From: Labilibaculum sp.
GTDB taxonomy: Bacteria > Bacteroidota > Bacteroidia > Bacteroidales > Marinifilaceae
Direction: 5' to 3'
DNA: 64,000 nucleotides
Assembly (NCBI RefSeq): GCF_963664555.1
Contig: NZ_OY761461.1
Span: 1,054,001-1,118,000, forward strand
The notes under the pieces are model-generated. The model had not been told where the DNA came from, did no database searches, and saw only the letters and a program-made list of their open reading frames with translations. The first letter of the stretch is position 1; every line of letters begins with the position of its first letter. The translations under genes and the position numbers were made by a program. Below are positions 1 to 64,000 of this stretch, one piece after another.

Positions 1-194
1 AAATCCAAATAAGCGATGACAACGTAACTTGGGTAAGCCTGGGCGACTTTGTTCTGGAAAAAACTACAAACCAGCAAAATATCAAACTAGGCACAGCTAA
101 AACGTTCCGATATTTTAAATTCATAGCTAAAACTGCTCATGATGGAACCAATAATGCTGCTATGGCAGAAATTGCGACCTATATTGTAGAGTAA
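1..194 (+). CDS. C-terminal end of a protein with an F5/8 type C (discoidin-like) domain, partial
   Basis: The window opens inside a reading frame (codons start at position 3) that ends at the TAA at 192-194. The 63 visible residues contain DNVTWVSLGDF, FRYFKFIAK and a final MAEIATYIVE. This matches the last strands of F5/8 type C carbohydrate-binding modules, where an 'aromatic-Lys-Phe' strand and a closing 'AEI' strand are typical. Such modules usually sit at the end of secreted glycosidases or SusD-neighbour lipoproteins. The catalytic or main part lies before the window, so the protein's function cannot be told. An imperfect hairpin with a T-run follows the stop codon. Confidence 0.7.
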   Translation, partial: IQISDDNVTWVSLGDFVLEKTTNQQNIKLGTAKTFRYFKFIAKTAHDGTNNAAMAEIATYIVE

Positions 195-209
195 GTGTGA
201 AATTGTATT

Positions 210-251
210 AAGAGGGTGTCCTAAATTTTTATTTGAGATGGCCTCTTTTTT
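210..251 (+). terminator. probable intrinsic terminator after the partial gene
   Basis: A short stem AAGAGG/CCTCTT is separated by a 28-base AT-rich loop and followed by a run of T. It lies 16 bases after the TAA of the upstream gene. The stem is only six pairs, so this is a weak call. Confidence 0.4.
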
Positions 252-3855
<3,604 letters not shown>

Positions 3856-3882
3856 TTTTTTAGATTCAAAAAAAATATTGAC

Positions 3883-5292
3883 ATGAATATGAATCAAACA
3901 TTGCTTTTGGCAGGAACAAGCCTTCTTTTTGGCACTTCGTGTGCAAACTTGTCTAAAAGTAAATCTGAATCAAGCAAGCCGAATATCATTTACATCCTTG
4001 CTGATGATATGGGGTATGGGGATTTGGGTTGTTATGGACAAAGGATTTTCGAAACACCTAATCTTGATTTAATGGCCAGTCAAGGTATCCGATTCATAAA
4101 TCATTATACAGGCAGTACTGTTTGTGCGCCCTCACGTTGTGCATTACTAACAGGGAAACATACCGGTCATTCTGTTGTGCGGGGAAACAAGGAGATACAG
4201 CCAGAAGGTCAGATGGCTATGCCTGCCGGAACAAGAACGGCAGCTCATTTTCTTCAGAAAGCGGGTTATAGTACAGGATGTGTGGGAAAATGGGGTTTAG
4301 GCTATCCCGGATCGGAAAGTGATCCTCTGAATATGGGATTTGACTATTTCTTTGGATACAATTGTCAAATGAAAGCCCATCATTACTTCCCTGAATATTT
4401 ATGGGAGAATGATCAAAAAATATTCTATCCCGAAAATAGCAACGGGCAACAGAAAATGTATAGTCATGATGAAACAACAAGAAAAGCATTTTCTTTCATC
4501 AAAGAGAATAAGGAGAAACCATTTTTCTTGTATCTGGCTTATGCAATACCTCATGCCGAATTGGTTATTCCTGAAGAATATCTGGCTAAATACAAAGGTA
4601 AATTTCCCGAAAATCCGTTTTCAGGTGGCCATTATGGAAAACAGGATTATCCAAGAGCTACTTATGCTGCAATGATTTCACATTTGGATTCTGATGTTGG
4701 GAAATTAAATTCATTGTTAAAGGAATATGGTTTAGACGAGAATACAATCGTGATGTTTGCTTCGGATAACGGACCTCATGTGGAAGGAGGAAATGATCCG
4801 CTCTTCTTTGAGAGTTCCGGTGGTTTACGAGGGGAAAAGAGATCCTTATACGAAGGAGGGATTCGAACTCCTTTTATTGTGAAGTGGCCTGGGAAAATAA
4901 AATCAGGAGAGGTTTCCCAGCATGTTTCTGCTTTTTGGGATGTGTTGCCAACACTATGTGATATGGCAGGCGTAAAAGCACCTGAAGATTTGGATGGCAT
5001 TTCATTTTATCCCGAACTAATAGGCGAAAAACAGAAAAATCATGAATTGCTCTATTGGGAGTTTCATGGCTATACCGGCGATAAGCAAGCCATTCGAAAA
5101 GGAAAATGGAAAGCGGTTCGGAATAAGATTATTAGGGCAAATATGCCCATAGAGCTTTACAATTTAGAATTAGATCCTTTTGAACAAAACGATGTGTCAG
5201 AGCAATTCCCTGATATGATAACCGAAATGAAAAGTTTGCTCGATAAAACTCATGTTCAATCAGAGGATTTTCCATTTGAATATGAATTGTAA
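3883..5292 (+). CDS. S1-family sulfatase, lipoprotein
   Basis: A 469-residue type I sulfatase that should remove sulfate esters from a glycan. The N-terminus has a lipobox ending at C20 (LLFGTSC), so it is probably lipid-anchored. The metal-binding ADDMGYGD motif and the signature C-A-P-S-R are both present. C81 is the residue converted to formylglycine, so a maturase encoded elsewhere is needed. The GKWGLG motif (Lys of the active site) and the SDNGPH segment (metal-ligand region) are also intact. It follows the GH2 gene by 27 bases, so desulfation and galactose removal are probably coupled. A weak hairpin and then an intrinsic terminator follow. The subfamily and sulfate position cannot be judged by eye. 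Confidence 0.9.
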   Translation: MNMNQTLLLAGTSLLFGTSCANLSKSKSESSKPNIIYILADDMGYGDLGCYGQRIFETPNLDLMASQGIRFINHYTGSTVCAPSRCALLTGKHTGHSVVRGNKEIQPEGQMAMPAGTRTAAHFLQKAGYSTGCVGKWGLGYPGSESDPLNMGFDYFFGYNCQMKAHHYFPEYLWENDQKIFYPENSNGQQKMYSHDETTRKAFSFIKENKEKPFFLYLAYAIPHAELVIPEEYLAKYKGKFPENPFSGGHYGKQDYPRATYAAMISHLDSDVGKLNSLLKEYGLDENTIVMFASDNGPHVEGGNDPLFFESSGGLRGEKRSLYEGGIRTPFIVKWPGKIKSGEVSQHVSAFWDVLPTLCDMAGVKAPEDLDGISFYPELIGEKQKNHELLYWEFHGYTGDKQAIRKGKWKAVRNKIIRANMPIELYNLELDPFEQNDVSEQFPDMITEMKSLLDKTHVQSEDFPFEYEL

Positions 5293-5352
5293 GAAATATG
5301 TCAAAATAAGAGAGCTCATTATGATTTTATAATGATTCCACTAAAGACTTAG

Positions 5353-5382
5353 GCAGGCCATTATCATTTGTTAATGGCTTGC
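5353..5382 (+). other. hairpin after the sulfatase gene
   Basis: GCAGGCCATTA pairs with TAATGGCTTGC across an 8-base loop (one G-U pair). It has no downstream T-run, so it is more likely an RNA-stabilizing or processing hairpin than a terminator. A better terminator lies further on at 5547. Confidence 0.45.
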
Positions 5383-5713
5383 TTAACTAAAAAAATGGCA
5401 ATTCACATTTTTTAATTGCTCCGCTAAATGATTAATCGGGCAATGAACAGAACTTATTTCTGTACTCACAAGCTTATCTTCGTTTACTACCAAATTACTA
5501 TCAAAATTTTCTTTTTAAAGCACTTCTTTTTAGTGGCATTTTTTTTAGCATCCTCATTTGAATGATGCTTTTTTAAATTGAAAAAAATGTTTTTTACGTA
5601 TCGTAATGTTTTGTGGGTTAGTTTTTTGTGAAAAAGTCGACCTTGTCGCTTAATATGTCCTCTTTTTTGTAATACTTATTTATCATTTTTGAAATTGTAA
5701 AAAATTAAGACAA
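5383..5713 (+). promoter_or_regulatory. intergenic region with terminator and the second copy of the shared upstream element
   Basis: No gene is visible. A terminator sits at 5547-5574. Downstream, TCGCT (5646), ATGTCC (5655) and TCATTTTTGA (5683) repeat the block found before the GH2 gene. The distance between the outer words is the same 37 bases, but the distance to the start codon is shorter (31 bases from TCATTTTTGA rather than 78). The element probably controls the 5714 gene. Confidence 0.4.
5547..5574 (+). terminator. intrinsic terminator of the GH2-sulfatase unit
   Basis: AGCATC and GATGCT form a 6-bp stem around an 11-base loop and are followed directly by five further T residues. 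It is 255 bases after the sulfatase stop codon. Confidence 0.6.
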
Positions 5714-7036
5714 ATGAAAATAAGCAGATATTTAATACTAGGTTCTTTTCTGATGGTTTGTATTCTATCAGCGTGTTCTTCAAGTAAAAGCTCGAAGAAA
5801 GAAGCAGATATATCAATTGAAGATTTATTGATAGAAGTACCTTTTAGCGGGAATGCATGGCTGGTTGATGATGTTTCTTTAAATGAAGACATGATTTCTG
5901 ACCCGGGCCTGAAAAACTGGATGAAGAAAACTTCTCTGATCAGAACTTTTGTGAGAGTTAATGCAACAGGAGATCTGTGTGTAGGATTAAAAGCCAAATC
6001 GTTAAAGGGCTCGTCTAAAGTGAAAATAACTATTGGAGAAGAGTCTAAAGAATTTGCAATTAGCAATCAGGAAATGAGTATTATACCTGTTGGGCGTTTC
6101 AATGTCTCACAGAAAGGATATGTTCAAATTGATTTACAGGGAGTTTCAAAAACGGATTCTTATTTTGGTGAAGTATCTCATTTGCTGATAGGAGGTGAGG
6201 CAGTATCAGAAGGAACTGATTTTGTGAAAGAAGATTTTTATTGGGGACGACGTGGTCCTTCTGTTCATTTGGGCTACGAAATTCCTTCTGAAGCTGGTGA
6301 TGTTGAATGGTTTTATAACGAAATTGAGGTGCCTGAGGGAAATGATCTTGTTGGTTCGTATTATATGGCGAATGGTTTTGGTGAAGGTTACTTTGGAATT
6401 CAAGTGAATTCCGAAACAGAACGCAGAATCTTATTTTCAGTATGGAGTTCTTTTAAAACAGATAATCCCAATGATATCCCGGAAGATGAGAAAATTAAGC
6501 TTTTAAGAAAAGGAACTGATGTAAAAACGGGTGAGTTCGGTAATGAAGGGTCTGGAGGACAGAGTTACAGAATATACGATTGGAAAGCCGGAAACAGATA
6601 TCGTTTTCTGTTGGGTGCTAAACCAACTAATGATAATTCCACAGATTATACCGCTTACTTCTTTGCACCTGAAATTGGTAATTGGGAGCTGATTGCAAGT
6701 TTTAGAAGGCCAAAAACCTCAACATATTTAACCCGGCCACATTCATTTCTTGAGAATTTTATGACTGAAATGGGACAGTTTACCCGTAAGGGAACTTATT
6801 TAAATCAGTGGGTAAGAAATACTGAGGGCACGTGGTTCGAAATGACCAAAGCAAAATTCACCGCAGATGCTACGGCGAGAAAAGATGCTCGTTTAGACTA
6901 TGCAGGAGGAGTTGAAGGAGAGTATTTCTATTTGAAGAATTGTGGCTTTTTTAGTGAGAAAACAAGCTTCGATACATTTTTTAATAGAACTGAATTGGGC
7001 ATAGAACCTATTATTGATTTTAAAAAATTACCCTGA
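5714..7036 (+). CDS. DUF3472-type lipoprotein (with DUF5077-like N-terminal region)
   Basis: A 440-residue exported protein. The lipobox LSAC places the lipid anchor at C21. The body resembles the DUF5077 plus DUF3472 arrangement common in Bacteroidota polysaccharide loci. An N-terminal beta-sandwich of about 150 residues is followed by the DUF3472 core, recognizable from the GRRGPSVHLGYE segment (about 178-190), the ANGFGEGYFGIQ segment and the WNELGAS-like stretch GNWELIASFRRPKT. DUF3472 has no established activity that I can name, but its position among glycosidases suggests glycan binding or processing. It has its own upstream element and lies 131 bases before the GH20 gene. The domain assignment is by memory of family patterns. 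Confidence 0.7.
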   Translation: MKISRYLILGSFLMVCILSACSSSKSSKKEADISIEDLLIEVPFSGNAWLVDDVSLNEDMISDPGLKNWMKKTSLIRTFVRVNATGDLCVGLKAKSLKGSSKVKITIGEESKEFAISNQEMSIIPVGRFNVSQKGYVQIDLQGVSKTDSYFGEVSHLLIGGEAVSEGTDFVKEDFYWGRRGPSVHLGYEIPSEAGDVEWFYNEIEVPEGNDLVGSYYMANGFGEGYFGIQVNSETERRILFSVWSSFKTDNPNDIPEDEKIKLLRKGTDVKTGEFGNEGSGGQSYRIYDWKAGNRYRFLLGAKPTNDNSTDYTAYFFAPEIGNWELIASFRRPKTSTYLTRPHSFLENFMTEMGQFTRKGTYLNQWVRNTEGTWFEMTKAKFTADATARKDARLDYAGGVEGEYFYLKNCGFFSEKTSFDTFFNRTELGIEPIIDFKKLP

Positions 7037-7097
7037 ATGCAGGGAATGTAATTTGGATTGGTGAACTGTGAAGGATTTGGTTATGAAAGAGTTTGGT

Positions 7098-7118
7098 ATC
7101 TCATTTTGGAAATGAGAT
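7098..7118 (+). other. perfect 9-bp hairpin between the DUF3472 and GH20 genes
   Basis: ATCTCATTT, loop TGG, AAATGAGAT. No strong T-run follows directly, so it may be an mRNA processing or partial termination element rather than a full terminator. Confidence 0.5.
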
Positions 7119-7166
7119 TTAGTTAAAATCCTTCTTTTTGGAAAACTAATATGATATTTATCAGTT

Positions 7167-8795
7167 ATGAATAAAATAAGCCTGTGTTTTTTGCTGATGT
7201 TTTTAATGGCAACATCAGTAATGTCGAAAAACGTAAAAGTAATACCGCAGCCTTTAGAGGTAGAAAATGGGGTAGGATATTTTGCAATCACATCAAAAAC
7301 CAAGATTGTTTTTGATGAAGCCAATATTGGCAATGCAATCTATTTGCAGAAGATGCTGGAATCAGATTTCAATATGAAGTTAAATATCACTTCACTGGAA
7401 GCAAAAGGAATTGTGCTTACTATTGATGAAAATCTGAATGCAGACCTTGGTCAGGAAGGGTATTTGCTTGAAGTTGGAAAGAAAGGAATAAATATAACAG
7501 CTTCAGATAAAGCGGGTATTTTTTATGGCATTCAGTCACTAAGACAGTTACTTTCACTAGATGTGGATCTTAGTTCGGGAGAACTTTGTATTCCCAGCGT
7601 TAGAATTAAAGATTTCCCACGTTTTAGCTGGAGGGCATTTATGCTCGACGAAGCGCGATATTTTAAGGGAATGGAGCAGGTGAAAAAATTGCTCGATCAA
7701 ATGGCATTGCTTAAGATGAATGTATTTCACTGGCACTTGACTGATGATCAGGGATGGCGTATTGAAATCAAAAAATATCCGAAACTAACGAGCGTTGGTT
7801 CAACCCGGAAAGATTCGCAAATAGGCGGGTGGAACAGTGAAGAGCTTTCGGGGAAATCACACAGTGGTTTCTACACTCAAAAACAGCTTAAAGAGATTAT
7901 TGCTTACGCTGCAGAGCGGCAAATTAACATTGTTCCTGAGATTGAAATGCCTGGACACGCGTCGGCTGCAATTGCTGCTTATCCATGGTTGGGTACAATT
8001 GGTGAGCTGAAAGAAACACCTGTGGTGTTTGGTAAGTTGCCCGATTCGTTCAATGTTGCCGATCCTAAAGTATATCAGTTTATCGAAGATGTTCTCTCCG
8101 AAGTAATGGATCTTTTTCCTGGGAAAACGATTCATATTGGAGGTGATGAGGTAAAATTTGATGCTTGGAAAGAGTCGGAAGAGGTTCAGGAGTTTATGAA
8201 AAAAAATGATTTGGCATCACCAGCTGATTTACAGATTTTCTTTACCAACAGGGTGTCGAATTTTTTAGACAGAAAGGCGCATCGCATGATGGGCTGGAAT
8301 GAGATTTTAGGAGGTAATGTTCATGAATGGCAAAAGTCTGAAGATATTGAAGTAAAAGAGAAACTGGCGACCAGTGCCATCATTCATTTTTGGAAGGGAA
8401 GTCTTGATCTTGTAAAAGACGCCGTGGTGAATGGTTATGATATTGTCAATTCATATCATGTGAATACATATCTGGATTATCCGTGCAGCTATACACCTAT
8501 CGAAAAGGCCTATGATTTCGATCCGATCCCTGAAGGACTTGATGAAAAGTATCATGCTAAAGTACTGGGCAGCGGATGCCAAATGTGGAGCGAGTGGATT
8601 CCTGAGGTGTCAGATATGGATAAGATGGTATTTCCACGTTTGGCGGCTTACGCAGAGTTGGGCTGGACTGCTAAGGATCTGAAAAATTTCAAGCTGTTCC
8701 GTTCTAATCTGAGTCTCCTGATCGAAAGATGGAAAAAAGAAGGAATTGGATGTGCTGATCAGTTTGATAAAAATGATTTTTCTAAGCAGGAATAG
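7167..8795 (+). CDS. GH20 beta-N-acetylhexosaminidase, secreted
   Basis: A 542-residue exo-hexosaminidase expected to release terminal GlcNAc or GalNAc by substrate-assisted catalysis. A signal peptide (hydrophobic residues 5-18, cleavage after VMS) exports it. The N-terminal GH20b domain (about 22-145) precedes the TIM barrel, which opens with the typical RFSWRAFMLDEARYF segment and carries HWHLTDDQGWRIEI. The catalytic pair is D327-E328 in HIGGDE, where the Asp orients the N-acetyl group and the Glu is the acid. The late motif WSEWIPEVSDMD closes the active-site region. Length and motifs are complete. It lies upstream of the GH109 gene, which also acts on N-acetylhexosamine. Confidence 0.93.
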   Translation: MNKISLCFLLMFLMATSVMSKNVKVIPQPLEVENGVGYFAITSKTKIVFDEANIGNAIYLQKMLESDFNMKLNITSLEAKGIVLTIDENLNADLGQEGYLLEVGKKGINITASDKAGIFYGIQSLRQLLSLDVDLSSGELCIPSVRIKDFPRFSWRAFMLDEARYFKGMEQVKKLLDQMALLKMNVFHWHLTDDQGWRIEIKKYPKLTSVGSTRKDSQIGGWNSEELSGKSHSGFYTQKQLKEIIAYAAERQINIVPEIEMPGHASAAIAAYPWLGTIGELKETPVVFGKLPDSFNVADPKVYQFIEDVLSEVMDLFPGKTIHIGGDEVKFDAWKESEEVQEFMKKNDLASPADLQIFFTNRVSNFLDRKAHRMMGWNEILGGNVHEWQKSEDIEVKEKLATSAIIHFWKGSLDLVKDAVVNGYDIVNSYHVNTYLDYPCSYTPIEKAYDFDPIPEGLDEKYHAKVLGSGCQMWSEWIPEVSDMDKMVFPRLAAYAELGWTAKDLKNFKLFRSNLSLLIERWKKEGIGCADQFDKNDFSKQE

Positions 8796-8903
8796 AAGGT
8801 TGTTTTGAGGAAGGATTCTATATGATCTCACCGTAGGTGAATGTTAAAATTTGATACTAAAAAAGCAGTTGAATAAAATAAATCAATCGAATAAAAATAT
8901 ATT

Positions 8904-10388
8904 ATGGCAACAAACAGAAGATCATTCCTTGGGAACCTGGCCTTAGGTGCTGGGATTCTTGCAGCAGCCCCACTGGCTGCTTGCAGTGGACCAAAAGAAG
9001 AAAGTAAATTATCATATATTAAAGATTTGGTAGGGAAAAGTCCTAAAATGAACTTTAATATGTGTGGGTATGCAGCACCCAAATTGGAGACTGTTCGTGT
9101 TGGATTTGTTGGTATTGGCGATCGTGGCTCGGGAGCAGTAAAGAGAATGACCTTTATTGAAGGAGTTGAAGTTACTGCTTTATGTGATACCAGACAGGCC
9201 GCGGTTGATGGTGGACAAAAAATACTTTCTGATGCAGGACTTCCTAAAGCAAAAGAGTTTGTGGGTGGAGATTTGGGCTTTAAGGAGTTGTGTGAAAGCG
9301 GATTGGTTGATTTAGTTTATATTGCAACCCCGTGGGAATGGCACGTACCTGTTGCTATTGCAGCGATGGAAGGAGATAAGCATGCGGCAGTTGAAGTTTC
9401 AACGGCAAAAACTCTTGATGAGTGCTGGCAAATGGTTGAGACATCGGAGCGTACACGCAAACACTGTGTTATTTTGGAAAATTGCTGTTACGATTTCTTT
9501 GAGATGTTGACTCTAAATATGGCGCGTCAGGGTGTATTTGGAGACCTGGTTCATGGTGAAGGAGCTTACATACACGATTTGGATTATTGGCATTTTAACA
9601 AGCCTAAAGACAATCAAATGACTGATGGAGCTTACACCAAAATGTGGCGTATGCACGAGAATAAGCGCAAAGCCAATGTATATCCTACTCACGGTTTAGG
9701 TCCAATTTGTCAATCAATGAATATCAACCGTGGTGATAAAATGGATTACCTGACCGCAATGATGTCGGATGATTTCACTTTGAAACACCGCATTGCAGAA
9801 AAAGCTAAAGAAGACCCGTTTTTTGAGCAGTTTGTTGGCTGGGATATGCGCGGAAACATGGATTTACAGTTGATTCGTACTAACAAAGGCCGTACCATCA
9901 TGATTCAGCATGATATTAGTTCTCCACGACCTTATTCACGTATTCACATGTTGAGTGGAACCAAGTGTTTTGCACAAAAGTGGCCCTTGCAGCACATTGC
10001 CTTTGGGCATAATGTAGTTGACGATGCTCAGATGAAAGAATTGGAAGAAAAATATACTCCTGAATTAATTCGAAAAGTAGGAGAGATGGCTAAACAGGTT
10101 GGTGGTCATGGAGGTATGGATTTCGTTATGGATTGGCGTTTAATTGATTGTTTACGAAACGGGCTTCCAATGGATATGGATGTTTATGACGCTGCATCCT
10201 GGAGCTGTATTACACCATTAAGTGAATGGTCTATTGCCAATAAATCCAATTCAATTGAAGTTCCTGATTTTACTCGTGGTGCATGGGAAACCAATGCTCC
10301 AATTGACCTAACTTTAACTGGTGCAGGAACAACCGAGGTTCGGAATTTAATAAAAGCGAATACGAAAGGACAGTTGAACGTTCATTAA
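8904..10388 (+). CDS. Gfo/Idh/MocA-family glycoside hydrolase, GH109-like (alpha-N-acetylgalactosaminidase type)
   Basis: A 494-residue protein with a twin-arginine signal (NRRSFLGNLALGAG) at residues 4-17, followed by a Cys at about residue 27 in a lipobox-like context. The Rossmann fold starts at VRVGFVGIGDRGSG (about 63-76), which binds NAD. GH109 enzymes keep NAD bound and split glycosides by oxidation, elimination and re-reduction. Tat export fits a cofactor loaded before secretion. The CYDFFEMLTLNMARQG segment and YPTHGLGPI (His in the latter) are typical of the GH109 branch. The alternative is an ordinary sugar oxidoreductase of the same superfamily. The neighbouring GH20, GH2 and sulfatase genes favour a glycan role. 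Confidence 0.8.
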   Translation: MATNRRSFLGNLALGAGILAAAPLAACSGPKEESKLSYIKDLVGKSPKMNFNMCGYAAPKLETVRVGFVGIGDRGSGAVKRMTFIEGVEVTALCDTRQAAVDGGQKILSDAGLPKAKEFVGGDLGFKELCESGLVDLVYIATPWEWHVPVAIAAMEGDKHAAVEVSTAKTLDECWQMVETSERTRKHCVILENCCYDFFEMLTLNMARQGVFGDLVHGEGAYIHDLDYWHFNKPKDNQMTDGAYTKMWRMHENKRKANVYPTHGLGPICQSMNINRGDKMDYLTAMMSDDFTLKHRIAEKAKEDPFFEQFVGWDMRGNMDLQLIRTNKGRTIMIQHDISSPRPYSRIHMLSGTKCFAQKWPLQHIAFGHNVVDDAQMKELEEKYTPELIRKVGEMAKQVGGHGGMDFVMDWRLIDCLRNGLPMDMDVYDAASWSCITPLSEWSIANKSNSIEVPDFTRGAWETNAPIDLTLTGAGTTEVRNLIKANTKGQLNVH

Positions 10389-10411
10389 GAAAATTACATA
10401 GTTAGTTTAAG

Positions 10412-10464
10412 CAATAGTGAAGTTATGTCTTTATTGATTATTAGACTTCACTATTGTTGTTTTT
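10412..10464 (+). terminator. strong intrinsic terminator after the GH109-like gene
   Basis: CAATAGTGAAGT and ACTTCACTATTG form a perfect 12-bp stem around a 21-base loop, followed by TTGTTTTT. The T-run end overlaps the probable -33 region of galE. Confidence 0.85.
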
Positions 10465-10487
10465 GCAAAGCAACTAATGTAAATTTG
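10457..10487 (+). promoter_or_regulatory. candidate galE promoter
   Basis: TAAATTTG at 10480-10487 matches the Bacteroidota -7 consensus TAnnTTTG. A TTG at 10457-10459 stands 20 bases upstream as a possible -33 box. Transcription would start near 10491, giving a leader of about 20 bases. Confidence 0.5.
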
Positions 10488-10510
10488 TTTTTGATACTAA
10501 ATTATATTAA

Positions 10511-11536
10511 ATGAACAAACAAATTCTGGTAACCGGAGGAACTGGTTTTATAGGTTCACATACTGTTGTTGAGTTGCAAAACAGTGGTTACGATGTGGTG
10601 ATTGTTGATAACCTTTCGAATTCGAAAGCTGAAGTGTTGGATAAGATTAAGGAAATATCCGGCATTCGGCCAAGATTTGAGAAGTTTGATTTAACGGACA
10701 GACAAAAAGTAAAGGATTTCTTTCATAAGTATTCGGATATAGAAGCAATTATTCACTTTGCAGCATCGAAGGCTGTTGGTGAATCTGTTGAGAAACCATT
10801 AATGTACTATAATAACAATCTGAATTCTTTGATGAATATCATGGAGGCGATGATTGAATTTAATGTATCAAATCTTGTGTTCTCATCTTCGTGTACTGTT
10901 TATGGCCAGCCGGATATATTGCCGGTAACGGAACAAACTCAGAGAAAGGAAGCCGAATCACCATATGGAAATACCAAAACTATTTGTGAGGATATAATTC
11001 GTGATACGATTAAATCAGATCCATCACTTAAGGGGATTGCACTCAGATATTTTAATCCAATTGGAGCACATGAAACGGCTAAAATTGGTGAATTGCCGTT
11101 AGGTGTACCAAATAATTTAATTCCTTTCCTTACACAAACTGTAGCTGGAATTCGCCCGGAGTTGAGTGTGTTTGGTGATGATTATGACACTGCCGACGGT
11201 TCAGCAATTCGCGATTATATTCATGTAGTAGATTTGGCTAAGGCACATGTTACAGCTATTGAAAGATTATTAAATAACAGAAATAAGGAAAACTACGAAT
11301 ATTTTAATATTGGTACGGGAAATGGCGTTTCTGTTCTTGAAATCATTAAATCATTCGAAAGGGCAACAGGAGAGAAAGTGCCGCACAAGATTGTTGCGCG
11401 TCGTGCTGGTGATATCGAAAAAATATATGCTGATACTTCCTTTGCAAATGAAGAATTAGGATGGAAAGCCGTTAGCACTCTTGATGAAACGCTTCTTTCT
11501 GCCTGGAAATGGCAAGTGAATATTGGTGAATTATAG
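10511..11536 (+). CDS. galE: UDP-glucose 4-epimerase
   Basis: A 341-residue cytoplasmic short-chain dehydrogenase-type epimerase that interconverts UDP-glucose and UDP-galactose (last Leloir pathway step). The NAD-binding motif GGTGFIGSH is at residues 8-16. SSSCTVYG gives the catalytic Ser/Thr region, and the Y-x-x-x-K pair is Y152 and K156 in SPYGNTK. ALRYFNPIGAH and the DYIHVVDLA segment are characteristic of GalE. Length is standard. It sits between a galactoside-degrading locus and the uronate operon, with terminators on both sides, so it is probably transcribed alone. It fits use of galactose released by the GH2 and GH42 enzymes or precursor supply. Confidence 0.95.
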   Translation: MNKQILVTGGTGFIGSHTVVELQNSGYDVVIVDNLSNSKAEVLDKIKEISGIRPRFEKFDLTDRQKVKDFFHKYSDIEAIIHFAASKAVGESVEKPLMYYNNNLNSLMNIMEAMIEFNVSNLVFSSSCTVYGQPDILPVTEQTQRKEAESPYGNTKTICEDIIRDTIKSDPSLKGIALRYFNPIGAHETAKIGELPLGVPNNLIPFLTQTVAGIRPELSVFGDDYDTADGSAIRDYIHVVDLAKAHVTAIERLLNNRNKENYEYFNIGTGNGVSVLEIIKSFERATGEKVPHKIVARRAGDIEKIYADTSFANEELGWKAVSTLDETLLSAWKWQVNIGEL

Positions 11537-11558
11537 CAAGTCACAAAAAGTTTTTTTT

Positions 11559-11595
11559 AACGCCTGTCATTTAATTGATAGGCGTTATTCTTTTT
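11559..11595 (+). terminator. intrinsic terminator of galE
   Basis: AACGCCTGTC and GATAGGCGTT pair over 10 bp (one G-U) around an 8-base loop, followed by ATTCTTTTT. On the minus strand the hairpin is followed by A rather than T, so it serves galE rather than the convergent lacI-type gene. Confidence 0.85.
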
Positions 11596-11629
11596 CGCGA
11601 ATTGCAATTTTTAAAAAGAATGTTGGGAA

Positions 11630-12688
11630 TTAAGCTTCATACAGTTTAATACACTCCTGATTGATAATATCAACAGGCAGATACTCATCTTTTGGAATCT
11701 CGTGATTCAAAAGAACATGTTCAAATAATTTTTTTACAGCTTTAAATCCTTGTTGATGAGGGTGCTGGCCAATTAAGAAATTGATGGTTCCCTGATTTAG
11801 ATATTTGATGTTTTGTTCGATAGGATCAAAACCTACAAGTATAATATCACTGAGTTCGTTGGTAATCAGATATCTTGCTATTTTATAAACCTTGGATCCT
11901 GTGATGAATATGGCTTTTATGTTCTTGTTTTTCTTGATTACAGAATCCAATTTCTCTTTAATAATTTCAGCATCAGATGTAGGAATTTCAATACTTATTT
12001 TCAGCCCTTGATTTTTCCCTTTATCCATAAAATAGCTTAAAAATCCTTGTGTTCGTTGATTTAAGTGATGAACATTTTCCAGATTTTTAGCCAGATTAAT
12101 AATTAAAATATCTCCGTTTACAGGAATGCCAAAATCGATTAAATTAGCGGCAACTCTTCCGCCATGAAAACCATCGCTGCCCACATAAGCCAAATAGTTG
12201 CTTTTGGATAATTTTGATTCGATAAAAACATATGGAATTCCTTTCTGATCAAGTTTCTGAGTAAATTCCAGACTCTCTTTTGAGAAAATAGGAGAAAATA
12301 CAACCCCCGAAGGATTAAGTTCTAAAACAGCTTCAAATTGTTTAATAAAATCCTGTTCATTGTAATGCTCGAAAAAGAAATTTTTAACTTTTACCTGAAA
12401 TTGTTCTAATTCCAAGGCGGCTTCAGTAATACCATTCAATGGTCTTTTCCAGAATATATCCTCCTCGGTTGGGCTTGGTAACAGAGATGCAAAAATGCAC
12501 TGTTTTTTAGAAGTAAGTGCTCTGGCTATAAGGTTAGGTTGGTAGTTGTTTACTCTTGCGATTTCCAGAATCTTATTCTTGGTTTCTTCCGCAACTTCTC
12601 CCCGATTGTGGAGTACACGATCTACCGTACCAACAGAAACACCTGCTTGTTCAGCTATGTCTTTTATTCGAATCTTTGCTATCGACAT
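11630..12688 (-). CDS. LacI-family transcriptional regulator (probable uronate operon regulator)
   Basis: A 352-residue DNA-binding repressor or activator. The N-terminal helix-turn-helix (residues 6-27) contains IKDIAEQAGVSVGTVDRVL, followed by the hinge region ending LIARALTSKK. From about residue 65 a periplasmic-binding-protein-like effector domain follows, with YVGSDGFHGGRVAA. It lies directly downstream of, and on the same strand as, the glucuronate operon, which suggests that it controls it with a uronate-related effector. A 14-bp palindrome with a central CG, the usual centre of LacI-type operators, occurs upstream of uxaC in two versions and is the natural candidate target. A TACTTTTG promoter box and a full terminator-like hairpin lie in its leader. 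Confidence 0.88.
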   Translation of the reverse strand: MSIAKIRIKDIAEQAGVSVGTVDRVLHNRGEVAEETKNKILEIARVNNYQPNLIARALTSKKQCIFASLLPSPTEEDIFWKRPLNGITEAALELEQFQVKVKNFFFEHYNEQDFIKQFEAVLELNPSGVVFSPIFSKESLEFTQKLDQKGIPYVFIESKLSKSNYLAYVGSDGFHGGRVAANLIDFGIPVNGDILIINLAKNLENVHHLNQRTQGFLSYFMDKGKNQGLKISIEIPTSDAEIIKEKLDSVIKKNKNIKAIFITGSKVYKIARYLITNELSDIILVGFDPIEQNIKYLNQGTINFLIGQHPHQQGFKAVKKLFEHVLLNHEIPKDEYLPVDIINQECIKLYEA

Positions 12689-12699
12689 TTCCAGTAAAT

Positions 12700-12732
12700 A
12701 AAAAAAATCAGGAAGGAATTTATCCTTCCTGA
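12700..12732 (-). terminator. intrinsic terminator at the end of the uronate operon, inside the probable lacI-type leader
   Basis: Read on the minus strand, TCAGGAAGG and CCTTCCTGA form a perfect 9-bp stem around AATAAATT-type loop bases, followed directly by eight T. It ends only 11 bases before the ATG of the LacI-family gene at 12688, so transcription into that gene from any upstream promoter must pass it. Confidence 0.85.
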
Positions 12733-12762
12733 AATCAACTAAATCTAACTACAATTATGAAA

Positions 12763-12770
12763 CAAAAGTA
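12763..12770 (-). promoter_or_regulatory. candidate -7 box for the LacI-family gene
   Basis: On the minus strand TACTTTTG is a full match to TAnnTTTG. Transcription would begin near 12756, upstream of the terminator hairpin at 12700-12732, so that hairpin would be in the 5' leader of the regulator. Confidence 0.45.
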
Positions 12771-12775
12771 ATACA

Positions 12776-12810
12776 TTTACTCATGAAAAACTTGGAATTC
12801 TATGAGTAAA
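12776..12810. repeat. inverted repeat downstream of the transporter gene
   Basis: TTTACTCAT (12776-12784) and ATGAGTAAA (12802-12810) are perfect 9-base arms separated by 17 bases. There is no T-run on either side. It lies just upstream of the candidate promoter box for the LacI-family gene, so it could be an operator or a transcript-end hairpin. Confidence 0.5.
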
Positions 12811-12836
12811 GTATTGTGAGGTTTATTTAATAGCTG

Positions 12837-14285
12837 TTATTCTGTTATTGGCTTGTAATGAGGAACCAAAGATTTCATTATAACCCAACCAATTAAATAA
12901 GCAACTGCACAAATTGAAAAAATGATGAAATAACCTGCTCTGATGCCTTCAAATTCCATGAATTTCATATTGGTGTTTGCTGCAAAGTCGAAAAGAACTC
13001 CAGAACCTTTATTGATACAGAATGAACCTAAACCTCCTGCCATTCCACCAATACCAGTAATGGTTGCAATGGATGAACGAGGAAACATATCTCCTGTAGT
13101 AGAGAAGATATTTGCAGACCATGCTTGATGTGCAGCTCCGGCGATACCAATGATAATAACAGGAAACCAATAAGAATAAGTACCTAAGGGTTGAGCTAGT
13201 AAAGCCAAAAGAGGGAAGAATGCAAAAATAAGCATCGATTTCATTCGTCCGGCATATGGATCCATTCCTTTTTTATCAACAAAATAAGTAGGGAGCCATC
13301 CACCAATAATAGACAATAATGTGATACCGTATAAAACAAACAGTAACAATTGTGCCATTGTGCTGTTGGAAGTTAAACCGTAAACATCGCTTAAGTAGGC
13401 TGGAGTCCAGAATAAAAAGAACCACCATACTCCATCTGTCATGAATTTACCAATAATAAACGACCAGGTTTGTTTGTATTTAAAAGTATCAACAAATGAT
13501 ATTTTCAGACTTTCGTTTGCAGTTGTTTTGTCATCGTCACTGCTATCGTCTTGATTAATATATTCTAATTCAGCAGAATTTACTCTATAGTGTTCGTGAG
13601 GTTTTTTGTACATAAACTTCCAAAAGAATATCCAAACAAATCCTAATGCCCCAATGATTATAAATGCCATTTCCCATCCAAAATGAGAAGCAATTACCGG
13701 AATTGTTATTGGTGCAGCTAATGCCCCTATAGTTGCTCCGGCATTAAAAATACTTGTTGCGTATGCTCTGTCTTTTTTAGGGAAATATTCTGCTGTCGTT
13801 TTAATTGCAGCCGGAAAGTTTCCCGCCTCACCTATGGCAAGAACAAATCGTGCAAAGACGAAAAGAACTACACTAACATTAATAACTTTAGAGACGTTGC
13901 TCACGTGTTTTATGGCTTCTTTTGCATTTTCAAAATCAAGAAACCATTCGCCGCTAACGATACCCGATGTGGCAATACCACAAAAAGCATGTAATACAGC
14001 TCCTACAGACCAAATACCAATAGCCCAAATAAAACCTCTTTTTGTGTCTAGCCAATCAATGAATCGGCCTGCCACTAGAAGACCTACAGCATAAAAAACA
14101 GAAAACAAAGCTGTGATATTACCATAGTCGCTATTGGTCCAGTGAAATTCAGGGGCTATAAAATCTTTCCATGTAAGAGAGAGTACTTGCCGATCCATGT
14201 AATTAATTGTCGTTGCAAAGAATAATAATGAACAGATTTGCCACCTGTACTTAGTCATATTTCCTTTTATCTGTATTGCAGTCAT
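12837..14285 (-). CDS. MFS hexuronate transporter, ExuT-like
   Basis: A 482-residue inner-membrane protein of the major facilitator superfamily with about 12 hydrophobic helices. The first helix carries FFATTINYMDRQVLSL, the hallmark of the anion:cation symporter branch that includes ExuT and GudP. A charged cytoplasmic loop (about 240-262, rich in Asp) separates the two halves. It is the last gene of the glucuronate operon, 45 bases after uxuA, so it most likely imports glucuronate or galacturonate with protons. An internal ATG at codon 10 (MTKYRWQ) could be the true start. The substrate is inferred from context. Confidence 0.88.
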   Translation of the reverse strand: MTAIQIKGNMTKYRWQICSLLFFATTINYMDRQVLSLTWKDFIAPEFHWTNSDYGNITALFSVFYAVGLLVAGRFIDWLDTKRGFIWAIGIWSVGAVLHAFCGIATSGIVSGEWFLDFENAKEAIKHVSNVSKVINVSVVLFVFARFVLAIGEAGNFPAAIKTTAEYFPKKDRAYATSIFNAGATIGALAAPITIPVIASHFGWEMAFIIIGALGFVWIFFWKFMYKKPHEHYRVNSAELEYINQDDSSDDDKTTANESLKISFVDTFKYKQTWSFIIGKFMTDGVWWFFLFWTPAYLSDVYGLTSNSTMAQLLLFVLYGITLLSIIGGWLPTYFVDKKGMDPYAGRMKSMLIFAFFPLLALLAQPLGTYSYWFPVIIIGIAGAAHQAWSANIFSTTGDMFPRSSIATITGIGGMAGGLGSFCINKGSGVLFDFAANTNMKFMEFEGIRAGYFIIFSICAVAYLIGWVIMKSLVPHYKPITE

Positions 14286-14330
14286 TTATTTATCGTTAGA
14301 GATTAATAATTTTATTTTTAAAGACAAACT

Positions 14331-15512
14331 TTATAAATTTTTGCTTATTCCTAATTCCAGGCCACGCAGTTCTGCCAATCCTTTCATTCTGCCGTACAAA
14401 GAATAACCTGGGTTGGTTTTTTTGGGAAGATCATCTAACATTTTATTGCCATGATCGGGGCGCATAGGAATTTGCCAGTCTTTTCGGCCTGATTCCCTGC
14501 GTTCTTTTTCTTCTATCAGTAAAGCTTTCATTACAGCAGGAATATCAATATCTCCATCAAACAAGTAGTTTTCGAAGAAGTTTCCTTCCTCGTCTCTAGT
14601 TACATTTCTAAGATGAACAAAATTGATCCGGGGTGCCAATATTTTTGTCATTTCCGGCAGATCATTAAAATGACCAGCTCCAAATGATCCGGTACAAAGA
14701 GTGATTCCATTCGATACCGAATCTACCACCTTAGTTAATTCCAAAGCATCTTCGATGGTGCTGACAACTCTTGGTAAGCCAAGCAAAGCCCGTGGCGGAT
14801 CATCTGGGTGAATTGCCATTCTTACGCCTGCTTGTTCTGCAACAGGAATGATTTCCTGTAAAAACTCATGCAAATGTTTTTTTAATTTAGGTGCATCAAT
14901 TTTTTTGTAGCCATCCAATACTTTTTGGAAACTTTCCAAACTGTATGATTCTTCGGCTCCAGGAAGACCTGCAATTACATTTCGGGTAATTTTTTCGATT
15001 TCTGTTTCCGACATGCTGTTAAACTTTTCTTTAGCACGGCTTACCATTTTAACAGAATAATCTTCATTCGCATTTTCACGCTTTAAAATATAAATATCAA
15101 AAGCAGCAAAAGTTACCATGTCGAATTTTAATGCATTTGATCCATCCGTAAAGTTGAACTCCAAATCGGTTCTTGACCAATCCAAAACAGGCATAAAATT
15201 GTAGCAAATAGTTTCAATACCACATTCGCCTAAGTTTTTGATACTCTGCTTGTAGTTTTCTATGAATATTTTATAACCACCAGTCTGTTTTTTAATATCC
15301 TCATGAACAGGAACACTCTCAACCACCGACCAACGAAGTCCGACGGCTTCAATTTCTTCAATTCTTTTCTTGATTTCGTCAATGGTCCAAACTTCTCCGT
15401 TTGGGATATGATGAAGAGCCGAAACGATTCCGGTAGCTCCGGTTTGTTTGATTTCCTGAAGGGAGATCGGGTCGTTCGGACCGTACCATCTCCATGTTTG
15501 TTCTAATGACAT
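14331..15512 (-). CDS. uxuA: mannonate dehydratase
   Basis: A 393-residue TIM-barrel enzyme that dehydrates D-mannonate to 2-keto-3-deoxygluconate. It opens with the typical TWRWYGPNDP segment, keeps the CYNFMPVLDWSRTDL motif at about 100-115, HPDDPP in the middle, and HLRNV and RPDHG near the end, which supply metal (Mn/Fe) and substrate contacts. Full length for the family. It is the fifth gene of the operon. The 117-base gap before it contains a long hairpin, unlike the tight spacing elsewhere, so its expression may be tuned separately. Confidence 0.95.
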   Translation of the reverse strand: MSLEQTWRWYGPNDPISLQEIKQTGATGIVSALHHIPNGEVWTIDEIKKRIEEIEAVGLRWSVVESVPVHEDIKKQTGGYKIFIENYKQSIKNLGECGIETICYNFMPVLDWSRTDLEFNFTDGSNALKFDMVTFAAFDIYILKRENANEDYSVKMVSRAKEKFNSMSETEIEKITRNVIAGLPGAEESYSLESFQKVLDGYKKIDAPKLKKHLHEFLQEIIPVAEQAGVRMAIHPDDPPRALLGLPRVVSTIEDALELTKVVDSVSNGITLCTGSFGAGHFNDLPEMTKILAPRINFVHLRNVTRDEEGNFFENYLFDGDIDIPAVMKALLIEEKERRESGRKDWQIPMRPDHGNKMLDDLPKKTNPGYSLYGRMKGLAELRGLELGISKNL

Positions 15513-15534
15513 ATTGTTTGTTTTTTAGTTAATG

Positions 15535-15578
15535 GACAAAACGGACAAGAGGTGATTGAATTCTTGTTCCGTTTTGTC
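15535..15578 (-). other. long intercistronic hairpin upstream of uxuA
   Basis: GACAAAACGGACAAG (15535-15549) and CTTGTTCCGTTTTGTC (15563-15578) pair over 15 bp with one bulged base. On the operon (minus) strand the structure ends about 22 bases before the uxuA ATG and is followed by CATTAACTAAAAAAC, not a T-run. A processing, stabilizing or translation-affecting hairpin fits better than a terminator. Confidence 0.7.
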
Positions 15579-15629
15579 ACATAAACACGCTAACCTAAAT
15601 TAATATATAATTGAAACTAAAAAGCCTGA

Positions 15630-16469
15630 TTAAACACCACTGTACGCACTAAATCCACCGTCAACAGGAATAACAACTCCTGTAACAAAAGCCGACCAGT
15701 CCGATAGTAGATAGAGTAGGGTCCCCTGTAATTCTTCAGGAGTTCCGTAACGTTCCATTGGGGTATTGTTAATAATTTTTACGCCTCGTGCAGTTGGTTC
15801 ACCTGTTGCTTCATCGGTTAGTAAAAAACGGTTTTGATTTGTCAGCAGAAATCCAGGAGCTATTGCGTTTACACGCACTCCCATTTTTGAAAAGTGAACT
15901 GCTAACCATTGCGTGAAATTGTTAACCGACGCTTTGGCTGCCGAATAAGCGGCAATTCTGGTCAGTGGACGGTAAGAGTTCATCGAAGATACATTTACTA
16001 TTGAACCTCCTTTTTTCTCAATCATATCCATGGCAAATACCATTGTTGGAAGAATTGTTCCTTTAAAGTTCAAGTCAAAAACTCTATCGAAACCTTCCAT
16101 TTTCATTCCGAAGAAAGTTTGATCCAGATTTTCAAGGTCGGAATCTACCATTTGATCTACACCAGATGTAGCCAGAGGAGAATTTCCTCCGGCTCCATTG
16201 ATAAGATAATCTACACTCCCCAGCTTATTATTGATTATCTTCTTTGCTTCCTGCAGTGATTCTTTATCAAGTACGCTTGCGGCAACTCCAATGGAAGAAA
16301 CATTGTATTTGGTTTCAATTTCCTGAGCTAATTTTTCAACAGCTTCAGCATTAATATCAATCAATGCGGTTTTTACGCCCATTGCAGCCAATGATTTTGC
16401 CATAGAGGAGCAAATTACTCCTCCGGCACCGGTTACAACAGCTACTTTATTTCTTAAATTGGTTTCCAT
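15630..16469 (-). CDS. SDR-family D-mannonate oxidoreductase (fructuronate reductase, UxuB role)
   Basis: A 279-residue short-chain dehydrogenase. The glycine-rich motif TGAGGVICSS is at residues 13-22, NVSSMNS gives the catalytic Ser, and Y-S-A-A-K supplies the Tyr/Lys pair. The NAPG-like AIAPGFLLTNQNR segment follows. In Bacteroidota glucuronate operons an SDR of this type replaces the long-chain UxuB dehydrogenase and reduces D-fructuronate to D-mannonate with NAD(P)H. Here no long-chain UxuB is present, and the gene lies between kdgA (6 bases away) and uxuA, which makes the role likely. Substrate is inferred from context rather than residues. Confidence 0.85.
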   Translation of the reverse strand: METNLRNKVAVVTGAGGVICSSMAKSLAAMGVKTALIDINAEAVEKLAQEIETKYNVSSIGVAASVLDKESLQEAKKIINNKLGSVDYLINGAGGNSPLATSGVDQMVDSDLENLDQTFFGMKMEGFDRVFDLNFKGTILPTMVFAMDMIEKKGGSIVNVSSMNSYRPLTRIAAYSAAKASVNNFTQWLAVHFSKMGVRVNAIAPGFLLTNQNRFLLTDEATGEPTARGVKIINNTPMERYGTPEELQGTLLYLLSDWSAFVTGVVIPVDGGFSAYSGV

Positions 16470-16475
16470 CCGGGT

Positions 16476-17147
16476 TTATTTTCTGATTTCTTTGATGATA
16501 GAGATAGCATTTGCAGTTGCAGCTTCAATTGCTTCGTAATTGAATGATCCATCTGCATTTTTTATCATCAGCTGAGATCCCATTCCTACACAATGAACAC
16601 CGGCATTGAACCATTCAGTCAGGTTTCCGATTTCAGGCTTAACTCCTCCTGTTGGCATAATTGACGACCACGAAAAAGGGCCTTTTACAGCTTTTACAAA
16701 TTCAGGACCGCCGACTTGTTCACCCGGAAAAATCTTAACCACTTCGGCTCCCAATTCTTCAGCATACGAGATTTCTGTTAATGATCCACAGCCTGGTGAC
16801 CATGCTATTTTCCGACGGTTACAAACTTTAGCCATTTCCGCATTTAAGATTGGAGAAACAATAAAATTTGCACCCAACTGGATGTATAAGGAAGTTGTAC
16901 CGGCATCAATAATCGATCCAACGCCTAAAATCATTTCAGGACATTCTTTTGCAGTCCACTTAATTAGTTCTGCGAAAACTTCATGTGCAAAATCGCCGCG
17001 GTTAACGAATTCAAATACGCGTGCACCACCTTTGTAACAGGCTTTAACGATCTTTTTGCAAACTTCTATATCTGAATGAAAGAATACTGGAATCATTCCA
17101 ACTTCTTTCATTTTTAAAGCAACTTCTATTCTTGAATATTGAGCCAT
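16476..17147 (-). CDS. kdgA: KDPG aldolase (2-dehydro-3-deoxy-6-phosphogluconate / 4-hydroxy-2-oxoglutarate aldolase)
   Basis: A 223-residue class I aldolase with a TIM-barrel fold that splits KDPG into pyruvate and glyceraldehyde-3-phosphate. The Glu in VFEFVNRGD (about residue 46) corresponds to the proton-shuttling residue, and the Lys in VVKIFPGE (about 136-143) is the Schiff-base residue. IMPTGGVKPE near residue 165 binds the phosphate. Full length for the family. It sits in the uronate operon downstream of kdgK with a palindromic 77-base gap, and 6 bases before the SDR gene. The name Eda would be equally valid. Confidence 0.93.
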   Translation of the reverse strand: MAQYSRIEVALKMKEVGMIPVFFHSDIEVCKKIVKACYKGGARVFEFVNRGDFAHEVFAELIKWTAKECPEMILGVGSIIDAGTTSLYIQLGANFIVSPILNAEMAKVCNRRKIAWSPGCGSLTEISYAEELGAEVVKIFPGEQVGGPEFVKAVKGPFSWSSIMPTGGVKPEIGNLTEWFNAGVHCVGMGSQLMIKNADGSFNYEAIEAATANAISIIKEIRK

Positions 17148-17156
17148 TTTGTTATT

Positions 17157-17225
17157 AATTATGAATTGAGAATTATGAATTATATGATTGAAGTATTCTT
17201 CATTTATAATTCATAACTCATAATT
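17157..17225 (-). repeat. imperfect palindrome between kdgK and kdgA
   Basis: The 77-base gap is almost filled by an inverted repeat built from ATTATGAATT words. The left arm runs 17157-17184 and the right arm 17205-17225; the arms match apart from a 7-base insertion in the left one, and a GAAG/CTTC stem occurs at the centre. As RNA it would form a long AT-rich hairpin that could set the relative amounts of the two gene products. It may also be a dispersed repeat family. Confidence 0.55.
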
Positions 17226-18262
17226 TATCTAGCAACCCTTCCGGATGCATCGCCTTCCATCAACTTTACAACTTCGTCAACAGTAACTTGATTGTAATCG
17301 CCATAGATTGTATGTTTCAAGCAAGATGCTGCAACCGCAAAGTTTAGTGCTTTCTGATCATCTTTTGGCCATGTAATTAATCCGTAAATTAGTCCTCCCA
17401 TAAATGAATCACCGCCACCTACACGATCAACAATGTGTGTAATTTGGTAGGTATTATTCGCTTTGTACAATTCTTTGCCATCGTATAAAACACCAGTCCA
17501 TGAATTGTGGTTCGCACTGATAGATCCGCGTAAAGTGGTAATTACTTTTTTACAACGGGGAAATTGTTTCATGATTTGTTGAGAAACAGATAAGTAAGCT
17601 CCTGCTTCAACATGTCCGCCGGTAATATCGACACCTTCTGGTTTGATTCCTAAAACTTTTTCAGCATCTTCTTCGTTTCCTAGTATTACGTCGCAGCCGG
17701 CAACTAATTCGGGCATAACTTCGCTGGCAGTTTTGCCATATTTCCAAAGATTTTTTCTGTAGTTTAAATCTGTTGAAACAGTGATTCCTCTTTTGTTGGC
17801 TTCTTTAATGGCTTGTAAACATACATCGGCAGCTCCTTGCGAAATAGCAGGAGTAATACCTGTCCAATGAAACCAGGTTGCACCTTCAAATACTGTTTCC
17901 CAGTCAATCATTCCAATTTCAAGTTCAGCGGCCGCTGAATTAGCTCTGTCGTAAACAACTTTACTACCACGGCTAACAGCTCCAGTCTCCAAAAAATAAA
18001 TTCCCAAACGATCTCCACCCCAAACGATGTTGTCAACACCAACACCGTATTTTCTTAAATCCATCATACAAGCGTGGCCAATATCATTCTTTGGAAGTCG
18101 GCTCACAAAATCAACCTCAATGCCATAATTTGCCAAAGAAACGGCAACATTAGCTTCCCCTCCGCCATAAGTAGCGTTAAAATTATCAACTTGAGAAAAT
18201 CTAGCATAACCAGGTGTTGCAAGTCTTAGCATGATTTCACCGAAAGTAACTACTTTATTCAT
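17225..18262 (-). CDS. kdgK: 2-keto-3-deoxygluconate kinase, PfkB family
   Basis: A 345-residue ribokinase-type kinase that phosphorylates KDG to KDPG with ATP. The start shows VVTFGEIMLRL and the YGGGEANVAVSLANYG substrate-binding segment (about 32-47). The C-terminal signature is VGGGDSFMGGL, with the Asp of GGGDS as the catalytic base. A sugar-binding DLNYRKNLW motif lies near 180. It follows uxaC by 24 bases in the operon. Length and motifs are complete, and the operon context supports KDG rather than fructose or ribose as substrate. Confidence 0.93.
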   Translation of the reverse strand: MNKVVTFGEIMLRLATPGYARFSQVDNFNATYGGGEANVAVSLANYGIEVDFVSRLPKNDIGHACMMDLRKYGVGVDNIVWGGDRLGIYFLETGAVSRGSKVVYDRANSAAAELEIGMIDWETVFEGATWFHWTGITPAISQGAADVCLQAIKEANKRGITVSTDLNYRKNLWKYGKTASEVMPELVAGCDVILGNEEDAEKVLGIKPEGVDITGGHVEAGAYLSVSQQIMKQFPRCKKVITTLRGSISANHNSWTGVLYDGKELYKANNTYQITHIVDRVGGGDSFMGGLIYGLITWPKDDQKALNFAVAASCLKHTIYGDYNQVTVDEVVKLMEGDASGRVAR

Positions 18263-18286
18263 CTTTATTATTTTGTTTGAGTAAGA

Positions 18287-19690
18287 TTAAAAATTGAAAT
18301 AATTTTTAGCATTATAGTAACAGATTCCCTGTACTACTTCCTTCAATAGTTCTTCGTTGTACGGAATTAATCCCTTTTCAACATCGTTACCAATTAGGTT
18401 GCAAAGAATTCTGCGGAAATATTCGTGGCGACTGTAGCTTAAGAATGATCTTGAGTCTGTTAGCATTCCAACAAATCGGCTTAAAAGACCAAGATTGGAA
18501 AGAGCATTCATTTGTTTTTCCATGCCATCTTTCTGATCCAGAAACCACCATCCTGATCCCCATTGAATTTTACCTGCTATCTCACCATCCTGAAAATTTC
18601 CTAACATAGTTGCGTAAACTTCGTTATGAGCAGGGTTTAGATTGTAAAGAATGGTTTTGGTAAGTTTCTCTTCTGTTGCCAGGCGATTTAGGAATTTTGA
18701 CATGTCTTCAGCCACCAATTTGTCTGCAATTGAATCGAATCCGGTATCGGCACCTAATTTGTTGAACATTCCGGTGTTATTGTTGCGAATAGCACCAATA
18801 TGGAATTGTTGAACCCATCCTTTTGAATGATCCAAAACAGCAAATTCATACAACATTGCTGATTTGAATTTCAAAATCTCTTTTTCGTTTAATTCTTCTC
18901 CTTTTCGGATCTTTACAAAAATTTCAGTGGCTTCATCATTTGTATATTCAGCGGCAAAAAATTGCTCCAAACCATGATCGGAAGCTTTACAACCCATTTC
19001 AGCAAAGAAATCATGTCTTTTTTGAAGAGCTGAAAGTAAATCTTCAAATGTATTGATTTCCATTTCAGATGCAATTGCCAGTTTGTTGATGTATGCGTTG
19101 TATTCCGATGCATCATCAACAGCCATTGCCTTATCCGGTCTCCATGATGGCACCACTTTGGTTTCAAATCCTGAATCTTTGATTGCTTTATGATATTCCA
19201 ACGAATCGGCAGGATCATCGGTTGTACCGATAACTTCAACATTGGCTTTGCGAATTAAGCTTCTGCATGAAAACTCAGGAGTATTCAATTTTTCATTGCA
19301 CTCGTTCCAGATTTCCTCTGATGTATCAGGACTTAATATTTTTTCAATGCCAAATGGCTTTTTTAGCTCCAAATGTGTCCAGTGGTAAAGAGGGTTGCGC
19401 AGTGTATATGGAACAGTACAAGCCCAATTTTCGAATTTCTCTCTGTCAGAGGAAGATTCTCCGGTGATACCTTCTTCTTTTATACCGTTGGTTCTCATAG
19501 CTCTCCACTTGTAGTGGTCACCATATAACCATATCTGAGTCATGTTTTCAAATTGCTTATCATCCGCTATTTCTTTTGGAGAAATATGGCAGTGATAGTC
19601 GATAATTGGAAGATCGGCTGCAAATTCATGATACAGTTTTTTTGCTGTATCGGTCTCAAGAATAAAATCCTTGTCTAAAAATTTCTTCAT
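18287..19690 (-). CDS. uxaC: glucuronate (uronate) isomerase
   Basis: A 467-residue amidohydrolase-superfamily enzyme that converts D-glucuronate to D-fructuronate and D-galacturonate to D-tagaturonate. The H-x-H metal motif is DYHCHISPKEIADD at about 32-45. GTTDDPADSL near 155, the IQWGSGWWFLDQKDGM segment near 379 and LTDSRSFLSYSRHEYFRR near 411 are all characteristic. Length is standard. It is the first gene of the minus-strand operon and so takes the pathway's entry step. Altronate-branch genes are not in the window, so only the glucuronate route is complete here. Two operator-like palindromes lie 22 and 113 bases upstream. Confidence 0.96.
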   Translation of the reverse strand: MKKFLDKDFILETDTAKKLYHEFAADLPIIDYHCHISPKEIADDKQFENMTQIWLYGDHYKWRAMRTNGIKEEGITGESSSDREKFENWACTVPYTLRNPLYHWTHLELKKPFGIEKILSPDTSEEIWNECNEKLNTPEFSCRSLIRKANVEVIGTTDDPADSLEYHKAIKDSGFETKVVPSWRPDKAMAVDDASEYNAYINKLAIASEMEINTFEDLLSALQKRHDFFAEMGCKASDHGLEQFFAAEYTNDEATEIFVKIRKGEELNEKEILKFKSAMLYEFAVLDHSKGWVQQFHIGAIRNNNTGMFNKLGADTGFDSIADKLVAEDMSKFLNRLATEEKLTKTILYNLNPAHNEVYATMLGNFQDGEIAGKIQWGSGWWFLDQKDGMEKQMNALSNLGLLSRFVGMLTDSRSFLSYSRHEYFRRILCNLIGNDVEKGLIPYNEELLKEVVQGICYYNAKNYFNF

Positions 19691-19712
19691 CGATATTGTA
19701 TCAAATAAGTTT

Positions 19713-19726
19713 CGTTTTCGTACACG
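19713..19726. promoter_or_regulatory. operator-like palindrome, proximal copy
   Basis: CGTTTTCGTACACG matches the distal palindrome CGTGTTCGAACACG at 12 of 14 positions, including the central TCG and the ACACG half. It lies 22 bases before the uxaC start codon, in the expected leader. It is a candidate site for the LacI-family regulator encoded at the other end of the operon. Confidence 0.5.
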
Positions 19727-19786
19727 GTAGTTTTTCTAAAAAAAAGTTTAAAACGATTGTTTAAATAATTAAAACCAGTCACGCTT

Positions 19787-19794
19787 TAAATTTA
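19787..19794 (-). promoter_or_regulatory. possible -7 box of the uronate operon
   Basis: TAAATTTA on the minus strand differs from TAnnTTTG at one position and lies just downstream of the distal palindrome, so a protein bound there would cover the space between the -33 and -7 regions. The call rests on this geometry only. Confidence 0.3.
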
Positions 19795-19803
19795 AAACAC
19801 CTC

Positions 19804-19817
19804 CGTGTTCGAACACG
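19804..19817. promoter_or_regulatory. operator-like perfect palindrome, distal copy
   Basis: CGTGTTCGAACACG is a perfect 14-bp palindrome with the central CG usual for LacI-family operators. A second, 12/14 version lies 91 bases nearer to uxaC. The spacing and the presence of a LacI-family gene in the same cluster make a role in uronate control likely. Confidence 0.6.
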
Positions 19818-19876
19818 AAGATAGAGTTGTTTTCTAATTATAACAAATGCAGACTCATTTTTTTTTATGGAATTAG

Positions 19877-19901
19877 TTTTTGCTGATGTATTCAGCAAAA
19901 A
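19877..19901. repeat. perfect inverted repeat in the uxaC-susC intergenic region
   Basis: TTTTTGCTGA and TCAGCAAAAA are perfect 10-base arms around TGTAT. It could be a regulator site or a hairpin; no gene ends nearby on either strand that would need a terminator. Confidence 0.5.
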
Positions 19902-20527
19902 GATTTCTTTAATGCATTTCATTTGTAACCATTGCCTGCATTGATTTGTGCGAATATGGTAAAAAAGTGGAATGCTGTTTATTGATTAATTTGGAATTTG
20001 TTATTTGTTTGGATTCTAAAAAAAGAGAAGTTCGTATCCATCAGATCAAATTTGGTTGCTTGTATCGGTGTAATACAATTTTATTCTTTTTTAAAAGAAC
20101 TAAAATTAAGAAACAATCTAAGTTTTCTATTCCTAGTATAAGATATAAAATTACCATTGACATTTTTTGGTGATTCGGGCTGAAATGTAAAGCGTGAAAA
20201 ATTGAAATAGCTATTTTTTTGTTTTTTTAAAGCACTATTTATCGAATTTTCGATTGCAGAAGGGTCACAAAATTTAAAACGTAAGCAGGTTCATACTGCA
20301 GGCTACATCTAAAGATATTAATTATCCGTGCAATTAATTGATGATGAATAGATTAATAGTATTTATAATTTCCTTTAATTAACATTTATGGCATAAGACG
20401 GTATCATAAATGACACATGAGTTATCATTTCAACTCTTATTATTAACAAATTTTAACAGCTTCGAGTAGGGGTAGTAATATGTTTGTAACATGTTTAATA
20501 ACCGAGTTTTATTTAAATCAGATTTCT
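19902..20527 (+). other. long AT-rich region upstream of the SusC gene
   Basis: About 620 bases without a convincing gene; the only open stretch (19946-20173) has an unusual composition and no family resemblance. The region must hold the PUL promoter and the binding site of the HTCS regulator, but I see no clear TAnnTTTG box. The stretch TTAACATTTATGGCATAAG (20379-20397) and the repeated ATGACACATGAGTTATCATTT-like area near 20410 are the most structured parts. No riboswitch is recognized. Confidence 0.4.
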
Positions 20528-23500
20528 ATGATGATTAAAAAAGCGAAATTAAAAATTCCGGTGCAATCGTTGTCAAGGCAATTGTTAATTTTTACTGGAA
20601 TTGCGCTAATGTTGCTTTCTGCAACTGTGGCATATGCGCAGACTGAACGAACCGTAACCGGTGTTGTTGTTTCTGCGACAGACAATACGCCAATACCGGG
20701 TACAAATGTAGTTATAAAAGGAACTACAATTGGTGGAATTACCGATATTGATGGAAACTACTCTATTCAGGTTAACGAAAACGATGTCGTTGTTTTTTCT
20801 TTTATTGGATTTAGATCTCAGGAAGTTCTTATCTCCAATCAGCAGGTAATAAATATTATATTGGCTGAAGATATATCCAGCCTTGATGAAGTTATTGTTG
20901 TAGGTTACGGTGTTCAGCAGAAAAAGCTAGTGACTGGTGCTACTTCTCAGATGAAAGGAGATGCAATTCAAAAGCAAAATGCGACTAACCCTTTACAAGC
21001 CATGCAAGGTCAAACGGCCGGTGTTAATATTGCGTCTACTTCAGGGCAGCCAGGGGCAGACATGAGAGTAACCATTCGTGGTATTGGTACAGTTGGAGAT
21101 TCTCAACCACTCTATATTATTGATGGAGTTCAAGGAGATATCACAACGGTAAATGCTTCAGACATTAAAAGTCTGGATGTATTAAAAGATGCTGCTTCTG
21201 CGGCCATTTATGGTTCTCAGGCTGCTAATGGTGTTGTTTTGGTTACTACAAAACAAGGTAGAGCGGGAAAAGCTCAAATTTCATTTGATGCATATTACGG
21301 TGTGCAGAATGTAGCGAGGACTACTAATATGCTGAACAGAAATGAATACATTTCTATCATGCAGGAACAAGCATTAAATTCTGGATCACCTTTATATGAT
21401 GCCAGTGTTTTTGATGGTGCTGCCGATACTGATTGGGTGAATCAAATGTTTGAAGACAATGCTGTTACAGAGAATTATTCACTTGGAATTACCGGAGGGA
21501 CAGATGCTTCTGTTTATGCTCTTTCCTTATCTTATATTGATCAGGAAGGTATTGTAGGTGGTGCAGATGTATCAAACTATGAACGATATGGCTTTCGTGT
21601 TAATACAGAGCACAAATTGTATGGAAATATTTTGAAGGTTGGCCAACATATGAATTTCAATTATATTAAGAATAATGGAGTTGCTGTTGGTAATCAATAT
21701 AGTAATAGTTTAAGAGGTGCATTTGGTACGTCTCCTTTATCACCAGTATATAGTGATAACAATATTTACGGTAGTCCTTACAATGACACATCTAATTCAC
21801 AATGGAATACGGGTGATGGTAATCCTTACGGATCATTAATGACTAATAATAAAAATGCCAGCGATCAGCAAAAAATGCTTGCTGATATTTATGCGGAATT
21901 AGAGCCTGTTAAAAATTTAAAAATCAAATCATTGTTTGGTTTTAATTATTATGCTTCTGAATATCGAAGTTATTCACCATTGTATCAGTTCTCTATTTAT
22001 TCATATAACAATGATCACACCACAGTGAATCAAAACATGAGTAAAGGACATACCATGACCTGGACAAATACCGCAAGTTATAGTTTTGATCTTAATGAAG
22101 TACATAAGTTTGATGTATTGGCTGGTATGGAAGTTATTCGTTTTCAGGGAACTAAATTGGAAGGTTCAAATTGGGATCTGCTCTCACAGTTCGACAATTT
22201 CGGAGGTGCTTATCTTGATAACACAAGTGGACAAGCAGAGTTGGATAAAGATCCGGAAACAGGTGAAGTAAAAGGAGTTATTGAGAAACGCACAGTTGGA
22301 GGTGGACCAGAGGTGAAATCACGTCGTCTGTCCTATTTCGGTCGTTTGGGATACAACTACAAAGAAAAATACATGCTGAATGCGACTTTACGTGCAGATG
22401 CATCATCGAAATTTACCAAAGGGAATCGCTGGGGATATTTTCCATCTGTTTCAGCAGGTTGGGTTGCAACAAATGAACCATTTTTAGAATCGGTTAATAC
22501 CTGGATGGATTTCCTTAAAGTAAGAGCAAGTTGGGGACAGGTAGGTAACCAGTCTATTGATGATTTTCAGTATGCAGCACCTGTTAACACATCAACCAAT
22601 TTTTCAGGAACTGATCCAGCTGCTAATTATGTGTTTGGTACAGCACTGGTAAATACACCTGGAGCATATCCAAGCAGATTATCCAACCCAAATGTAAAGT
22701 GGGAGACCTCGGAACAAACCAATATTGGTTTCGATGCTTATTTTATGAATAGTCGATTGGGTGTTAATGCAGATTTTTATGTGAAAAAAACCAAAGACTG
22801 GCTGGTAACAGCACCAATTTTAGCAACTGCCGGTACATCTGCTCCTGTTATTAATGGAGGTAATGTGAAAAATACAGGAATTGAATTGGCCTTAACATGG
22901 TCTGATAATATTGGAGATTTGAATTATCATATTGGTGTTAACGGTGCTTATAATAAAAACGAGGTAGGACAAATCCCTACTGATGATGGAATTATTCATG
23001 GCTTATCAAATATGTTGTATGATAATTCACCGGAGTTTTACAGAGCTGAAAATGGACATGCCATCGGATATTTCTGGGGTTATGCAACAGCTGGAATATT
23101 CCAGAGTGAGGCAGATATACAAGCTTGGCGAAATGCGGGAAATGGAATTTTGCAGGACGATGTAAAACCAGGTGATGTAAAATATGTAGATCAGGATAAA
23201 GATGGAATCGTAAATTCTGACGATAAAGTAGATTTGGGTAGTGGTATTCCTGATTTGACTTATGGTTTTAATCTTAGTTTGGACTACAAAGGATTTGATT
23301 TGGCAATTTCTGCTAATGGTGTTGTGGGTAATGAAATTGTACAGTCGTACCGGAACCAGGGGAATAAGAAGGCTAATTACACAACAGCTGTATTGCAGCG
23401 CTGGACTGGCGAAGGAACATCCAATAACATGCCGCGTGTTACAGAAACCAATGTAAACTGGCAATTCTCAGACCTTTATATACAAAATGGAGACTTCTTA

Positions 23501-23728
23501 CGCATTAGTAATATTGCTTTGGGATATGATTTTAGCAGATTGACTAAAAACAAATTATTCAGTCAGCTGCGATTATATGCTGCTGTTCAAAACGCATTTA
23601 CTTTTACAAAGTATGATGGTATGGATCCGGAAATAGGATATGGAACACAAAGTTGGGTGTCAGGGGTCGATTTAGGATATTACCCACGTCCTCGTACTTT
23701 CCTGATTGGTGTTAATCTTAAGTTTTAA
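20528..23728 (+). CDS. SusC-like TonB-dependent outer-membrane receptor
   Basis: A 1,066-residue SusC/RagA-type transporter that imports oligosaccharides with energy from TonB. I place the start at 20528 (MMIKKAKLK), because it gives a clean signal peptide ending VAYAQ; the frame is open for 16 more codons upstream. Next come a CarboxypepD-regulatory-like domain (about 25-110, with GVVVSATDNTPIPGTNV), the plug with DEVIVVGYGVQQKK (TonB-box-like region), and a beta-barrel ending in the aromatic FLIGVNLKF. The susD gene follows after 21 bases. As first gene of the PUL it should be induced by the HTCS protein encoded at 36953. The likely cargo is xyloglucan oligosaccharides, inferred from the neighbouring enzymes. 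Confidence 0.95.
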   Translation: MMIKKAKLKIPVQSLSRQLLIFTGIALMLLSATVAYAQTERTVTGVVVSATDNTPIPGTNVVIKGTTIGGITDIDGNYSIQVNENDVVVFSFIGFRSQEVLISNQQVINIILAEDISSLDEVIVVGYGVQQKKLVTGATSQMKGDAIQKQNATNPLQAMQGQTAGVNIASTSGQPGADMRVTIRGIGTVGDSQPLYIIDGVQGDITTVNASDIKSLDVLKDAASAAIYGSQAANGVVLVTTKQGRAGKAQISFDAYYGVQNVARTTNMLNRNEYISIMQEQALNSGSPLYDASVFDGAADTDWVNQMFEDNAVTENYSLGITGGTDASVYALSLSYIDQEGIVGGADVSNYERYGFRVNTEHKLYGNILKVGQHMNFNYIKNNGVAVGNQYSNSLRGAFGTSPLSPVYSDNNIYGSPYNDTSNSQWNTGDGNPYGSLMTNNKNASDQQKMLADIYAELEPVKNLKIKSLFGFNYYASEYRSYSPLYQFSIYSYNNDHTTVNQNMSKGHTMTWTNTASYSFDLNEVHKFDVLAGMEVIRFQGTKLEGSNWDLLSQFDNFGGAYLDNTSGQAELDKDPETGEVKGVIEKRTVGGGPEVKSRRLSYFGRLGYNYKEKYMLNATLRADASSKFTKGNRWGYFPSVSAGWVATNEPFLESVNTWMDFLKVRASWGQVGNQSIDDFQYAAPVNTSTNFSGTDPAANYVFGTALVNTPGAYPSRLSNPNVKWETSEQTNIGFDAYFMNSRLGVNADFYVKKTKDWLVTAPILATAGTSAPVINGGNVKNTGIELALTWSDNIGDLNYHIGVNGAYNKNEVGQIPTDDGIIHGLSNMLYDNSPEFYRAENGHAIGYFWGYATAGIFQSEADIQAWRNAGNGILQDDVKPGDVKYVDQDKDGIVNSDDKVDLGSGIPDLTYGFNLSLDYKGFDLAISANGVVGNEIVQSYRNQGNKKANYTTAVLQRWTGEGTSNNMPRVTETNVNWQFSDLYIQNGDFLRISNIALGYDFSRLTKNKLFSQLRLYAAVQNAFTFTKYDGMDPEIGYGTQSWVSGVDLGYYPRPRTFLIGVNLKF

Positions 23729-23749
23729 TGTTGATAAAGATTTAGAATT

Positions 23750-25384
23750 ATGAACAAAATAAAATTAAATATTCTAACATTTGGAATGCTGAGTCTGGGC
23801 TTATTCTCTTGCTCAGAATCATTTCTGGATGTAGAACCGGAAACCTCTATTTTTGATAGCAATTTTTACAAAACGGAGGCTGATTTTGAAATGGCTTTAG
23901 TTGGTTGTTACGATGGATACCAAAGAACAACATCTGATGGCGGAACTGCTTTCTATGTAGCTTCAGAGCTTCTGTCGGATGAATGTTTTGGTGGTGCAGG
24001 TGCAGGAGACGATAGAAATAATCAGCTTTTGGATCGATTTGATCTAAGTCAGGCACCTTCTTATAATGATATTTTTAACGAGACATGGAAATCTTATTAT
24101 GCTGGAATTTTTCGTTGTAATAAATTGTTAACGAAACTGGATGGTATTAGCTGGGAAGGAAAAGAAGAAACTCGTAACAGAATAGAAGGCGAAACTCGAT
24201 ATTTACGTGCGTTATTGTATTTCGATTTGGCACGATTGTTCAATAAAGTGCCCTTGTTGCTTGAACCAACTACCGATAATGTGCCTCAATCGGAACCTGC
24301 AGCTATTTATAAAATAATTGCTGAAGATTTAAAGTTTGCTGCTGAAAATATTAATCAGCCGGCTTATTCCCCTTCATGGGCGACAGCAAATGACGGACGG
24401 GCTACTCAATGGGCTGCTAAAGCAGTGTTAGGAAGAGTATTCTTATTCTATACAGGTTATTATGGTACTTCCGATTTAGAAGGAGTAGTTGATAAAGCTT
24501 ACGTATTGGCAGGACTTGAGAATGTAATATTAGAAGGTGGATTTTCTCTTGTTTTAGATTATAAAAATCTTTGGCAAGCAGCATCCAGTGCACCCGATGT
24601 AGAAAACAATACATTGGCTGGTACTTGGGCCGGAAGAGGGAATTCAGAAGCCGTATTTACACAAAAATTCAACTATACTTCCGATTATAATGGAAATATT
24701 GATGGAAACAGATGGCTGGTGATGATGGGATTAAGAGAAACGACCTCTTCACCTTATGGTTACGGATGGGGATTATGCACTGTAAATCCGAAAACTGTTC
24801 AGAGTTTTGATACTGATGATCAGCGGAAAACAGCCTCAGTTATTGACATAGCCTCCGAAGGTGTAGCTGAGGATCTTGATTTATCTAAATGGCGGGAATA
24901 TACCGGATATTGTAACAAAAAATACATACCTCTTGCACTTCCTGATGGAACTTATATTGTTGAAGGCTTAGGAGAAGGTGATAATCAAATTTCACAATTT
25001 CAGGATTTTATTGTTGTGCGCTATTCTGATGTTTTATTGATGGCTGCCGAATTGGGCAGTGCAAAAGCTCAAACATATTTTGATGAAGTGAGAGGACGGG
25101 CTGGTTTAGGGACTAAAACTGTAACAAAGGAATCCATTATGGCTGAGCGTAAGGTAGAGTTTGCTTTTGAAGGAATCAGGTATTGGGATTTATTACGTCA
25201 GGGAATTGATGTGGCTGCTGCTGCAATTGCAGAAAATAATACAGAAGTATTAAGTGCGAATGTGTCTGATTTTGTTACAATCACCGAAGCAAACATCAAA
25301 AAAACAAAAGGGTTTATGCAAATTCCGAATACACAAATCACTCTTTCGAATGGTGTATTGAAGCAAAATGAAGGATGGGAGTAG
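23750..25384 (+). CDS. SusD/RagB-family outer-membrane glycan-binding lipoprotein
   Basis: A 544-residue lipoprotein with the anchor at C21 (GLFSC). The N-terminal SFLDVEPETSIF segment and the helical TPR-like region with ETRYLRALLYFDLARLFNKVPL (split here as a family hallmark, about 143-165) are typical of SusD. The C-terminal MAERKVEFAFEGIRYWDLLRQG region is diagnostic. It caps the SusC barrel at 20528 and delivers oligosaccharides. Its stop codon lies 16 bases before the most likely start of the next lipoprotein, so the genes form one operon. Confidence 0.95.
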   Translation: MNKIKLNILTFGMLSLGLFSCSESFLDVEPETSIFDSNFYKTEADFEMALVGCYDGYQRTTSDGGTAFYVASELLSDECFGGAGAGDDRNNQLLDRFDLSQAPSYNDIFNETWKSYYAGIFRCNKLLTKLDGISWEGKEETRNRIEGETRYLRALLYFDLARLFNKVPLLLEPTTDNVPQSEPAAIYKIIAEDLKFAAENINQPAYSPSWATANDGRATQWAAKAVLGRVFLFYTGYYGTSDLEGVVDKAYVLAGLENVILEGGFSLVLDYKNLWQAASSAPDVENNTLAGTWAGRGNSEAVFTQKFNYTSDYNGNIDGNRWLVMMGLRETTSSPYGYGWGLCTVNPKTVQSFDTDDQRKTASVIDIASEGVAEDLDLSKWREYTGYCNKKYIPLALPDGTYIVEGLGEGDNQISQFQDFIVVRYSDVLLMAAELGSAKAQTYFDEVRGRAGLGTKTVTKESIMAERKVEFAFEGIRYWDLLRQGIDVAAAAIAENNTEVLSANVSDFVTITEANIKKTKGFMQIPNTQITLSNGVLKQNEGWE

Positions 25385-25400
25385 TTTTAAAAAATATAAT

Positions 25401-27392
25401 ATGATGAAAAAACTATATAATTTATTAATATTTCTGGTTCTATCAGCTATAGTGTATACAAGTTGTACACCAGATAAATACGATCTCGAAAAAATTGATG
25501 TCAAATCAGAAGATTTGGTGGAGGGTATAGCCTATACGATAACACATGACACTGAAAATCCAAATATCGTTTATCTAACAAGTTTAATGGAATCTAAATA
25601 CACACCTCTTTGGAATCATCCTCAGGGCAGAAGTCAAGGACAAAAGGATACATTAAAGATTGCATTTCCAGGTGTTTACAAGGTTCTTTTTGGCGTGAAT
25701 ACAAGAGGAGGGGTCGTATTCGCCGCTGATTCAGCAGAGTTTGTAATTGATGAATTTTATTCGGGATTCGTTGATCATAAGTTGTGGACTAATTTAACTG
25801 GTGGTGTTGGACATGAAAAAACGTGGCGACTGGATTATGGTTCTTATGGCCTTGCTTCAGGACCTTTGACTTATTGCGCACCTCAAACAACCTGGAATGA
25901 ATGGCAAGCGGGTACTGCTTCAATCGGTTGGGCTCCTGCATGGGTTGGTAACGAATGGATTATAGAAGAAGCTGATAAAGACAGTAGAATGACTTTTAGT
26001 CTGATTGACGGTGCTGTGATGACTACTCATAAAGTTACCGAAGGAGTGGATGAGGTAGGAACTTTTTCACTGGATGTAGATAATCATACTATAACCACTA
26101 CAGATGCCACCATTCTTCGTTCTAACAACTTTATTGCTAATGCAACTAACTGGAATCAGAATTTGGTTATTTTAGAACTAACAGAAAATCAATTGATGGT
26201 TGGCGTTAGAAGAACAAATGATGAAGGAGATTATTTATATGCCTGGAATTTTGTTTCTGATGAATATGCTGAAAATTATGTGCCGGATGATGTTCCTGAT
26301 CCTGAACCACCTTATGATGGTGATGCTAATAATGATTTAACAACGACAGTTACTGTTTCAAAAACATGGACAGTTGATATGGATTACCCATACAATTGGT
26401 TTGGATTAGATGGCAGTGCACTAAGTGAGGTTGCTACTTACGGAAGTGATCCAGAGGGATTCACTTTTACAACATGGACACCTCCATATGACCAGGTTAT
26501 TTTTGAATCCATAAACTTATCCTTAACTAAGCAAGGGGATAAGGATGGAAATTATGAATTAGTAACTGCAGAAGGCACTGTGGTTGGTAATTATACAATT
26601 GATGATTCTAACAATATAGATTTTGGTCAACCTTTGAGTGTATTTTCAGATGTTGGAGGTTGGTTATCTTTTGGTACAAGCGAAGCTGAAAATCTGACGA
26701 ATACTTTAAGAGTTATTGTTTCGGAAAAGGATGCATTAGGTAACATTGAAGCTATATGGTTGGGCATGAGATCAGCTGATAAGGATGAATATTTAGCATT
26801 GCATTTAAAACCAACTAGCTCTGGTGGAGAAGAGAATCCAGAAGAAGCTCTTAAGAATATTATTTGTGGAAGTACATGGAAAGTTGATTCTGGGCGCAGC
26901 TATGATAAAACTACTAGCTGGGGAGCTGAACAAGGTCCTGTTATTTTTTCAGATTATTCTACTTGGGCTTATAATCCTCTTCCAGGTCAACATTATGCTG
27001 CAGGTGAAGCTGATATTGACTATGGTAGTATGAAATTTGAATTAGACGGTACAGTATCTGTTAGTCAACATCGCAGAATCTACACGTATGTTGATGAAAC
27101 ATCTGGTGAAACTCTTGTTCGTAATGGTTCTCCTGAAGATGGAGATATTCTGGATACGGATGATATTGTAAATTTAAACGGCACTTGGACACTTGATTTG
27201 GATAATAATAAATTAAGTATGTCTGTTGGAGTTGTTCACCCATGGACCTGTGATTATATGGTCTTGGATTGGGGAGATCTTACAATTTACCGTATTGATG
27301 GAGAAGCTATGTTGTTACAAGCTTTGCGAGATCCTGATCGCTCTGGTGAGGATGCTTTTCAAATGACTTATGTTTTTGTACCTCTTCAATAA
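25401..27392 (+). CDS. PUL-encoded surface lipoprotein, probable glycan-binding protein (SGBP-like)
   Basis: A 663-residue lipoprotein from the start at 25401 (MMKKLYNLL), with lipobox Cys at residue 22 (VYTSC); an earlier in-frame ATG at 25368 overlaps susD and gives no better signal. The body is beta-rich and aromatic. After an N-terminal Ig/PKD-like region come two or three related segments of about 150 residues starting KTWRLD, KTWTVDMDYPYNWFG and STWKVDSGRSYD. Each has many Trp, Tyr and Asp residues, as in carbohydrate-binding repeats. I do not recognize a named family. Position directly after susD is where PULs encode SusE/F-like or SGBP proteins, so binding of the polysaccharide at the surface is the likely job. 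Confidence 0.7.
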   Translation: MMKKLYNLLIFLVLSAIVYTSCTPDKYDLEKIDVKSEDLVEGIAYTITHDTENPNIVYLTSLMESKYTPLWNHPQGRSQGQKDTLKIAFPGVYKVLFGVNTRGGVVFAADSAEFVIDEFYSGFVDHKLWTNLTGGVGHEKTWRLDYGSYGLASGPLTYCAPQTTWNEWQAGTASIGWAPAWVGNEWIIEEADKDSRMTFSLIDGAVMTTHKVTEGVDEVGTFSLDVDNHTITTTDATILRSNNFIANATNWNQNLVILELTENQLMVGVRRTNDEGDYLYAWNFVSDEYAENYVPDDVPDPEPPYDGDANNDLTTTVTVSKTWTVDMDYPYNWFGLDGSALSEVATYGSDPEGFTFTTWTPPYDQVIFESINLSLTKQGDKDGNYELVTAEGTVVGNYTIDDSNNIDFGQPLSVFSDVGGWLSFGTSEAENLTNTLRVIVSEKDALGNIEAIWLGMRSADKDEYLALHLKPTSSGGEENPEEALKNIICGSTWKVDSGRSYDKTTSWGAEQGPVIFSDYSTWAYNPLPGQHYAAGEADIDYGSMKFELDGTVSVSQHRRIYTYVDETSGETLVRNGSPEDGDILDTDDIVNLNGTWTLDLDNNKLSMSVGVVHPWTCDYMVLDWGDLTIYRIDGEAMLLQALRDPDRSGEDAFQMTYVFVPLQ

Positions 27393-27415
27393 ATTAGAAC
27401 TATAATAGATATTTT

Positions 27416-27439
27416 ATCCCGCCCCATTGCGGGCGGGAT
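27416..27439 (+). other. GC-rich intercistronic hairpin
   Basis: ATCCCGCCC, loop CATTGC, GGGCGGGAT: a perfect 9-bp stem of striking GC content in an AT-rich region. No T-run follows. It lies between the SGBP-like gene and the GH5 gene and may shield the susCD-SGBP message from 3' decay, giving it higher levels than the enzyme genes. Confidence 0.75.
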
Positions 27440-27464
27440 CATTCTATAATCAAAATTACAAACA

Positions 27465-29147
27465 ATGAAATTGCACCATATATTAATCTCCTTTTTGATT
27501 GGGTTGATGGTTTTTGGAGGATGTTCAAATGACGAAACCAGCATAAATCCGGAATTGGTAGTTTCTGTTGATAAGCTGGATATCGCAAAAGCCGGGGAAA
27601 CAAAAACCATTCATGTTAAAAGTAATGTGGATTGGACGATCGAAAGTTCAGAATCATGGTGTACTGTAACTCCAAATTCCGGAAAAACAGGAACTAACGC
27701 AATAGAAGTACTTGTTAGTGCAAATAACAACACCGATGAAAGAGCAGCAAGCCTTACTGTAAGAGCTGGTGATCTCACTAAGGAAATACCTGTTGTGCAA
27801 GCTCCCGAATATTTATTGTTACTGACAAAAAGTGCATTTGAACTTAATTCCGATGCTCAGGAAATAAGCATAGAATTTCAAACATCCGGAAAGGTAGAAA
27901 TTGCTGTTGACGGAGCTTGGATTGCAAAGAAAGAATTAAAAAGTGTAGCCGAAGGATCTCAAACTTTTATAATTAGTGCAAACGAATCTTTTATAGCACG
28001 GGAAGGCAGTATCAAATTTACTTTAGATGATCTTACAGAAATAGCCACAATCAATCAAAGTGGAATCGATTTGAACATTCCTGCAGATGAAACTGGTGTT
28101 GAAAGTAATGCAGTGACTTTGGCTGGGAAAATGATAGCAGGATGGAATATTGGGAACTCTATGGAAGTACCCGGAGGAGAAACAGGTTGGGGAAATCCGG
28201 TTGTTTCCAAACAATTAATAGACGGCGTTAAAGCTGCTGGGTTTAATGCGATTCGTATTCCATGTGCATGGGATGCTTATATTACAGATAGAGAAGCTTA
28301 TAAGGTGTCTGATACCTGGTTTGCCAGAGTAAAAGAAGTGGTTGATTATTGTTACGAAAATGAAATGTATGCCATCTTAAACATTCATTGGGATGGTGGA
28401 TGGTTGGAGAACAACCCAACTTACGATAAACAAGACGAAGTAAATAAAGAGCAATATGCCCTTTGGCAGCAAATAGCGGTGTATTTTAGGGACTATGATG
28501 AACATTTGTTGTTTGCAGGAACCAATGAAGTTCATGCGGATTATAGAACTCCTTCAGAGGAGAATTACACTGTTCAGCAATCCTTTAATCAAACCTTTGT
28601 AAATGCTGTACGATCTACAGGAGGAAAGAATGCCTACCGAAACCTGGTGGTTCAAACCTACAATACAAACATTGCACATGGTGTCAATTTTCATGAAATG
28701 CCAACCGATGAAGTTGCAGATCGGTTAATGCTTGAAGTACACTATTATGATCCTTGGGATTTTTGCGGACAGGAGGAAAGCGGTTTCAAAACCCAATGGG
28801 GAAGTGGATATACAGATGTTTCCAGTTACGGACAGGAAGACTATTTAAATGAACAATTTGGAGCCATGAAAAACAACTATTCGGATAAAGGTATTCCTGT
28901 AATTTTAGGTGAGTACGGAGCCATGTTAAGGGCTGATTTGACTGGTGATGCATTAACTACTCATATTGAATCGAGGAATTATTATTTAAAAACAGTTACC
29001 CATTCTGCAAAAGCAAATGGCATGATTCCTTTTATATGGGATAATGGTGGTACCGGTAATAATAGTTTTGGTTTATTCGATAGAAGTATCGGGAATGAGG
29101 TTCATTCCGATGCGATTGATGCGATTATTGAAGGTGCAACAAATTAA
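27465..29147 (+). CDS. GH5 endo-beta-1,4-glucanase / xyloglucanase with BACON domain, lipoprotein (GH5_4-like)
   Basis: A 560-residue surface lipoprotein (anchor C20, VFGGC). Residues about 30-110 form a BACON domain (VKSNVDWTIESSESWCTV), and a second related beta-sandwich spans about 115-200. The GH5 barrel runs from about 222 to 560 and begins AGWNIGNSMEVPGGETGWG, the pattern of subfamily GH5_4. The acid/base is E355 (GTNEVH) and the nucleophile E483 (LGEYGAM). The same BACON-GH5_4 arrangement occurs in the characterized Bacteroides ovatus endo-xyloglucanase. With the alpha-xylosidase-type GH31 next door, xyloglucan backbone cleavage at the cell surface is the most likely role; activity on mixed-linkage glucan is the alternative. 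Confidence 0.88.
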   Translation: MKLHHILISFLIGLMVFGGCSNDETSINPELVVSVDKLDIAKAGETKTIHVKSNVDWTIESSESWCTVTPNSGKTGTNAIEVLVSANNNTDERAASLTVRAGDLTKEIPVVQAPEYLLLLTKSAFELNSDAQEISIEFQTSGKVEIAVDGAWIAKKELKSVAEGSQTFIISANESFIAREGSIKFTLDDLTEIATINQSGIDLNIPADETGVESNAVTLAGKMIAGWNIGNSMEVPGGETGWGNPVVSKQLIDGVKAAGFNAIRIPCAWDAYITDREAYKVSDTWFARVKEVVDYCYENEMYAILNIHWDGGWLENNPTYDKQDEVNKEQYALWQQIAVYFRDYDEHLLFAGTNEVHADYRTPSEENYTVQQSFNQTFVNAVRSTGGKNAYRNLVVQTYNTNIAHGVNFHEMPTDEVADRLMLEVHYYDPWDFCGQEESGFKTQWGSGYTDVSSYGQEDYLNEQFGAMKNNYSDKGIPVILGEYGAMLRADLTGDALTTHIESRNYYLKTVTHSAKANGMIPFIWDNGGTGNNSFGLFDRSIGNEVHSDAIDAIIEGATN

Positions 29148-29231
29148 AAATATTTAAAGGTTTAGAAACGACTTATTTCAGTTTGTTTTTGTTTGATGTG
29201 ATTGGTTGTTAGTGATTTAAAATAAAATTTT

Positions 29232-32090
29232 ATGTTTTTGAAAAAAAAGAAATTAACTATATTTTGTGCAGGTCTGGGAATATTGGGTGCTCTTGCTTCT
29301 TGTTCGCAGCCAAAATATGAAAAGTTGGAGAATGGGGTAGTTGTTTCTCTTAATAAAAAGGAAAAAACAGATGCGGCACTGGTGAAATTGGAGGTCGTTA
29401 CTGACGAAATTATTCGGGTAAGTTCTACTCCTGAAAAATCATTTCCTACAAGGGAGAGTCTGGTTGTATTGCCTCAGCCAAAAGCCGCTGATTATTCAAT
29501 TGATGAAAATTCAGAATATATAACACTGTCTACTTCAAGTATAAAAGCAAAAGTATCTCTTTCTTCAGGAGAAGTGTCATTTTATGATTTAAATGGACAA
29601 CAATTGTTGAAAGAAGCAGAAGGAGAATCCAAAGGATTTACGCCGATTGAAGCCGATGGATTTAAAGGATATTCTTTTCAACAGGTTTTTGATTCACCTG
29701 ATGATGAGGCTTTTTATGGTTTAGGACAACACCAAAGTGATGAATGGAATTACAAAGGAAAAAACGAAGAATTGTATCAATACAATACTAAGGTTTCTGT
29801 TCCATTTGTAGTTTCAAATAAGAACTACGGTATTTTGTGGGACAATTATTCTCTAACACGTTTTGGTAATCCTGATGATTACGGTCAATTGTCACAGTTT
29901 AAACTGTACAGTAAGGATGGGATTGAAGGTGCTTTAACTGCCACTTATACAACAGGAAAGGGTGAGGAATTTACAAAAAGGGATGAATCAGATATCGATT
30001 ACGAGAATTTGAAAACAGTTAAGAAGTTTCCTGAAGATTTCCCTTTTAGTCATTCTAAAATTGTTTGGGAAGGAGAGATTGAAGCCAAGGAATCAGGTAT
30101 TTATCATTTTAAATTGTATTATGCCGGATATACCCGTGTTTCGATTGGTGGTAAAGAAGTTGTTGCAGAGAGGTGGAGAACAGCCTGGAATCCGAACACT
30201 TATAAGTTCACTGTTGAGCTCAAAAAAGGGGAACGTGTTCCGATTAAATTGGATTGGAAACCGGATGGTGGTATTTCTTATGTCAGTTTGAAAGCATTAA
30301 GTCCCCGCCCGGCAGAAGAACAAAGTAAATTGGCTCTTTGGTCAGAAATGGGACAAGAGCTTGATTATTACTTTATTCATGGCGATAATATGGACAAGGT
30401 GATTAGCGGATACCGTCAATTAACTGGGAAAGCAACTATTTTGCCTCGTTGGGCATATGGTTTTTGGCAAAGCCGCGAACGCTATAAAACCCAGAAAGAA
30501 GTAGTAGGTACTTTAGCCGAATTTCGGAAACGTAAAATTCCTATCGATAATATTGTGATCGACTGGTCGTATTGGGAAGAGGATCAGTGGGGAAGTCATA
30601 AATTTGATGCTTCACGTTTTCCTGATCCGAAAAAAATGATGGATGATATTCATGCGATGAATGGACGTGCGATGATTTCTGTATGGCCAAAATTCTATAT
30701 TAACACAGATAATTATAAAGCGTTAGATGCAAAAGGTTATATGTATCAACAAGCTGTAAAAGATAGTATTGGAGATTGGATTTCGGAAGATTATATTGGC
30801 TCATTTTATGATCCGTATTGTAAAGGTGCACGTCAATTGTTTTGGGATCAGTTGAATAAAAGCATTTATTCAATAGGAATGGATGCATGGTGGATGGATG
30901 CTTCGGAACCGGATATTGTGTCTAATTCAAGCATGGAATATCGTAAGGAATTAATGACACCAACTGCAATCGGTTCATCAACTGAGTTTTTTAACACCTA
31001 TGCGCTAATGAATGCAAAGGCCATCTATAACGGGCAGCGTAGTGCTGATCCAAACAAACGTGTATTTTTATTAACACGTTCAGGTTTTGCTGGATTGCAA
31101 AGGTATAGTACTGCAACCTGGAGTGGTGATATTGGAACACGATGGGAAGATATGAAAGCACAGATTACAGCAGGAATGAATTTTGCCATATCAGGTATTC
31201 CATATTGGACGATGGATATTGGTGGCTTTTGTGTTGAAAAACGTTACGAAACGGCTAAAGAAGGAAGTGAAGATTTAAAAGAATGGCGTGAATTAAACAC
31301 CCGTTGGTATCAGTTTGGAGCATTTGTTCCTTTGTTCCGTGCGCATGGGCAGTATCCATACCGGGAAGTTTACAATATTGCACCGGAATCGCATAAAGCT
31401 TATCAGAGCATTCTGTATTATAGCAAGTTAAGATATCGATTAATGCCATATATCTATTCCTTGGCAGGACACGTATATTTTGATGATTACACGATTATGC
31501 GTGCTTTGGTAATGGATTTTGCGAAGGATTCAAAAGTGAATAATATCGATGATCAGTATATGTTTGGCCCATCTTTAATGGTTTGCCCGGTATATGAATA
31601 TGGTGCTCGTAACCGTTCTGTTTATCTGCCTGAAAGCAATGGATGGTACAATGCTTATAATGGAAATTTTGTTCAGGGAGGACAAACAATCACCGCCGAT
31701 GCTCCTTACGATCGAATGCCAATGTTCGTTAAGGCAGGATCAATTTTACCTGTAGGCCCAGAGATTGAGTACACCAGTCAAAAGTTAAATGCGCCAATAA
31801 AATTGGTTGTTTATACTGGTGAAGATACAGAATTTGAGCTATACGAAGATGAAGGTCTGAATTTTAATTACGAAAAAGGCAAGTTTAGTACAATTTCAAT
31901 CAATTGGTCCGAAAATGATCAAAAACTGACTATTGGAGAGCGGAAAGGTGAGTTTGAAGGAATGCCACAGGAACGAATATTTACTATTGTGTTTGCCTCT
32001 GAAACAAATAAAGTAGATTTTAATTTTGATAATTTTAAAGGCAAAGAAGTTAAGTACAATGGAAACGCAATGCAAATTGAATTGAAATAG
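29232..32090 (+). CDS. GH31 alpha-xylosidase with PA14 insert, lipoprotein
   Basis: A 952-residue exo-glycosidase with a probable lipid anchor at C24 (ALASC). An N-terminal galactose-mutarotase-like domain is interrupted by a PA14 domain at about 270-365 (YHFKLYYAGYTRVSIGGK). The barrel follows from about 400. The nucleophile is D556 in WWMDASEPD and the acid/base D633 in WSGDIGTRW. The WMDASEPD form is that of alpha-xylosidases, and a PA14 insertion is known from xyloglucan-active GH31 enzymes of Cellvibrio and Bacteroides. It would remove the xylose side chain from the non-reducing end of xyloglucan oligosaccharides. It lies 84 bases after the GH5 gene. Confidence 0.9.
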   Translation: MFLKKKKLTIFCAGLGILGALASCSQPKYEKLENGVVVSLNKKEKTDAALVKLEVVTDEIIRVSSTPEKSFPTRESLVVLPQPKAADYSIDENSEYITLSTSSIKAKVSLSSGEVSFYDLNGQQLLKEAEGESKGFTPIEADGFKGYSFQQVFDSPDDEAFYGLGQHQSDEWNYKGKNEELYQYNTKVSVPFVVSNKNYGILWDNYSLTRFGNPDDYGQLSQFKLYSKDGIEGALTATYTTGKGEEFTKRDESDIDYENLKTVKKFPEDFPFSHSKIVWEGEIEAKESGIYHFKLYYAGYTRVSIGGKEVVAERWRTAWNPNTYKFTVELKKGERVPIKLDWKPDGGISYVSLKALSPRPAEEQSKLALWSEMGQELDYYFIHGDNMDKVISGYRQLTGKATILPRWAYGFWQSRERYKTQKEVVGTLAEFRKRKIPIDNIVIDWSYWEEDQWGSHKFDASRFPDPKKMMDDIHAMNGRAMISVWPKFYINTDNYKALDAKGYMYQQAVKDSIGDWISEDYIGSFYDPYCKGARQLFWDQLNKSIYSIGMDAWWMDASEPDIVSNSSMEYRKELMTPTAIGSSTEFFNTYALMNAKAIYNGQRSADPNKRVFLLTRSGFAGLQRYSTATWSGDIGTRWEDMKAQITAGMNFAISGIPYWTMDIGGFCVEKRYETAKEGSEDLKEWRELNTRWYQFGAFVPLFRAHGQYPYREVYNIAPESHKAYQSILYYSKLRYRLMPYIYSLAGHVYFDDYTIMRALVMDFAKDSKVNNIDDQYMFGPSLMVCPVYEYGARNRSVYLPESNGWYNAYNGNFVQGGQTITADAPYDRMPMFVKAGSILPVGPEIEYTSQKLNAPIKLVVYTGEDTEFELYEDEGLNFNYEKGKFSTISINWSENDQKLTIGERKGEFEGMPQERIFTIVFASETNKVDFNFDNFKGKEVKYNGNAMQIELK

Positions 32091-32112
32091 TTAACTCACG
32101 GGAAGCAATATG

Positions 32113-32145
32113 ATCCCGGCAGACAGATGTTTGCCGGGATTTTTT
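32113..32145 (+). terminator. intrinsic terminator between GH31 and GH95 genes
   Basis: ATCCCGGCA and TGCCGGGAT form a perfect 9-bp stem with a 10-base loop, followed by TTTTT. It begins 23 bases after the GH31 stop codon. Part of the PUL transcript should end here, so the downstream GH95 gene depends on read-through or its own promoter. Confidence 0.85.
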
Positions 32146-32157
32146 AAGATATGTATT

Positions 32158-34572
32158 ATGAATATCAAGGCAATATTTTTTTTACTGTTGGCAATGTTAA
32201 TTCGCTTGTCAACTTACGCACAACAGGAAAGTGTGCCTGAAAAAGGATTCGTAAGTTGGCTGCCTGCAGCCAAATGGGAAGATGCTTTACTGTCGGGTAA
32301 TGGAACTATGGGAGCTATGGTGATGGGGAATCCGTTTGAAGAAACAATTATTCTCAATCATGCATTGTTGTATTTGCCCAATGAAGTTCCTTTAATACCT
32401 CCGGATATGACTCCTTATTTGGACACAATTAAGAAGTTATCTTTTGAAGGGAAATATCAGGAGGTGGCCGAATTGGGTGTGAAAATTTGGAAAGATACCG
32501 GCTATGGTGATAAAAAATGGACAGATTCTTATGTGCCTGCAGCTAACTTAACTATTGATATGCCAGCGTCAAACGTAAATAGTTACCGGCGAATGGTGAA
32601 TTACAAAACAGCTGAAGCCATAGTTGAATGGACTGATCAAAAGGGAACTTTTTGTCGAAAAACCTTTGTCTCACGGGCAGATGGTGTCGTTGTAACTCAG
32701 ATAAAAGGAACAGGGCCAGTAAGTGCTAAAATTTCGTTGCATCAACATCCGCACTCATGGGAGCAAAATGATTTAATTAATTCACTGATTAAGAAATCGG
32801 AAACTATTATTGATAGTGATTTGATGCACTATCATGTTGAATATGGTAAGCCGCATTCGCATTCTCCTGATGGTTATGATGGTCTTTTAAAAGTGATAAA
32901 CAAAGGTGGCAAGGTTTCAAAAAGTAAGTGTTGTTATAAAATTGAAAATGCGCAGGAAGTAATTATTCTTACTTGCATCGAACCTTATAAAGGAACCAAC
33001 GAAGAATCATTGTTAGCCATTCAAAACAGATTGAACAATGCTGGTAATGACTATAATGCTTTGCTGAACCAGCAAATAAACAGTCATGGCGAATTGTACG
33101 ATAGAGTTTCTTTAAAGTTGAACGTTTCGGAAGAAGAAAAAGAAATGACTTCCGAAACATTGGTTTCAAGAGTGAGAGGTGGCACCAGCACAGGGATTTT
33201 GCAGCGTCAATTTGAAGCTGCACGTTACAATATTCTATGCTCTACGGGAACGAATCCACCAAACCTGCAAGGAATCTGGAGTGGAACATGGACACCGCCA
33301 TGGTCGGGTGATTTTACTCATGACGGCAATGTAGAAGTTGCTGTTTCAAACCTACTTAATGGAAATATGCCTGAATTGATGATGGCTTATTTTGATTATC
33401 ATGAGCGCTTAATGGATGATTACCGGATAAATGCCAAACAATTTTATGGGGCAAGAGGTATTCATGTTGCCACTCATACCAGTACGCATGGTTTCAATAA
33501 TCATTACGATGAAACATGGTGCATGGAATATTGGAATGGTGGTGCCGGTTGGACAGCGTCTTATTTTTACGATTATTATTTGTACACAAAAAACAAAGAG
33601 TTTCTGAGAAAGAGAGCTTTTCCTTTTATGAATGAAGCATTACTATTTTGGGAAGATTTTTTAACAATGGGAGATGATGGTAAATACATAGTAGTACCCT
33701 CTTATTCGCCTGAAAATAATCCATTGGAGCATCGTTGGCAGAATTGTATCAATGCAACTATGGATGTCATGATCATCAAGGAGCTAACCCGTAATTGGAT
33801 AGCTGCAGCTAAGGTTTTGGGCCTTAGTCGGAAAGAGATCTTACAGAAAGAAAATTTTCTAAGTCATCTGCCTGGTTATCAAATAAGTAAGGATGGTGTT
33901 TTACGTGAATGGCTTTGGGATGGATTAACCGACAATCAGGCTCATCGTCATGCTTCTCATTTATATGGATTATACGAAGTGCCTGATAAGGATATATTGG
34001 TGTCTGATGCTTTGCAAAGAGCAGCAAAAAAAACGATTAATGAACGCATGAAAATTAGAAAGCAACACCAAGGTGGGGAAATGGCTTTTGGAATGTGTCA
34101 TCTTGGTTTTGCGGCTGTAAATATGCAGGATAAAGCAACAGCATCCGATATTCTGGAATATTTATCACGTTTTTACTGGACAAATGGAATGGCAACGACA
34201 CACAATCCGGGTAATCTCTTTAATATGGATATTAGTGGAGGTTTTCCTTCATTAATCACACGCATGATTGTGACTAGTCGGCCTGGATGTATTGCCGTTT
34301 TTCCTGCTTTGCCTGATGATTGGAAAAAAGGAGAGATAACTGGTGCTTTGGCACGGGGAAACATTAAAATAAACCGCATTAAGTGGAATGATCGAAAGGT
34401 TCAAATCCAATTGTCATCACAAAACGAACAGGAGGTAACATTGGAAATTGGAAATGGTATTAAATTGAAGAATTTTAGTGTAAATGGTGCAAAATATAAA
34501 GTAAAAGAAGGTAAATTGACGCTTTATTTAGAAAATGAGAAGATGGTTAATATTGAAATTTTTTGTTTGTAA
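32158..34572 (+). CDS. GH95 family glycosidase, probable alpha-L-fucosidase, secreted
   Basis: An 804-residue protein from the start at 32158 (MNIKAIFF, signal peptide ending TYAQ). The frame also opens at 32110, but those codons are the terminator hairpin. The GH95 pattern is clear: SWLPAAKWEDALLSGNG at the start of the N-terminal beta-sandwich, then an (alpha/alpha)6 barrel with NLQGIWSGTWTPPWSGDFT, SYSPENN, and a C-terminal TTHNPGNLFNMDISGGFP that carries the expected Asn/Asp residues. Most characterized members are alpha-1,2-L-fucosidases; a few act on alpha-L-galactose in xyloglucan. In this PUL the natural substrate is the fucose on fucogalacto-xyloglucan side chains. Confidence 0.87.
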   Translation: MNIKAIFFLLLAMLIRLSTYAQQESVPEKGFVSWLPAAKWEDALLSGNGTMGAMVMGNPFEETIILNHALLYLPNEVPLIPPDMTPYLDTIKKLSFEGKYQEVAELGVKIWKDTGYGDKKWTDSYVPAANLTIDMPASNVNSYRRMVNYKTAEAIVEWTDQKGTFCRKTFVSRADGVVVTQIKGTGPVSAKISLHQHPHSWEQNDLINSLIKKSETIIDSDLMHYHVEYGKPHSHSPDGYDGLLKVINKGGKVSKSKCCYKIENAQEVIILTCIEPYKGTNEESLLAIQNRLNNAGNDYNALLNQQINSHGELYDRVSLKLNVSEEEKEMTSETLVSRVRGGTSTGILQRQFEAARYNILCSTGTNPPNLQGIWSGTWTPPWSGDFTHDGNVEVAVSNLLNGNMPELMMAYFDYHERLMDDYRINAKQFYGARGIHVATHTSTHGFNNHYDETWCMEYWNGGAGWTASYFYDYYLYTKNKEFLRKRAFPFMNEALLFWEDFLTMGDDGKYIVVPSYSPENNPLEHRWQNCINATMDVMIIKELTRNWIAAAKVLGLSRKEILQKENFLSHLPGYQISKDGVLREWLWDGLTDNQAHRHASHLYGLYEVPDKDILVSDALQRAAKKTINERMKIRKQHQGGEMAFGMCHLGFAAVNMQDKATASDILEYLSRFYWTNGMATTHNPGNLFNMDISGGFPSLITRMIVTSRPGCIAVFPALPDDWKKGEITGALARGNIKINRIKWNDRKVQIQLSSQNEQEVTLEIGNGIKLKNFSVNGAKYKVKEGKLTLYLENEKMVNIEIFCL

Positions 34573-34706
34573 GAAGAAATAGATATGAAACGTCCATGAT
34601 TAAATAATTATCAACCTGCCTACGAGCATTGTTGTTTAATCAAAGTAAGTTCTTCCGGAACCAGTTCGGGACAGGCTATATGGCAATTGAATAAAATTAT
34701 ATACAC

Positions 34707-36884
34707 ATGAAAAAAATATTTATATATATAGGATTAACACTTGGAGTGATGACCAATGTAAATGCACAAAGTGATGCAAAAACAGAAAAGCAAATTGATG
34801 AAATAATCAATCAACTGACACTAAAAGAGAAAGTGGCGATGTGTCATGCGCAATCAAAATTTAGTTCTCCGGGTATTCCTCGTTTGGGTATTCCAGAGTT
34901 GTGGATGTCTGACGGACCTCATGGAGTTAGAGGTGAAATAAACTGGGATGATTGGGGCTATGCTAATTGGACAAACGATTCGATAACTGCATTTCCTGCA
35001 TTAACTTGTTTGGCGGCAACATTTAATCCTGAACTTTCGCATGAATATGGTGTAGCCATTGGAGAGGAGGCACGATTTAGAAAAAAGGATGTTTTATTGG
35101 GACCTGGCGTTAATATTTACCGGACACCACTTAATGGACGTAACTTCGAATACATGGGAGAAGATCCTTATTTGGCATCGGTTATGGTTGTTCCTTACAT
35201 AAAAGGAGTTCAGGAGAATGGCGTTGCAGCATGCGTTAAGCATTATGCACTAAATAATCAGGAAGAATGGCGCGGACATATCAATGTAAACCTTAGCGAT
35301 AGGGCTCTTTATGAGATTTATCTGCCCGCTTTTAAAGCAGCAGTAAAAGAGGGCAATGTTTGGTCAATAATGGGAGCTTATAATCAGGTTCGGGGTGAGC
35401 ATTGCTGTCATAGCGATTTGTTGCTTAATAAAATATTGAAAGGAGAATGGAATTTCGATGGAGCTGTAATTACGGACTGGGGAGGGACTCATGATACCAA
35501 ACAAGCTGCTTTTAATGGATTGGATATTGAAATGGGCACTTGGACAAATGGTTTGACTTCGTCGGCTAAATTTGCTTACGGCAACTATTTTTTGGCTGAT
35601 CCATTTTTGAAAATGATTCAGGATGGAGAAATAGACGAATCGGTTGTTGATGATAAAGTTAGACGGATTTTGAGATTGATGCACAGAACCAATATGAACT
35701 TAAATCGTTCTCTTGGCCGGATGAATAATGTTGAGCATGCTCAGGCAGCACGAAAAGTTGCCGCAGATGGTATTGTATTATTAAAAAACAAGAATGATTT
35801 TTTCCCCATTAATCCAGACACGAATATTAAGATTGCAGTAATTGGTGAAAATGCTACCCGTTCTATGACTGTTGGTGGCGGTTCATCAGAATTGAAAGCA
35901 AAATATGAAATATCACCACTGGAAGGCATTAAAAACCGCTTCAAAAATGCGACTATTCTTCATTCCATGGGTTATGCTTCCGGACCATCAGCTTATGGAC
36001 GCGAAATACCTTCTGAATTGAATGCCGATTCGTTGGTAAAAGCTGCAGTTAATGTAGCTTCAAAAGCGGATGTTGTTTTATTTATTGGAGGACTGAATAA
36101 AAATCATTTTCAGGATTGTGAGGGGGGTGACCGCAAGCATTTCGAGTTGCCATTTGGACAAAATGAGTTGATTGATAAATTGTTAAAAGTAAATAGCAAT
36201 CTGGGTGTTGTTTTGGTGAGTGGCAATGCTGTCGAAATGCCTTGGCTTACTCATGTAAATGGATTAATACAATCATGGTACAATGGAAGTGAGGCAGGTA
36301 ATGCATTAGCTGATGTAATTTCGGGTGATGTGAATCCTTCCGGAAAACTTCCCTTCTCATATCCAGTTCAACTAAAAGATAATGCAGCTCATTATTTTGG
36401 TGAACTTTCATACCCGGGTGATAGTATCAATCAGTACTACAAAGAAGATATTTTAGTTGGATATCGTTGGCACGACACAAAAAAGATTAAACCTTTGTTT
36501 GCCTTTGGTTACGGGTTATCTTATACAGGTTTTAAGATTTCTGATTTAACAACAGATAAGCAGATTTACTCTAAAGGTGATAAGATAAAAGTTAATTGTT
36601 TGTTGGCAAATACAGGCGAAGTAAAAGGAGCAGAAGTTGTTCAGATTTATATTGGCAAGCCAAAATCAAAAGTAGAGCGGGCTCTAAAAGAACTTAAAGG
36701 TTTCAAGAAGGTTTATTTAGATTATGGAGAAAAACAACAGGTAGAGATTGAAATTTCTGTTGATGATTTGGCATTTTACGATGAATCAATATCTGATTGG
36801 AACTTGGAAAAAGGCACGTATATTATTTATATTGGTACTTCCTCCGATACTATTATTCAAAAGCAGAAAATAAACATAAAATAG
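34707..36884 (+). CDS. GH3 beta-glucosidase, secreted
   Basis: A 725-residue exo-beta-glycosidase with a signal peptide (MTNVNAQ, cleavage near residue 20). The N-terminal barrel carries GPGVNIYRTPLNGRNFEYMGEDP, KHYALNNQE and the nucleophile D257 in VITDWGG. The second domain (about 370-590) has the sandwich with FIGGLNKNHFQDCEGGDR, where the catalytic acid Glu would lie. The last about 80 residues form a fibronectin-III-like domain (ANTGEVKGAEVVQIYIG). In the PUL it should break gluco-oligosaccharides to glucose once xylose is removed. The 134-base gap before it contains no clear promoter. A terminator follows eight bases after its stop codon. Confidence 0.92.
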   Translation: MKKIFIYIGLTLGVMTNVNAQSDAKTEKQIDEIINQLTLKEKVAMCHAQSKFSSPGIPRLGIPELWMSDGPHGVRGEINWDDWGYANWTNDSITAFPALTCLAATFNPELSHEYGVAIGEEARFRKKDVLLGPGVNIYRTPLNGRNFEYMGEDPYLASVMVVPYIKGVQENGVAACVKHYALNNQEEWRGHINVNLSDRALYEIYLPAFKAAVKEGNVWSIMGAYNQVRGEHCCHSDLLLNKILKGEWNFDGAVITDWGGTHDTKQAAFNGLDIEMGTWTNGLTSSAKFAYGNYFLADPFLKMIQDGEIDESVVDDKVRRILRLMHRTNMNLNRSLGRMNNVEHAQAARKVAADGIVLLKNKNDFFPINPDTNIKIAVIGENATRSMTVGGGSSELKAKYEISPLEGIKNRFKNATILHSMGYASGPSAYGREIPSELNADSLVKAAVNVASKADVVLFIGGLNKNHFQDCEGGDRKHFELPFGQNELIDKLLKVNSNLGVVLVSGNAVEMPWLTHVNGLIQSWYNGSEAGNALADVISGDVNPSGKLPFSYPVQLKDNAAHYFGELSYPGDSINQYYKEDILVGYRWHDTKKIKPLFAFGYGLSYTGFKISDLTTDKQIYSKGDKIKVNCLLANTGEVKGAEVVQIYIGKPKSKVERALKELKGFKKVYLDYGEKQQVEIEISVDDLAFYDESISDWNLEKGTYIIYIGTSSDTIIQKQKINIK

Positions 36885-36891
36885 AGAGTTG

Positions 36892-36918
36892 GGGATGGGG
36901 TTTGCCATCCCTTTTGTA
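36892..36918 (+). terminator. intrinsic terminator after the GH3 gene
   Basis: GGGATGG and CCATCCC pair over 7 bp, followed by TTTTGTATTTT. The T-rich tail overlaps the probable promoter of the HTCS gene. Confidence 0.7.
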
Positions 36919-36929
36919 TTTTAACTTTG
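36901..36929 (+). promoter_or_regulatory. candidate promoter of the HTCS gene
   Basis: TAACTTTG at 36922-36929 matches TAnnTTTG, with TTTG at 36901-36904 as a possible -33 box (17-base spacer, slightly short). Transcription would start near 36933, about 20 bases before the ATG at 36953. Constitutive low expression of the sensor independent of the enzymes would make sense. Confidence 0.45.
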
Positions 36930-36952
36930 AAATAAATTCACAAGACTTATTT

Positions 36953-39900
36953 ATGTATAGATTGATTGGCATAATCCTGCTTTTTGTTTTATCAAGTTTC
37001 TCAATTCAGGCTGAGAGGCAATATTCTTTTCTCAAAGTTGATAATGTTGATGGATTAATTAACAACCATGTTAATTGTACTTATAAGGATACAAGAGGCT
37101 TTATTTGGATTGGAACAAGAGCTGGATTAAGTAGATTTGATGGTTTTCAGTTTGTTAATTACACACATACAACAAAAGATACAACAACAATAGCAGATAA
37201 TTACATTGAGAACATACAGGAAGATGCTGATGGGAATTTGTGGATTGGTACTTTGCAGGGTTATGTTGTTTTTGATATAAATAAGGAAAAGTTTTATAGG
37301 GATTTATCATTATTCATTGGAGAAAAAAGTTCATCGCAAAATATAGAGGTTTTATACATTGATAAGAATAAACAGAAATGGATTAAGCCATATAATCAGA
37401 ATTATTATCAGCGGGTTGACTCTGTTACGGGTAAATTGATAAGCGTTTTTCCTGTGCATGAAAAAGAAGAATGTTGTGTTGTGAATTTTCAACAGGCCAA
37501 CGGAGATTATTATTACCTTTTAAGCAATGGAATTATCGAATGTTACGATGGAGAGAATTACAATCTCAAATTCAGAAATGATCACTTATCAGGAAAACTG
37601 GGTGCAGATAGCTTAAGTACAGCTCTTTTAATTGATGCAGAGAATGATATTTGGTTGTATGGAAATAACGATGGGCTGTATCAATACCAAATAGTAAATG
37701 AGAAGTGGAATCATTACACGGTTCATTCAAATAAAATACGCTTAACAAGTAATATCGTAAAAAGAGTTATACAAGATGATAAGGGGCTGATTTGGGTTGG
37801 GACTGACCATGGAGGTATTGATGTGATTAATAAGTTTTCCGGAGAAGTAACCCAAATATACCATCAATCCGATAACGATAAAAGTATAGCTCAGAATTCA
37901 ATTACTGATTTATACATTGATGATAATAACATAATTTGGATTGGGACATTTAAAAATGGGCTAAGTTATTATCATGAGAGTATTCACAAATTTCCTCATT
38001 ACAGACATTTATTGTCCGACCCATCAAGCCTGCCGTATAATGATGTAAACTGTTTCGTGGAAGATGAAAAAGGGAATTTATGGATAGGAACAAACGGAGG
38101 CGGACTTATTTATTTTAATCGTCATGCAAATACTTTTACAAAATATCAATATGAAGAAGACAAGCCTAATTCTTTAAGTGGTAATGTTGTTGTGAGCTTA
38201 TTTATTGATAGTGAAAAAGAACTGTGGGTTGGAACATATACGGGAGGACTAAATCGTTTTAATGGAAAAACATTTAAAAGGTATCAATATTCACCAAATA
38301 AAAATAATGGTCTCACAAGCAACAATATATGGTCAATCAATGAAGATAATCAACAAAATATATGGGTTGGTACCCTTGGAGGAGGAATTGTAATATTCGA
38401 TCGGATCAATAAGATTTTTAAACCTGTTCCGAATAAAGGGAATGTAAATTTACCAACAAAATTTGTTAAACAGATTTACAAATTAAATAATGGTAATTTC
38501 TTTATTGCAACGGAGAGAGGTGTCCTGTTTTATGACCTTAAAGAACAACGTTACAAGTATCATCCATTGCTTGCAAGATCAACGCCACTGGCCATTAGTA
38601 ATAAAACAGTTAATGCAGTTTATGAAGATACCCGCGGTTTGCTTTGGATTGCTTCCCGTGAAGGTTTGATTGTGGTTAATCCCAACACAGATTTTGTTAA
38701 AAGTTTTACTGTGTCAGATGGCTTATCAGAAGATTTTATTAGTTGTATTTTAGAAGATGAGTTTCAATCTATCTGGGTAAGCAAATCAAGTGGTTTAAGT
38801 CAAATAGTAGTTAATCAGACTTTACCGGGCGAAGAATATTCATTTTCTATTTTTGATTATACAGAAGAGGATGGCTTGCAGGGAAAAGAATTTAACACAC
38901 AAGCTGCATACAAAACTTCTAAAAATGAATTAATTTTTGGCGGGAGCAACGGGTTTAATATGTTTCAATCCAAAAATATCAGATACAATCAGATTTCACC
39001 AAAAGTAGTATTTACCGACTTTCAAATTTTTAATAAAAGCATCAAGCCCAATACCCCGATTAATAACAAAATTGTTCTTAAAGAATCGATTACCTCTGCT
39101 AAATCTATTGAGCTAAAGTACTCGATGAATGTTTTTTCCATCGAATTTACGGCACTTAACTTTTTTATTCCGAGTAAAATTAAATATCAATATAAATTGG
39201 AGGGATTCGATGATGATTGGGTGTCGTTGGATGCAAATCGAAATCGGGTAACCTACACCAATCTTAATCCGGGAGATTATTATTTTAAAGTTAAGGCATC
39301 CAATAACGATGGAATTTGGAATGAGGATTATGCCCAATTGCATATTATTGTGCTTCCTCCTTTATATGCAACACCATTTGCCTACTTAATTTATATTTTA
39401 TTAGGTGTTGGTATCTTGGGGTATTTCAGATATTCGATGCTTCGTAAAGAGCGTCTGAAATTTGATGTTGAGCAAGGGCGCCTGCAAGCGAAACGCAATC
39501 ATGATATGGATGAAATGAAACTGAGGTTTTTAACGAATGTCAGTCATGAATTTCGTACGCCATTAACGCTGATTTTAGCCCCTTTGGATAAATTGTTAAA
39601 GCAAACCAGATCCGAATCGGAAAAAAAATTGCTTGATACCATTGAGAGAAATGCCAGGCAACTGCTTAATCTGGTAAACCAGTTACTGGATTTTCGTAAG
39701 TTGGAGTTGCATGGATTGAGATACAATCCATCTTACGTTGATATTGTTGCTTTTTTAAACGAAGTGACTCATAATTTTGAGGATGCCTTTAACAAGAAGC
39801 GTATCAAATTCATATTTGAGCATTCAACAGAACATTTTATCTTCAATTTCGATAAAGAAAAACTGGAGAAGGTAATGATGAACCTATTATCCAATGCTTT

Positions 39901-41050
39901 AAAATTCACTCATGAAAAAGGGAATGTAAAATTAAAGTTGGAAGTAAAAGATGAAGATGGAATTGTTAATATTATTATTCAGGATAATGGTGTTGGAATA
40001 GATGAAGAGGATATCGACAAAATATTTGTGCGTTTTTATCAATCCGAAAATAATAAGAAATTGGGACTGTCTGGAAGTGGAATTGGATTGAATCTTGCCC
40101 GTGAGATGATTCAACTGCACAATGGTATTATTGAGGTGGAAAGCGAGCGGGGTAAAGGGGCCAAATTTAAAGTGAGTTTGCCAATTGATAAAACCGTTAT
40201 AATAGATAATGAAGATCTGGAAAGAGTAGAAGATGATTTTGTTAGGCCTGAACAAGAATCTGAAAGTAGTGAGAAAATCAAAAAGCCGATTATTTTATTG
40301 GTTGAAGATAATATTGATTTCAGATCGTTTATGAAAGAAGCACTGCAGGAACAGTTTAAGATCTACGAGGCTCAGGATGGTCAGAAGGGGTACGATACAG
40401 TTCATAAGGTACATCCCGATTTAATTATTAGCGATGTGATGATGCCAAAAGTTGATGGCCTTGAATTGTGTACAATGCTTCGTAAAGATATCCGGACATC
40501 TCACATCCCGTTTATACTTTTAACCGCACGAACAGCTGATGAAGATAAAATTAAAGGGCTGGAAATTGGTGCTGATGATTACATAACTAAACCCTTTAAT
40601 ATGGATTTACTCCTTTTGCGGGTTCGTAAATTGCTTGAGAAAAGAAGTCAGTTCCAAAAACAGTTTCAAAAAACGGTTGATATTAGTCCAAGCGAAGTTC
40701 AGATTACTTCTATGGATGAAAAATTGATTAAAAAAGCCGTTGCAATAGTTGAGAAAAATATTTCAGAAGCTGGTTTTTCAGTTGAAGACTTAAGCAAGGA
40801 GTTGGGGATGAGTCGTGTTTACCTGTATAAAAAATTAGTTTCGATAACGGGTAAATCTCCTATTGAGTTTATTAGAATTATCAGATTAAAAAGAGGAATT
40901 CAACTTCTGGAAAAAAGCCAGATGAATATTGCTGAAATTGCATACGAAGTAGGATTTAACAGCCCACGTTATTTCAGTAAGTATTTTAAAGAAGAGTATG
41001 GTATTTTGCCAACGGCCTATGTAAAAAGACATAAGCAAGATGGAGAATAA
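36953..41050 (+). CDS. hybrid two-component system (HTCS) sensor-regulator of the PUL
   Basis: A 1,365-residue inner-membrane one-protein sensor and transcription factor. The start at 36953 (MYRLIGIILL) gives a signal or first membrane segment; an open frame back to 36797 overlaps the GH3 gene and is unlikely. Periplasmic Reg_prop beta-propeller repeats (GLIWVGTDHGG, NLWIGTNGG and others) fill about 20-700, followed by a Y_Y_Y domain (about 740-800) and a membrane helix (about 803-825). Histidine kinase: H865 in NVSHEFRTP; ATPase GSGIGLNLAR. Receiver: phospho-acceptor D1161 in LIISDVMMP. An AraC-type helix-turn-helix is at the C-terminus (VGFNSPRYFSKYFKEEYG). It should sense a breakdown oligosaccharide and activate the susC promoter. 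Confidence 0.96.
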   Translation: MYRLIGIILLFVLSSFSIQAERQYSFLKVDNVDGLINNHVNCTYKDTRGFIWIGTRAGLSRFDGFQFVNYTHTTKDTTTIADNYIENIQEDADGNLWIGTLQGYVVFDINKEKFYRDLSLFIGEKSSSQNIEVLYIDKNKQKWIKPYNQNYYQRVDSVTGKLISVFPVHEKEECCVVNFQQANGDYYYLLSNGIIECYDGENYNLKFRNDHLSGKLGADSLSTALLIDAENDIWLYGNNDGLYQYQIVNEKWNHYTVHSNKIRLTSNIVKRVIQDDKGLIWVGTDHGGIDVINKFSGEVTQIYHQSDNDKSIAQNSITDLYIDDNNIIWIGTFKNGLSYYHESIHKFPHYRHLLSDPSSLPYNDVNCFVEDEKGNLWIGTNGGGLIYFNRHANTFTKYQYEEDKPNSLSGNVVVSLFIDSEKELWVGTYTGGLNRFNGKTFKRYQYSPNKNNGLTSNNIWSINEDNQQNIWVGTLGGGIVIFDRINKIFKPVPNKGNVNLPTKFVKQIYKLNNGNFFIATERGVLFYDLKEQRYKYHPLLARSTPLAISNKTVNAVYEDTRGLLWIASREGLIVVNPNTDFVKSFTVSDGLSEDFISCILEDEFQSIWVSKSSGLSQIVVNQTLPGEEYSFSIFDYTEEDGLQGKEFNTQAAYKTSKNELIFGGSNGFNMFQSKNIRYNQISPKVVFTDFQIFNKSIKPNTPINNKIVLKESITSAKSIELKYSMNVFSIEFTALNFFIPSKIKYQYKLEGFDDDWVSLDANRNRVTYTNLNPGDYYFKVKASNNDGIWNEDYAQLHIIVLPPLYATPFAYLIYILLGVGILGYFRYSMLRKERLKFDVEQGRLQAKRNHDMDEMKLRFLTNVSHEFRTPLTLILAPLDKLLKQTRSESEKKLLDTIERNARQLLNLVNQLLDFRKLELHGLRYNPSYVDIVAFLNEVTHNFEDAFNKKRIKFIFEHSTEHFIFNFDKEKLEKVMMNLLSNALKFTHEKGNVKLKLEVKDEDGIVNIIIQDNGVGIDEEDIDKIFVRFYQSENNKKLGLSGSGIGLNLAREMIQLHNGIIEVESERGKGAKFKVSLPIDKTVIIDNEDLERVEDDFVRPEQESESSEKIKKPIILLVEDNIDFRSFMKEALQEQFKIYEAQDGQKGYDTVHKVHPDLIISDVMMPKVDGLELCTMLRKDIRTSHIPFILLTARTADEDKIKGLEIGADDYITKPFNMDLLLLRVRKLLEKRSQFQKQFQKTVDISPSEVQITSMDEKLIKKAVAIVEKNISEAGFSVEDLSKELGMSRVYLYKKLVSITGKSPIEFIRIIRLKRGIQLLEKSQMNIAEIAYEVGFNSPRYFSKYFKEEYGILPTAYVKRHKQDGE

Positions 41051-41154
41051 TTGCCCTTGATGCGGGATTAACATTTAGTTACCCTTTTGGAAACATTTGA
41101 TATGTGAAAATATTGAGTTTGTAATTATTTTAGCCTTTAAATTAAAATGGAGTT

Positions 41155-42552
41155 ATGAATTCAAAATTTTTAGTTAAAGTAAGCCTTGTGCTTATGCTTT
41201 TTTATTTAATTCCTAGGCCTGCTTATTCCAATGTTTCATTGCCTGCTATTTTTGGCAAGCACATGGTGATGCAGCAAAATTCAGAGGTGAAACTATGGGG
41301 TTGGGGCAAACCGATGGAAAAAATTAGAGTTACTACCTCATGGGATAATGATACCCTAAATACTGTAACCAATAATAATGCAAAATGGTCGGTAACCATA
41401 AAAACTCCTGAAGCAGGAGGTCCTTATTCAATAAATATAGAAGGATACAATTCTGTTGTTATCGATGATATATTAATGGGTGAGGTGTGGTTGCTTTCGG
41501 GGCAGTCGAATATGGAATGGAAAACCAGCTTTGGAATTAATAATATAGGAGAAGAGGTTGAAAATGCTGACAATAATGAAATTCGTTTTTTTTCAGTAAC
41601 GCTTAAAACATCACCAACTAAATGTATTGATGTTTCAGGTCAGTGGATGAAATGTACGCCCGAAAACATGAATGATTTTAGTGCTATAGGTTATTTTTTT
41701 GGAAAGGAACTGAATAAAGAACTTAAGATTCCTGTTGGATTAATCAGCTCTAATTGGGGTGGAACGCCAATTGAAACATGGGTTCCGGAGCAAGAAATTT
41801 TGGCTTCGAATGAGTTAACAGAATCTGCTCAAAAGGTACCTTATTTTCCTTGGGCACCCAATATGCCTGGTTGTGTTTACAATGCAATGATAGCACCGAT
41901 TATGCCTTTCCCAATGAAAGGAGTTTTGTGGTATCAGGGAGAAGCTAATGTCGATAATTCAGCAACATATACCAAAACCCTTGAGACTTTAGTGAGAAGT
42001 TGGAGGAAAGGTTTTAAAACTGATCTTGCTTTTTATTATGCACAAATAGCTCCTTTTACTCACTATGCTAAAGATGCAGGAGTAAAAGTCCGCGAAGCTC
42101 AACGCCGTGCTTTAGAATCTATTCCAAATTCGGGAATGGTTGTAATGAGTGATATTGGTGATCCTCTTGATATTCATCCACGTAATAAAATTGACGCAGG
42201 GAAGCGGTTTGCACATCTGGCACTTAATAAAACCTATAAGTTGAGTGATTTTCCAGCATCAGGACCGCTTTTTAAGACTTTTTTGATTAAAGGATCAGAA
42301 GTCGAAGTAATTTTTGATTGTGCAGAAGGATTGCATTGTGAGAAAGCTGATTTGCCCTATTTTGAATTAGCAGGAGAGGATGGAATCTGGTTTTCTGCTC
42401 AGGCTTTTATTAAAAACGACAAAGTACTTGTGAAATCAGAGGAAGTTAGGAATCCCGTTAATGTGAGATTTGCCTGGGCCAATTCAGCCACACCAAAACT
42501 TTTTAACAAGGATAATTTACCGGCTTCCTGTTTTACTACAATTGATTTTTGA
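41155..42552 (+). CDS. sialate O-acetylesterase-family SGNH esterase, secreted (probable xyloglucan or xylan O-acetyl esterase)
   Basis: A 465-residue secreted esterase (signal peptide ending PAYS). It has the sialate O-acetylesterase-like architecture: N-terminal jelly roll (about 27-105), then an SGNH domain with catalytic S118 in LLSGQSNMEW, the NWGGTPIETW block, LWYQGEAN and catalytic H341 in GDPLDIHPRNK. Members outside sialic-acid loci often deacetylate plant hemicellulose. The position in a xyloglucan-type PUL supports removal of O-acetyl groups from galactose or the glucan backbone. The next gene, another SGNH esterase, begins 20 bases later. Confidence 0.88.
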   Translation: MNSKFLVKVSLVLMLFYLIPRPAYSNVSLPAIFGKHMVMQQNSEVKLWGWGKPMEKIRVTTSWDNDTLNTVTNNNAKWSVTIKTPEAGGPYSINIEGYNSVVIDDILMGEVWLLSGQSNMEWKTSFGINNIGEEVENADNNEIRFFSVTLKTSPTKCIDVSGQWMKCTPENMNDFSAIGYFFGKELNKELKIPVGLISSNWGGTPIETWVPEQEILASNELTESAQKVPYFPWAPNMPGCVYNAMIAPIMPFPMKGVLWYQGEANVDNSATYTKTLETLVRSWRKGFKTDLAFYYAQIAPFTHYAKDAGVKVREAQRRALESIPNSGMVVMSDIGDPLDIHPRNKIDAGKRFAHLALNKTYKLSDFPASGPLFKTFLIKGSEVEVIFDCAEGLHCEKADLPYFELAGEDGIWFSAQAFIKNDKVLVKSEEVRNPVNVRFAWANSATPKLFNKDNLPASCFTTIDF

Positions 42553-42572
42553 AAACCATATAATTTTTATAA

Positions 42573-43658
42573 ATGAGAACTATAGTAAAGAATATCATTT
42601 TATTGTCCTGCGTGTTTGTTTTTGGATTTTGTAATGTTCAAAATCAGGATATTGCATTCGATCAGCCAAATTTAACTTACGAAGGCCGAATTATGTTTCG
42701 ACCTGATGCTGCGGAGCTTTCATGGTCGGGTTCTTCGGTAAGTATCCAATTTAAGGGAAGCAGTATTTCAGCTACTTTGCAGGATTTGGATACGGCAAAT
42801 TATTACAATGTGATTGTTGATCGTAAGGTGATTTCGAAATTGCATACCGATACACTGAAAACAAAATACATACTAGCCTCAGGCTTATCTGAAGGAATAC
42901 ATCAAGTACAATTGTATAAACGTACCGAATGGGATAAAGGGAAAACATTGTTTTATGGTTTTGAATTACCCGGTGATGCAAAACTTCTGCCGGCGGAAAC
43001 ACCCAAAAAGAGAAAAATAGAGTTCTACGGAAACTCCATTACCTCTGCGTATGGAAATGAAGATACTAGTGGAAAAGATCGTCCGTATGGTTATTTTCAA
43101 AATAACTATGAATCATACGCAGCTATTACAGCAAGACATTTTAATGCTCAATACCATTGTATTTCTAAAAGTGGTATCGGAGTATTGGTTAGTTGGTTTC
43201 CATTGATTATGTCCGAAATGTATGATCGAATCGACCCAAATGACTCAGTTTTAAAATGGGATTTTTCCAAATATACACCTGATGTAGTAGTAATTAATCT
43301 TTTTCAGAACGATTCATGGATCGTAAATATCCCCAAAAATGAGCAGTTTAAAAATAGATTTGGTAAGGATGCACCCGATTCAACAACTATTATTGCAGCT
43401 TACAAAGATTTCGTCACTTCCATTCGCGGTAAGTATCCACATTCGTCTATTATCTGTACCCTTGGCAGTATGGATGCAACCCAAAAAGGATCTCAGTGGC
43501 CTGGATATGTACAAACAGCAGTAAGTCAATTAAAGGATGATAAGATATTCTCTTGTTTTTTCCCGTTTAAAAATTCAGGCGGACATCCAAACATTAAGGA
43601 ACATCAAGTAATGGCTGACCAATTAATTGAGTTCATTGAAGAAAATATTGAATGGTGA
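42573..43658 (+). CDS. SGNH/GDSL esterase resembling carbohydrate esterase family 2
   Basis: A 361-residue exported protein. The first about 22 residues are hydrophobic with a Cys at residue 20 (GFGFC-like context), which is not a good lipobox. Residues 30-140 form a jelly-roll domain, then a GDSL-type domain begins KIEFYGNSIT with catalytic S155. The usual Asp before Ser is replaced by Asn (G-N-S instead of G-D-S). The C-terminal catalytic His is H338 in SGGHPN, and the position of the usual Asp two or three residues before it is Gly. That is compatible with the Ser-His dyad described for CE2 enzymes. The pair of esterases (20-base gap) suggests a substrate with more than one type of acetyl group. 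Confidence 0.75.
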   Translation: MRTIVKNIILLSCVFVFGFCNVQNQDIAFDQPNLTYEGRIMFRPDAAELSWSGSSVSIQFKGSSISATLQDLDTANYYNVIVDRKVISKLHTDTLKTKYILASGLSEGIHQVQLYKRTEWDKGKTLFYGFELPGDAKLLPAETPKKRKIEFYGNSITSAYGNEDTSGKDRPYGYFQNNYESYAAITARHFNAQYHCISKSGIGVLVSWFPLIMSEMYDRIDPNDSVLKWDFSKYTPDVVVINLFQNDSWIVNIPKNEQFKNRFGKDAPDSTTIIAAYKDFVTSIRGKYPHSSIICTLGSMDATQKGSQWPGYVQTAVSQLKDDKIFSCFFPFKNSGGHPNIKEHQVMADQLIEFIEENIEW

Positions 43659-43729
43659 TTTAGAGCCTAATATAAAAAACTGCACTTAAATTGATATCAT
43701 TAGCGTATTATTAAGGACCAAATGCAGTT

Positions 43730-43766
43730 GAGAGGTAGTGTTAGGAAACTAGTACTACCTCTCTTT
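43730..43766 (+). terminator. hairpin, possible terminator after the esterase pair
   Basis: GAGAGGTAGT and ACTACCTCTC form a perfect 10-bp stem around a 14-base loop, followed by TTTACAAAAA. The T-run is short. It lies 72 bases after the stop codon and before the GH42 gene. Confidence 0.55.
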
Positions 43767-43879
43767 ACAAAAAATATCCTGTTAACACTCGATTTTTGAT
43801 CTCTTTAGAAGGCATTGAAAAAAATAGCTTACGGTTTAGGCAGGACACCAAAATTGAGAAGATCTAATAAAGAAAAAAT

Positions 43880-45958
43880 ATGGCAAAGAAAATTAGCTTA
43901 TTGGCATTACTAATCAGCAGTTGGATTGGTGTTTTATCTGCACAGGATTTTTTTCCTAAAAAGGATTTGATGTCTGTTGGTGTGTATTACTATCCTGAGC
44001 AATGGTCGGAAGATCAATGGGAAAGGGATATTGAGAATATTGCCGGTTATGGATTCGAATTTATTCATATGTCTGAATTTGCCTGGGCTCAGATGGAACC
44101 ATCTGAGGGCAAGTATGATTTTACCTGGCTTGATAAAGTAATTGAGTTGGCTGATAAAAATAAGCTGAAAGTGATTTTGGGAACACCTACGCCTTGTCCT
44201 CCGGTATGGCTCGGAATTAAGTATCCCGAAATATACATACAAGATGGTAATTATCAATCTAAAGAACATGGCACCCGTGCAAACATGTCATTATCCAACC
44301 CGATTGTTTTGGAGTATACACAGAAGATTGTGGCGGCAATGGCCAAACATTATGCCCACAACAAAGCTGTAATGGGATGGCAAATTGACAATGAGCCGGA
44401 GGCTAAAGAAGATTACAGTCCGTCTGCACAATTGGCATTTCGGAAATGGTTACAAAATAAGTATGCAAATATTACTGAACTGAATAAGGCATGGGGAACG
44501 GCATTTTGGAGTCAGTTGTATTCATCTTTTGAAGAAGTTAGAATTCATAATGCTCAAAATGTAGGTTGGTGGGGTGCAAATCCTATTGCTTTATTGGATT
44601 TTAAACGCTTTACAGCGGATACGCAAGCATCTTTTTTAGATTTTCAGGCAGAGGAATTGCGGAAATATATTGATGAATCGCAGTTTATCACTACAAACTA
44701 TGTAGCAAAAGGAAATCATACGGATCCGCGAAGAAGTAAAAAACTTGATTTTGCTTCATTTACAGCTTATCCCAATTATGGAAGCAATAATCTGGGAGAC
44801 TTGGGTTTTCGTTTAGGTGATCACACCGTTTTAATGTATGCCAATGATTATTATAAGTCGGTAAATGGTATTACAGGAGTTATGGAACTGCAGCCCGGAC
44901 AGGTAAATTGGGCCAATTACAATTCATTGTTACAGCCCGGAACCGTTCGTATGTGGCTGTGGCATTGTTTTGCAGGAGGTAGTTCTTTTGCATGTACCTA
45001 TCGTTACCGACAAGTACTTTATGGTGCCGAGCAATATCATCATGGTGTGGTTCGAACCGATGGTGTTACTTTGAGTCAGGGAGGAGAGGAGTATGTACAG
45101 GTGATCAAAGAGGTGAATGAATTGAGGAAAAAGTACAGCAAGAATACTCAAATGCCTGAAGCTGTTCAGAAGAGAAAAACTGCCATCATGTGGTCGTTTG
45201 ACAACCTTTGGAATCTGGAAAGACAAAAGCAAACCTATCAATGGGATACTTGGAAACACATGCAGCGTTATCAGCAGATACTGCATTCATTTGGTGCTCC
45301 GGTGAGTTTTATTTCAGCGGAAGATGATTTTGATGATTATGAATTTATTATAGTTCCTGCTTACGAAATGGTAGACGAGGCGTTGGTTCAGAAATGGAAA
45401 AAGTTCGTTTCAAAAGGAGGTAAGCTTATTGTTTCACCAAGAACCGGCGCTAAAGATAAAAATGCTCATTTATGGGAAAATAATTTATCGGGCATTATGA
45501 ATGAACTAATTGGAGGAAAGATTTATTCATTTGATATGCTTCCATCCGGGAAACAAGGTAATATTTTAATGGATGGGAAAAATTACAAATGGAGTTCATG
45601 GGGAGATTTAATTATACCGGAAGATAAAACTGAGGTCGTAGCTAGTTATACCGATCAATTTTACAAAGGAACTGCCTGCATTTTAAAAAATGAAATTGGT
45701 AAAGGGCAGGTTTGGTATATTGGAGCAGAATCTGTTGATGGGGATTTGGAACGAAATCTACTGAAAAATATATATCAGCAAAATAATATCGTGGTAGAGA
45801 ATTATCCTGAAGGTGTTTTTGTTCAGTATCGCGATGGTTTTATGGTGGCTGTTAACTATTCTTCCGAAGAGTATATTTTAGATTATAATGGAGATTACCT
45901 GATAGGAGATAAGGTGCTGAAACCGGCAGATGTTGCTGTGTGGAGTATTGAGAAATAG
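43880..45958 (+). CDS. GH42 beta-galactosidase, secreted
   Basis: A 692-residue protein with a signal peptide (IGVLSAQ). The GH42 pattern is clear: GVYYYPEQWSEDQWERD at the start of the barrel, FIHMSEFAWAQMEPSEG, and the acid/base E172 in WQIDNEPEA. The nucleophile is E336 in VMELQPGQVNW. A trimerization-type Rossmann-like domain follows from about 430 (VSFISAEDDFDDYEFIIVPA) and a small beta domain closes the protein. GH42 enzymes are mostly cytoplasmic, so export here points to action on polymer-derived oligosaccharides. In the PUL it would remove galactose from xyloglucan side chains after fucose is taken off by GH95. A strong terminator follows. Confidence 0.9.
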   Translation: MAKKISLLALLISSWIGVLSAQDFFPKKDLMSVGVYYYPEQWSEDQWERDIENIAGYGFEFIHMSEFAWAQMEPSEGKYDFTWLDKVIELADKNKLKVILGTPTPCPPVWLGIKYPEIYIQDGNYQSKEHGTRANMSLSNPIVLEYTQKIVAAMAKHYAHNKAVMGWQIDNEPEAKEDYSPSAQLAFRKWLQNKYANITELNKAWGTAFWSQLYSSFEEVRIHNAQNVGWWGANPIALLDFKRFTADTQASFLDFQAEELRKYIDESQFITTNYVAKGNHTDPRRSKKLDFASFTAYPNYGSNNLGDLGFRLGDHTVLMYANDYYKSVNGITGVMELQPGQVNWANYNSLLQPGTVRMWLWHCFAGGSSFACTYRYRQVLYGAEQYHHGVVRTDGVTLSQGGEEYVQVIKEVNELRKKYSKNTQMPEAVQKRKTAIMWSFDNLWNLERQKQTYQWDTWKHMQRYQQILHSFGAPVSFISAEDDFDDYEFIIVPAYEMVDEALVQKWKKFVSKGGKLIVSPRTGAKDKNAHLWENNLSGIMNELIGGKIYSFDMLPSGKQGNILMDGKNYKWSSWGDLIIPEDKTEVVASYTDQFYKGTACILKNEIGKGQVWYIGAESVDGDLERNLLKNIYQQNNIVVENYPEGVFVQYRDGFMVAVNYSSEEYILDYNGDYLIGDKVLKPADVAVWSIEK

Positions 45959-46013
45959 TTTGGGTGATAGATATTGAATTCTTTTTTGCAATGTCATTTT
46001 GGACTGAGAATTG

Positions 46014-46063
46014 AAAAAAACACATAAATAGTTAAACTTGTTAACTATTTATGTGTTTTTTTA
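46014..46063. terminator. strong bidirectional-type terminator ending the PUL
   Basis: ACACATAAATAGTTAA and TTAACTATTTATGTGT form a perfect 16-bp stem around ACTTG, with A-run before and T-run after. It lies 61 bases after the GH42 stop codon and closes the enzyme operon. Confidence 0.9.
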
Positions 46064-46086
46064 TACAAACCAATTTTTAAATTTAT

Positions 46087-46440
46087 GCGAGAGTAGATAC
46101 AACAAAGGTTTTTGATCCGGCATATCCGGCAACAAATACTCGTAAAGAAGTTTATGAGTTTATTGAAACGATTGACGACCTGCCAGTTAAAAAACATTCT
46201 GAAACTTATGGCTATTTTACAAAAGCGGGAGCGAAAACGCTTCTTGCCAAATTGTATTTAAATTCAAAAGTATATGCTGATGTTGAAGAATACGGAGCAA
46301 CCCAAGAATATGAAAAGTTGGTTCAATTACTCAGATATAATGAATGGAGGAACTATTGAGTTTGTTTTGGGAGATGTTATGAATAAAGGCTTTGCATCTT
46401 CAGAAATGACTTGTCCTCCTTCTTTTTCAGATAACAATTA
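46087..46440 (+). pseudogene. remnant of a susD-like gene (frameshifted fragment)
   Basis: From 46087 the frame reads ARVDTTKVFDPAYPATNTR, KEVYEFIETIDDLP and TKAGAKTLLAKLYLNSKVYA. This is the central part of SusD/RagB proteins (the '...TRKEVYDFI...G(A)AK.LLAKLYLNAEVY' region). The frame stops at about 46361. The adjoining frame then continues with NGGTIEFVLGDVMNKGF to a stop at 46440, as would be expected of a frameshifted SusD. No start codon, lipobox or C-terminal AERKxEFAFEG region is present. It is a relic of another PUL, located directly before the GH92 gene that it may once have preceded. Confidence in SusD origin is good; exact limits are uncertain. Confidence 0.7.
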
Positions 46441-46515
46441 AGAATAAAGAACTTACTTGATGTTTTAGTTAAGGGATTTTTAATAAATTAAGATCAAATC
46501 ATTAAATACAAATAT
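46441..46515 (+). other. short AT-rich leader before the GH92 gene
   Basis: The gap between the SusD remnant and the GH92 start codon carries no hairpin and no good TAnnTTTG box, so whether GH92 is still expressed is open. Confidence 0.3.
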
Positions 46516-48876
46516 ATGAGATCGATTGCTTTTACTATTCTCACATGTTACTTCATGATTATTGTGCCTGAAAGTATTGCTCAGGAAAATGATGTAACAC
46601 AGTATGTAGATCCATTTATTGGAACAGAAGAAATGGGGCATACATTTCCAGGAGCATGTGCTCCTTTTGGAATGGTTCAGTTGAGTCCAGATACTGATAG
46701 TGTGCAATTTATACATGAAGGAAAGTACAATAAAGAGGTGTATCGTTATTGTGCCGGATATCAGTATAAAGACAAGTCAATTGTAGGGTTTAGTCATACT
46801 CATTTAAGTGGAACAGGACATTCAGATTTAGGTGATTTTTTAATCATGCCAACAGTAGGAAAAGTAAATTACAACCCAGGTACGATTGATGATACATCAA
46901 AAGGATATCGTTCGATGTTTCGGAAAGAAACAGAAAAAGCAGAACCTGGATATTATACGGTTGAACTTGATGATTACAAGGTTAAAGCGGAATTGACAGC
47001 CACTCAGCGAGTAGGTTTTCATCAATATACGTTTCCTTCTTCAGATGAGTCTCATATAATTTTAGATTTGACTCATGGGATCTACAATTACGATGGCAAG
47101 GTGCTTTGGTCGACTATTAGAGTGGAAAATGACACCTTGGTAACAGGTTATAGAATTACTCGCGGTTGGGCTAGATCTAACTATCAGTATTTTGCAATGA
47201 GTTTTTCAAAGCCTGTCAAAAGTTATGCTTGTCAAAACAAGGAGAAAATTGTTTACAATGGTTTTTGGCGTAAGTTCGACGAAACGAAGAATTTTCCGGA
47301 AATGGCAGGAAAAGCTTTAACAGCTAATTTTGATTTCACTACAAAGGAGAATGAAAAAATTAAAGTGAAATTTGCTCTTTCGGGCGTGAGTACTGAAGGT
47401 GCATTGAAAAACCTTAGAGCAGAAATTCCTCATTTCAATTTTGAGCAAGTACGTCAGGAAACAAAGGGGAAATGGCAAAAAGAGTTAAGTAGAATCCAAA
47501 TAGTTGCTTCTCAGGAAAAGAAAACAACTTTTTATACTTCATTGTATCACTCGTTCATCAATCCTGTAGAATATATGGATGTGGATGGAAAATACAGAGG
47601 TTTGGATCACAACATTCATCAAGCCGAAGGATTTACGAACTATACCGTTTTCTCATTGTGGGATACTTATCGTGCCCAACATCCGTTACTTTCTCTGATT
47701 CAACCAAAAAGATCATCTGATATGATCAATTCGATGCTGGCACACTACGAGCAAAGTGTTCATAAAATATTGCCAATATGGAGTCATTTTGGAAACGAGA
47801 ATTGGTGTATGATTGGATACCATGCAGTATCGGTTATTGCAGATGCATTGGTTAATGGTCTAAAGGGAGTGAACCCCGAAAAAGCATTAGAAGCATGTTT
47901 AGCCAGTGCAAACTACAAAAAATATGATGGTATTGGTGATTATTTAGAGTATGGATATGTTCCTCATGAATCAAGTAGGGTTGGAGCTTCAATTACATTA
48001 GAGTATGCTTATGATGATTGGACAATTTCACAGCTTGCAAAATCAATGAAGAAAGAAAATCTGGCAGAGGAATATTTAAAACGTTCAGAAAACTGGAGAA
48101 ATTTATTTGATGTTACATCTGGATATGTTAGAGCAAAAAATAAAGTTGGTGATTGGATCTCGCCATTTGATCCATTAGATACGCATGCAGCTGGCTTTAT
48201 AGAAGGAAATTCCTGGAACTATTCTTTGTATGTTCCCCAGAATGTTAGTGGTTTGGTTAGTAAAATGGGTGGTGAGAAGCGATTTTCAGAACATTTGGAT
48301 TCGCTTTTTACCATGCATATTCCGGACAAATATTTTGCTCATAATGAGGATATCACCCGTGAAGGAATTATGGGAGGATATGTTCACGGAAATGAGCCAA
48401 GTCATCATGTTGCATATATGTATAATTGGGCTGGAAGACCATGGAAAACCCAAGAGCGGATTAATCAGATAGTGAATACAAAATATCTGAATAAACCTGA
48501 TGGCTTGTGTGGAAATGATGATTGTGGGCAAATGTCAGCATGGTATGTTTTTTCATCTTTGGGTTTTTATCCTGTATGTCCTGGTTCTGGTCAGTATGTG
48601 ATAGGAACACCTTCTATTGATGAAGCGGTTCTTACTTTAGAAAATGGCAAGACGTTTACGGTTAAAACAGAAAACTACTCCTCTAAAAATATTTACATTA
48701 AATCGGTAATGTTAAATGGGGAGGAGTGGAATAAAAACTTTGTGAATCACAGTGATATAGTGAATGGTGGTGAGTTGATATTTAAAATGAGTAGTCGCCC
48801 AAATAAAAAGCGCTGCCTTTCAAATAATTCTATTCCTTATTCTACTGCAAAGTTTGGTGCAATCGGATCGTTCTGA
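46516..48876 (+). CDS. GH92 alpha-mannosidase, secreted; C-terminal extension lost by frameshift
   Basis: A 786-residue calcium-dependent exo-alpha-mannosidase with a signal peptide (PESIAQ). Family motifs: YVDPFIGTEEMGHTFPGACAP-type opening (about 27-45), SHTHLSGTGHSDLGD, IWSHFGNENWCMIGYHAV, HGNEPSHHVAYMYN and NDDCGQMSAWYVFSSLG, where the Asp residues correspond to the catalytic base region. The catalytic part appears complete and ends at the usual SSRPNKKR..SIPYS. The last nine residues (AKFGAIGSF) look like out-of-frame sequence. A one-base shift near 48850 would continue into the F5/8 and PA14-like segment of the next frame. It follows the SusD remnant and is not obviously part of xyloglucan use; N-glycan or mannan side chains are typical targets. 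Confidence 0.88.
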   Translation: MRSIAFTILTCYFMIIVPESIAQENDVTQYVDPFIGTEEMGHTFPGACAPFGMVQLSPDTDSVQFIHEGKYNKEVYRYCAGYQYKDKSIVGFSHTHLSGTGHSDLGDFLIMPTVGKVNYNPGTIDDTSKGYRSMFRKETEKAEPGYYTVELDDYKVKAELTATQRVGFHQYTFPSSDESHIILDLTHGIYNYDGKVLWSTIRVENDTLVTGYRITRGWARSNYQYFAMSFSKPVKSYACQNKEKIVYNGFWRKFDETKNFPEMAGKALTANFDFTTKENEKIKVKFALSGVSTEGALKNLRAEIPHFNFEQVRQETKGKWQKELSRIQIVASQEKKTTFYTSLYHSFINPVEYMDVDGKYRGLDHNIHQAEGFTNYTVFSLWDTYRAQHPLLSLIQPKRSSDMINSMLAHYEQSVHKILPIWSHFGNENWCMIGYHAVSVIADALVNGLKGVNPEKALEACLASANYKKYDGIGDYLEYGYVPHESSRVGASITLEYAYDDWTISQLAKSMKKENLAEEYLKRSENWRNLFDVTSGYVRAKNKVGDWISPFDPLDTHAAGFIEGNSWNYSLYVPQNVSGLVSKMGGEKRFSEHLDSLFTMHIPDKYFAHNEDITREGIMGGYVHGNEPSHHVAYMYNWAGRPWKTQERINQIVNTKYLNKPDGLCGNDDCGQMSAWYVFSSLGFYPVCPGSGQYVIGTPSIDEAVLTLENGKTFTVKTENYSSKNIYIKSVMLNGEEWNKNFVNHSDIVNGGELIFKMSSRPNKKRCLSNNSIPYSTAKFGAIGSF

Positions 48877-49402
48877 CTCCCCTGTAGGCGAAGATGTTAG
48901 TGGTTTGACAGATAATGATTGTTTTTCAAAAATTCTTAACATTCAACAGCAGTGTTTTACTGTGGAATTCACTGCTTTTAAAAAATGTAAGATAAACACG
49001 TATACTCTCGTTTCGGGTGGGGATGAAGAGTCGCGTGATCCGAATTCTTGTATTCTTGAGGGGCGCAATGATGAGGGATCTTGGAATGTAATAGATAGCC
49101 AATGTGATATTGAGTTTTCAGGACGAAATCAGAAACCCCAAAGTGGAGAGTATAAATTCTATATGTCATCAAACGACGGATGTAAATTAATGATTGATGG
49201 TGAAGAACAATTTGAAAGTGATGGTAGAAAATTACATGCTTTTGGACAGCAAACTAGTTTACAATTAGCTAAGGGCTTTCATAAAATTCAAATGGGGTTT
49301 TATCAATGTTCAGATAATATTGATTTGGTAGTTGAGTGGGAAGGTCCTGGCTTGTTGAGACAAATAATACCTAAGGGCGTTTTTATGCATCAGACAAATT
49401 GA
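48851..49402 (+). pseudogene. detached C-terminal modules of the GH92 protein (F5/8 type C remnant plus PA14-like)
   Basis: This frame is shifted by one base from GH92 and has no ATG near its beginning; a TTG at 48854 is the only start-like codon. It reads LTDNDCFSKILN, VEFTAFKKCKINTYTLVSG and RNDEGSWNVIDSQ, the first half of an F5/8 type C domain. It then passes abruptly to PQSGEYKFYMSSNDGCKLMIDGEE and LVVEWEGPGLLRQIIPKGVF, a PA14-like domain. The second half of the F5/8 domain is missing, so an internal deletion is likely besides the frameshift. In intact relatives these modules follow GH92 in the same protein. Translation as a separate protein is doubtful. Confidence 0.7.
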
Positions 49403-49423
49403 TTTTTTTAAATAATAAGAAAT

Positions 49424-49461
49424 AAAAAAACACTTAACTTAAGTTAAGTGTTTTTTTTTTA
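49424..49461. terminator. bidirectional intrinsic terminator after the GH92 region
   Basis: ACACTTAACTT and AAGTTAAGTGT form a perfect palindrome with virtually no loop, preceded by A7 and followed by more than nine T. It lies about 25 bases after the stop at 49402. Confidence 0.85.
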
Positions 49462-50049
49462 TTAAGTGGAGCTGCAGGCTCCTATGGTATTGTTCCTAAT
49501 TGGCCATATAATAAGCTATTTGTAAATATTATGAGAGGGGTACTCACCTGAGAGTACACTTACGTTCTGTAACGACTAAATTTACTAGTGTTTTTTGTAG
49601 TTTTATCTCTTTGTTTATGCAGATTTATTCTTTCGAATTGATGTTTTAAAGATACTCAATATTATTTACAGTTACAATTCGAACTTTTTGATCTTTATTG
49701 AGAGAAAAATATTGTATCAAAATTGTTAAAGGTAATTCCTCATGTAAATATGAGTTTTTAGTAGTATCACTAGTTGTATCAATTTTAATACGCAACTGAG
49801 ATTATAGCAATATCAGTTTAGGACTCAATTTTCCGATAGCCCCTTCTCAAATATGCGCTCAAAAATCCAAAATATCCCTATTTTGGTGTTGTTTGATGTC
49901 ATTTGTATCGATTTGACTATTGATAAAGAGTCAGAAAATCAAGAAATTAATACTTATGTGTTCCCAGAGAAAATCTGATTTTCGTACTCTCTTTTTGCAA
50001 ATAGAAAATTGTAAGATACTGTCCTTAATACATGCGAAAGCGAAGTTGA
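49462..50049 (+). other. non-coding AT-rich stretch between the GH92 region and the mobilization module
   Basis: No gene is supported. The only palindrome of note is GTACTC/GAGTAC at 49540-49557 with a 6-base loop. The short open frame 49920-50117 overlaps the following inverted-repeat arm and shows no family resemblance. No clear attachment site or insertion-sequence end was seen. Confidence 0.4.
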
Positions 50050-50285
50050 AAACGGCCATGTTTTCAGCAAAAGAGTTCGGCATAAACGCGCCCAATCATT
50101 TCAAAGAGTTTTTTTGAGATTAATTGTTATACAGATCAGTGAGCAAAAAGCTGTACCAGTTTAAAAAGAAAACTGATACAGCACTTTGCCTGTAGAAACA
50201 CAAAACACATTGAAATGATTTTCCCTCCGGCGCACCGACCATTTATACGACTTCCTTTTGCCGAAAACATGACCTTTAATTGAAG
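50050..50285. repeat. large imperfect inverted repeat with inner hairpin, candidate oriT of the mobilization module
   Basis: The left arm (about 50050-50105) contains CATGTTTTCAGCAAAAG, CATAAA, GCGCC and AATCATTTCAA. The reverse complement of the right arm (about 50207-50285) contains CATGTTTTCGGCAAAAG, TATAAA, GCGCC and AATCATTTCAA in the same order. The central part holds another hairpin: GCTGTACCAGTTT pairs with AAACTGATACAGC (12 of 13 positions). The structure lies 190 bases upstream of the MobC-like gene, where origins of transfer usually are. TAAACGCGCCCA in the left arm vaguely resembles the nick region TAAGTGCGCCCT of RSF1010-type plasmids. The oriT role is inference; a paired repeat family or structured RNA are alternatives. 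Confidence 0.45.
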
Positions 50286-50478
50286 GGATGCTTACGCATG
50301 CATGAAGGCCACATTATATGTAAGTAATATCATTTAAATCTTAATGATGGAAACAGGAGAGGAGCATTCTGTTTCTTTTGGAACAATCTTTTAAAAGATG
50401 TACTTAGCAAGTTTATGTTTTGGTATGCCCAAAACCCTTGAAAACATCCCGTTGGTCTCAAATTAAAAGGTAAAATCT
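50286..50478 (+). promoter_or_regulatory. leader region of the mobilization genes
   Basis: AT-rich sequence between the inverted repeat and the MobC-like start codon. TATGTTTT near 50416 is one base off the TAnnTTTG consensus and is the only promoter-like word noticed. No terminator hairpin is seen. Confidence 0.25.
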
Positions 50479-50820
50479 ATGGAAAATTATAAGAAAGGAG
50501 GACGTCCCAAGAAGAGCATTTCACAGAAGAGAAAGTACAGGGTGAATGTGAAAATGAATACTGGAGAATATTATAGTTTGAAGGCAAAAGCCAATCGTGC
50601 AAAACTAAGCCTTAGTGAGTACATGAGACAGTGTATTGCAGAAAGTACAGTTCGGGAGAGACTCATTCCTGAGGTGCAAACTTATATTCGAAAACTGTGT
50701 GGGATGGCCAATAATCTAAATCAGATTGCCAAACAAGCCAATGCGCAAGGTTATTCAAATGTACGAAGGGAATATTTCTACTTGGCAGAGAAGATTGATA
50801 AAGTAATAGATCAGCTTTGA
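50479..50820 (+). CDS. mobC: MobC-like plasmid mobilization accessory (relaxosome) protein
   Basis: A 113-residue basic protein. The N-terminal GGRPKKSISQKRKYRVNVKM region and the following ribbon-helix-helix-like segment (about 27-55: GEYYSLKAKANRAKLSLSEYMRQ) should bind DNA at the origin of transfer. The C-terminal half with LCGMANNLNQIAKQAN is the hallmark of the MobC family (PF05713-type). MobC helps to open DNA for the relaxase. Its stop codon is one base before the relaxase ATG, so the two are translationally linked. Length is typical of Bacteroidota MobC-like proteins. Confidence 0.88.
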   Translation: MENYKKGGRPKKSISQKRKYRVNVKMNTGEYYSLKAKANRAKLSLSEYMRQCIAESTVRERLIPEVQTYIRKLCGMANNLNQIAKQANAQGYSNVRREYFYLAEKIDKVIDQL

Positions 50821-50821
50821 T

Positions 50822-51712
50822 ATGATTGCAAAGATAGTAAAGGGACAATGTTTTGCAGGAGTTGTGAATTACATACTCGACCAGAAGAAGAGTACGGAAT
50901 TTTTGGATAGTGAAGGTCTGCGTTTGAAAAACAAGGATACGATAATTGAAAGCTTCAGACAGCAAGCAGAACTAAATAGCAGAATTAGCAAGCCTGTGTA
51001 TCATATTTCCCTTTCGTTTTCGGCAAAGGATAAAGAGCTTTTATCGAACGAGCTGATGGCAGATATTGCCAAACAGTACATGAGTAGAATGAATATTATT
51101 GATACGCAGTTTCTGATTGCTCGTCATTTTGACAAAGAACATCCACATATTCACATGGTCATTAACAGGGTGGATTATCATGGGAGAACAATATCAGATC
51201 GCAATGACAGAATCAAAAGTGAGAAGATCTGTAAAGAGTTAACCAGAAGGCATGGTCTTTATTTTGCCAAAGGAAAGGAAGAGGTGAAAGTACATCGACT
51301 TCATGAGCCGGATAAAACCAAATATGAAATTTACGATGCCTTGAAAAAACATGTAGGCAAATGTTCCGATTGGTCAGAATTGATTGAGAATTTGAGACGG
51401 GAAGGAATACAGGTAGATTTTAAGATTAAAAAGAATACAGAGGAAGTGCAGGGAGTTCGGTTTACGAAAGGAGGATTGACTTATAACGGCTCGAAAGTTG
51501 ACCGTCAATTTAGTTTTTCAAAGATTGATGCACGCTTACAGAAAAATCAGCAAGAGATATCAAGAGACGGAACAAAAGCGTTGATGAGTACCCGGAATTT
51601 GCTTCGAGAGATTCTTATTCAGTCAGAATTGACCAATCGGTATAGTAAAGAAGAAAATAGCAAGAAGCCTAAGGTGAAAAGGAAATCTGCCAAAAGAGGA
51701 ATCAGGATTTAA
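50822..51712 (+). CDS. relaxase/mobilization nuclease, MOBP-type
   Basis: A 296-residue protein with a Relaxase domain. It starts MIAKIVKGQCFAGVVNYIL, typical of Bacteroidota mobilization nucleases; a Tyr in this first segment (Y17) is the candidate nicking residue. The metal-binding three-His motif is at H102-FDKEHPHIH-H111 (H107, H109, H111). The segment GRTISDRNDRIKSEKICKELTRRHGL follows in the usual place. The basic C-terminus (KKPKVKRKSAKRG) may contact DNA. It nicks one strand at oriT and pilots it into a recipient using a conjugation apparatus encoded elsewhere. Three-gene context: MobC-like before, membrane protein 5 bases after. Confidence 0.9.
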   Translation: MIAKIVKGQCFAGVVNYILDQKKSTEFLDSEGLRLKNKDTIIESFRQQAELNSRISKPVYHISLSFSAKDKELLSNELMADIAKQYMSRMNIIDTQFLIARHFDKEHPHIHMVINRVDYHGRTISDRNDRIKSEKICKELTRRHGLYFAKGKEEVKVHRLHEPDKTKYEIYDALKKHVGKCSDWSELIENLRREGIQVDFKIKKNTEEVQGVRFTKGGLTYNGSKVDRQFSFSKIDARLQKNQQEISRDGTKALMSTRNLLREILIQSELTNRYSKEENSKKPKVKRKSAKRGIRI

Positions 51713-51717
51713 TTGAA

Positions 51718-52236
51718 ATGGACATGAGAAAGAATGATTTTATTACCGCAATATTTGAAGAGATCAAAGAATCGTTACTTGTCATTGATGGGAAGTTGGA
51801 GAATGGTCAATCTGGAGATGAAAAACGCAAAATTGTAATTCCCAAGGAACTGATAGAGTTTCTTAATAGATCAATTGATCAATCAGTTCGTGAGAATGCT
51901 TTGCGTTTGAACCATTCAAGCCAGGATCAATTCAGGGATCTGAATCAAAAATTAGAAGGGTTGAGTCAAAGTGTAAAAGAATTAACAATAGTCCAAAGAA
52001 TGTGTAGGTTGATATTCCGAAAATTGATTGTCTGGCAATTTCTTTCCGTATTTTTACTAATCATGGGACTTGTTTTGTTTGTAAATAATAGACAGTTAAG
52101 ATATAATGATTTGAAATTCAGATACATTAAGGCTTGTGGAGGTATTGATTCTAAAAAACTACTAAAACTCGATACAGTTTTTCATGTGAATAGGGATGAA
52201 CTTGTGATTGAGAAGATGAAAAATAAAGATCAATGA
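51718..52236 (+). CDS. hypothetical membrane-anchored protein of the mobilization module
   Basis: A 172-residue protein of no family I recognize. The N-terminal half is charged and probably helical; the stretch around 45-95 (ELIEFLNRSIDQSVREN to KLEGLSQSVKELT) has coiled-coil character. One membrane helix lies at about 102-124 (LIVWQFLSVFLLIMGLVLFV). A short basic C-terminal tail follows. It begins 5 bases after the relaxase gene and is certainly co-transcribed. A gene of this type (cytosolic coiled coil plus single helix) is common after MobC-relaxase pairs in Bacteroidota and may connect the relaxosome to the membrane, but this is inference. Confidence 0.7.
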   Translation: MDMRKNDFITAIFEEIKESLLVIDGKLENGQSGDEKRKIVIPKELIEFLNRSIDQSVRENALRLNHSSQDQFRDLNQKLEGLSQSVKELTIVQRMCRLIFRKLIVWQFLSVFLLIMGLVLFVNNRQLRYNDLKFRYIKACGGIDSKKLLKLDTVFHVNRDELVIEKMKNKDQ

Positions 52237-52788
52237 GTTGAATTTTTTCAAGTGCTTTGATTATCTGATTTTAACATTCCAGTAATATCCAGTTACTTCT
52301 GATCGTATTTATTTTTATAATATCATGAGTTCATAATTTAATTCTGTGTTAAGCGTGTTTTATCTAATGAAAATTTAGCAATATAAAAAACTCACATTCC
52401 CTATTGGACTTATCCTACTATAATTTAAAATGGTCAATATTCGAAGAATTGTATAGCACTTTTTTTGGATGCTGTTAAATAAAAAGAATGGTAATTTGAT
52501 TTAAGCAATTATTCCATGAAACTTTTTCAGGTATAAGTCGTTAAAAGTTTTATGTTTTTTGGTTGTTTAATTATAAATTAACTGATAATTCTTAATTCAA
52601 AAAGAATCTATAATTTTAACATTAAATTGATATTAATTGTTACTCATTCCATATTTTAATACATAATATAATACATTCTGTGGATATCATTTTTTTTGAA
52701 TTCGAACTGGTTTCGATGAAAAAATAAAGTTGTAAGCAGATTATAATCACCTAATTTAATTCTGAAAATTACTATTTCTAAATATTAT
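52237..52788 (+). other. AT-rich intergenic region upstream of the giant surface protein gene
   Basis: About 550 bases without a gene. No convincing terminator follows the mobilization operon and no full TAnnTTTG box was found. Several AT-only words repeat (AATACATAATATAATACATT near 52660). No direct repeat matching the other end of the mobilization module was noticed. Confidence 0.4.
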
Positions 52789-55700
52789 ATGACAAAACTT
52801 CTACCCCTAGAATTAAATCTAAAGATTAAATTATCTAAAAGATTTAAAGTTTTAAGCGTTCTATTTTTTATAAGCTTTGGTATTTCTCAAAATTTGTTAG
52901 CTCAGGATGCCTTTATTATTAACAAAGGCGATGAGAATATTTGTTCTGGCGAAAGTACCAGCTTGCAAATTATTATTGGAGCTAGTATTGGCCCCTATAC
53001 CGTTGTGTATGAAGATGGGACTAATTCTTTTGAGATTACCAACTATAATAGTGATGGTGATGAGGAAAGCCCAACTTATGGAGGTAATGCAATTAATGTG
53101 TCTCCCACATCAACCACAGAATACTCACTGGTAAGTGTTCGAGATAAGTTTGGAACCTATTTGCCTGTTGATGCAGCAAATCAACTAATTACAGTTTATC
53201 CGTTGCCTGATAATCTTGTGTTAACAAACCCTTTAAATTCGGTTTGTGCAGGAGAAGATTTTAATATAACGGCTACTGCTACTGGCGAAGATAGAATTGA
53301 ATTATGGAATAGTTCAAAATTAAGTAAGATTGGAGATTTGCCATATGTTGCCAATATAAGTGCCAATACACAGTATACATTGGTTGCCATTAGTGATAAG
53401 GAGTGTAGTATTGATCAATCGATTAATATTGTAGTAGATAATGAGGATCCTGTTGCTAAATGTAAGGATATTGATGTATATCTTAATGAATCAGGTAATG
53501 CGAGTATTGTTGCCACTGATATAGATAATTCGTCAACAGATAATTGTGGTATCACAAGTAGAACCTTAAGCAAATCATCTTTTACTTGTGCCAATTTAGG
53601 AGAAAATAATGTTACATTAACAGTTTTTGATGCCCAAGGAAATTCTAGTTCCTGTGTGGCTGTTGTTACTGTATTTGATAATATTAACCCTAATATTAAT
53701 GGAACTGTTGTTAGTTCAACTGTTGCTACTTCTAGTTCTGATTGTAAATATACAATATCAGATAATAGTTATAATCCTACAGTAGTAACAGATAATTGTG
53801 AAGTTACATTGCTTGCATACTCAGTTAATGGAGGGGCAGCAGTAGGCACGGATAATACAACATCATTAAATGGTGTGGCACTTGATAAGGGAATTAATAA
53901 TATTGTTTGGACAGCTAAGGATGCAAGCAATAATTCTGCTCAATGGTCATATACAATTACTGTTAATGATGAAACAGATCCTGTATTTACCAATTGTCCT
54001 GCAGATCAGGATTTGGAGATGAGTAATGCTTCTTGCGATGCTTTGTTGCCAAATTACAAAAGTTTATTAAGTGTTTTTGCCACAGATAATTGTAGTCTTG
54101 ATGGAGATATTAGTTATAGTCAATCTCCTGTTGCAGGTACTTTAATAAGTGGTGGACACGGAGCAATACAGAATGTAACAATTACTGCCGAAGATGAAAG
54201 TGGAAATCAGGCTACATGTAGCTTTGATGTTACTTTAGTCGATTTGCAAGATCCGGTAATTAATAATTTGCCTGAGAATATTTCAGTTATTAATGATGTT
54301 GATGTTTGTGGAGCCATAGTTACTTGGGTTGAACCAACATCTAACGATAATTGTACTGGACACTCAATTTCCAGAACTGCAGGTTTGGCAAGTGGGTCTA
54401 CATTTCCAATAGGAGAAACTACAATAACTTATACTGCAACCGATGTGGCAGGAAGAACAAAAGAAGAAAGCTTTATAGTTACGGTTACGGATAATCAAAA
54501 TCCAACAATTGTTGATTTGCCATCGAATATTACTCAATCTAATGAGTTGGATGAATGTGGAGCTGTAATTACATGGATAGCTCCTACTTCAAATGATAAT
54601 TGCGTAGGTCACAGTATTAGTCAAACAGGAGGCTTGGCCAGTGGTTCATTATTTCCTATTGGAGAGTCAACAGTTACGTACACTGCAACCGATGCAGTTG
54701 GTTTAACCAAAGAGGAAAGCTTTACAGTTACGGTTACTGATAATCAGAACCCAAGCGTTGTTGACTTACCAAGTAATATCGAAGTTAATAACGATTCTGG
54801 AGTTTGTGGAGCAACAGTTACTTGGAATGCTCCAACTTCGAATGATAATTGTTCTGACCATAGCATTAAACAAACTGCAGGATTAACAAGTGGATCGCAA
54901 TTTCCAATTGGGCTAAGTACGGTTAGTTATACTGCCACAGATGCTTCTGGTAATAGTGTAGTTGAAAGTTTTACCATTAATGTTGTAGATCATGAAAAAC
55001 CAATAATAAGTAATTGCCCATCAGGTATTACGAGGACAAGTGATGCTGGAGTTTGTACTGCCAATGTTTCTTGGACCGAACCAACTGCTACAGATAATTG
55101 CACATCACCTGCAAATCTGGTATGGGCAAAATCACACAATCCAGGTGATGAGTTTTCTGTAGGAGAAACTACCGTTACTTATACAGCTACTGATGAAAAA
55201 GGAAATGTAAGTGAGACTTGTAGTTTTACTGTAACTGTTACCGATAATCAAAAGCCAATTATTTCTAATTGTCCTGAAGATATTAGTTTAAATACTGATG
55301 CTGGATCATGCACAGCAGTTGCAAACTGGATAGAACCCTCAGGAAATGATAATTGTTCAGGAATTTTAACATGGAATAAATCTCATACACCAGGTTCAAG
55401 TTTTCCAACAGGAAATACAACAGTAACTTATACTTTAACCGATGAATCGGGAAATACAAGTGCTATTTGTTCATTTGTTGTAAGTGTGAGCGATAATGAG
55501 GCTCCTGTAGCAGCTTGTAAATCAGCTACAATTTATTTAAACGAGTCTGGTATAGCTACTTTATTGCCATCCGACGTTAATAATAACTCATCAGATAATT
55601 GTACTGCTGATGAAAATTTAATTTTAACACTGAGTAAAACCTCATTTAGTTGCGCTGAGATTGGCGTAAATGAAGTTACATTAACTGTGAAGGACGCACA

Positions 55701-58700
55701 AGGAAATGTCAACACGTGTACAGCCAATGTTACAGTTTCCGATAATGCAGCCCCAATAATTACTGCAACTTCTGGAACTGTTTCAAAATCAGTCAATACA
55801 AATTCTAATGACTGTTTTTATACTGTAAATGGAGCTGAATTTGATCCAATTGTTTCAGATAATTGTGGAGGTGAAATTCTTTCGTATGTAGTAAGTGGTG
55901 CAACAGATTTAAGTGGAGATGGAAGTTTAGCATCGCAGCAATTAAATAAAGGAGCTAACCTAATTTATTGGACATCAAAAGATGCAAGTAACAATGTAAC
56001 ATCAAGCCCATTAACTTTTACAATAACTGTTGTTGATAATCAAGTACCTATTATTTCTGCAACTACCAATAAAAACAGAGGAACTGATACCGATTGTGGA
56101 TACACAGCGAAAAATGGAGAATTTGATGTAACAATTACAGACAACTGTGCCGTTAGTTCACAAACTTACTCTATTAACGGAGGTTTGGAAGTAAACGCAT
56201 TAAGCCTTGATGGTGTTGTGTTTCCAACAGGAACAAACCGAGTTGTGTGGAAAGCAAGCGATGGTACTAATAATAGTACAAGAACTTTTCAGGTTACTGT
56301 AGTTGATGATGATGCTCCTGTTATTGTACAAATAGCAGATATAGTACAAAATGTTGATCCAGGGAAATGCGATGCAGTAGTAACTTGGACAGAGCCTACT
56401 TATTCAGATAATTGTTCTGGTGTTAGTATGTCACGAATTCAAGGTCTTTCTAGTGGAAGTACATTCGATCCAGGAACATATAAAATTATATATCGTGCTA
56501 TCGATGCAGTTGGTTTAGTTACTGATATGTCTTTTAATATAACAGTAGAAGATCAAACTCCACCAGTGGTAAGTTGTCCGGAAAGTAGTGAATCTTCACC
56601 TTTTGTAAGAATAGCAGATAATGGTGTGTGTTTCTACACAGTTCAAGGTTTAGAATTTAATCCAACTGTTACTGACGAATGTAACCAGTTGGTGACAAAT
56701 AGTTTCGATGGAACTTCTACATTGGAAGGAAAGCAAATTCCTTCGGGAGTTCACGAAATTGTATGGACTGCAACTGATGGAGTTAATTCATCTACTTGCT
56801 CAGTTTTTGTTACTGTTCAAGATAATCAAGATCCAACATTTACTCAACCAACTGGTAATCCTGTAGGTACCTACACTTATAATTTTGATACCGATCCAGG
56901 ACAGTGTTACTATACCATTTCAGGAACTGATTTTGATTTAGGAAGTGTTTCAGACAATTGTAATACCCAAACTCCAACTTATGTAATTACTAAAAATGGA
57001 GTTGAAGAGTTTATAGGTAGTAATACACTTGCAAATTTAAAGTTGCCAAAGGATAATGATCATCCGTATGTTGTAGTATGGACTATTTCTGATGTTCATG
57101 GAAATACTGTAGTTTCTACTCCATTTAATATTTCAATCTCTGATAATCAAGCCCCATCGTTTGTTTGTTATGGTAACGAAATTAGAGAAGTGCCAAATAA
57201 TGCATGTGAATATATTGTTGTTGGAACTGAGTTTGATCCTACGGAATTAATTGACAACTGCGATAATGCCAATGAGTTAACTGTTGAATATACATTGAAT
57301 AGTATATCAGGAGGAACTGCTACTAGTTTGGCAGGAGTAACTTTACCAATTGGTGTTCATGATGTTGTTTGGACTGTAACCGATAAAAGCGGAAATAGTG
57401 AAACATGTAACTTCGAAATTACGGTTGCCGATGTTACTGCTCCAGTTCTTACTACTGTTGAAAATCAATCAAAAGATGCACCTGTTGATAAATGTTCTTA
57501 CCTAACAGTAGGTACTGAATTTGATCCAACAGCTTCTGATAACTGCACTTCTTATACATTGGTAAATAACCAAAACAATACTTCTACATTAGCAGGGGTT
57601 GAATTTCCGGTTGGTGTAACTATTGTAGTTTGGAAAGCTACCGATGCAGCAGGTAATATTTCAATTATGCAGTATCAAGTAGCAGTAAACGATGTCGCAA
57701 AACCATCATATAATTTGCCTGCAAGTGTGTCAAAATCAGCTTCAGCTAGTAATTGTTACTATTCTGTTGTAGGAAACGAATTTGATCCAACTGATATTGT
57801 AGACAACTGTACACCAGATAATTTCTCTATTTCAAATAATTGGAATGGATATAAAACTTTAGCCTATGAACAGTTTCCTGTTGGGGTAACTGATGTTGAG
57901 TGGACTGTTACTGATTATTTTGGTAACGAAGAGAAAAAGACCATTCAAATTACAGTTGTTGATGATACAGACCCGGTAATTAATTGTCCAACAGATACCT
58001 ACTTAAGAGTTGTAGATCAAGGTGAAACATATTATACTGTTGGGAATGGTGAATTTAGACCAATTGTTTCTGACAATTGTAGCTATACATACACCAATTA
58101 TTTAACAGGGACTTCAAGCGTTACAGGAGAACATTTAAACCCTGGAAATCATACAATTGTTTGGACTGCCGAAGATGCTTCAGGAAATTCAACAACATGT
58201 AATGTAAATATTGAAATTGTAGATGATTTGTATCCAGCTATTACTTGTGTTGGTGATCAATCAGTATCAAACACCGCTGGTGATTGTAGCTATACAACTT
58301 CAGGGACTGAGTTCGATGCAAGTTCTACAACTACTGGCGCTACATTAAAAAATAATTATAACAATTTATCATCTCTTGCAGGAGCTGTATTTCCGCAAGG
58401 AACCACATTGGTAACTTGGACAGCATCAAGAACTATTGATGGTGAAGAGTATTCTAATTCATGTAGTTTCTATGTAACAGTTAGAGATGATGAAGATCCT
58501 GTAATTACTGCTCCGGCAGATATTACCGTAAATACAAATTCTGGATGTTATGCTACAAGTGTAGATTTAGGATTACCAACCATTTCTGATAATTGTGGAA
58601 TTGATTGGACTGATAACAATGCATCATCTTCTTATCATATAGGAAATCATACGATAACTTGGAGAGTTCGTGATATTCATGGAAATATCTCAACTGCAAA

Positions 58701-61700
58701 TCAAACCGTTACAGTTCTTGATGATGATGTTCCTTATATTGATTGTCCATCACCTGCAAATCTTTGTCGTCAGGTTGATGAAGGACAGACATTTTATACT
58801 GTAAATGGTCATGAATTTGGACCATATTATAATTCTGATTGTTCTGGTATTAAGAGTGTTATTAATGATTTTAATGGGACTTCTTCCTTAAGTGGCGAAC
58901 AAATTCCTGCAGGAATTACTCCAATCATATGGACAGTTACCGATAATGCCGATAACGTATCAACTTGTACAGTTACAATAACTGTAAATAATGATGATCC
59001 TCCATCCGTAACTTGTAGGGGTGATGAAAGAGTAAATACTGATCTTGGATTATGTACTTATACAGTTAATGGTACCAGTTTAGACGTATCATCAACTGCT
59101 ACTTTAACGCATAATATTCAAACTACAGATTCAGAAGCTACACCATATGCACCAAATGCCAATAAACTAAATGGGGCAATATTCCCTAAAGGTGTTACCG
59201 ATATTATATGGACAGCTACTGATGGTGCAGATGTGAATAATTGTTGTGCTTTTACCATTACAGTAGTCGATAATCAAGCACCTTCTATAACATGGCAAAC
59301 AGATGTAACTGCTAATGTTGATATAGGTTCTTGTACTGCAACAGGAGTAGATCTGGGTACTCCAACAGGTACAGATAATTGTGATGAACCGCTTGATATT
59401 GTTTACTCAAGAACTCCATCAGGTAATAATTTCGAAGCAGGAGTAACAAATGTATATTGGACCGCTCGAGATTCAAGAGGCTATATTGTTCATCATACTC
59501 AAAAGGTAACTGTTGTTGATGATATTTCACCAGTTATTGATTGTCCAACTGAAACATATTACAGAGAATTTAATAATTCGCAGGTTACTTATTATACCGC
59601 TGTTGGCAGTGAGTTTAGACCTTCTGTTACTGATAATTGTGATATTACTTCTTATACGAATGACAAAAATGTTGCTGGTAATTTAAATGGTGTTCAATTT
59701 ACCATTGGAGATCATGAAATAATATGGACAGCAACTGACATTTCAGGAAATACAGATAATTGTACGGTTAATTTAACAATTGTTGATTCTTTTGATCCAA
59801 TTTTAGATTGTCCAGCAAATTTATATGAAAATACAGCTAGTGATGCTTGTTCCTATACTCATACTGGAAGTTCAATTGATGCTCAATTTGCAAACCTATC
59901 TATTATAGCAGGAAGAACACTAGTTCATAATATTCAAACTACTGATTCGGGTATTTTACCTTATGCACCAAGTAATATGAGTCTTAATGGAGCAGTATTC
60001 CCTAAAGGAACTACTACAGTAACTTGGACAGCTAGACAAACCATTGGTGGAGCTGAATATACGAATACTTGTTCTCATCAAGTAATTATATCTGATAATG
60101 TTGCACCAGTTTTAGATCCATTACCAGCAAATGTAACTGTAAATATAGATCCGGGAACTTGCGTTAGTACAACAGTATTACCTAATCCGAATGCAACAGA
60201 TAACTGCACTGCTACAGTGGATTTAGTGATAAACAATGATGCTCCAAGCCCATTCTTAATTGGTGAAACCAAGGTGCGTTGGACCATTACCGATGAGGCA
60301 GGAAATACAACGGTTCATAATCAAACTGTTACCGTAGTTGATAATGAAGGTCCGGTAATTACAAATTGTCCTTCAACCATAACAGAACAAGCTTCAGGAG
60401 AAAATTGTCAGGCAATTGCCAATTGGCCTGCACTTGTTGCTACCGATGATTGCAGCGGAGTGAAGAGTTTTACCTCAACTCACTCGCCTGGTAGTTTATT
60501 TAATGTTGGAACAACTACGGTTACCTATACAGCTATCGATAATAATAATAACGAATCAACATGTTCATTCGATGTTGTAATTACGGATGTGAATCCTAGT
60601 ATCTCATGTATAGAGAACCAAACAAGAAATACCAATTCGGGAGTTTGTTCGTACCTGGGTTTAGGTAATGAATTTGATCCTACAGCATTTAGTGATAACT
60701 GTACAATTGCTTCAGTTACATGGAGTTTTATTGATGCGGAATCAGGTTTAGAACGAACAGGTGCAAATACTTTATCAGGAATTGAAATTCCTAGAGGTTC
60801 TGGTGCTGGTGCAACAGGTGAAACACTAATTACCTGGACAGCAACAGATGCGAATGGAAATGAAACATCATGTTCATTCCTTCTTACAATTGAAGATCAT
60901 GAAGCACCTGTGATTGCAGTTCCTGGGAATCAAACAAAAAGTACAGATTTTCATCAAAATTACTACACAATTCAAGGTGATGAATTTGATGATGTTACCT
61001 CTATTGATAACTGTGGAATTGTTACTAAACTGGTAAATGAATTTAATGTTGCAACTTTGGCTGGTACCCAATTGCAAATGGGAGAGAATACCATAACCTG
61101 GTATGCCGAAGATGATAAAGGAAACAGAAGTGAAGCTAAGTTTTATGCCTACGTAGTTGATACGGAAGGTCCATATTTAGGAACAGCGGCTTTAAATACA
61201 ACAGTTCAAACTTCTGGTTCATGTGAGGTTGTTGTTAATTACACACCTCCTGTATTTAAAGATAATGTTACTGCCGATGAAGACATTATTGTAACAGTTA
61301 GTCCTGCAAATGCAGCACCAGGCGGTACATTTGAAGTTGGAATAACAGAAGTTACCTATATGGCTGTTGATGACGAAGGAAATCAAGTGGTTCATTCGTT
61401 TAAAATTACTGTTGAAGATAAGGAAGCCCCAACAATTGTTTGTCCATCAGGTTCTCCATTCAACAGAAATACAACTCCAGGAGAATCGTATTATTTAGCA
61501 CAGAATGACGAATTCAATCCTACTTTTAGTGATAATTGTACAGCTACTATTAGTAACAATTATAATAACAGCAATACACTTGCAAATGCAACTTTCCCGG
61601 TTGGAACAACCGATGTAGTTTGGACGGCTACTGATAAGGCTGGAAACTTTTCAACTTGCACAATACAGGTTATTGTAAGTGATAATGAAGCACCAGCAAT

Positions 61701-64000
61701 TGCAAATTGTCCGGATGCAACTGTTGCTAAAAACGCAGATATTGGAGCCTGTTCATTTGAGGTTCCAGGTGCTGAAGATGATCCTTACGAATTCTCTGAT
61801 AATCACGGTCTTAAAAAATTGACCTATCAAATTGGTTCAAATCCAGAAGTTGGAACAGATTTAACAACGACTTTGGCAGGTGTTCAAATCCCGGTGGGAA
61901 CAATTTCGGAACCTACAACTACCGTAGTTTGGAGACTATATGATATAAGTGATAATGTTGGAGCAACATGTACAACAGTTTTCACCATTTCCGATGTTGA
62001 AGCTCCTACTTTAACTACAGTTGCTAATCAAACCAGAAATACCGACGCAGGCCAATCATATTATACAGCGCTTGCTGGTGATAACTGGAATCCTGTTGTA
62101 ACCGATAATTGTGATGTCGAGAAAATCACCTACAATATTGATGGAACTGGTGAAGTTGGAACAGATCTAACAACCAGTATCGAAGGTGTACAATTCGAAA
62201 TTGGTACTCATGAGGTAGTTTGGACTGCAACCGATATTCATGGAAATACAAATACGGGAAGATATTTGGTAAAAGTTAATGATGTTGAAGATCCAACTAT
62301 AGTTTGTAACACTATAACAGTTCAATTAGACTCTGATGGAAATTATACATTAGATAATGATGATATTAATGCCTTGGCAAGTGATTCTTCGGATCCTTCA
62401 GGAATTGCATCAATAGAAGCAACACCAAATAGTTTCTCTTGCAACGATGTGGGTAATAATACGGTATTACTTACAGTTACCGATAATCATGGTAATATTT
62501 CAACCTGTAATACAGCGGTTGTTATTTTAGAAGATAATACACCACCAAATGTTGTTTGTAACGATATCACAATCCAATTAGATGTATTAGGTCAAGCAAG
62601 CATTTTGGCGAGTCAATTAGACGGAGGTTCTACTGATGCTTGTGGAATTCAAAGTATTTCTGCAACTAAAACTACTTTCGATTGTGCTGATGTTGGTGCA
62701 AATACAGTTACTTTAACAGTAACCGATATCAATGGAAATTCGGCTACTTGTAACGCAACTGTAACGGTAGAGGATAATATAAGTCCGAATGCAGTTTGTA
62801 ACCCATTAACAGTTTATTTAGATGGATCTGGAAACTATACATTATCTTCTACAGATATTGATAACTTATCCCTAGGTTCTTCTGATAATTGTAATTTAAC
62901 CAAAACGGTAACACCAAATACCTTTAATTGTTCAAATACAGGAGCAAATTCGGTTACATTACGAGTTACCGATCCGCAAGGAAACTACGATGAATGCACT
63001 ACAACTGTAACTGTTGTTGACAATGTAGATCCAATTGCAATTTGTAAGAACCTAACAGTTCAATTAGATGCCGATGGCAATGCAAGCATTACAGCTTCTC
63101 AAATTAATAATGGGTCAACAGATAATTGTACTGTTATAGATGATTCTAATTTGAGTATAGACATTACAAGCTTTGATTGTTCTGATATTGGTTCTAATAC
63201 TGTTACCTTAACTGTTACCGATGAATATGGTAATAGTTCAACTTGTACTTCAACAGTAACGGTTGAAGATAAATTAGCGCCAAATGTTCTTTGTCAGGAT
63301 ATAACAATACAACTTGATGCTAGCGGTAATGCAACAATTACCCCAAGTCAAATCGATAATGGATCATCAGACAACTGTACAAGTATTTTGGCTTCTCACT
63401 TGAGTCTGGATAAATCAAGTTTTTCTTGTGCCGATGTTGGTGTACAGACAGTAAGGTTGACGGTAATCGATGATCAATCAAATTCTGCAATTTGCGACGC
63501 TAATGTTACAGTTCAAGATAATGTTGATCCAGTTGCAATTTGTCAGAATATAACCATTCAGTTAGATGCTAGTGGTAACGCAAGTATTACGGCAAATGAT
63601 ATTGATAACGGTTCAAATGATGCTTGTGGAATTGCCTCAACTTCGATTGATGTATCTAGCTTCAATTGCTCAAATGTTGGAGACAACACAGTTGAACTAA
63701 CAGTTACTGATAACAATGGAAACACTTCTACTTGTACAGCAACAGTAACCGTTGAAGATCCAATTGATCCAGCAGCTTCTTGTACTGCTATTGCAGTATA
63801 TCTGGATAATACAGGAAATTATTCTTTGACTTCAACAGATATTGATAATATCTCTTTAGGATCTACAGATAACTGTACACTAACAAAAACTGTTACTCCT
63901 AACTCGTTTGACTGTACAAATCTTGGTGCCAATACTGTTACGCTAAGAGTTGAAGGTCCAAATGGAAAATTCGATGAATGTACAACAACTGTAACTGTTG
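52789..64000 (+). CDS. giant secreted HYR/Ig-like repeat surface protein (partial, runs off the window)
   Basis: An open frame from the ATG at 52789 to the window end, more than 3,737 codons without a stop, confirmed in frame at several points (for example 58021 and 63961). An N-terminal signal sequence (basic residues to about 27, hydrophobic VLFFISFGIS, then NLLAQD near residue 42) exports it. After a short Ig-like region (ICSGESTSLQI) come about 40 repeats of roughly 80-100 residues. Each has a D-N-C core (TDNC) and ends in a TVTVTDNQ-x-P linker, the pattern of hyalin (HYR) repeats. From about 62280 the repeats are of a second, more uniform kind with VQLDxxGN and SFxC(A)DVGxNTVTLTVTD. A C-terminal sorting signal would lie beyond the window. 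Likely an adhesin or matrix protein. Confidence 0.9.
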   Translation, partial: MTKLLPLELNLKIKLSKRFKVLSVLFFISFGISQNLLAQDAFIINKGDENICSGESTSLQIIIGASIGPYTVVYEDGTNSFEITNYNSDGDEESPTYGGNAINVSPTSTTEYSLVSVRDKFGTYLPVDAANQLITVYPLPDNLVLTNPLNSVCAGEDFNITATATGEDRIELWNSSKLSKIGDLPYVANISANTQYTLVAISDKECSIDQSINIVVDNEDPVAKCKDIDVYLNESGNASIVATDIDNSSTDNCGITSRTLSKSSFTCANLGENNVTLTVFDAQGNSSSCVAVVTVFDNINPNINGTVVSSTVATSSSDCKYTISDNSYNPTVVTDNCEVTLLAYSVNGGAAVGTDNTTSLNGVALDKGINNIVWTAKDASNNSAQWSYTITVNDETDPVFTNCPADQDLEMSNASCDALLPNYKSLLSVFATDNCSLDGDISYSQSPVAGTLISGGHGAIQNVTITAEDESGNQATCSFDVTLVDLQDPVINNLPENISVINDVDVCGAIVTWVEPTSNDNCTGHSISRTAGLASGSTFPIGETTITYTATDVAGRTKEESFIVTVTDNQNPTIVDLPSNITQSNELDECGAVITWIAPTSNDNCVGHSISQTGGLASGSLFPIGESTVTYTATDAVGLTKEESFTVTVTDNQNPSVVDLPSNIEVNNDSGVCGATVTWNAPTSNDNCSDHSIKQTAGLTSGSQFPIGLSTVSYTATDASGNSVVESFTINVVDHEKPIISNCPSGITRTSDAGVCTANVSWTEPTATDNCTSPANLVWAKSHNPGDEFSVGETTVTYTATDEKGNVSETCSFTVTVTDNQKPIISNCPEDISLNTDAGSCTAVANWIEPSGNDNCSGILTWNKSHTPGSSFPTGNTTVTYTLTDESGNTSAICSFVVSVSDNEAPVAACKSATIYLNESGIATLLPSDVNNNSSDNCTADENLILTLSKTSFSCAEIGVNEVTLTVKDAQGNVNTCTANVTVSDNAAPIITATSGTVSKSVNTNSNDCFYTVNGAEFDPIVSDNCGGEILSYVVSGATDLSGDGSLASQQLNKGANLIYWTSKDASNNVTSSPLTFTITVVDNQVPIISATTNKNRGTDTDCGYTAKNGEFDVTITDNCAVSSQTYSINGGLEVNALSLDGVVFPTGTNRVVWKASDGTNNSTRTFQVTVVDDDAPVIVQIADIVQNVDPGKCDAVVTWTEPTYSDNCSGVSMSRIQGLSSGSTFDPGTYKIIYRAIDAVGLVTDMSFNITVEDQTPPVVSCPESSESSPFVRIADNGVCFYTVQGLEFNPTVTDECNQLVTNSFDGTSTLEGKQIPSGVHEIVWTATDGVNSSTCSVFVTVQDNQDPTFTQPTGNPVGTYTYNFDTDPGQCYYTISGTDFDLGSVSDNCNTQTPTYVITKNGVEEFIGSNTLANLKLPKDNDHPYVVVWTISDVHGNTVVSTPFNISISDNQAPSFVCYGNEIREVPNNACEYIVVGTEFDPTELIDNCDNANELTVEYTLNSISGGTATSLAGVTLPIGVHDVVWTVTDKSGNSETCNFEITVADVTAPVLTTVENQSKDAPVDKCSYLTVGTEFDPTASDNCTSYTLVNNQNNTSTLAGVEFPVGVTIVVWKATDAAGNISIMQYQVAVNDVAKPSYNLPASVSKSASASNCYYSVVGNEFDPTDIVDNCTPDNFSISNNWNGYKTLAYEQFPVGVTDVEWTVTDYFGNEEKKTIQITVVDDTDPVINCPTDTYLRVVDQGETYYTVGNGEFRPIVSDNCSYTYTNYLTGTSSVTGEHLNPGNHTIVWTAEDASGNSTTCNVNIEIVDDLYPAITCVGDQSVSNTAGDCSYTTSGTEFDASSTTTGATLKNNYNNLSSLAGAVFPQGTTLVTWTASRTIDGEEYSNSCSFYVTVRDDEDPVITAPADITVNTNSGCYATSVDLGLPTISDNCGIDWTDNNASSSYHIGNHTITWRVRDIHGNISTANQTVTVLDDDVPYIDCPSPANLCRQVDEGQTFYTVNGHEFGPYYNSDCSGIKSVINDFNGTSSLSGEQIPAGITPIIWTVTDNADNVSTCTVTITVNNDDPPSVTCRGDERVNTDLGLCTYTVNGTSLDVSSTATLTHNIQTTDSEATPYAPNANKLNGAIFPKGVTDIIWTATDGADVNNCCAFTITVVDNQAPSITWQTDVTANVDIGSCTATGVDLGTPTGTDNCDEPLDIVYSRTPSGNNFEAGVTNVYWTARDSRGYIVHHTQKVTVVDDISPVIDCPTETYYREFNNSQVTYYTAVGSEFRPSVTDNCDITSYTNDKNVAGNLNGVQFTIGDHEIIWTATDISGNTDNCTVNLTIVDSFDPILDCPANLYENTASDACSYTHTGSSIDAQFANLSIIAGRTLVHNIQTTDSGILPYAPSNMSLNGAVFPKGTTTVTWTARQTIGGAEYTNTCSHQVIISDNVAPVLDPLPANVTVNIDPGTCVSTTVLPNPNATDNCTATVDLVINNDAPSPFLIGETKVRWTITDEAGNTTVHNQTVTVVDNEGPVITNCPSTITEQASGENCQAIANWPALVATDDCSGVKSFTSTHSPGSLFNVGTTTVTYTAIDNNNNESTCSFDVVITDVNPSISCIENQTRNTNSGVCSYLGLGNEFDPTAFSDNCTIASVTWSFIDAESGLERTGANTLSGIEIPRGSGAGATGETLITWTATDANGNETSCSFLLTIEDHEAPVIAVPGNQTKSTDFHQNYYTIQGDEFDDVTSIDNCGIVTKLVNEFNVATLAGTQLQMGENTITWYAEDDKGNRSEAKFYAYVVDTEGPYLGTAALNTTVQTSGSCEVVVNYTPPVFKDNVTADEDIIVTVSPANAAPGGTFEVGITEVTYMAVDDEGNQVVHSFKITVEDKEAPTIVCPSGSPFNRNTTPGESYYLAQNDEFNPTFSDNCTATISNNYNNSNTLANATFPVGTTDVVWTATDKAGNFSTCTIQVIVSDNEAPAIANCPDATVAKNADIGACSFEVPGAEDDPYEFSDNHGLKKLTYQIGSNPEVGTDLTTTLAGVQIPVGTISEPTTTVVWRLYDISDNVGATCTTVFTISDVEAPTLTTVANQTRNTDAGQSYYTALAGDNWNPVVTDNCDVEKITYNIDGTGEVGTDLTTSIEGVQFEIGTHEVVWTATDIHGNTNTGRYLVKVNDVEDPTIVCNTITVQLDSDGNYTLDNDDINALASDSSDPSGIASIEATPNSFSCNDVGNNTVLLTVTDNHGNISTCNTAVVILEDNTPPNVVCNDITIQLDVLGQASILASQLDGGSTDACGIQSISATKTTFDCADVGANTVTLTVTDINGNSATCNATVTVEDNISPNAVCNPLTVYLDGSGNYTLSSTDIDNLSLGSSDNCNLTKTVTPNTFNCSNTGANSVTLRVTDPQGNYDECTTTVTVVDNVDPIAICKNLTVQLDADGNASITASQINNGSTDNCTVIDDSNLSIDITSFDCSDIGSNTVTLTVTDEYGNSSTCTSTVTVEDKLAPNVLCQDITIQLDASGNATITPSQIDNGSSDNCTSILASHLSLDKSSFSCADVGVQTVRLTVIDDQSNSAICDANVTVQDNVDPVAICQNITIQLDASGNASITANDIDNGSNDACGIASTSIDVSSFNCSNVGDNTVELTVTDNNGNTSTCTATVTVEDPIDPAASCTAIAVYLDNTGNYSLTSTDIDNISLGSTDNCTLTKTVTPNSFDCTNLGANTVTLRVEGPNGKFDECTTTVTV

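Follow-up and report, generated by a model that had tools for sequence, protein, structure and literature searches.

Gene content and boundaries of the locus

Eleven genes, all on one strand (+), lie at positions 20528-45958 of the window (the whole 64,000-nucleotide stretch analysed) and form a probable xyloglucan utilisation locus (XyGUL). The host is a marine sediment bacterium of the Labilibaculum lineage. The locus opens with a SusC-type TonB-dependent transporter (20528..23728; TIGR04056, 887 bits) and a SusD-type lipoprotein (23750..25384; PF07980, PF14322). As in Bacteroidota XyGULs, this pair adjoins a surface-type lipoprotein (25401..27392; surface location predicted, lipobox-like Cys read by eye). 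This surface glycan-binding-protein-like (SGBP-like) lipoprotein matched no Pfam or NCBIfam family; its N-terminal domain matches PDB 5jmb. BACON-GH5, PA14-GH31, GH95 and GH3 genes come next, then a hybrid two-component system regulator (HTCS, 36953..41050; Reg_prop, Y_Y_Y, HisKA, HATPase_c, Response_reg and AraC-type HTH domains), a CE20-like and a CE2 esterase and a GH42. The sequence-only reading had named these genes in a row on one strand, and all are present, in that order and at those positions, on the + strand.

Inner ATG starts were taken for the SusC (20528), the SGBP-like lipoprotein (25401) and the HTCS (36953), where the longest open reading frames begin further upstream. BACON and GH5, PA14 and GH31, GH95, GH3, HTCS, SASA/CE20-like, CE2 and GH42 domains all passed the Pfam cut-off; in the CE2 protein it is the CE2_N domain that passes, and the GDSL domain stays below (27.9 vs 32.9 bits). 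Among the locus proteins, a simple signal motif matched in GH5, GH31 and CE2 only; the GH42 export signal and most lipoprotein signals were read by eye. As had been claimed, Pfam profiles found neither GH9 nor GH43 among the eleven proteins; GH2 and GH35 were likewise not found among them. Elsewhere the genome has GH9 at 1 place, GH43 at 19 places (18 marked over cut-off) and GH2 at 8 places, one of them at the left of the window.

All eleven genes recur in the same order in three relatives (G005, G016 and G003), so the grouping is more than chance. The order is also kept in G007, where GH95 has shrunk to a remnant; in G006 the contig breaks off inside GH95. SusC is 90-98% identical to its counterparts in five relatives. 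The K2S version of the locus, where SusCD and SGBP differ and GH5 is absent, counts against the xyloglucan reading. A GH92 gene lies 557 bp downstream of GH42. It had no match within 3-6 kb past GH42 in four relatives, and GH42 was therefore taken as the right-hand edge.

Backbone, acetyl and galactose enzymes

The BACON-GH5 lipoprotein (27465..29147; PF00150, PF13004) is a predicted GH5_4-type endo-xyloglucanase. Its nearest PDB chains are CjGH5D (5oyc, 3e-110) and then BoGH5A (3zmr, 1.5e-96); the GH5_4 placement follows from these chains, which are called GH5_4 in their papers, and is distinct from CAZy's own assignment. Both catalytic Glu residues are retained, and W309 aligns with W209 of CjGH5D and W252 of BoGH5A, the Trp of subclade 2D. 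The GH5_4 pattern noticed earlier is thus borne out by two xyloglucanases as nearest chains and by the Trp252 equivalent. Across 35 GH5 rows from loci, the residue at position 252 is Trp in 29 and His in 5 (4 genes), with none in 1. The PA14-GH31 (29232..32090; PF01055, PF07691), a predicted alpha-xylosidase, has both domains over the Pfam cut-off and does carry the alpha-xylosidase motif WMDASEPD ascribed to it. Its nearest PDB entry is BoGH31A (5jou, 1304 bits), matched along the whole length (residues 23-949); 7kmp (978 bits) and CjXyl31A (2xvg, 970 bits) follow, and the next match has 316 bits. The GH3 (34707..36884; PF00933, PF01915) is a probable beta-glucosidase, nearest to 8va7 (764 bits). 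A xylose isomerase is present in the genome.

Two putative acetylesterases follow the HTCS. The first, a 465-residue SASA/CE20-like protein (41155..42552; PF03629), aligns with 9ega and 9h4u in two blocks with ~190-200 chain residues skipped; against 9ega the alignment leaps from chain residue 212 to 410. In its SGNH core, the serine of SGQSNM and the DIH (DxH) motif are aligned, and the aligned ranges point to flanking beta-sandwich domains. In CE20 enzymes of clusters I-VI, a beta-sandwich ancillary domain is inserted in the SGNH domain (PMC12313940), whereas the protein of the window has none. The second esterase, CE2 (42573..43658; PF17996, 99 bits), is nearest to 2wao, the CE2 domain of 'endoglucanase E' (1e-51). 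Its GNSIT and HPN align with GDSIT and HPS of 2wao, and we take them to hold the catalytic Ser and His. From the presence of the two families, we infer at family level that the locus may handle acetylated xyloglucan. The earlier proposal of an acetylated target stands to that extent; the CE20-like protein is without the ancillary domain of the studied bacterial CE20s.

The GH42 (43880..45958; PF02449, 369 bits; PF08532; signal peptide read by eye) is a probable xyloglucan beta-galactosidase. It is nearest to 6y2k in the PDB and syntenic in four relatives. Elsewhere, GH42 genes adjoin GH5 (L177) or GH3, GH5 and GH31 (L178). Many related XyGULs have GH2, and two close ones have both GH2 and GH42; the two families occur together in related loci of Carboxylicivirga A043, of N1Y90 and in the second K2S locus. 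Five Labilibaculum-type loci of 22 kb have GH42 and no GH2. GH42 enzymes that act as arabinopyranosidases exist. GH42 may instead act on alpha-L-arabinopyranose or another side chain, with galactose removed by a GH2 encoded elsewhere. This alternative, which we consider improbable but worth weighing, fits the loci where both families coexist and the 8 places with GH2 outside the locus in the same genome. The five loci with GH42 and without GH2 argue against it, as does Gal42A of Ruminiclostridium, which, as described in the accessible part of its report, strips galactose from XLXG, XXLG and XLLG (PMC4780118). Given this precedent and the series of GH2-only, GH2 plus GH42 and GH42-only loci, the suggestion that GH42 takes the galactosidase place is plausible, with its linkage specificity a prediction. 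The locus adds a marine-sediment XyGUL whose galactosidase swap is traceable through intermediates.

A divergent GH95 and the fucose question

The GH95 (32158..34572; 804 residues; PF22124, 264 bits) has a signal peptide read by eye; it could also start further upstream, at 32110. Its AlphaFold model (pLDDT 91.3) gave Foldseek TM scores (query length) of 0.76-0.84 to 15 GH95 rows and, against 10 GH95 entries (VIA), Z of 35.6-39.8 and rmsd of 2.1-2.6 over 674-745 aligned residues. By this model, the protein has the GH95 fold. It is 18-25% identical to the solved GH95s and belongs to a divergent branch. None of the solved GH95 structures that we found represents its clade, and we found no description of such a clade in the titles, abstract openings and passages of open-licence literature.

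GH95 enzymes use an unusual mechanism with an asparagine as base. For Asn421 of AfcA, the reported role is either to assist in orienting the general acid or to take part in water activation. The active-site codons of the window's GH95 for T387, H388, D389, G390 and N391 (804-residue numbering) lie at 33316..33330. T387, D389 and N391 align with T370, N372 and N374 of BACOVA_03438 (4ufc), which correspond to H419, N421 and N423 of AfcA. E519 aligns with the general acid (E501 of BACOVA_03438, E566 of AfcA) and is Glu in 99/99 rows. N391 (AfcA Asn423, via BACOVA_03438 N374) is kept in all 99 rows, as is D691, which was set to AfcA D766 by the F-x-x-D motif and not by alignment to AfcA. The position of Asn421 is Asp (D389) in the window; among 20 canonical controls it is Asn in 17 and Asp in 3. 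The position of His419, a polymorphic fucose/L-galactose site, is Thr (T387), with His in 14 and Thr in 6 of the same controls.

The Asp marks one clade within the divergent branch (43 of 45 rows, against 0 of 34 outside the clade), in a tree that excludes BfGH95 of B. fluxus and the GH95 of the Flavobacterium XyGUL. Xyloglucan-type genes adjoin 39 of the 43 Asp rows, and a xyloglucan-type GH31 or GH5_4 lies near GH95 in 32 of 80 loci of the divergent branch vs 1 of 20 canonical ones. As an independent, repeated association, Asp and xyloglucan context failed, with 5 independent pairs only and a median p of 0.5; the association is essentially that of one clade. Among canonical GH95s it breaks down: 1 row in a xyloglucan context carries Asn, and 3 rows with Asp lack such a context. 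Tentatively, many Bacteroidota xyloglucan loci might have recruited a GH95 lineage of their own, distinct from the solved fucosidases, and its change of Asn421 to Asp might have altered the asparagine-base mechanism. If so, the Asp would put a carboxylate next to the general acid or serve directly as a carboxylate base, giving an altered GH95 chemistry to an enzyme specialised for xyloglucan's terminal L-sugar. If active, the clade would test the need of GH95 for its asparagine pair and would caution against labelling every XyGUL GH95 a standard alpha-1,2-fucosidase.

The earlier proposal of a fucosylated target is less secure because the enzyme lies off the solved branch and has Thr at the fucose/L-galactose site, the genome gave no match to fucose isomerase (FucI, the only enzyme covered by that search), and two relatives have a broken GH95. 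L-galactose is rare in xyloglucan. The locus could target xyloglucan with a GH95 that is an alpha-L-galactosidase or other L-glycosidase, for which Thr387, aligned with T370 of BACOVA_03438, and the lack of a FucI match from 8 of the 9 genomes of the genus, this one included, could speak. We think this unlikely, given that rarity and the same Thr in the fucosidases XacAfc95 and Blon_2335, as stated in the accessible passages of PMC8245568. His or Thr at position 419 was rejected as a test of fucose vs L-galactose specificity, Thr being found in known fucosidases also; thus, the Thr is not decisive. Somewhat less likely still, GH95 may be dispensable and under loss in a locus that mainly serves non-fucosylated xyloglucan. 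The deletion in G007 and the stop codon in G006 (a 63% complete draft), with the surrounding genes seen there retained, and the lack of a FucI match agree with such a loss. However, the reading frame is intact in the window, L082, G003, G005, G016 and K2S.

Proposed mechanism and known xyloglucan systems

Our preferred reading is a XyGUL that works as outlined here, with a probability of about 0.85; it builds on what sequence comparison establishes, namely which genes are present and in what order, the families they fall into, their catalytic residues and their conservation. Xyloglucan as the target, proposed earlier, is upheld by a GH5 nearest to two characterised xyloglucanases and carrying the Trp252 equivalent, a GH31 nearest to BoGH31A, and conserved synteny. 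The outer-membrane SGBP-like and SusD lipoproteins would hold xyloglucan, the surface GH5_4 would cut its backbone, and SusCD would import the oligosaccharides. Once these are in the periplasm, acetyl groups would be taken off by the CE20-like and CE2 esterases, and the divergent GH95 would cleave a terminal L-sugar (in all likelihood alpha-1,2-L-fucose) off galactose. GH42 would then remove galactose, after which GH31 and GH3 would take turns at the non-reducing end. The removal of fucose probably serves to uncover galactose and not to feed metabolism via FucI. The HTCS would sense an oligosaccharide and induce the locus. A locus for mixed-linkage or another beta-glucan is very improbable: the best match of the SGBP-like AlphaFold model is B. 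fluxus SGBP-B with laminaritriose or mixed-linkage glucotriose (7kv7/7kv6), a hint only because the model is weak (pLDDT 59.5), whereas the xyloglucan-type GH31, the GH95 and the GH5_4 with Trp252 would, judged by family, have no evident role on an unbranched glucan.

The Bacteroides ovatus XyGUL presumably also has an HTCS, a BACON domain and a GH9, a family absent from the locus here. According to the accessible text on that system (BoGH5A, BoGH31, GH2, GH3, GH43), both loci have SusCD, SGBP, GH5_4, PA14-GH31 and GH3; the locus here lacks its GH2 and GH43 and has GH42, GH95, CE20-like and CE2 instead (PMC4967831). To regard the addition of GH95 and esterases as unusual was overstated, since published passages give precedents in Bacteroides, Flavobacterium and Xanthomonas. 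GH31 and GH95 are stated to cluster in characterised Bacteroides XyGULs (PMC8245568), and BfGH95 of Bacteroides fluxus is active on XXFG/XLFG (PMC10154630). The Flavobacterium hybrid XyGUL (Fjoh_0772-0782), whose authors count GH5, GH31, GH3 and GH95 among XyGUL components, shares SusCD, a CE20 acetylesterase and a GH5_4 of subclade 2D with Trp252; it is reported to have GH39, and the locus here has GH42 and CE2 (PMC11892949). The Xanthomonas citri XyGUL (GH74, GH31, GH35, GH95 and CE20, the last including the founder enzyme of the family) shares GH31, GH95 and a CE20-type acetylesterase; GH74 and GH35 set it apart, and its XacXaeA, unlike the esterase of the window, has the ancillary domain (PMC8245568). 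Its canonical GH95, XacAfc95, is 24-25% identical to the window's GH95 model. The alpha-L-fucosidase of Pontiella sulfatireligans (8zbv) shares the GH95 fold and an Asp at the N421 site with the window's enzyme but retains the canonical MNYW motif, at 22-24% mutual identity. In Ruminiclostridium cellulolyticum, a cluster with Gal42A, Xyl31A and Glu3A shares GH42, GH31 and GH3 on xyloglucan oligosaccharides; unlike the locus here, it is cytoplasmic with an ABC importer, and the accessible portion of its report names no GH95 or esterase (PMC4780118). As GH95, CE20-type esterase and GH42 have each been published in xyloglucan systems, the locus is not of a new kind.

Xyloglucan as the probable target of the locus

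The sequence-only reading placed a one-strand run of genes for xyloglucan use at 20528-45958, and reading frames and domain searches bear this out. Eleven plus-strand genes lie there (susC, susD, an SGBP-like lipoprotein gene, GH5, GH31, GH95, GH3, HTCS, CE20-like, CE2 and GH42), with intergenic gaps below 140 bp save for 221 bp upstream of GH42. The genome is a single contig of 4.97 Mb, in which the window is G000:C1:1054001-1118000. We regard the locus as a genuine xyloglucan utilisation locus (XyGUL), a variant of an already known type, and its main interest lies in the clade of its GH95.

Among the PDB chains found, the closest to the window GH5 are the characterised xyloglucanase CjGH5D and BoGH5A of the B. 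ovatus XyGUL. Trp252 of BoGH5A is Trp209 of CjGH5D, whose acid/base is Glu255, according to PMC5816542. In the PDB alignment, the CjGH5D acid/base Glu is chain residue 183 and W309 of the window GH5 aligns with chain residue 137. Since Glu255 is chain residue 183, Trp209 is chain residue 137, the partner of W309. Full xyloglucan activity in GH5_4 subclade 2D is reported to need Trp252 (PMC11892949). Trp occupies this site in 29 of 35 GH5 rows from the gathered loci (27 distinct genes, the window's own among them), and the remaining rows have His (5/35, 4 genes) or no residue (1/35). The window GH31 matches BoGH31A across residues 23-949, at 1304 bits.

A GH5 match at 1e-40 occurs in 12 of 96 genomes, own counted, and an ortholog of 86-94% identity in five of the 95 others (G003, G005, G006, G007 and G016); it was looked for and not found in the same-genus genomes G001, G002 and G004. 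All 11 genes are present in the same order in G003, G005 and G016. G007 retains 10 genes and a GH95 remnant, its GH31-GH3 interval being ~586 bp versus 2616 bp in the window. In G006, a 63% complete draft, the contig stops within GH95, whose frame is interrupted by TAA at codon 367. Conservation is lowest for the SGBP-like protein, at 61% identity in G016 (residues 1-482) and 68% in G003 (residues 1-478). The locus of Labilibaculum sp. K2S (L086) lacks GH5, and its SusCD and SGBP differ from those of the window; a second xyloglucan-like cluster in K2S (L178) contains GH2, GH42, GH3, GH5 and GH31.

A divergent GH95 clade

The window GH95 matches the Pfam GH95 family at 264 bits. Its AlphaFold model (pLDDT 91.3, pTM 0.92) superposes on GH95 entries both with Foldseek and with VIA (VIA Z 35.6-39.8, rmsd 2.1-2.6 Å, 674-745 aligned residues) at 18-25% identity, and non-GH95 families reach a VIA Z of at most 29.1. 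The nearest named relative is a Marinifilaceae MAG (L082), whose best GH95 segment is 100% identical, and Labilibaculum records come next. Across 247 genomes of the order, relatives of 37-47% identity are scarce (6 full, 1 partial). The same search gave the L046 GH95 at 32% identity and 342 bits, and the other 39 GH95 places among the matches listed are at 27-32% identity and no more than 257 bits. Two peptide patterns scanned over 84,980 species genomes yielded 386 relatives, the best 80 of which are loci L082-L161. The own genome also encodes a second, canonical GH95 (L201, C1:3641300-3661200) with the motif YTVNINTEMNY. It sits amid four GH43 matches and a GH31-like match, surroundings resembling a complex-xylan PUL.

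Active-site residues were tabulated in 99 rows, comprising 78 branch loci, 20 canonical GH95s and the window; L116, which is short, and L090, which lacks a long reading frame, were excluded. T387, D389, N391 and E519 of the window align with T370, N372, N374 and E501 of BACOVA_03438 (4ufc), the counterparts of AfcA H419, N421, N423 and E566; the 4ufc chain numbers match the residue numbering in PMC4491172. The equivalent of AfcA D766, D691 in the window, was assigned by motif alone. The acid, N423 and D766 equivalents are present in all 99 rows. At the N421 equivalent, one clade of the branch (SH-aLRT 99, quick tree) carries Asp in 43 of its 45 rows, and all 34 branch rows outside this clade carry Asn. 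Asp also occupies this site in 3 of 20 canonical rows and in the solved fucosidase 8zbv. According to PMC12282258, N423 is the base, D766 activates N423, and N421 positions the acid; unlike it, PMC4491172 and PMC10154630 name both Asn. Any function that Asp may have at the N421 site in this clade is one that we infer.

An alpha-xylosidase-type GH31 or a GH5_4 lies in the flanks (≤10 kb) of 32 of the 80 branch loci (the best of 386), of 29 of the 64 loci of at least 12 kb, and of 1 of 20 canonical loci (L192). These counts are non-independent samples, because the canonical 20 were picked non-randomly from 39 canonical places of the 247-genome search and come from one order, and the 80 branch loci include close relatives. 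When the label is broadened to accept a GH31, a GH5_4 or a xyloglucan-type SusD nearby as xyloglucan context, the branch shows this context in 39 of its 43 Asp rows and in none of its 36 Asn rows (37/39 versus 0/26 for long loci only). L147 and L153, the two Asn rows inside the Asp clade, lack this context. The sign test of the association is not significant, and since there are only five independent pairs in all, the association is mostly one origin.

Fucose, galactose and acetyl groups

The AfcA His419 site, polymorphic between fucose and L-galactose enzymes, is Thr in all 79 branch rows; among the 20 canonical rows it is His in 14 and Thr in 6. Thr is present there in the alpha-L-galactosidase BACOVA_03438 (PMC4491172) and likewise in the fucosidases XacAfc95 and Blon_2335 (PMC8245568). 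PF07881, the fucose isomerase domain, was searched for in 9 genus genomes, and 8 of them, the own genome among these, returned no match. The one genus genome with a match, G001, has no GH5 match. Xylose isomerase was found in the own genome.

For galactose, GH2 lies within the flanks of 26 of the 39 loci with the xyloglucan label, and GH42 without GH2 in 5 of 39 (L082-L086, the Labilibaculum type), cut or short loci being scored as misses in both counts. A GH42 relative at 1e-60 occurs in 12 of the 33 genomes behind the labelled loci. Extending along the same contigs brings up both GH2 and GH42 in Carboxylicivirga A043 (L174) and N1Y90 (L175), and GH42 and GH95 are on different contigs in Plebeiobacterium (L176) and Bacteroidales C14-25 (L177). 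The nearest matches of the L174 GH2 are beta-galactosidases. This distribution would fit a history in which GH42 was acquired first and GH2 was lost afterwards.

Against 9ega and 9h4u, the CE20-like protein aligns in two separate blocks; it has no inserted domain. Its relatives are 465-472 aa long in L082, L083, L085, L086, L087 and L175, and 646-647 aa long in two loci from Solitalea that belong to the same GH95 clade. According to PMC12313940, xyloglucan-associated CE20s carry an ancillary domain and eukaryotic CE20s are without it. The closest PDB match of the CE2 is 2wao. Judged from sequence, both proteins are putative acetyl-xyloglucan esterases.

Genes around the locus

The next gene after GH42, 557 bp downstream, is a GH92 (46516-49402), whose frame is broken just ahead of the C-terminal PA14-bearing part (46516-48876 and 48854-49402, plus strand, different frames). 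A relaxase gene (PF03432) follows at 50479-52236 on the plus strand, with a small mobilisation-like ORF upstream and another ORF downstream; this region beside the XyGUL may be what is left of a mobilisable element, or one end of it. A giant plus-strand ORF at 52789-64000, of at least 3737 aa and extending past the window end, has many HYR-like repeats by eye and is on that basis a probable adhesin.

On the other side, a minus-strand operon at 11630-19690 that includes an MFS transporter is divergent from susC and adjoins the XyGUL in G007 as well. We take its other genes to be the uronate genes UxaC, KdgK, KDPG aldolase, UxuB and UxuA with a LacI-type regulator, judging by their sequence. A plus-strand cluster at 670-11536 contains GH2, a sulfatase, a DUF5077-DUF3472 protein, GH20, a GH109-type oxidoreductase and, by eye, a galE-like ORF, and perhaps serves a sulfated amino-sugar glycan.
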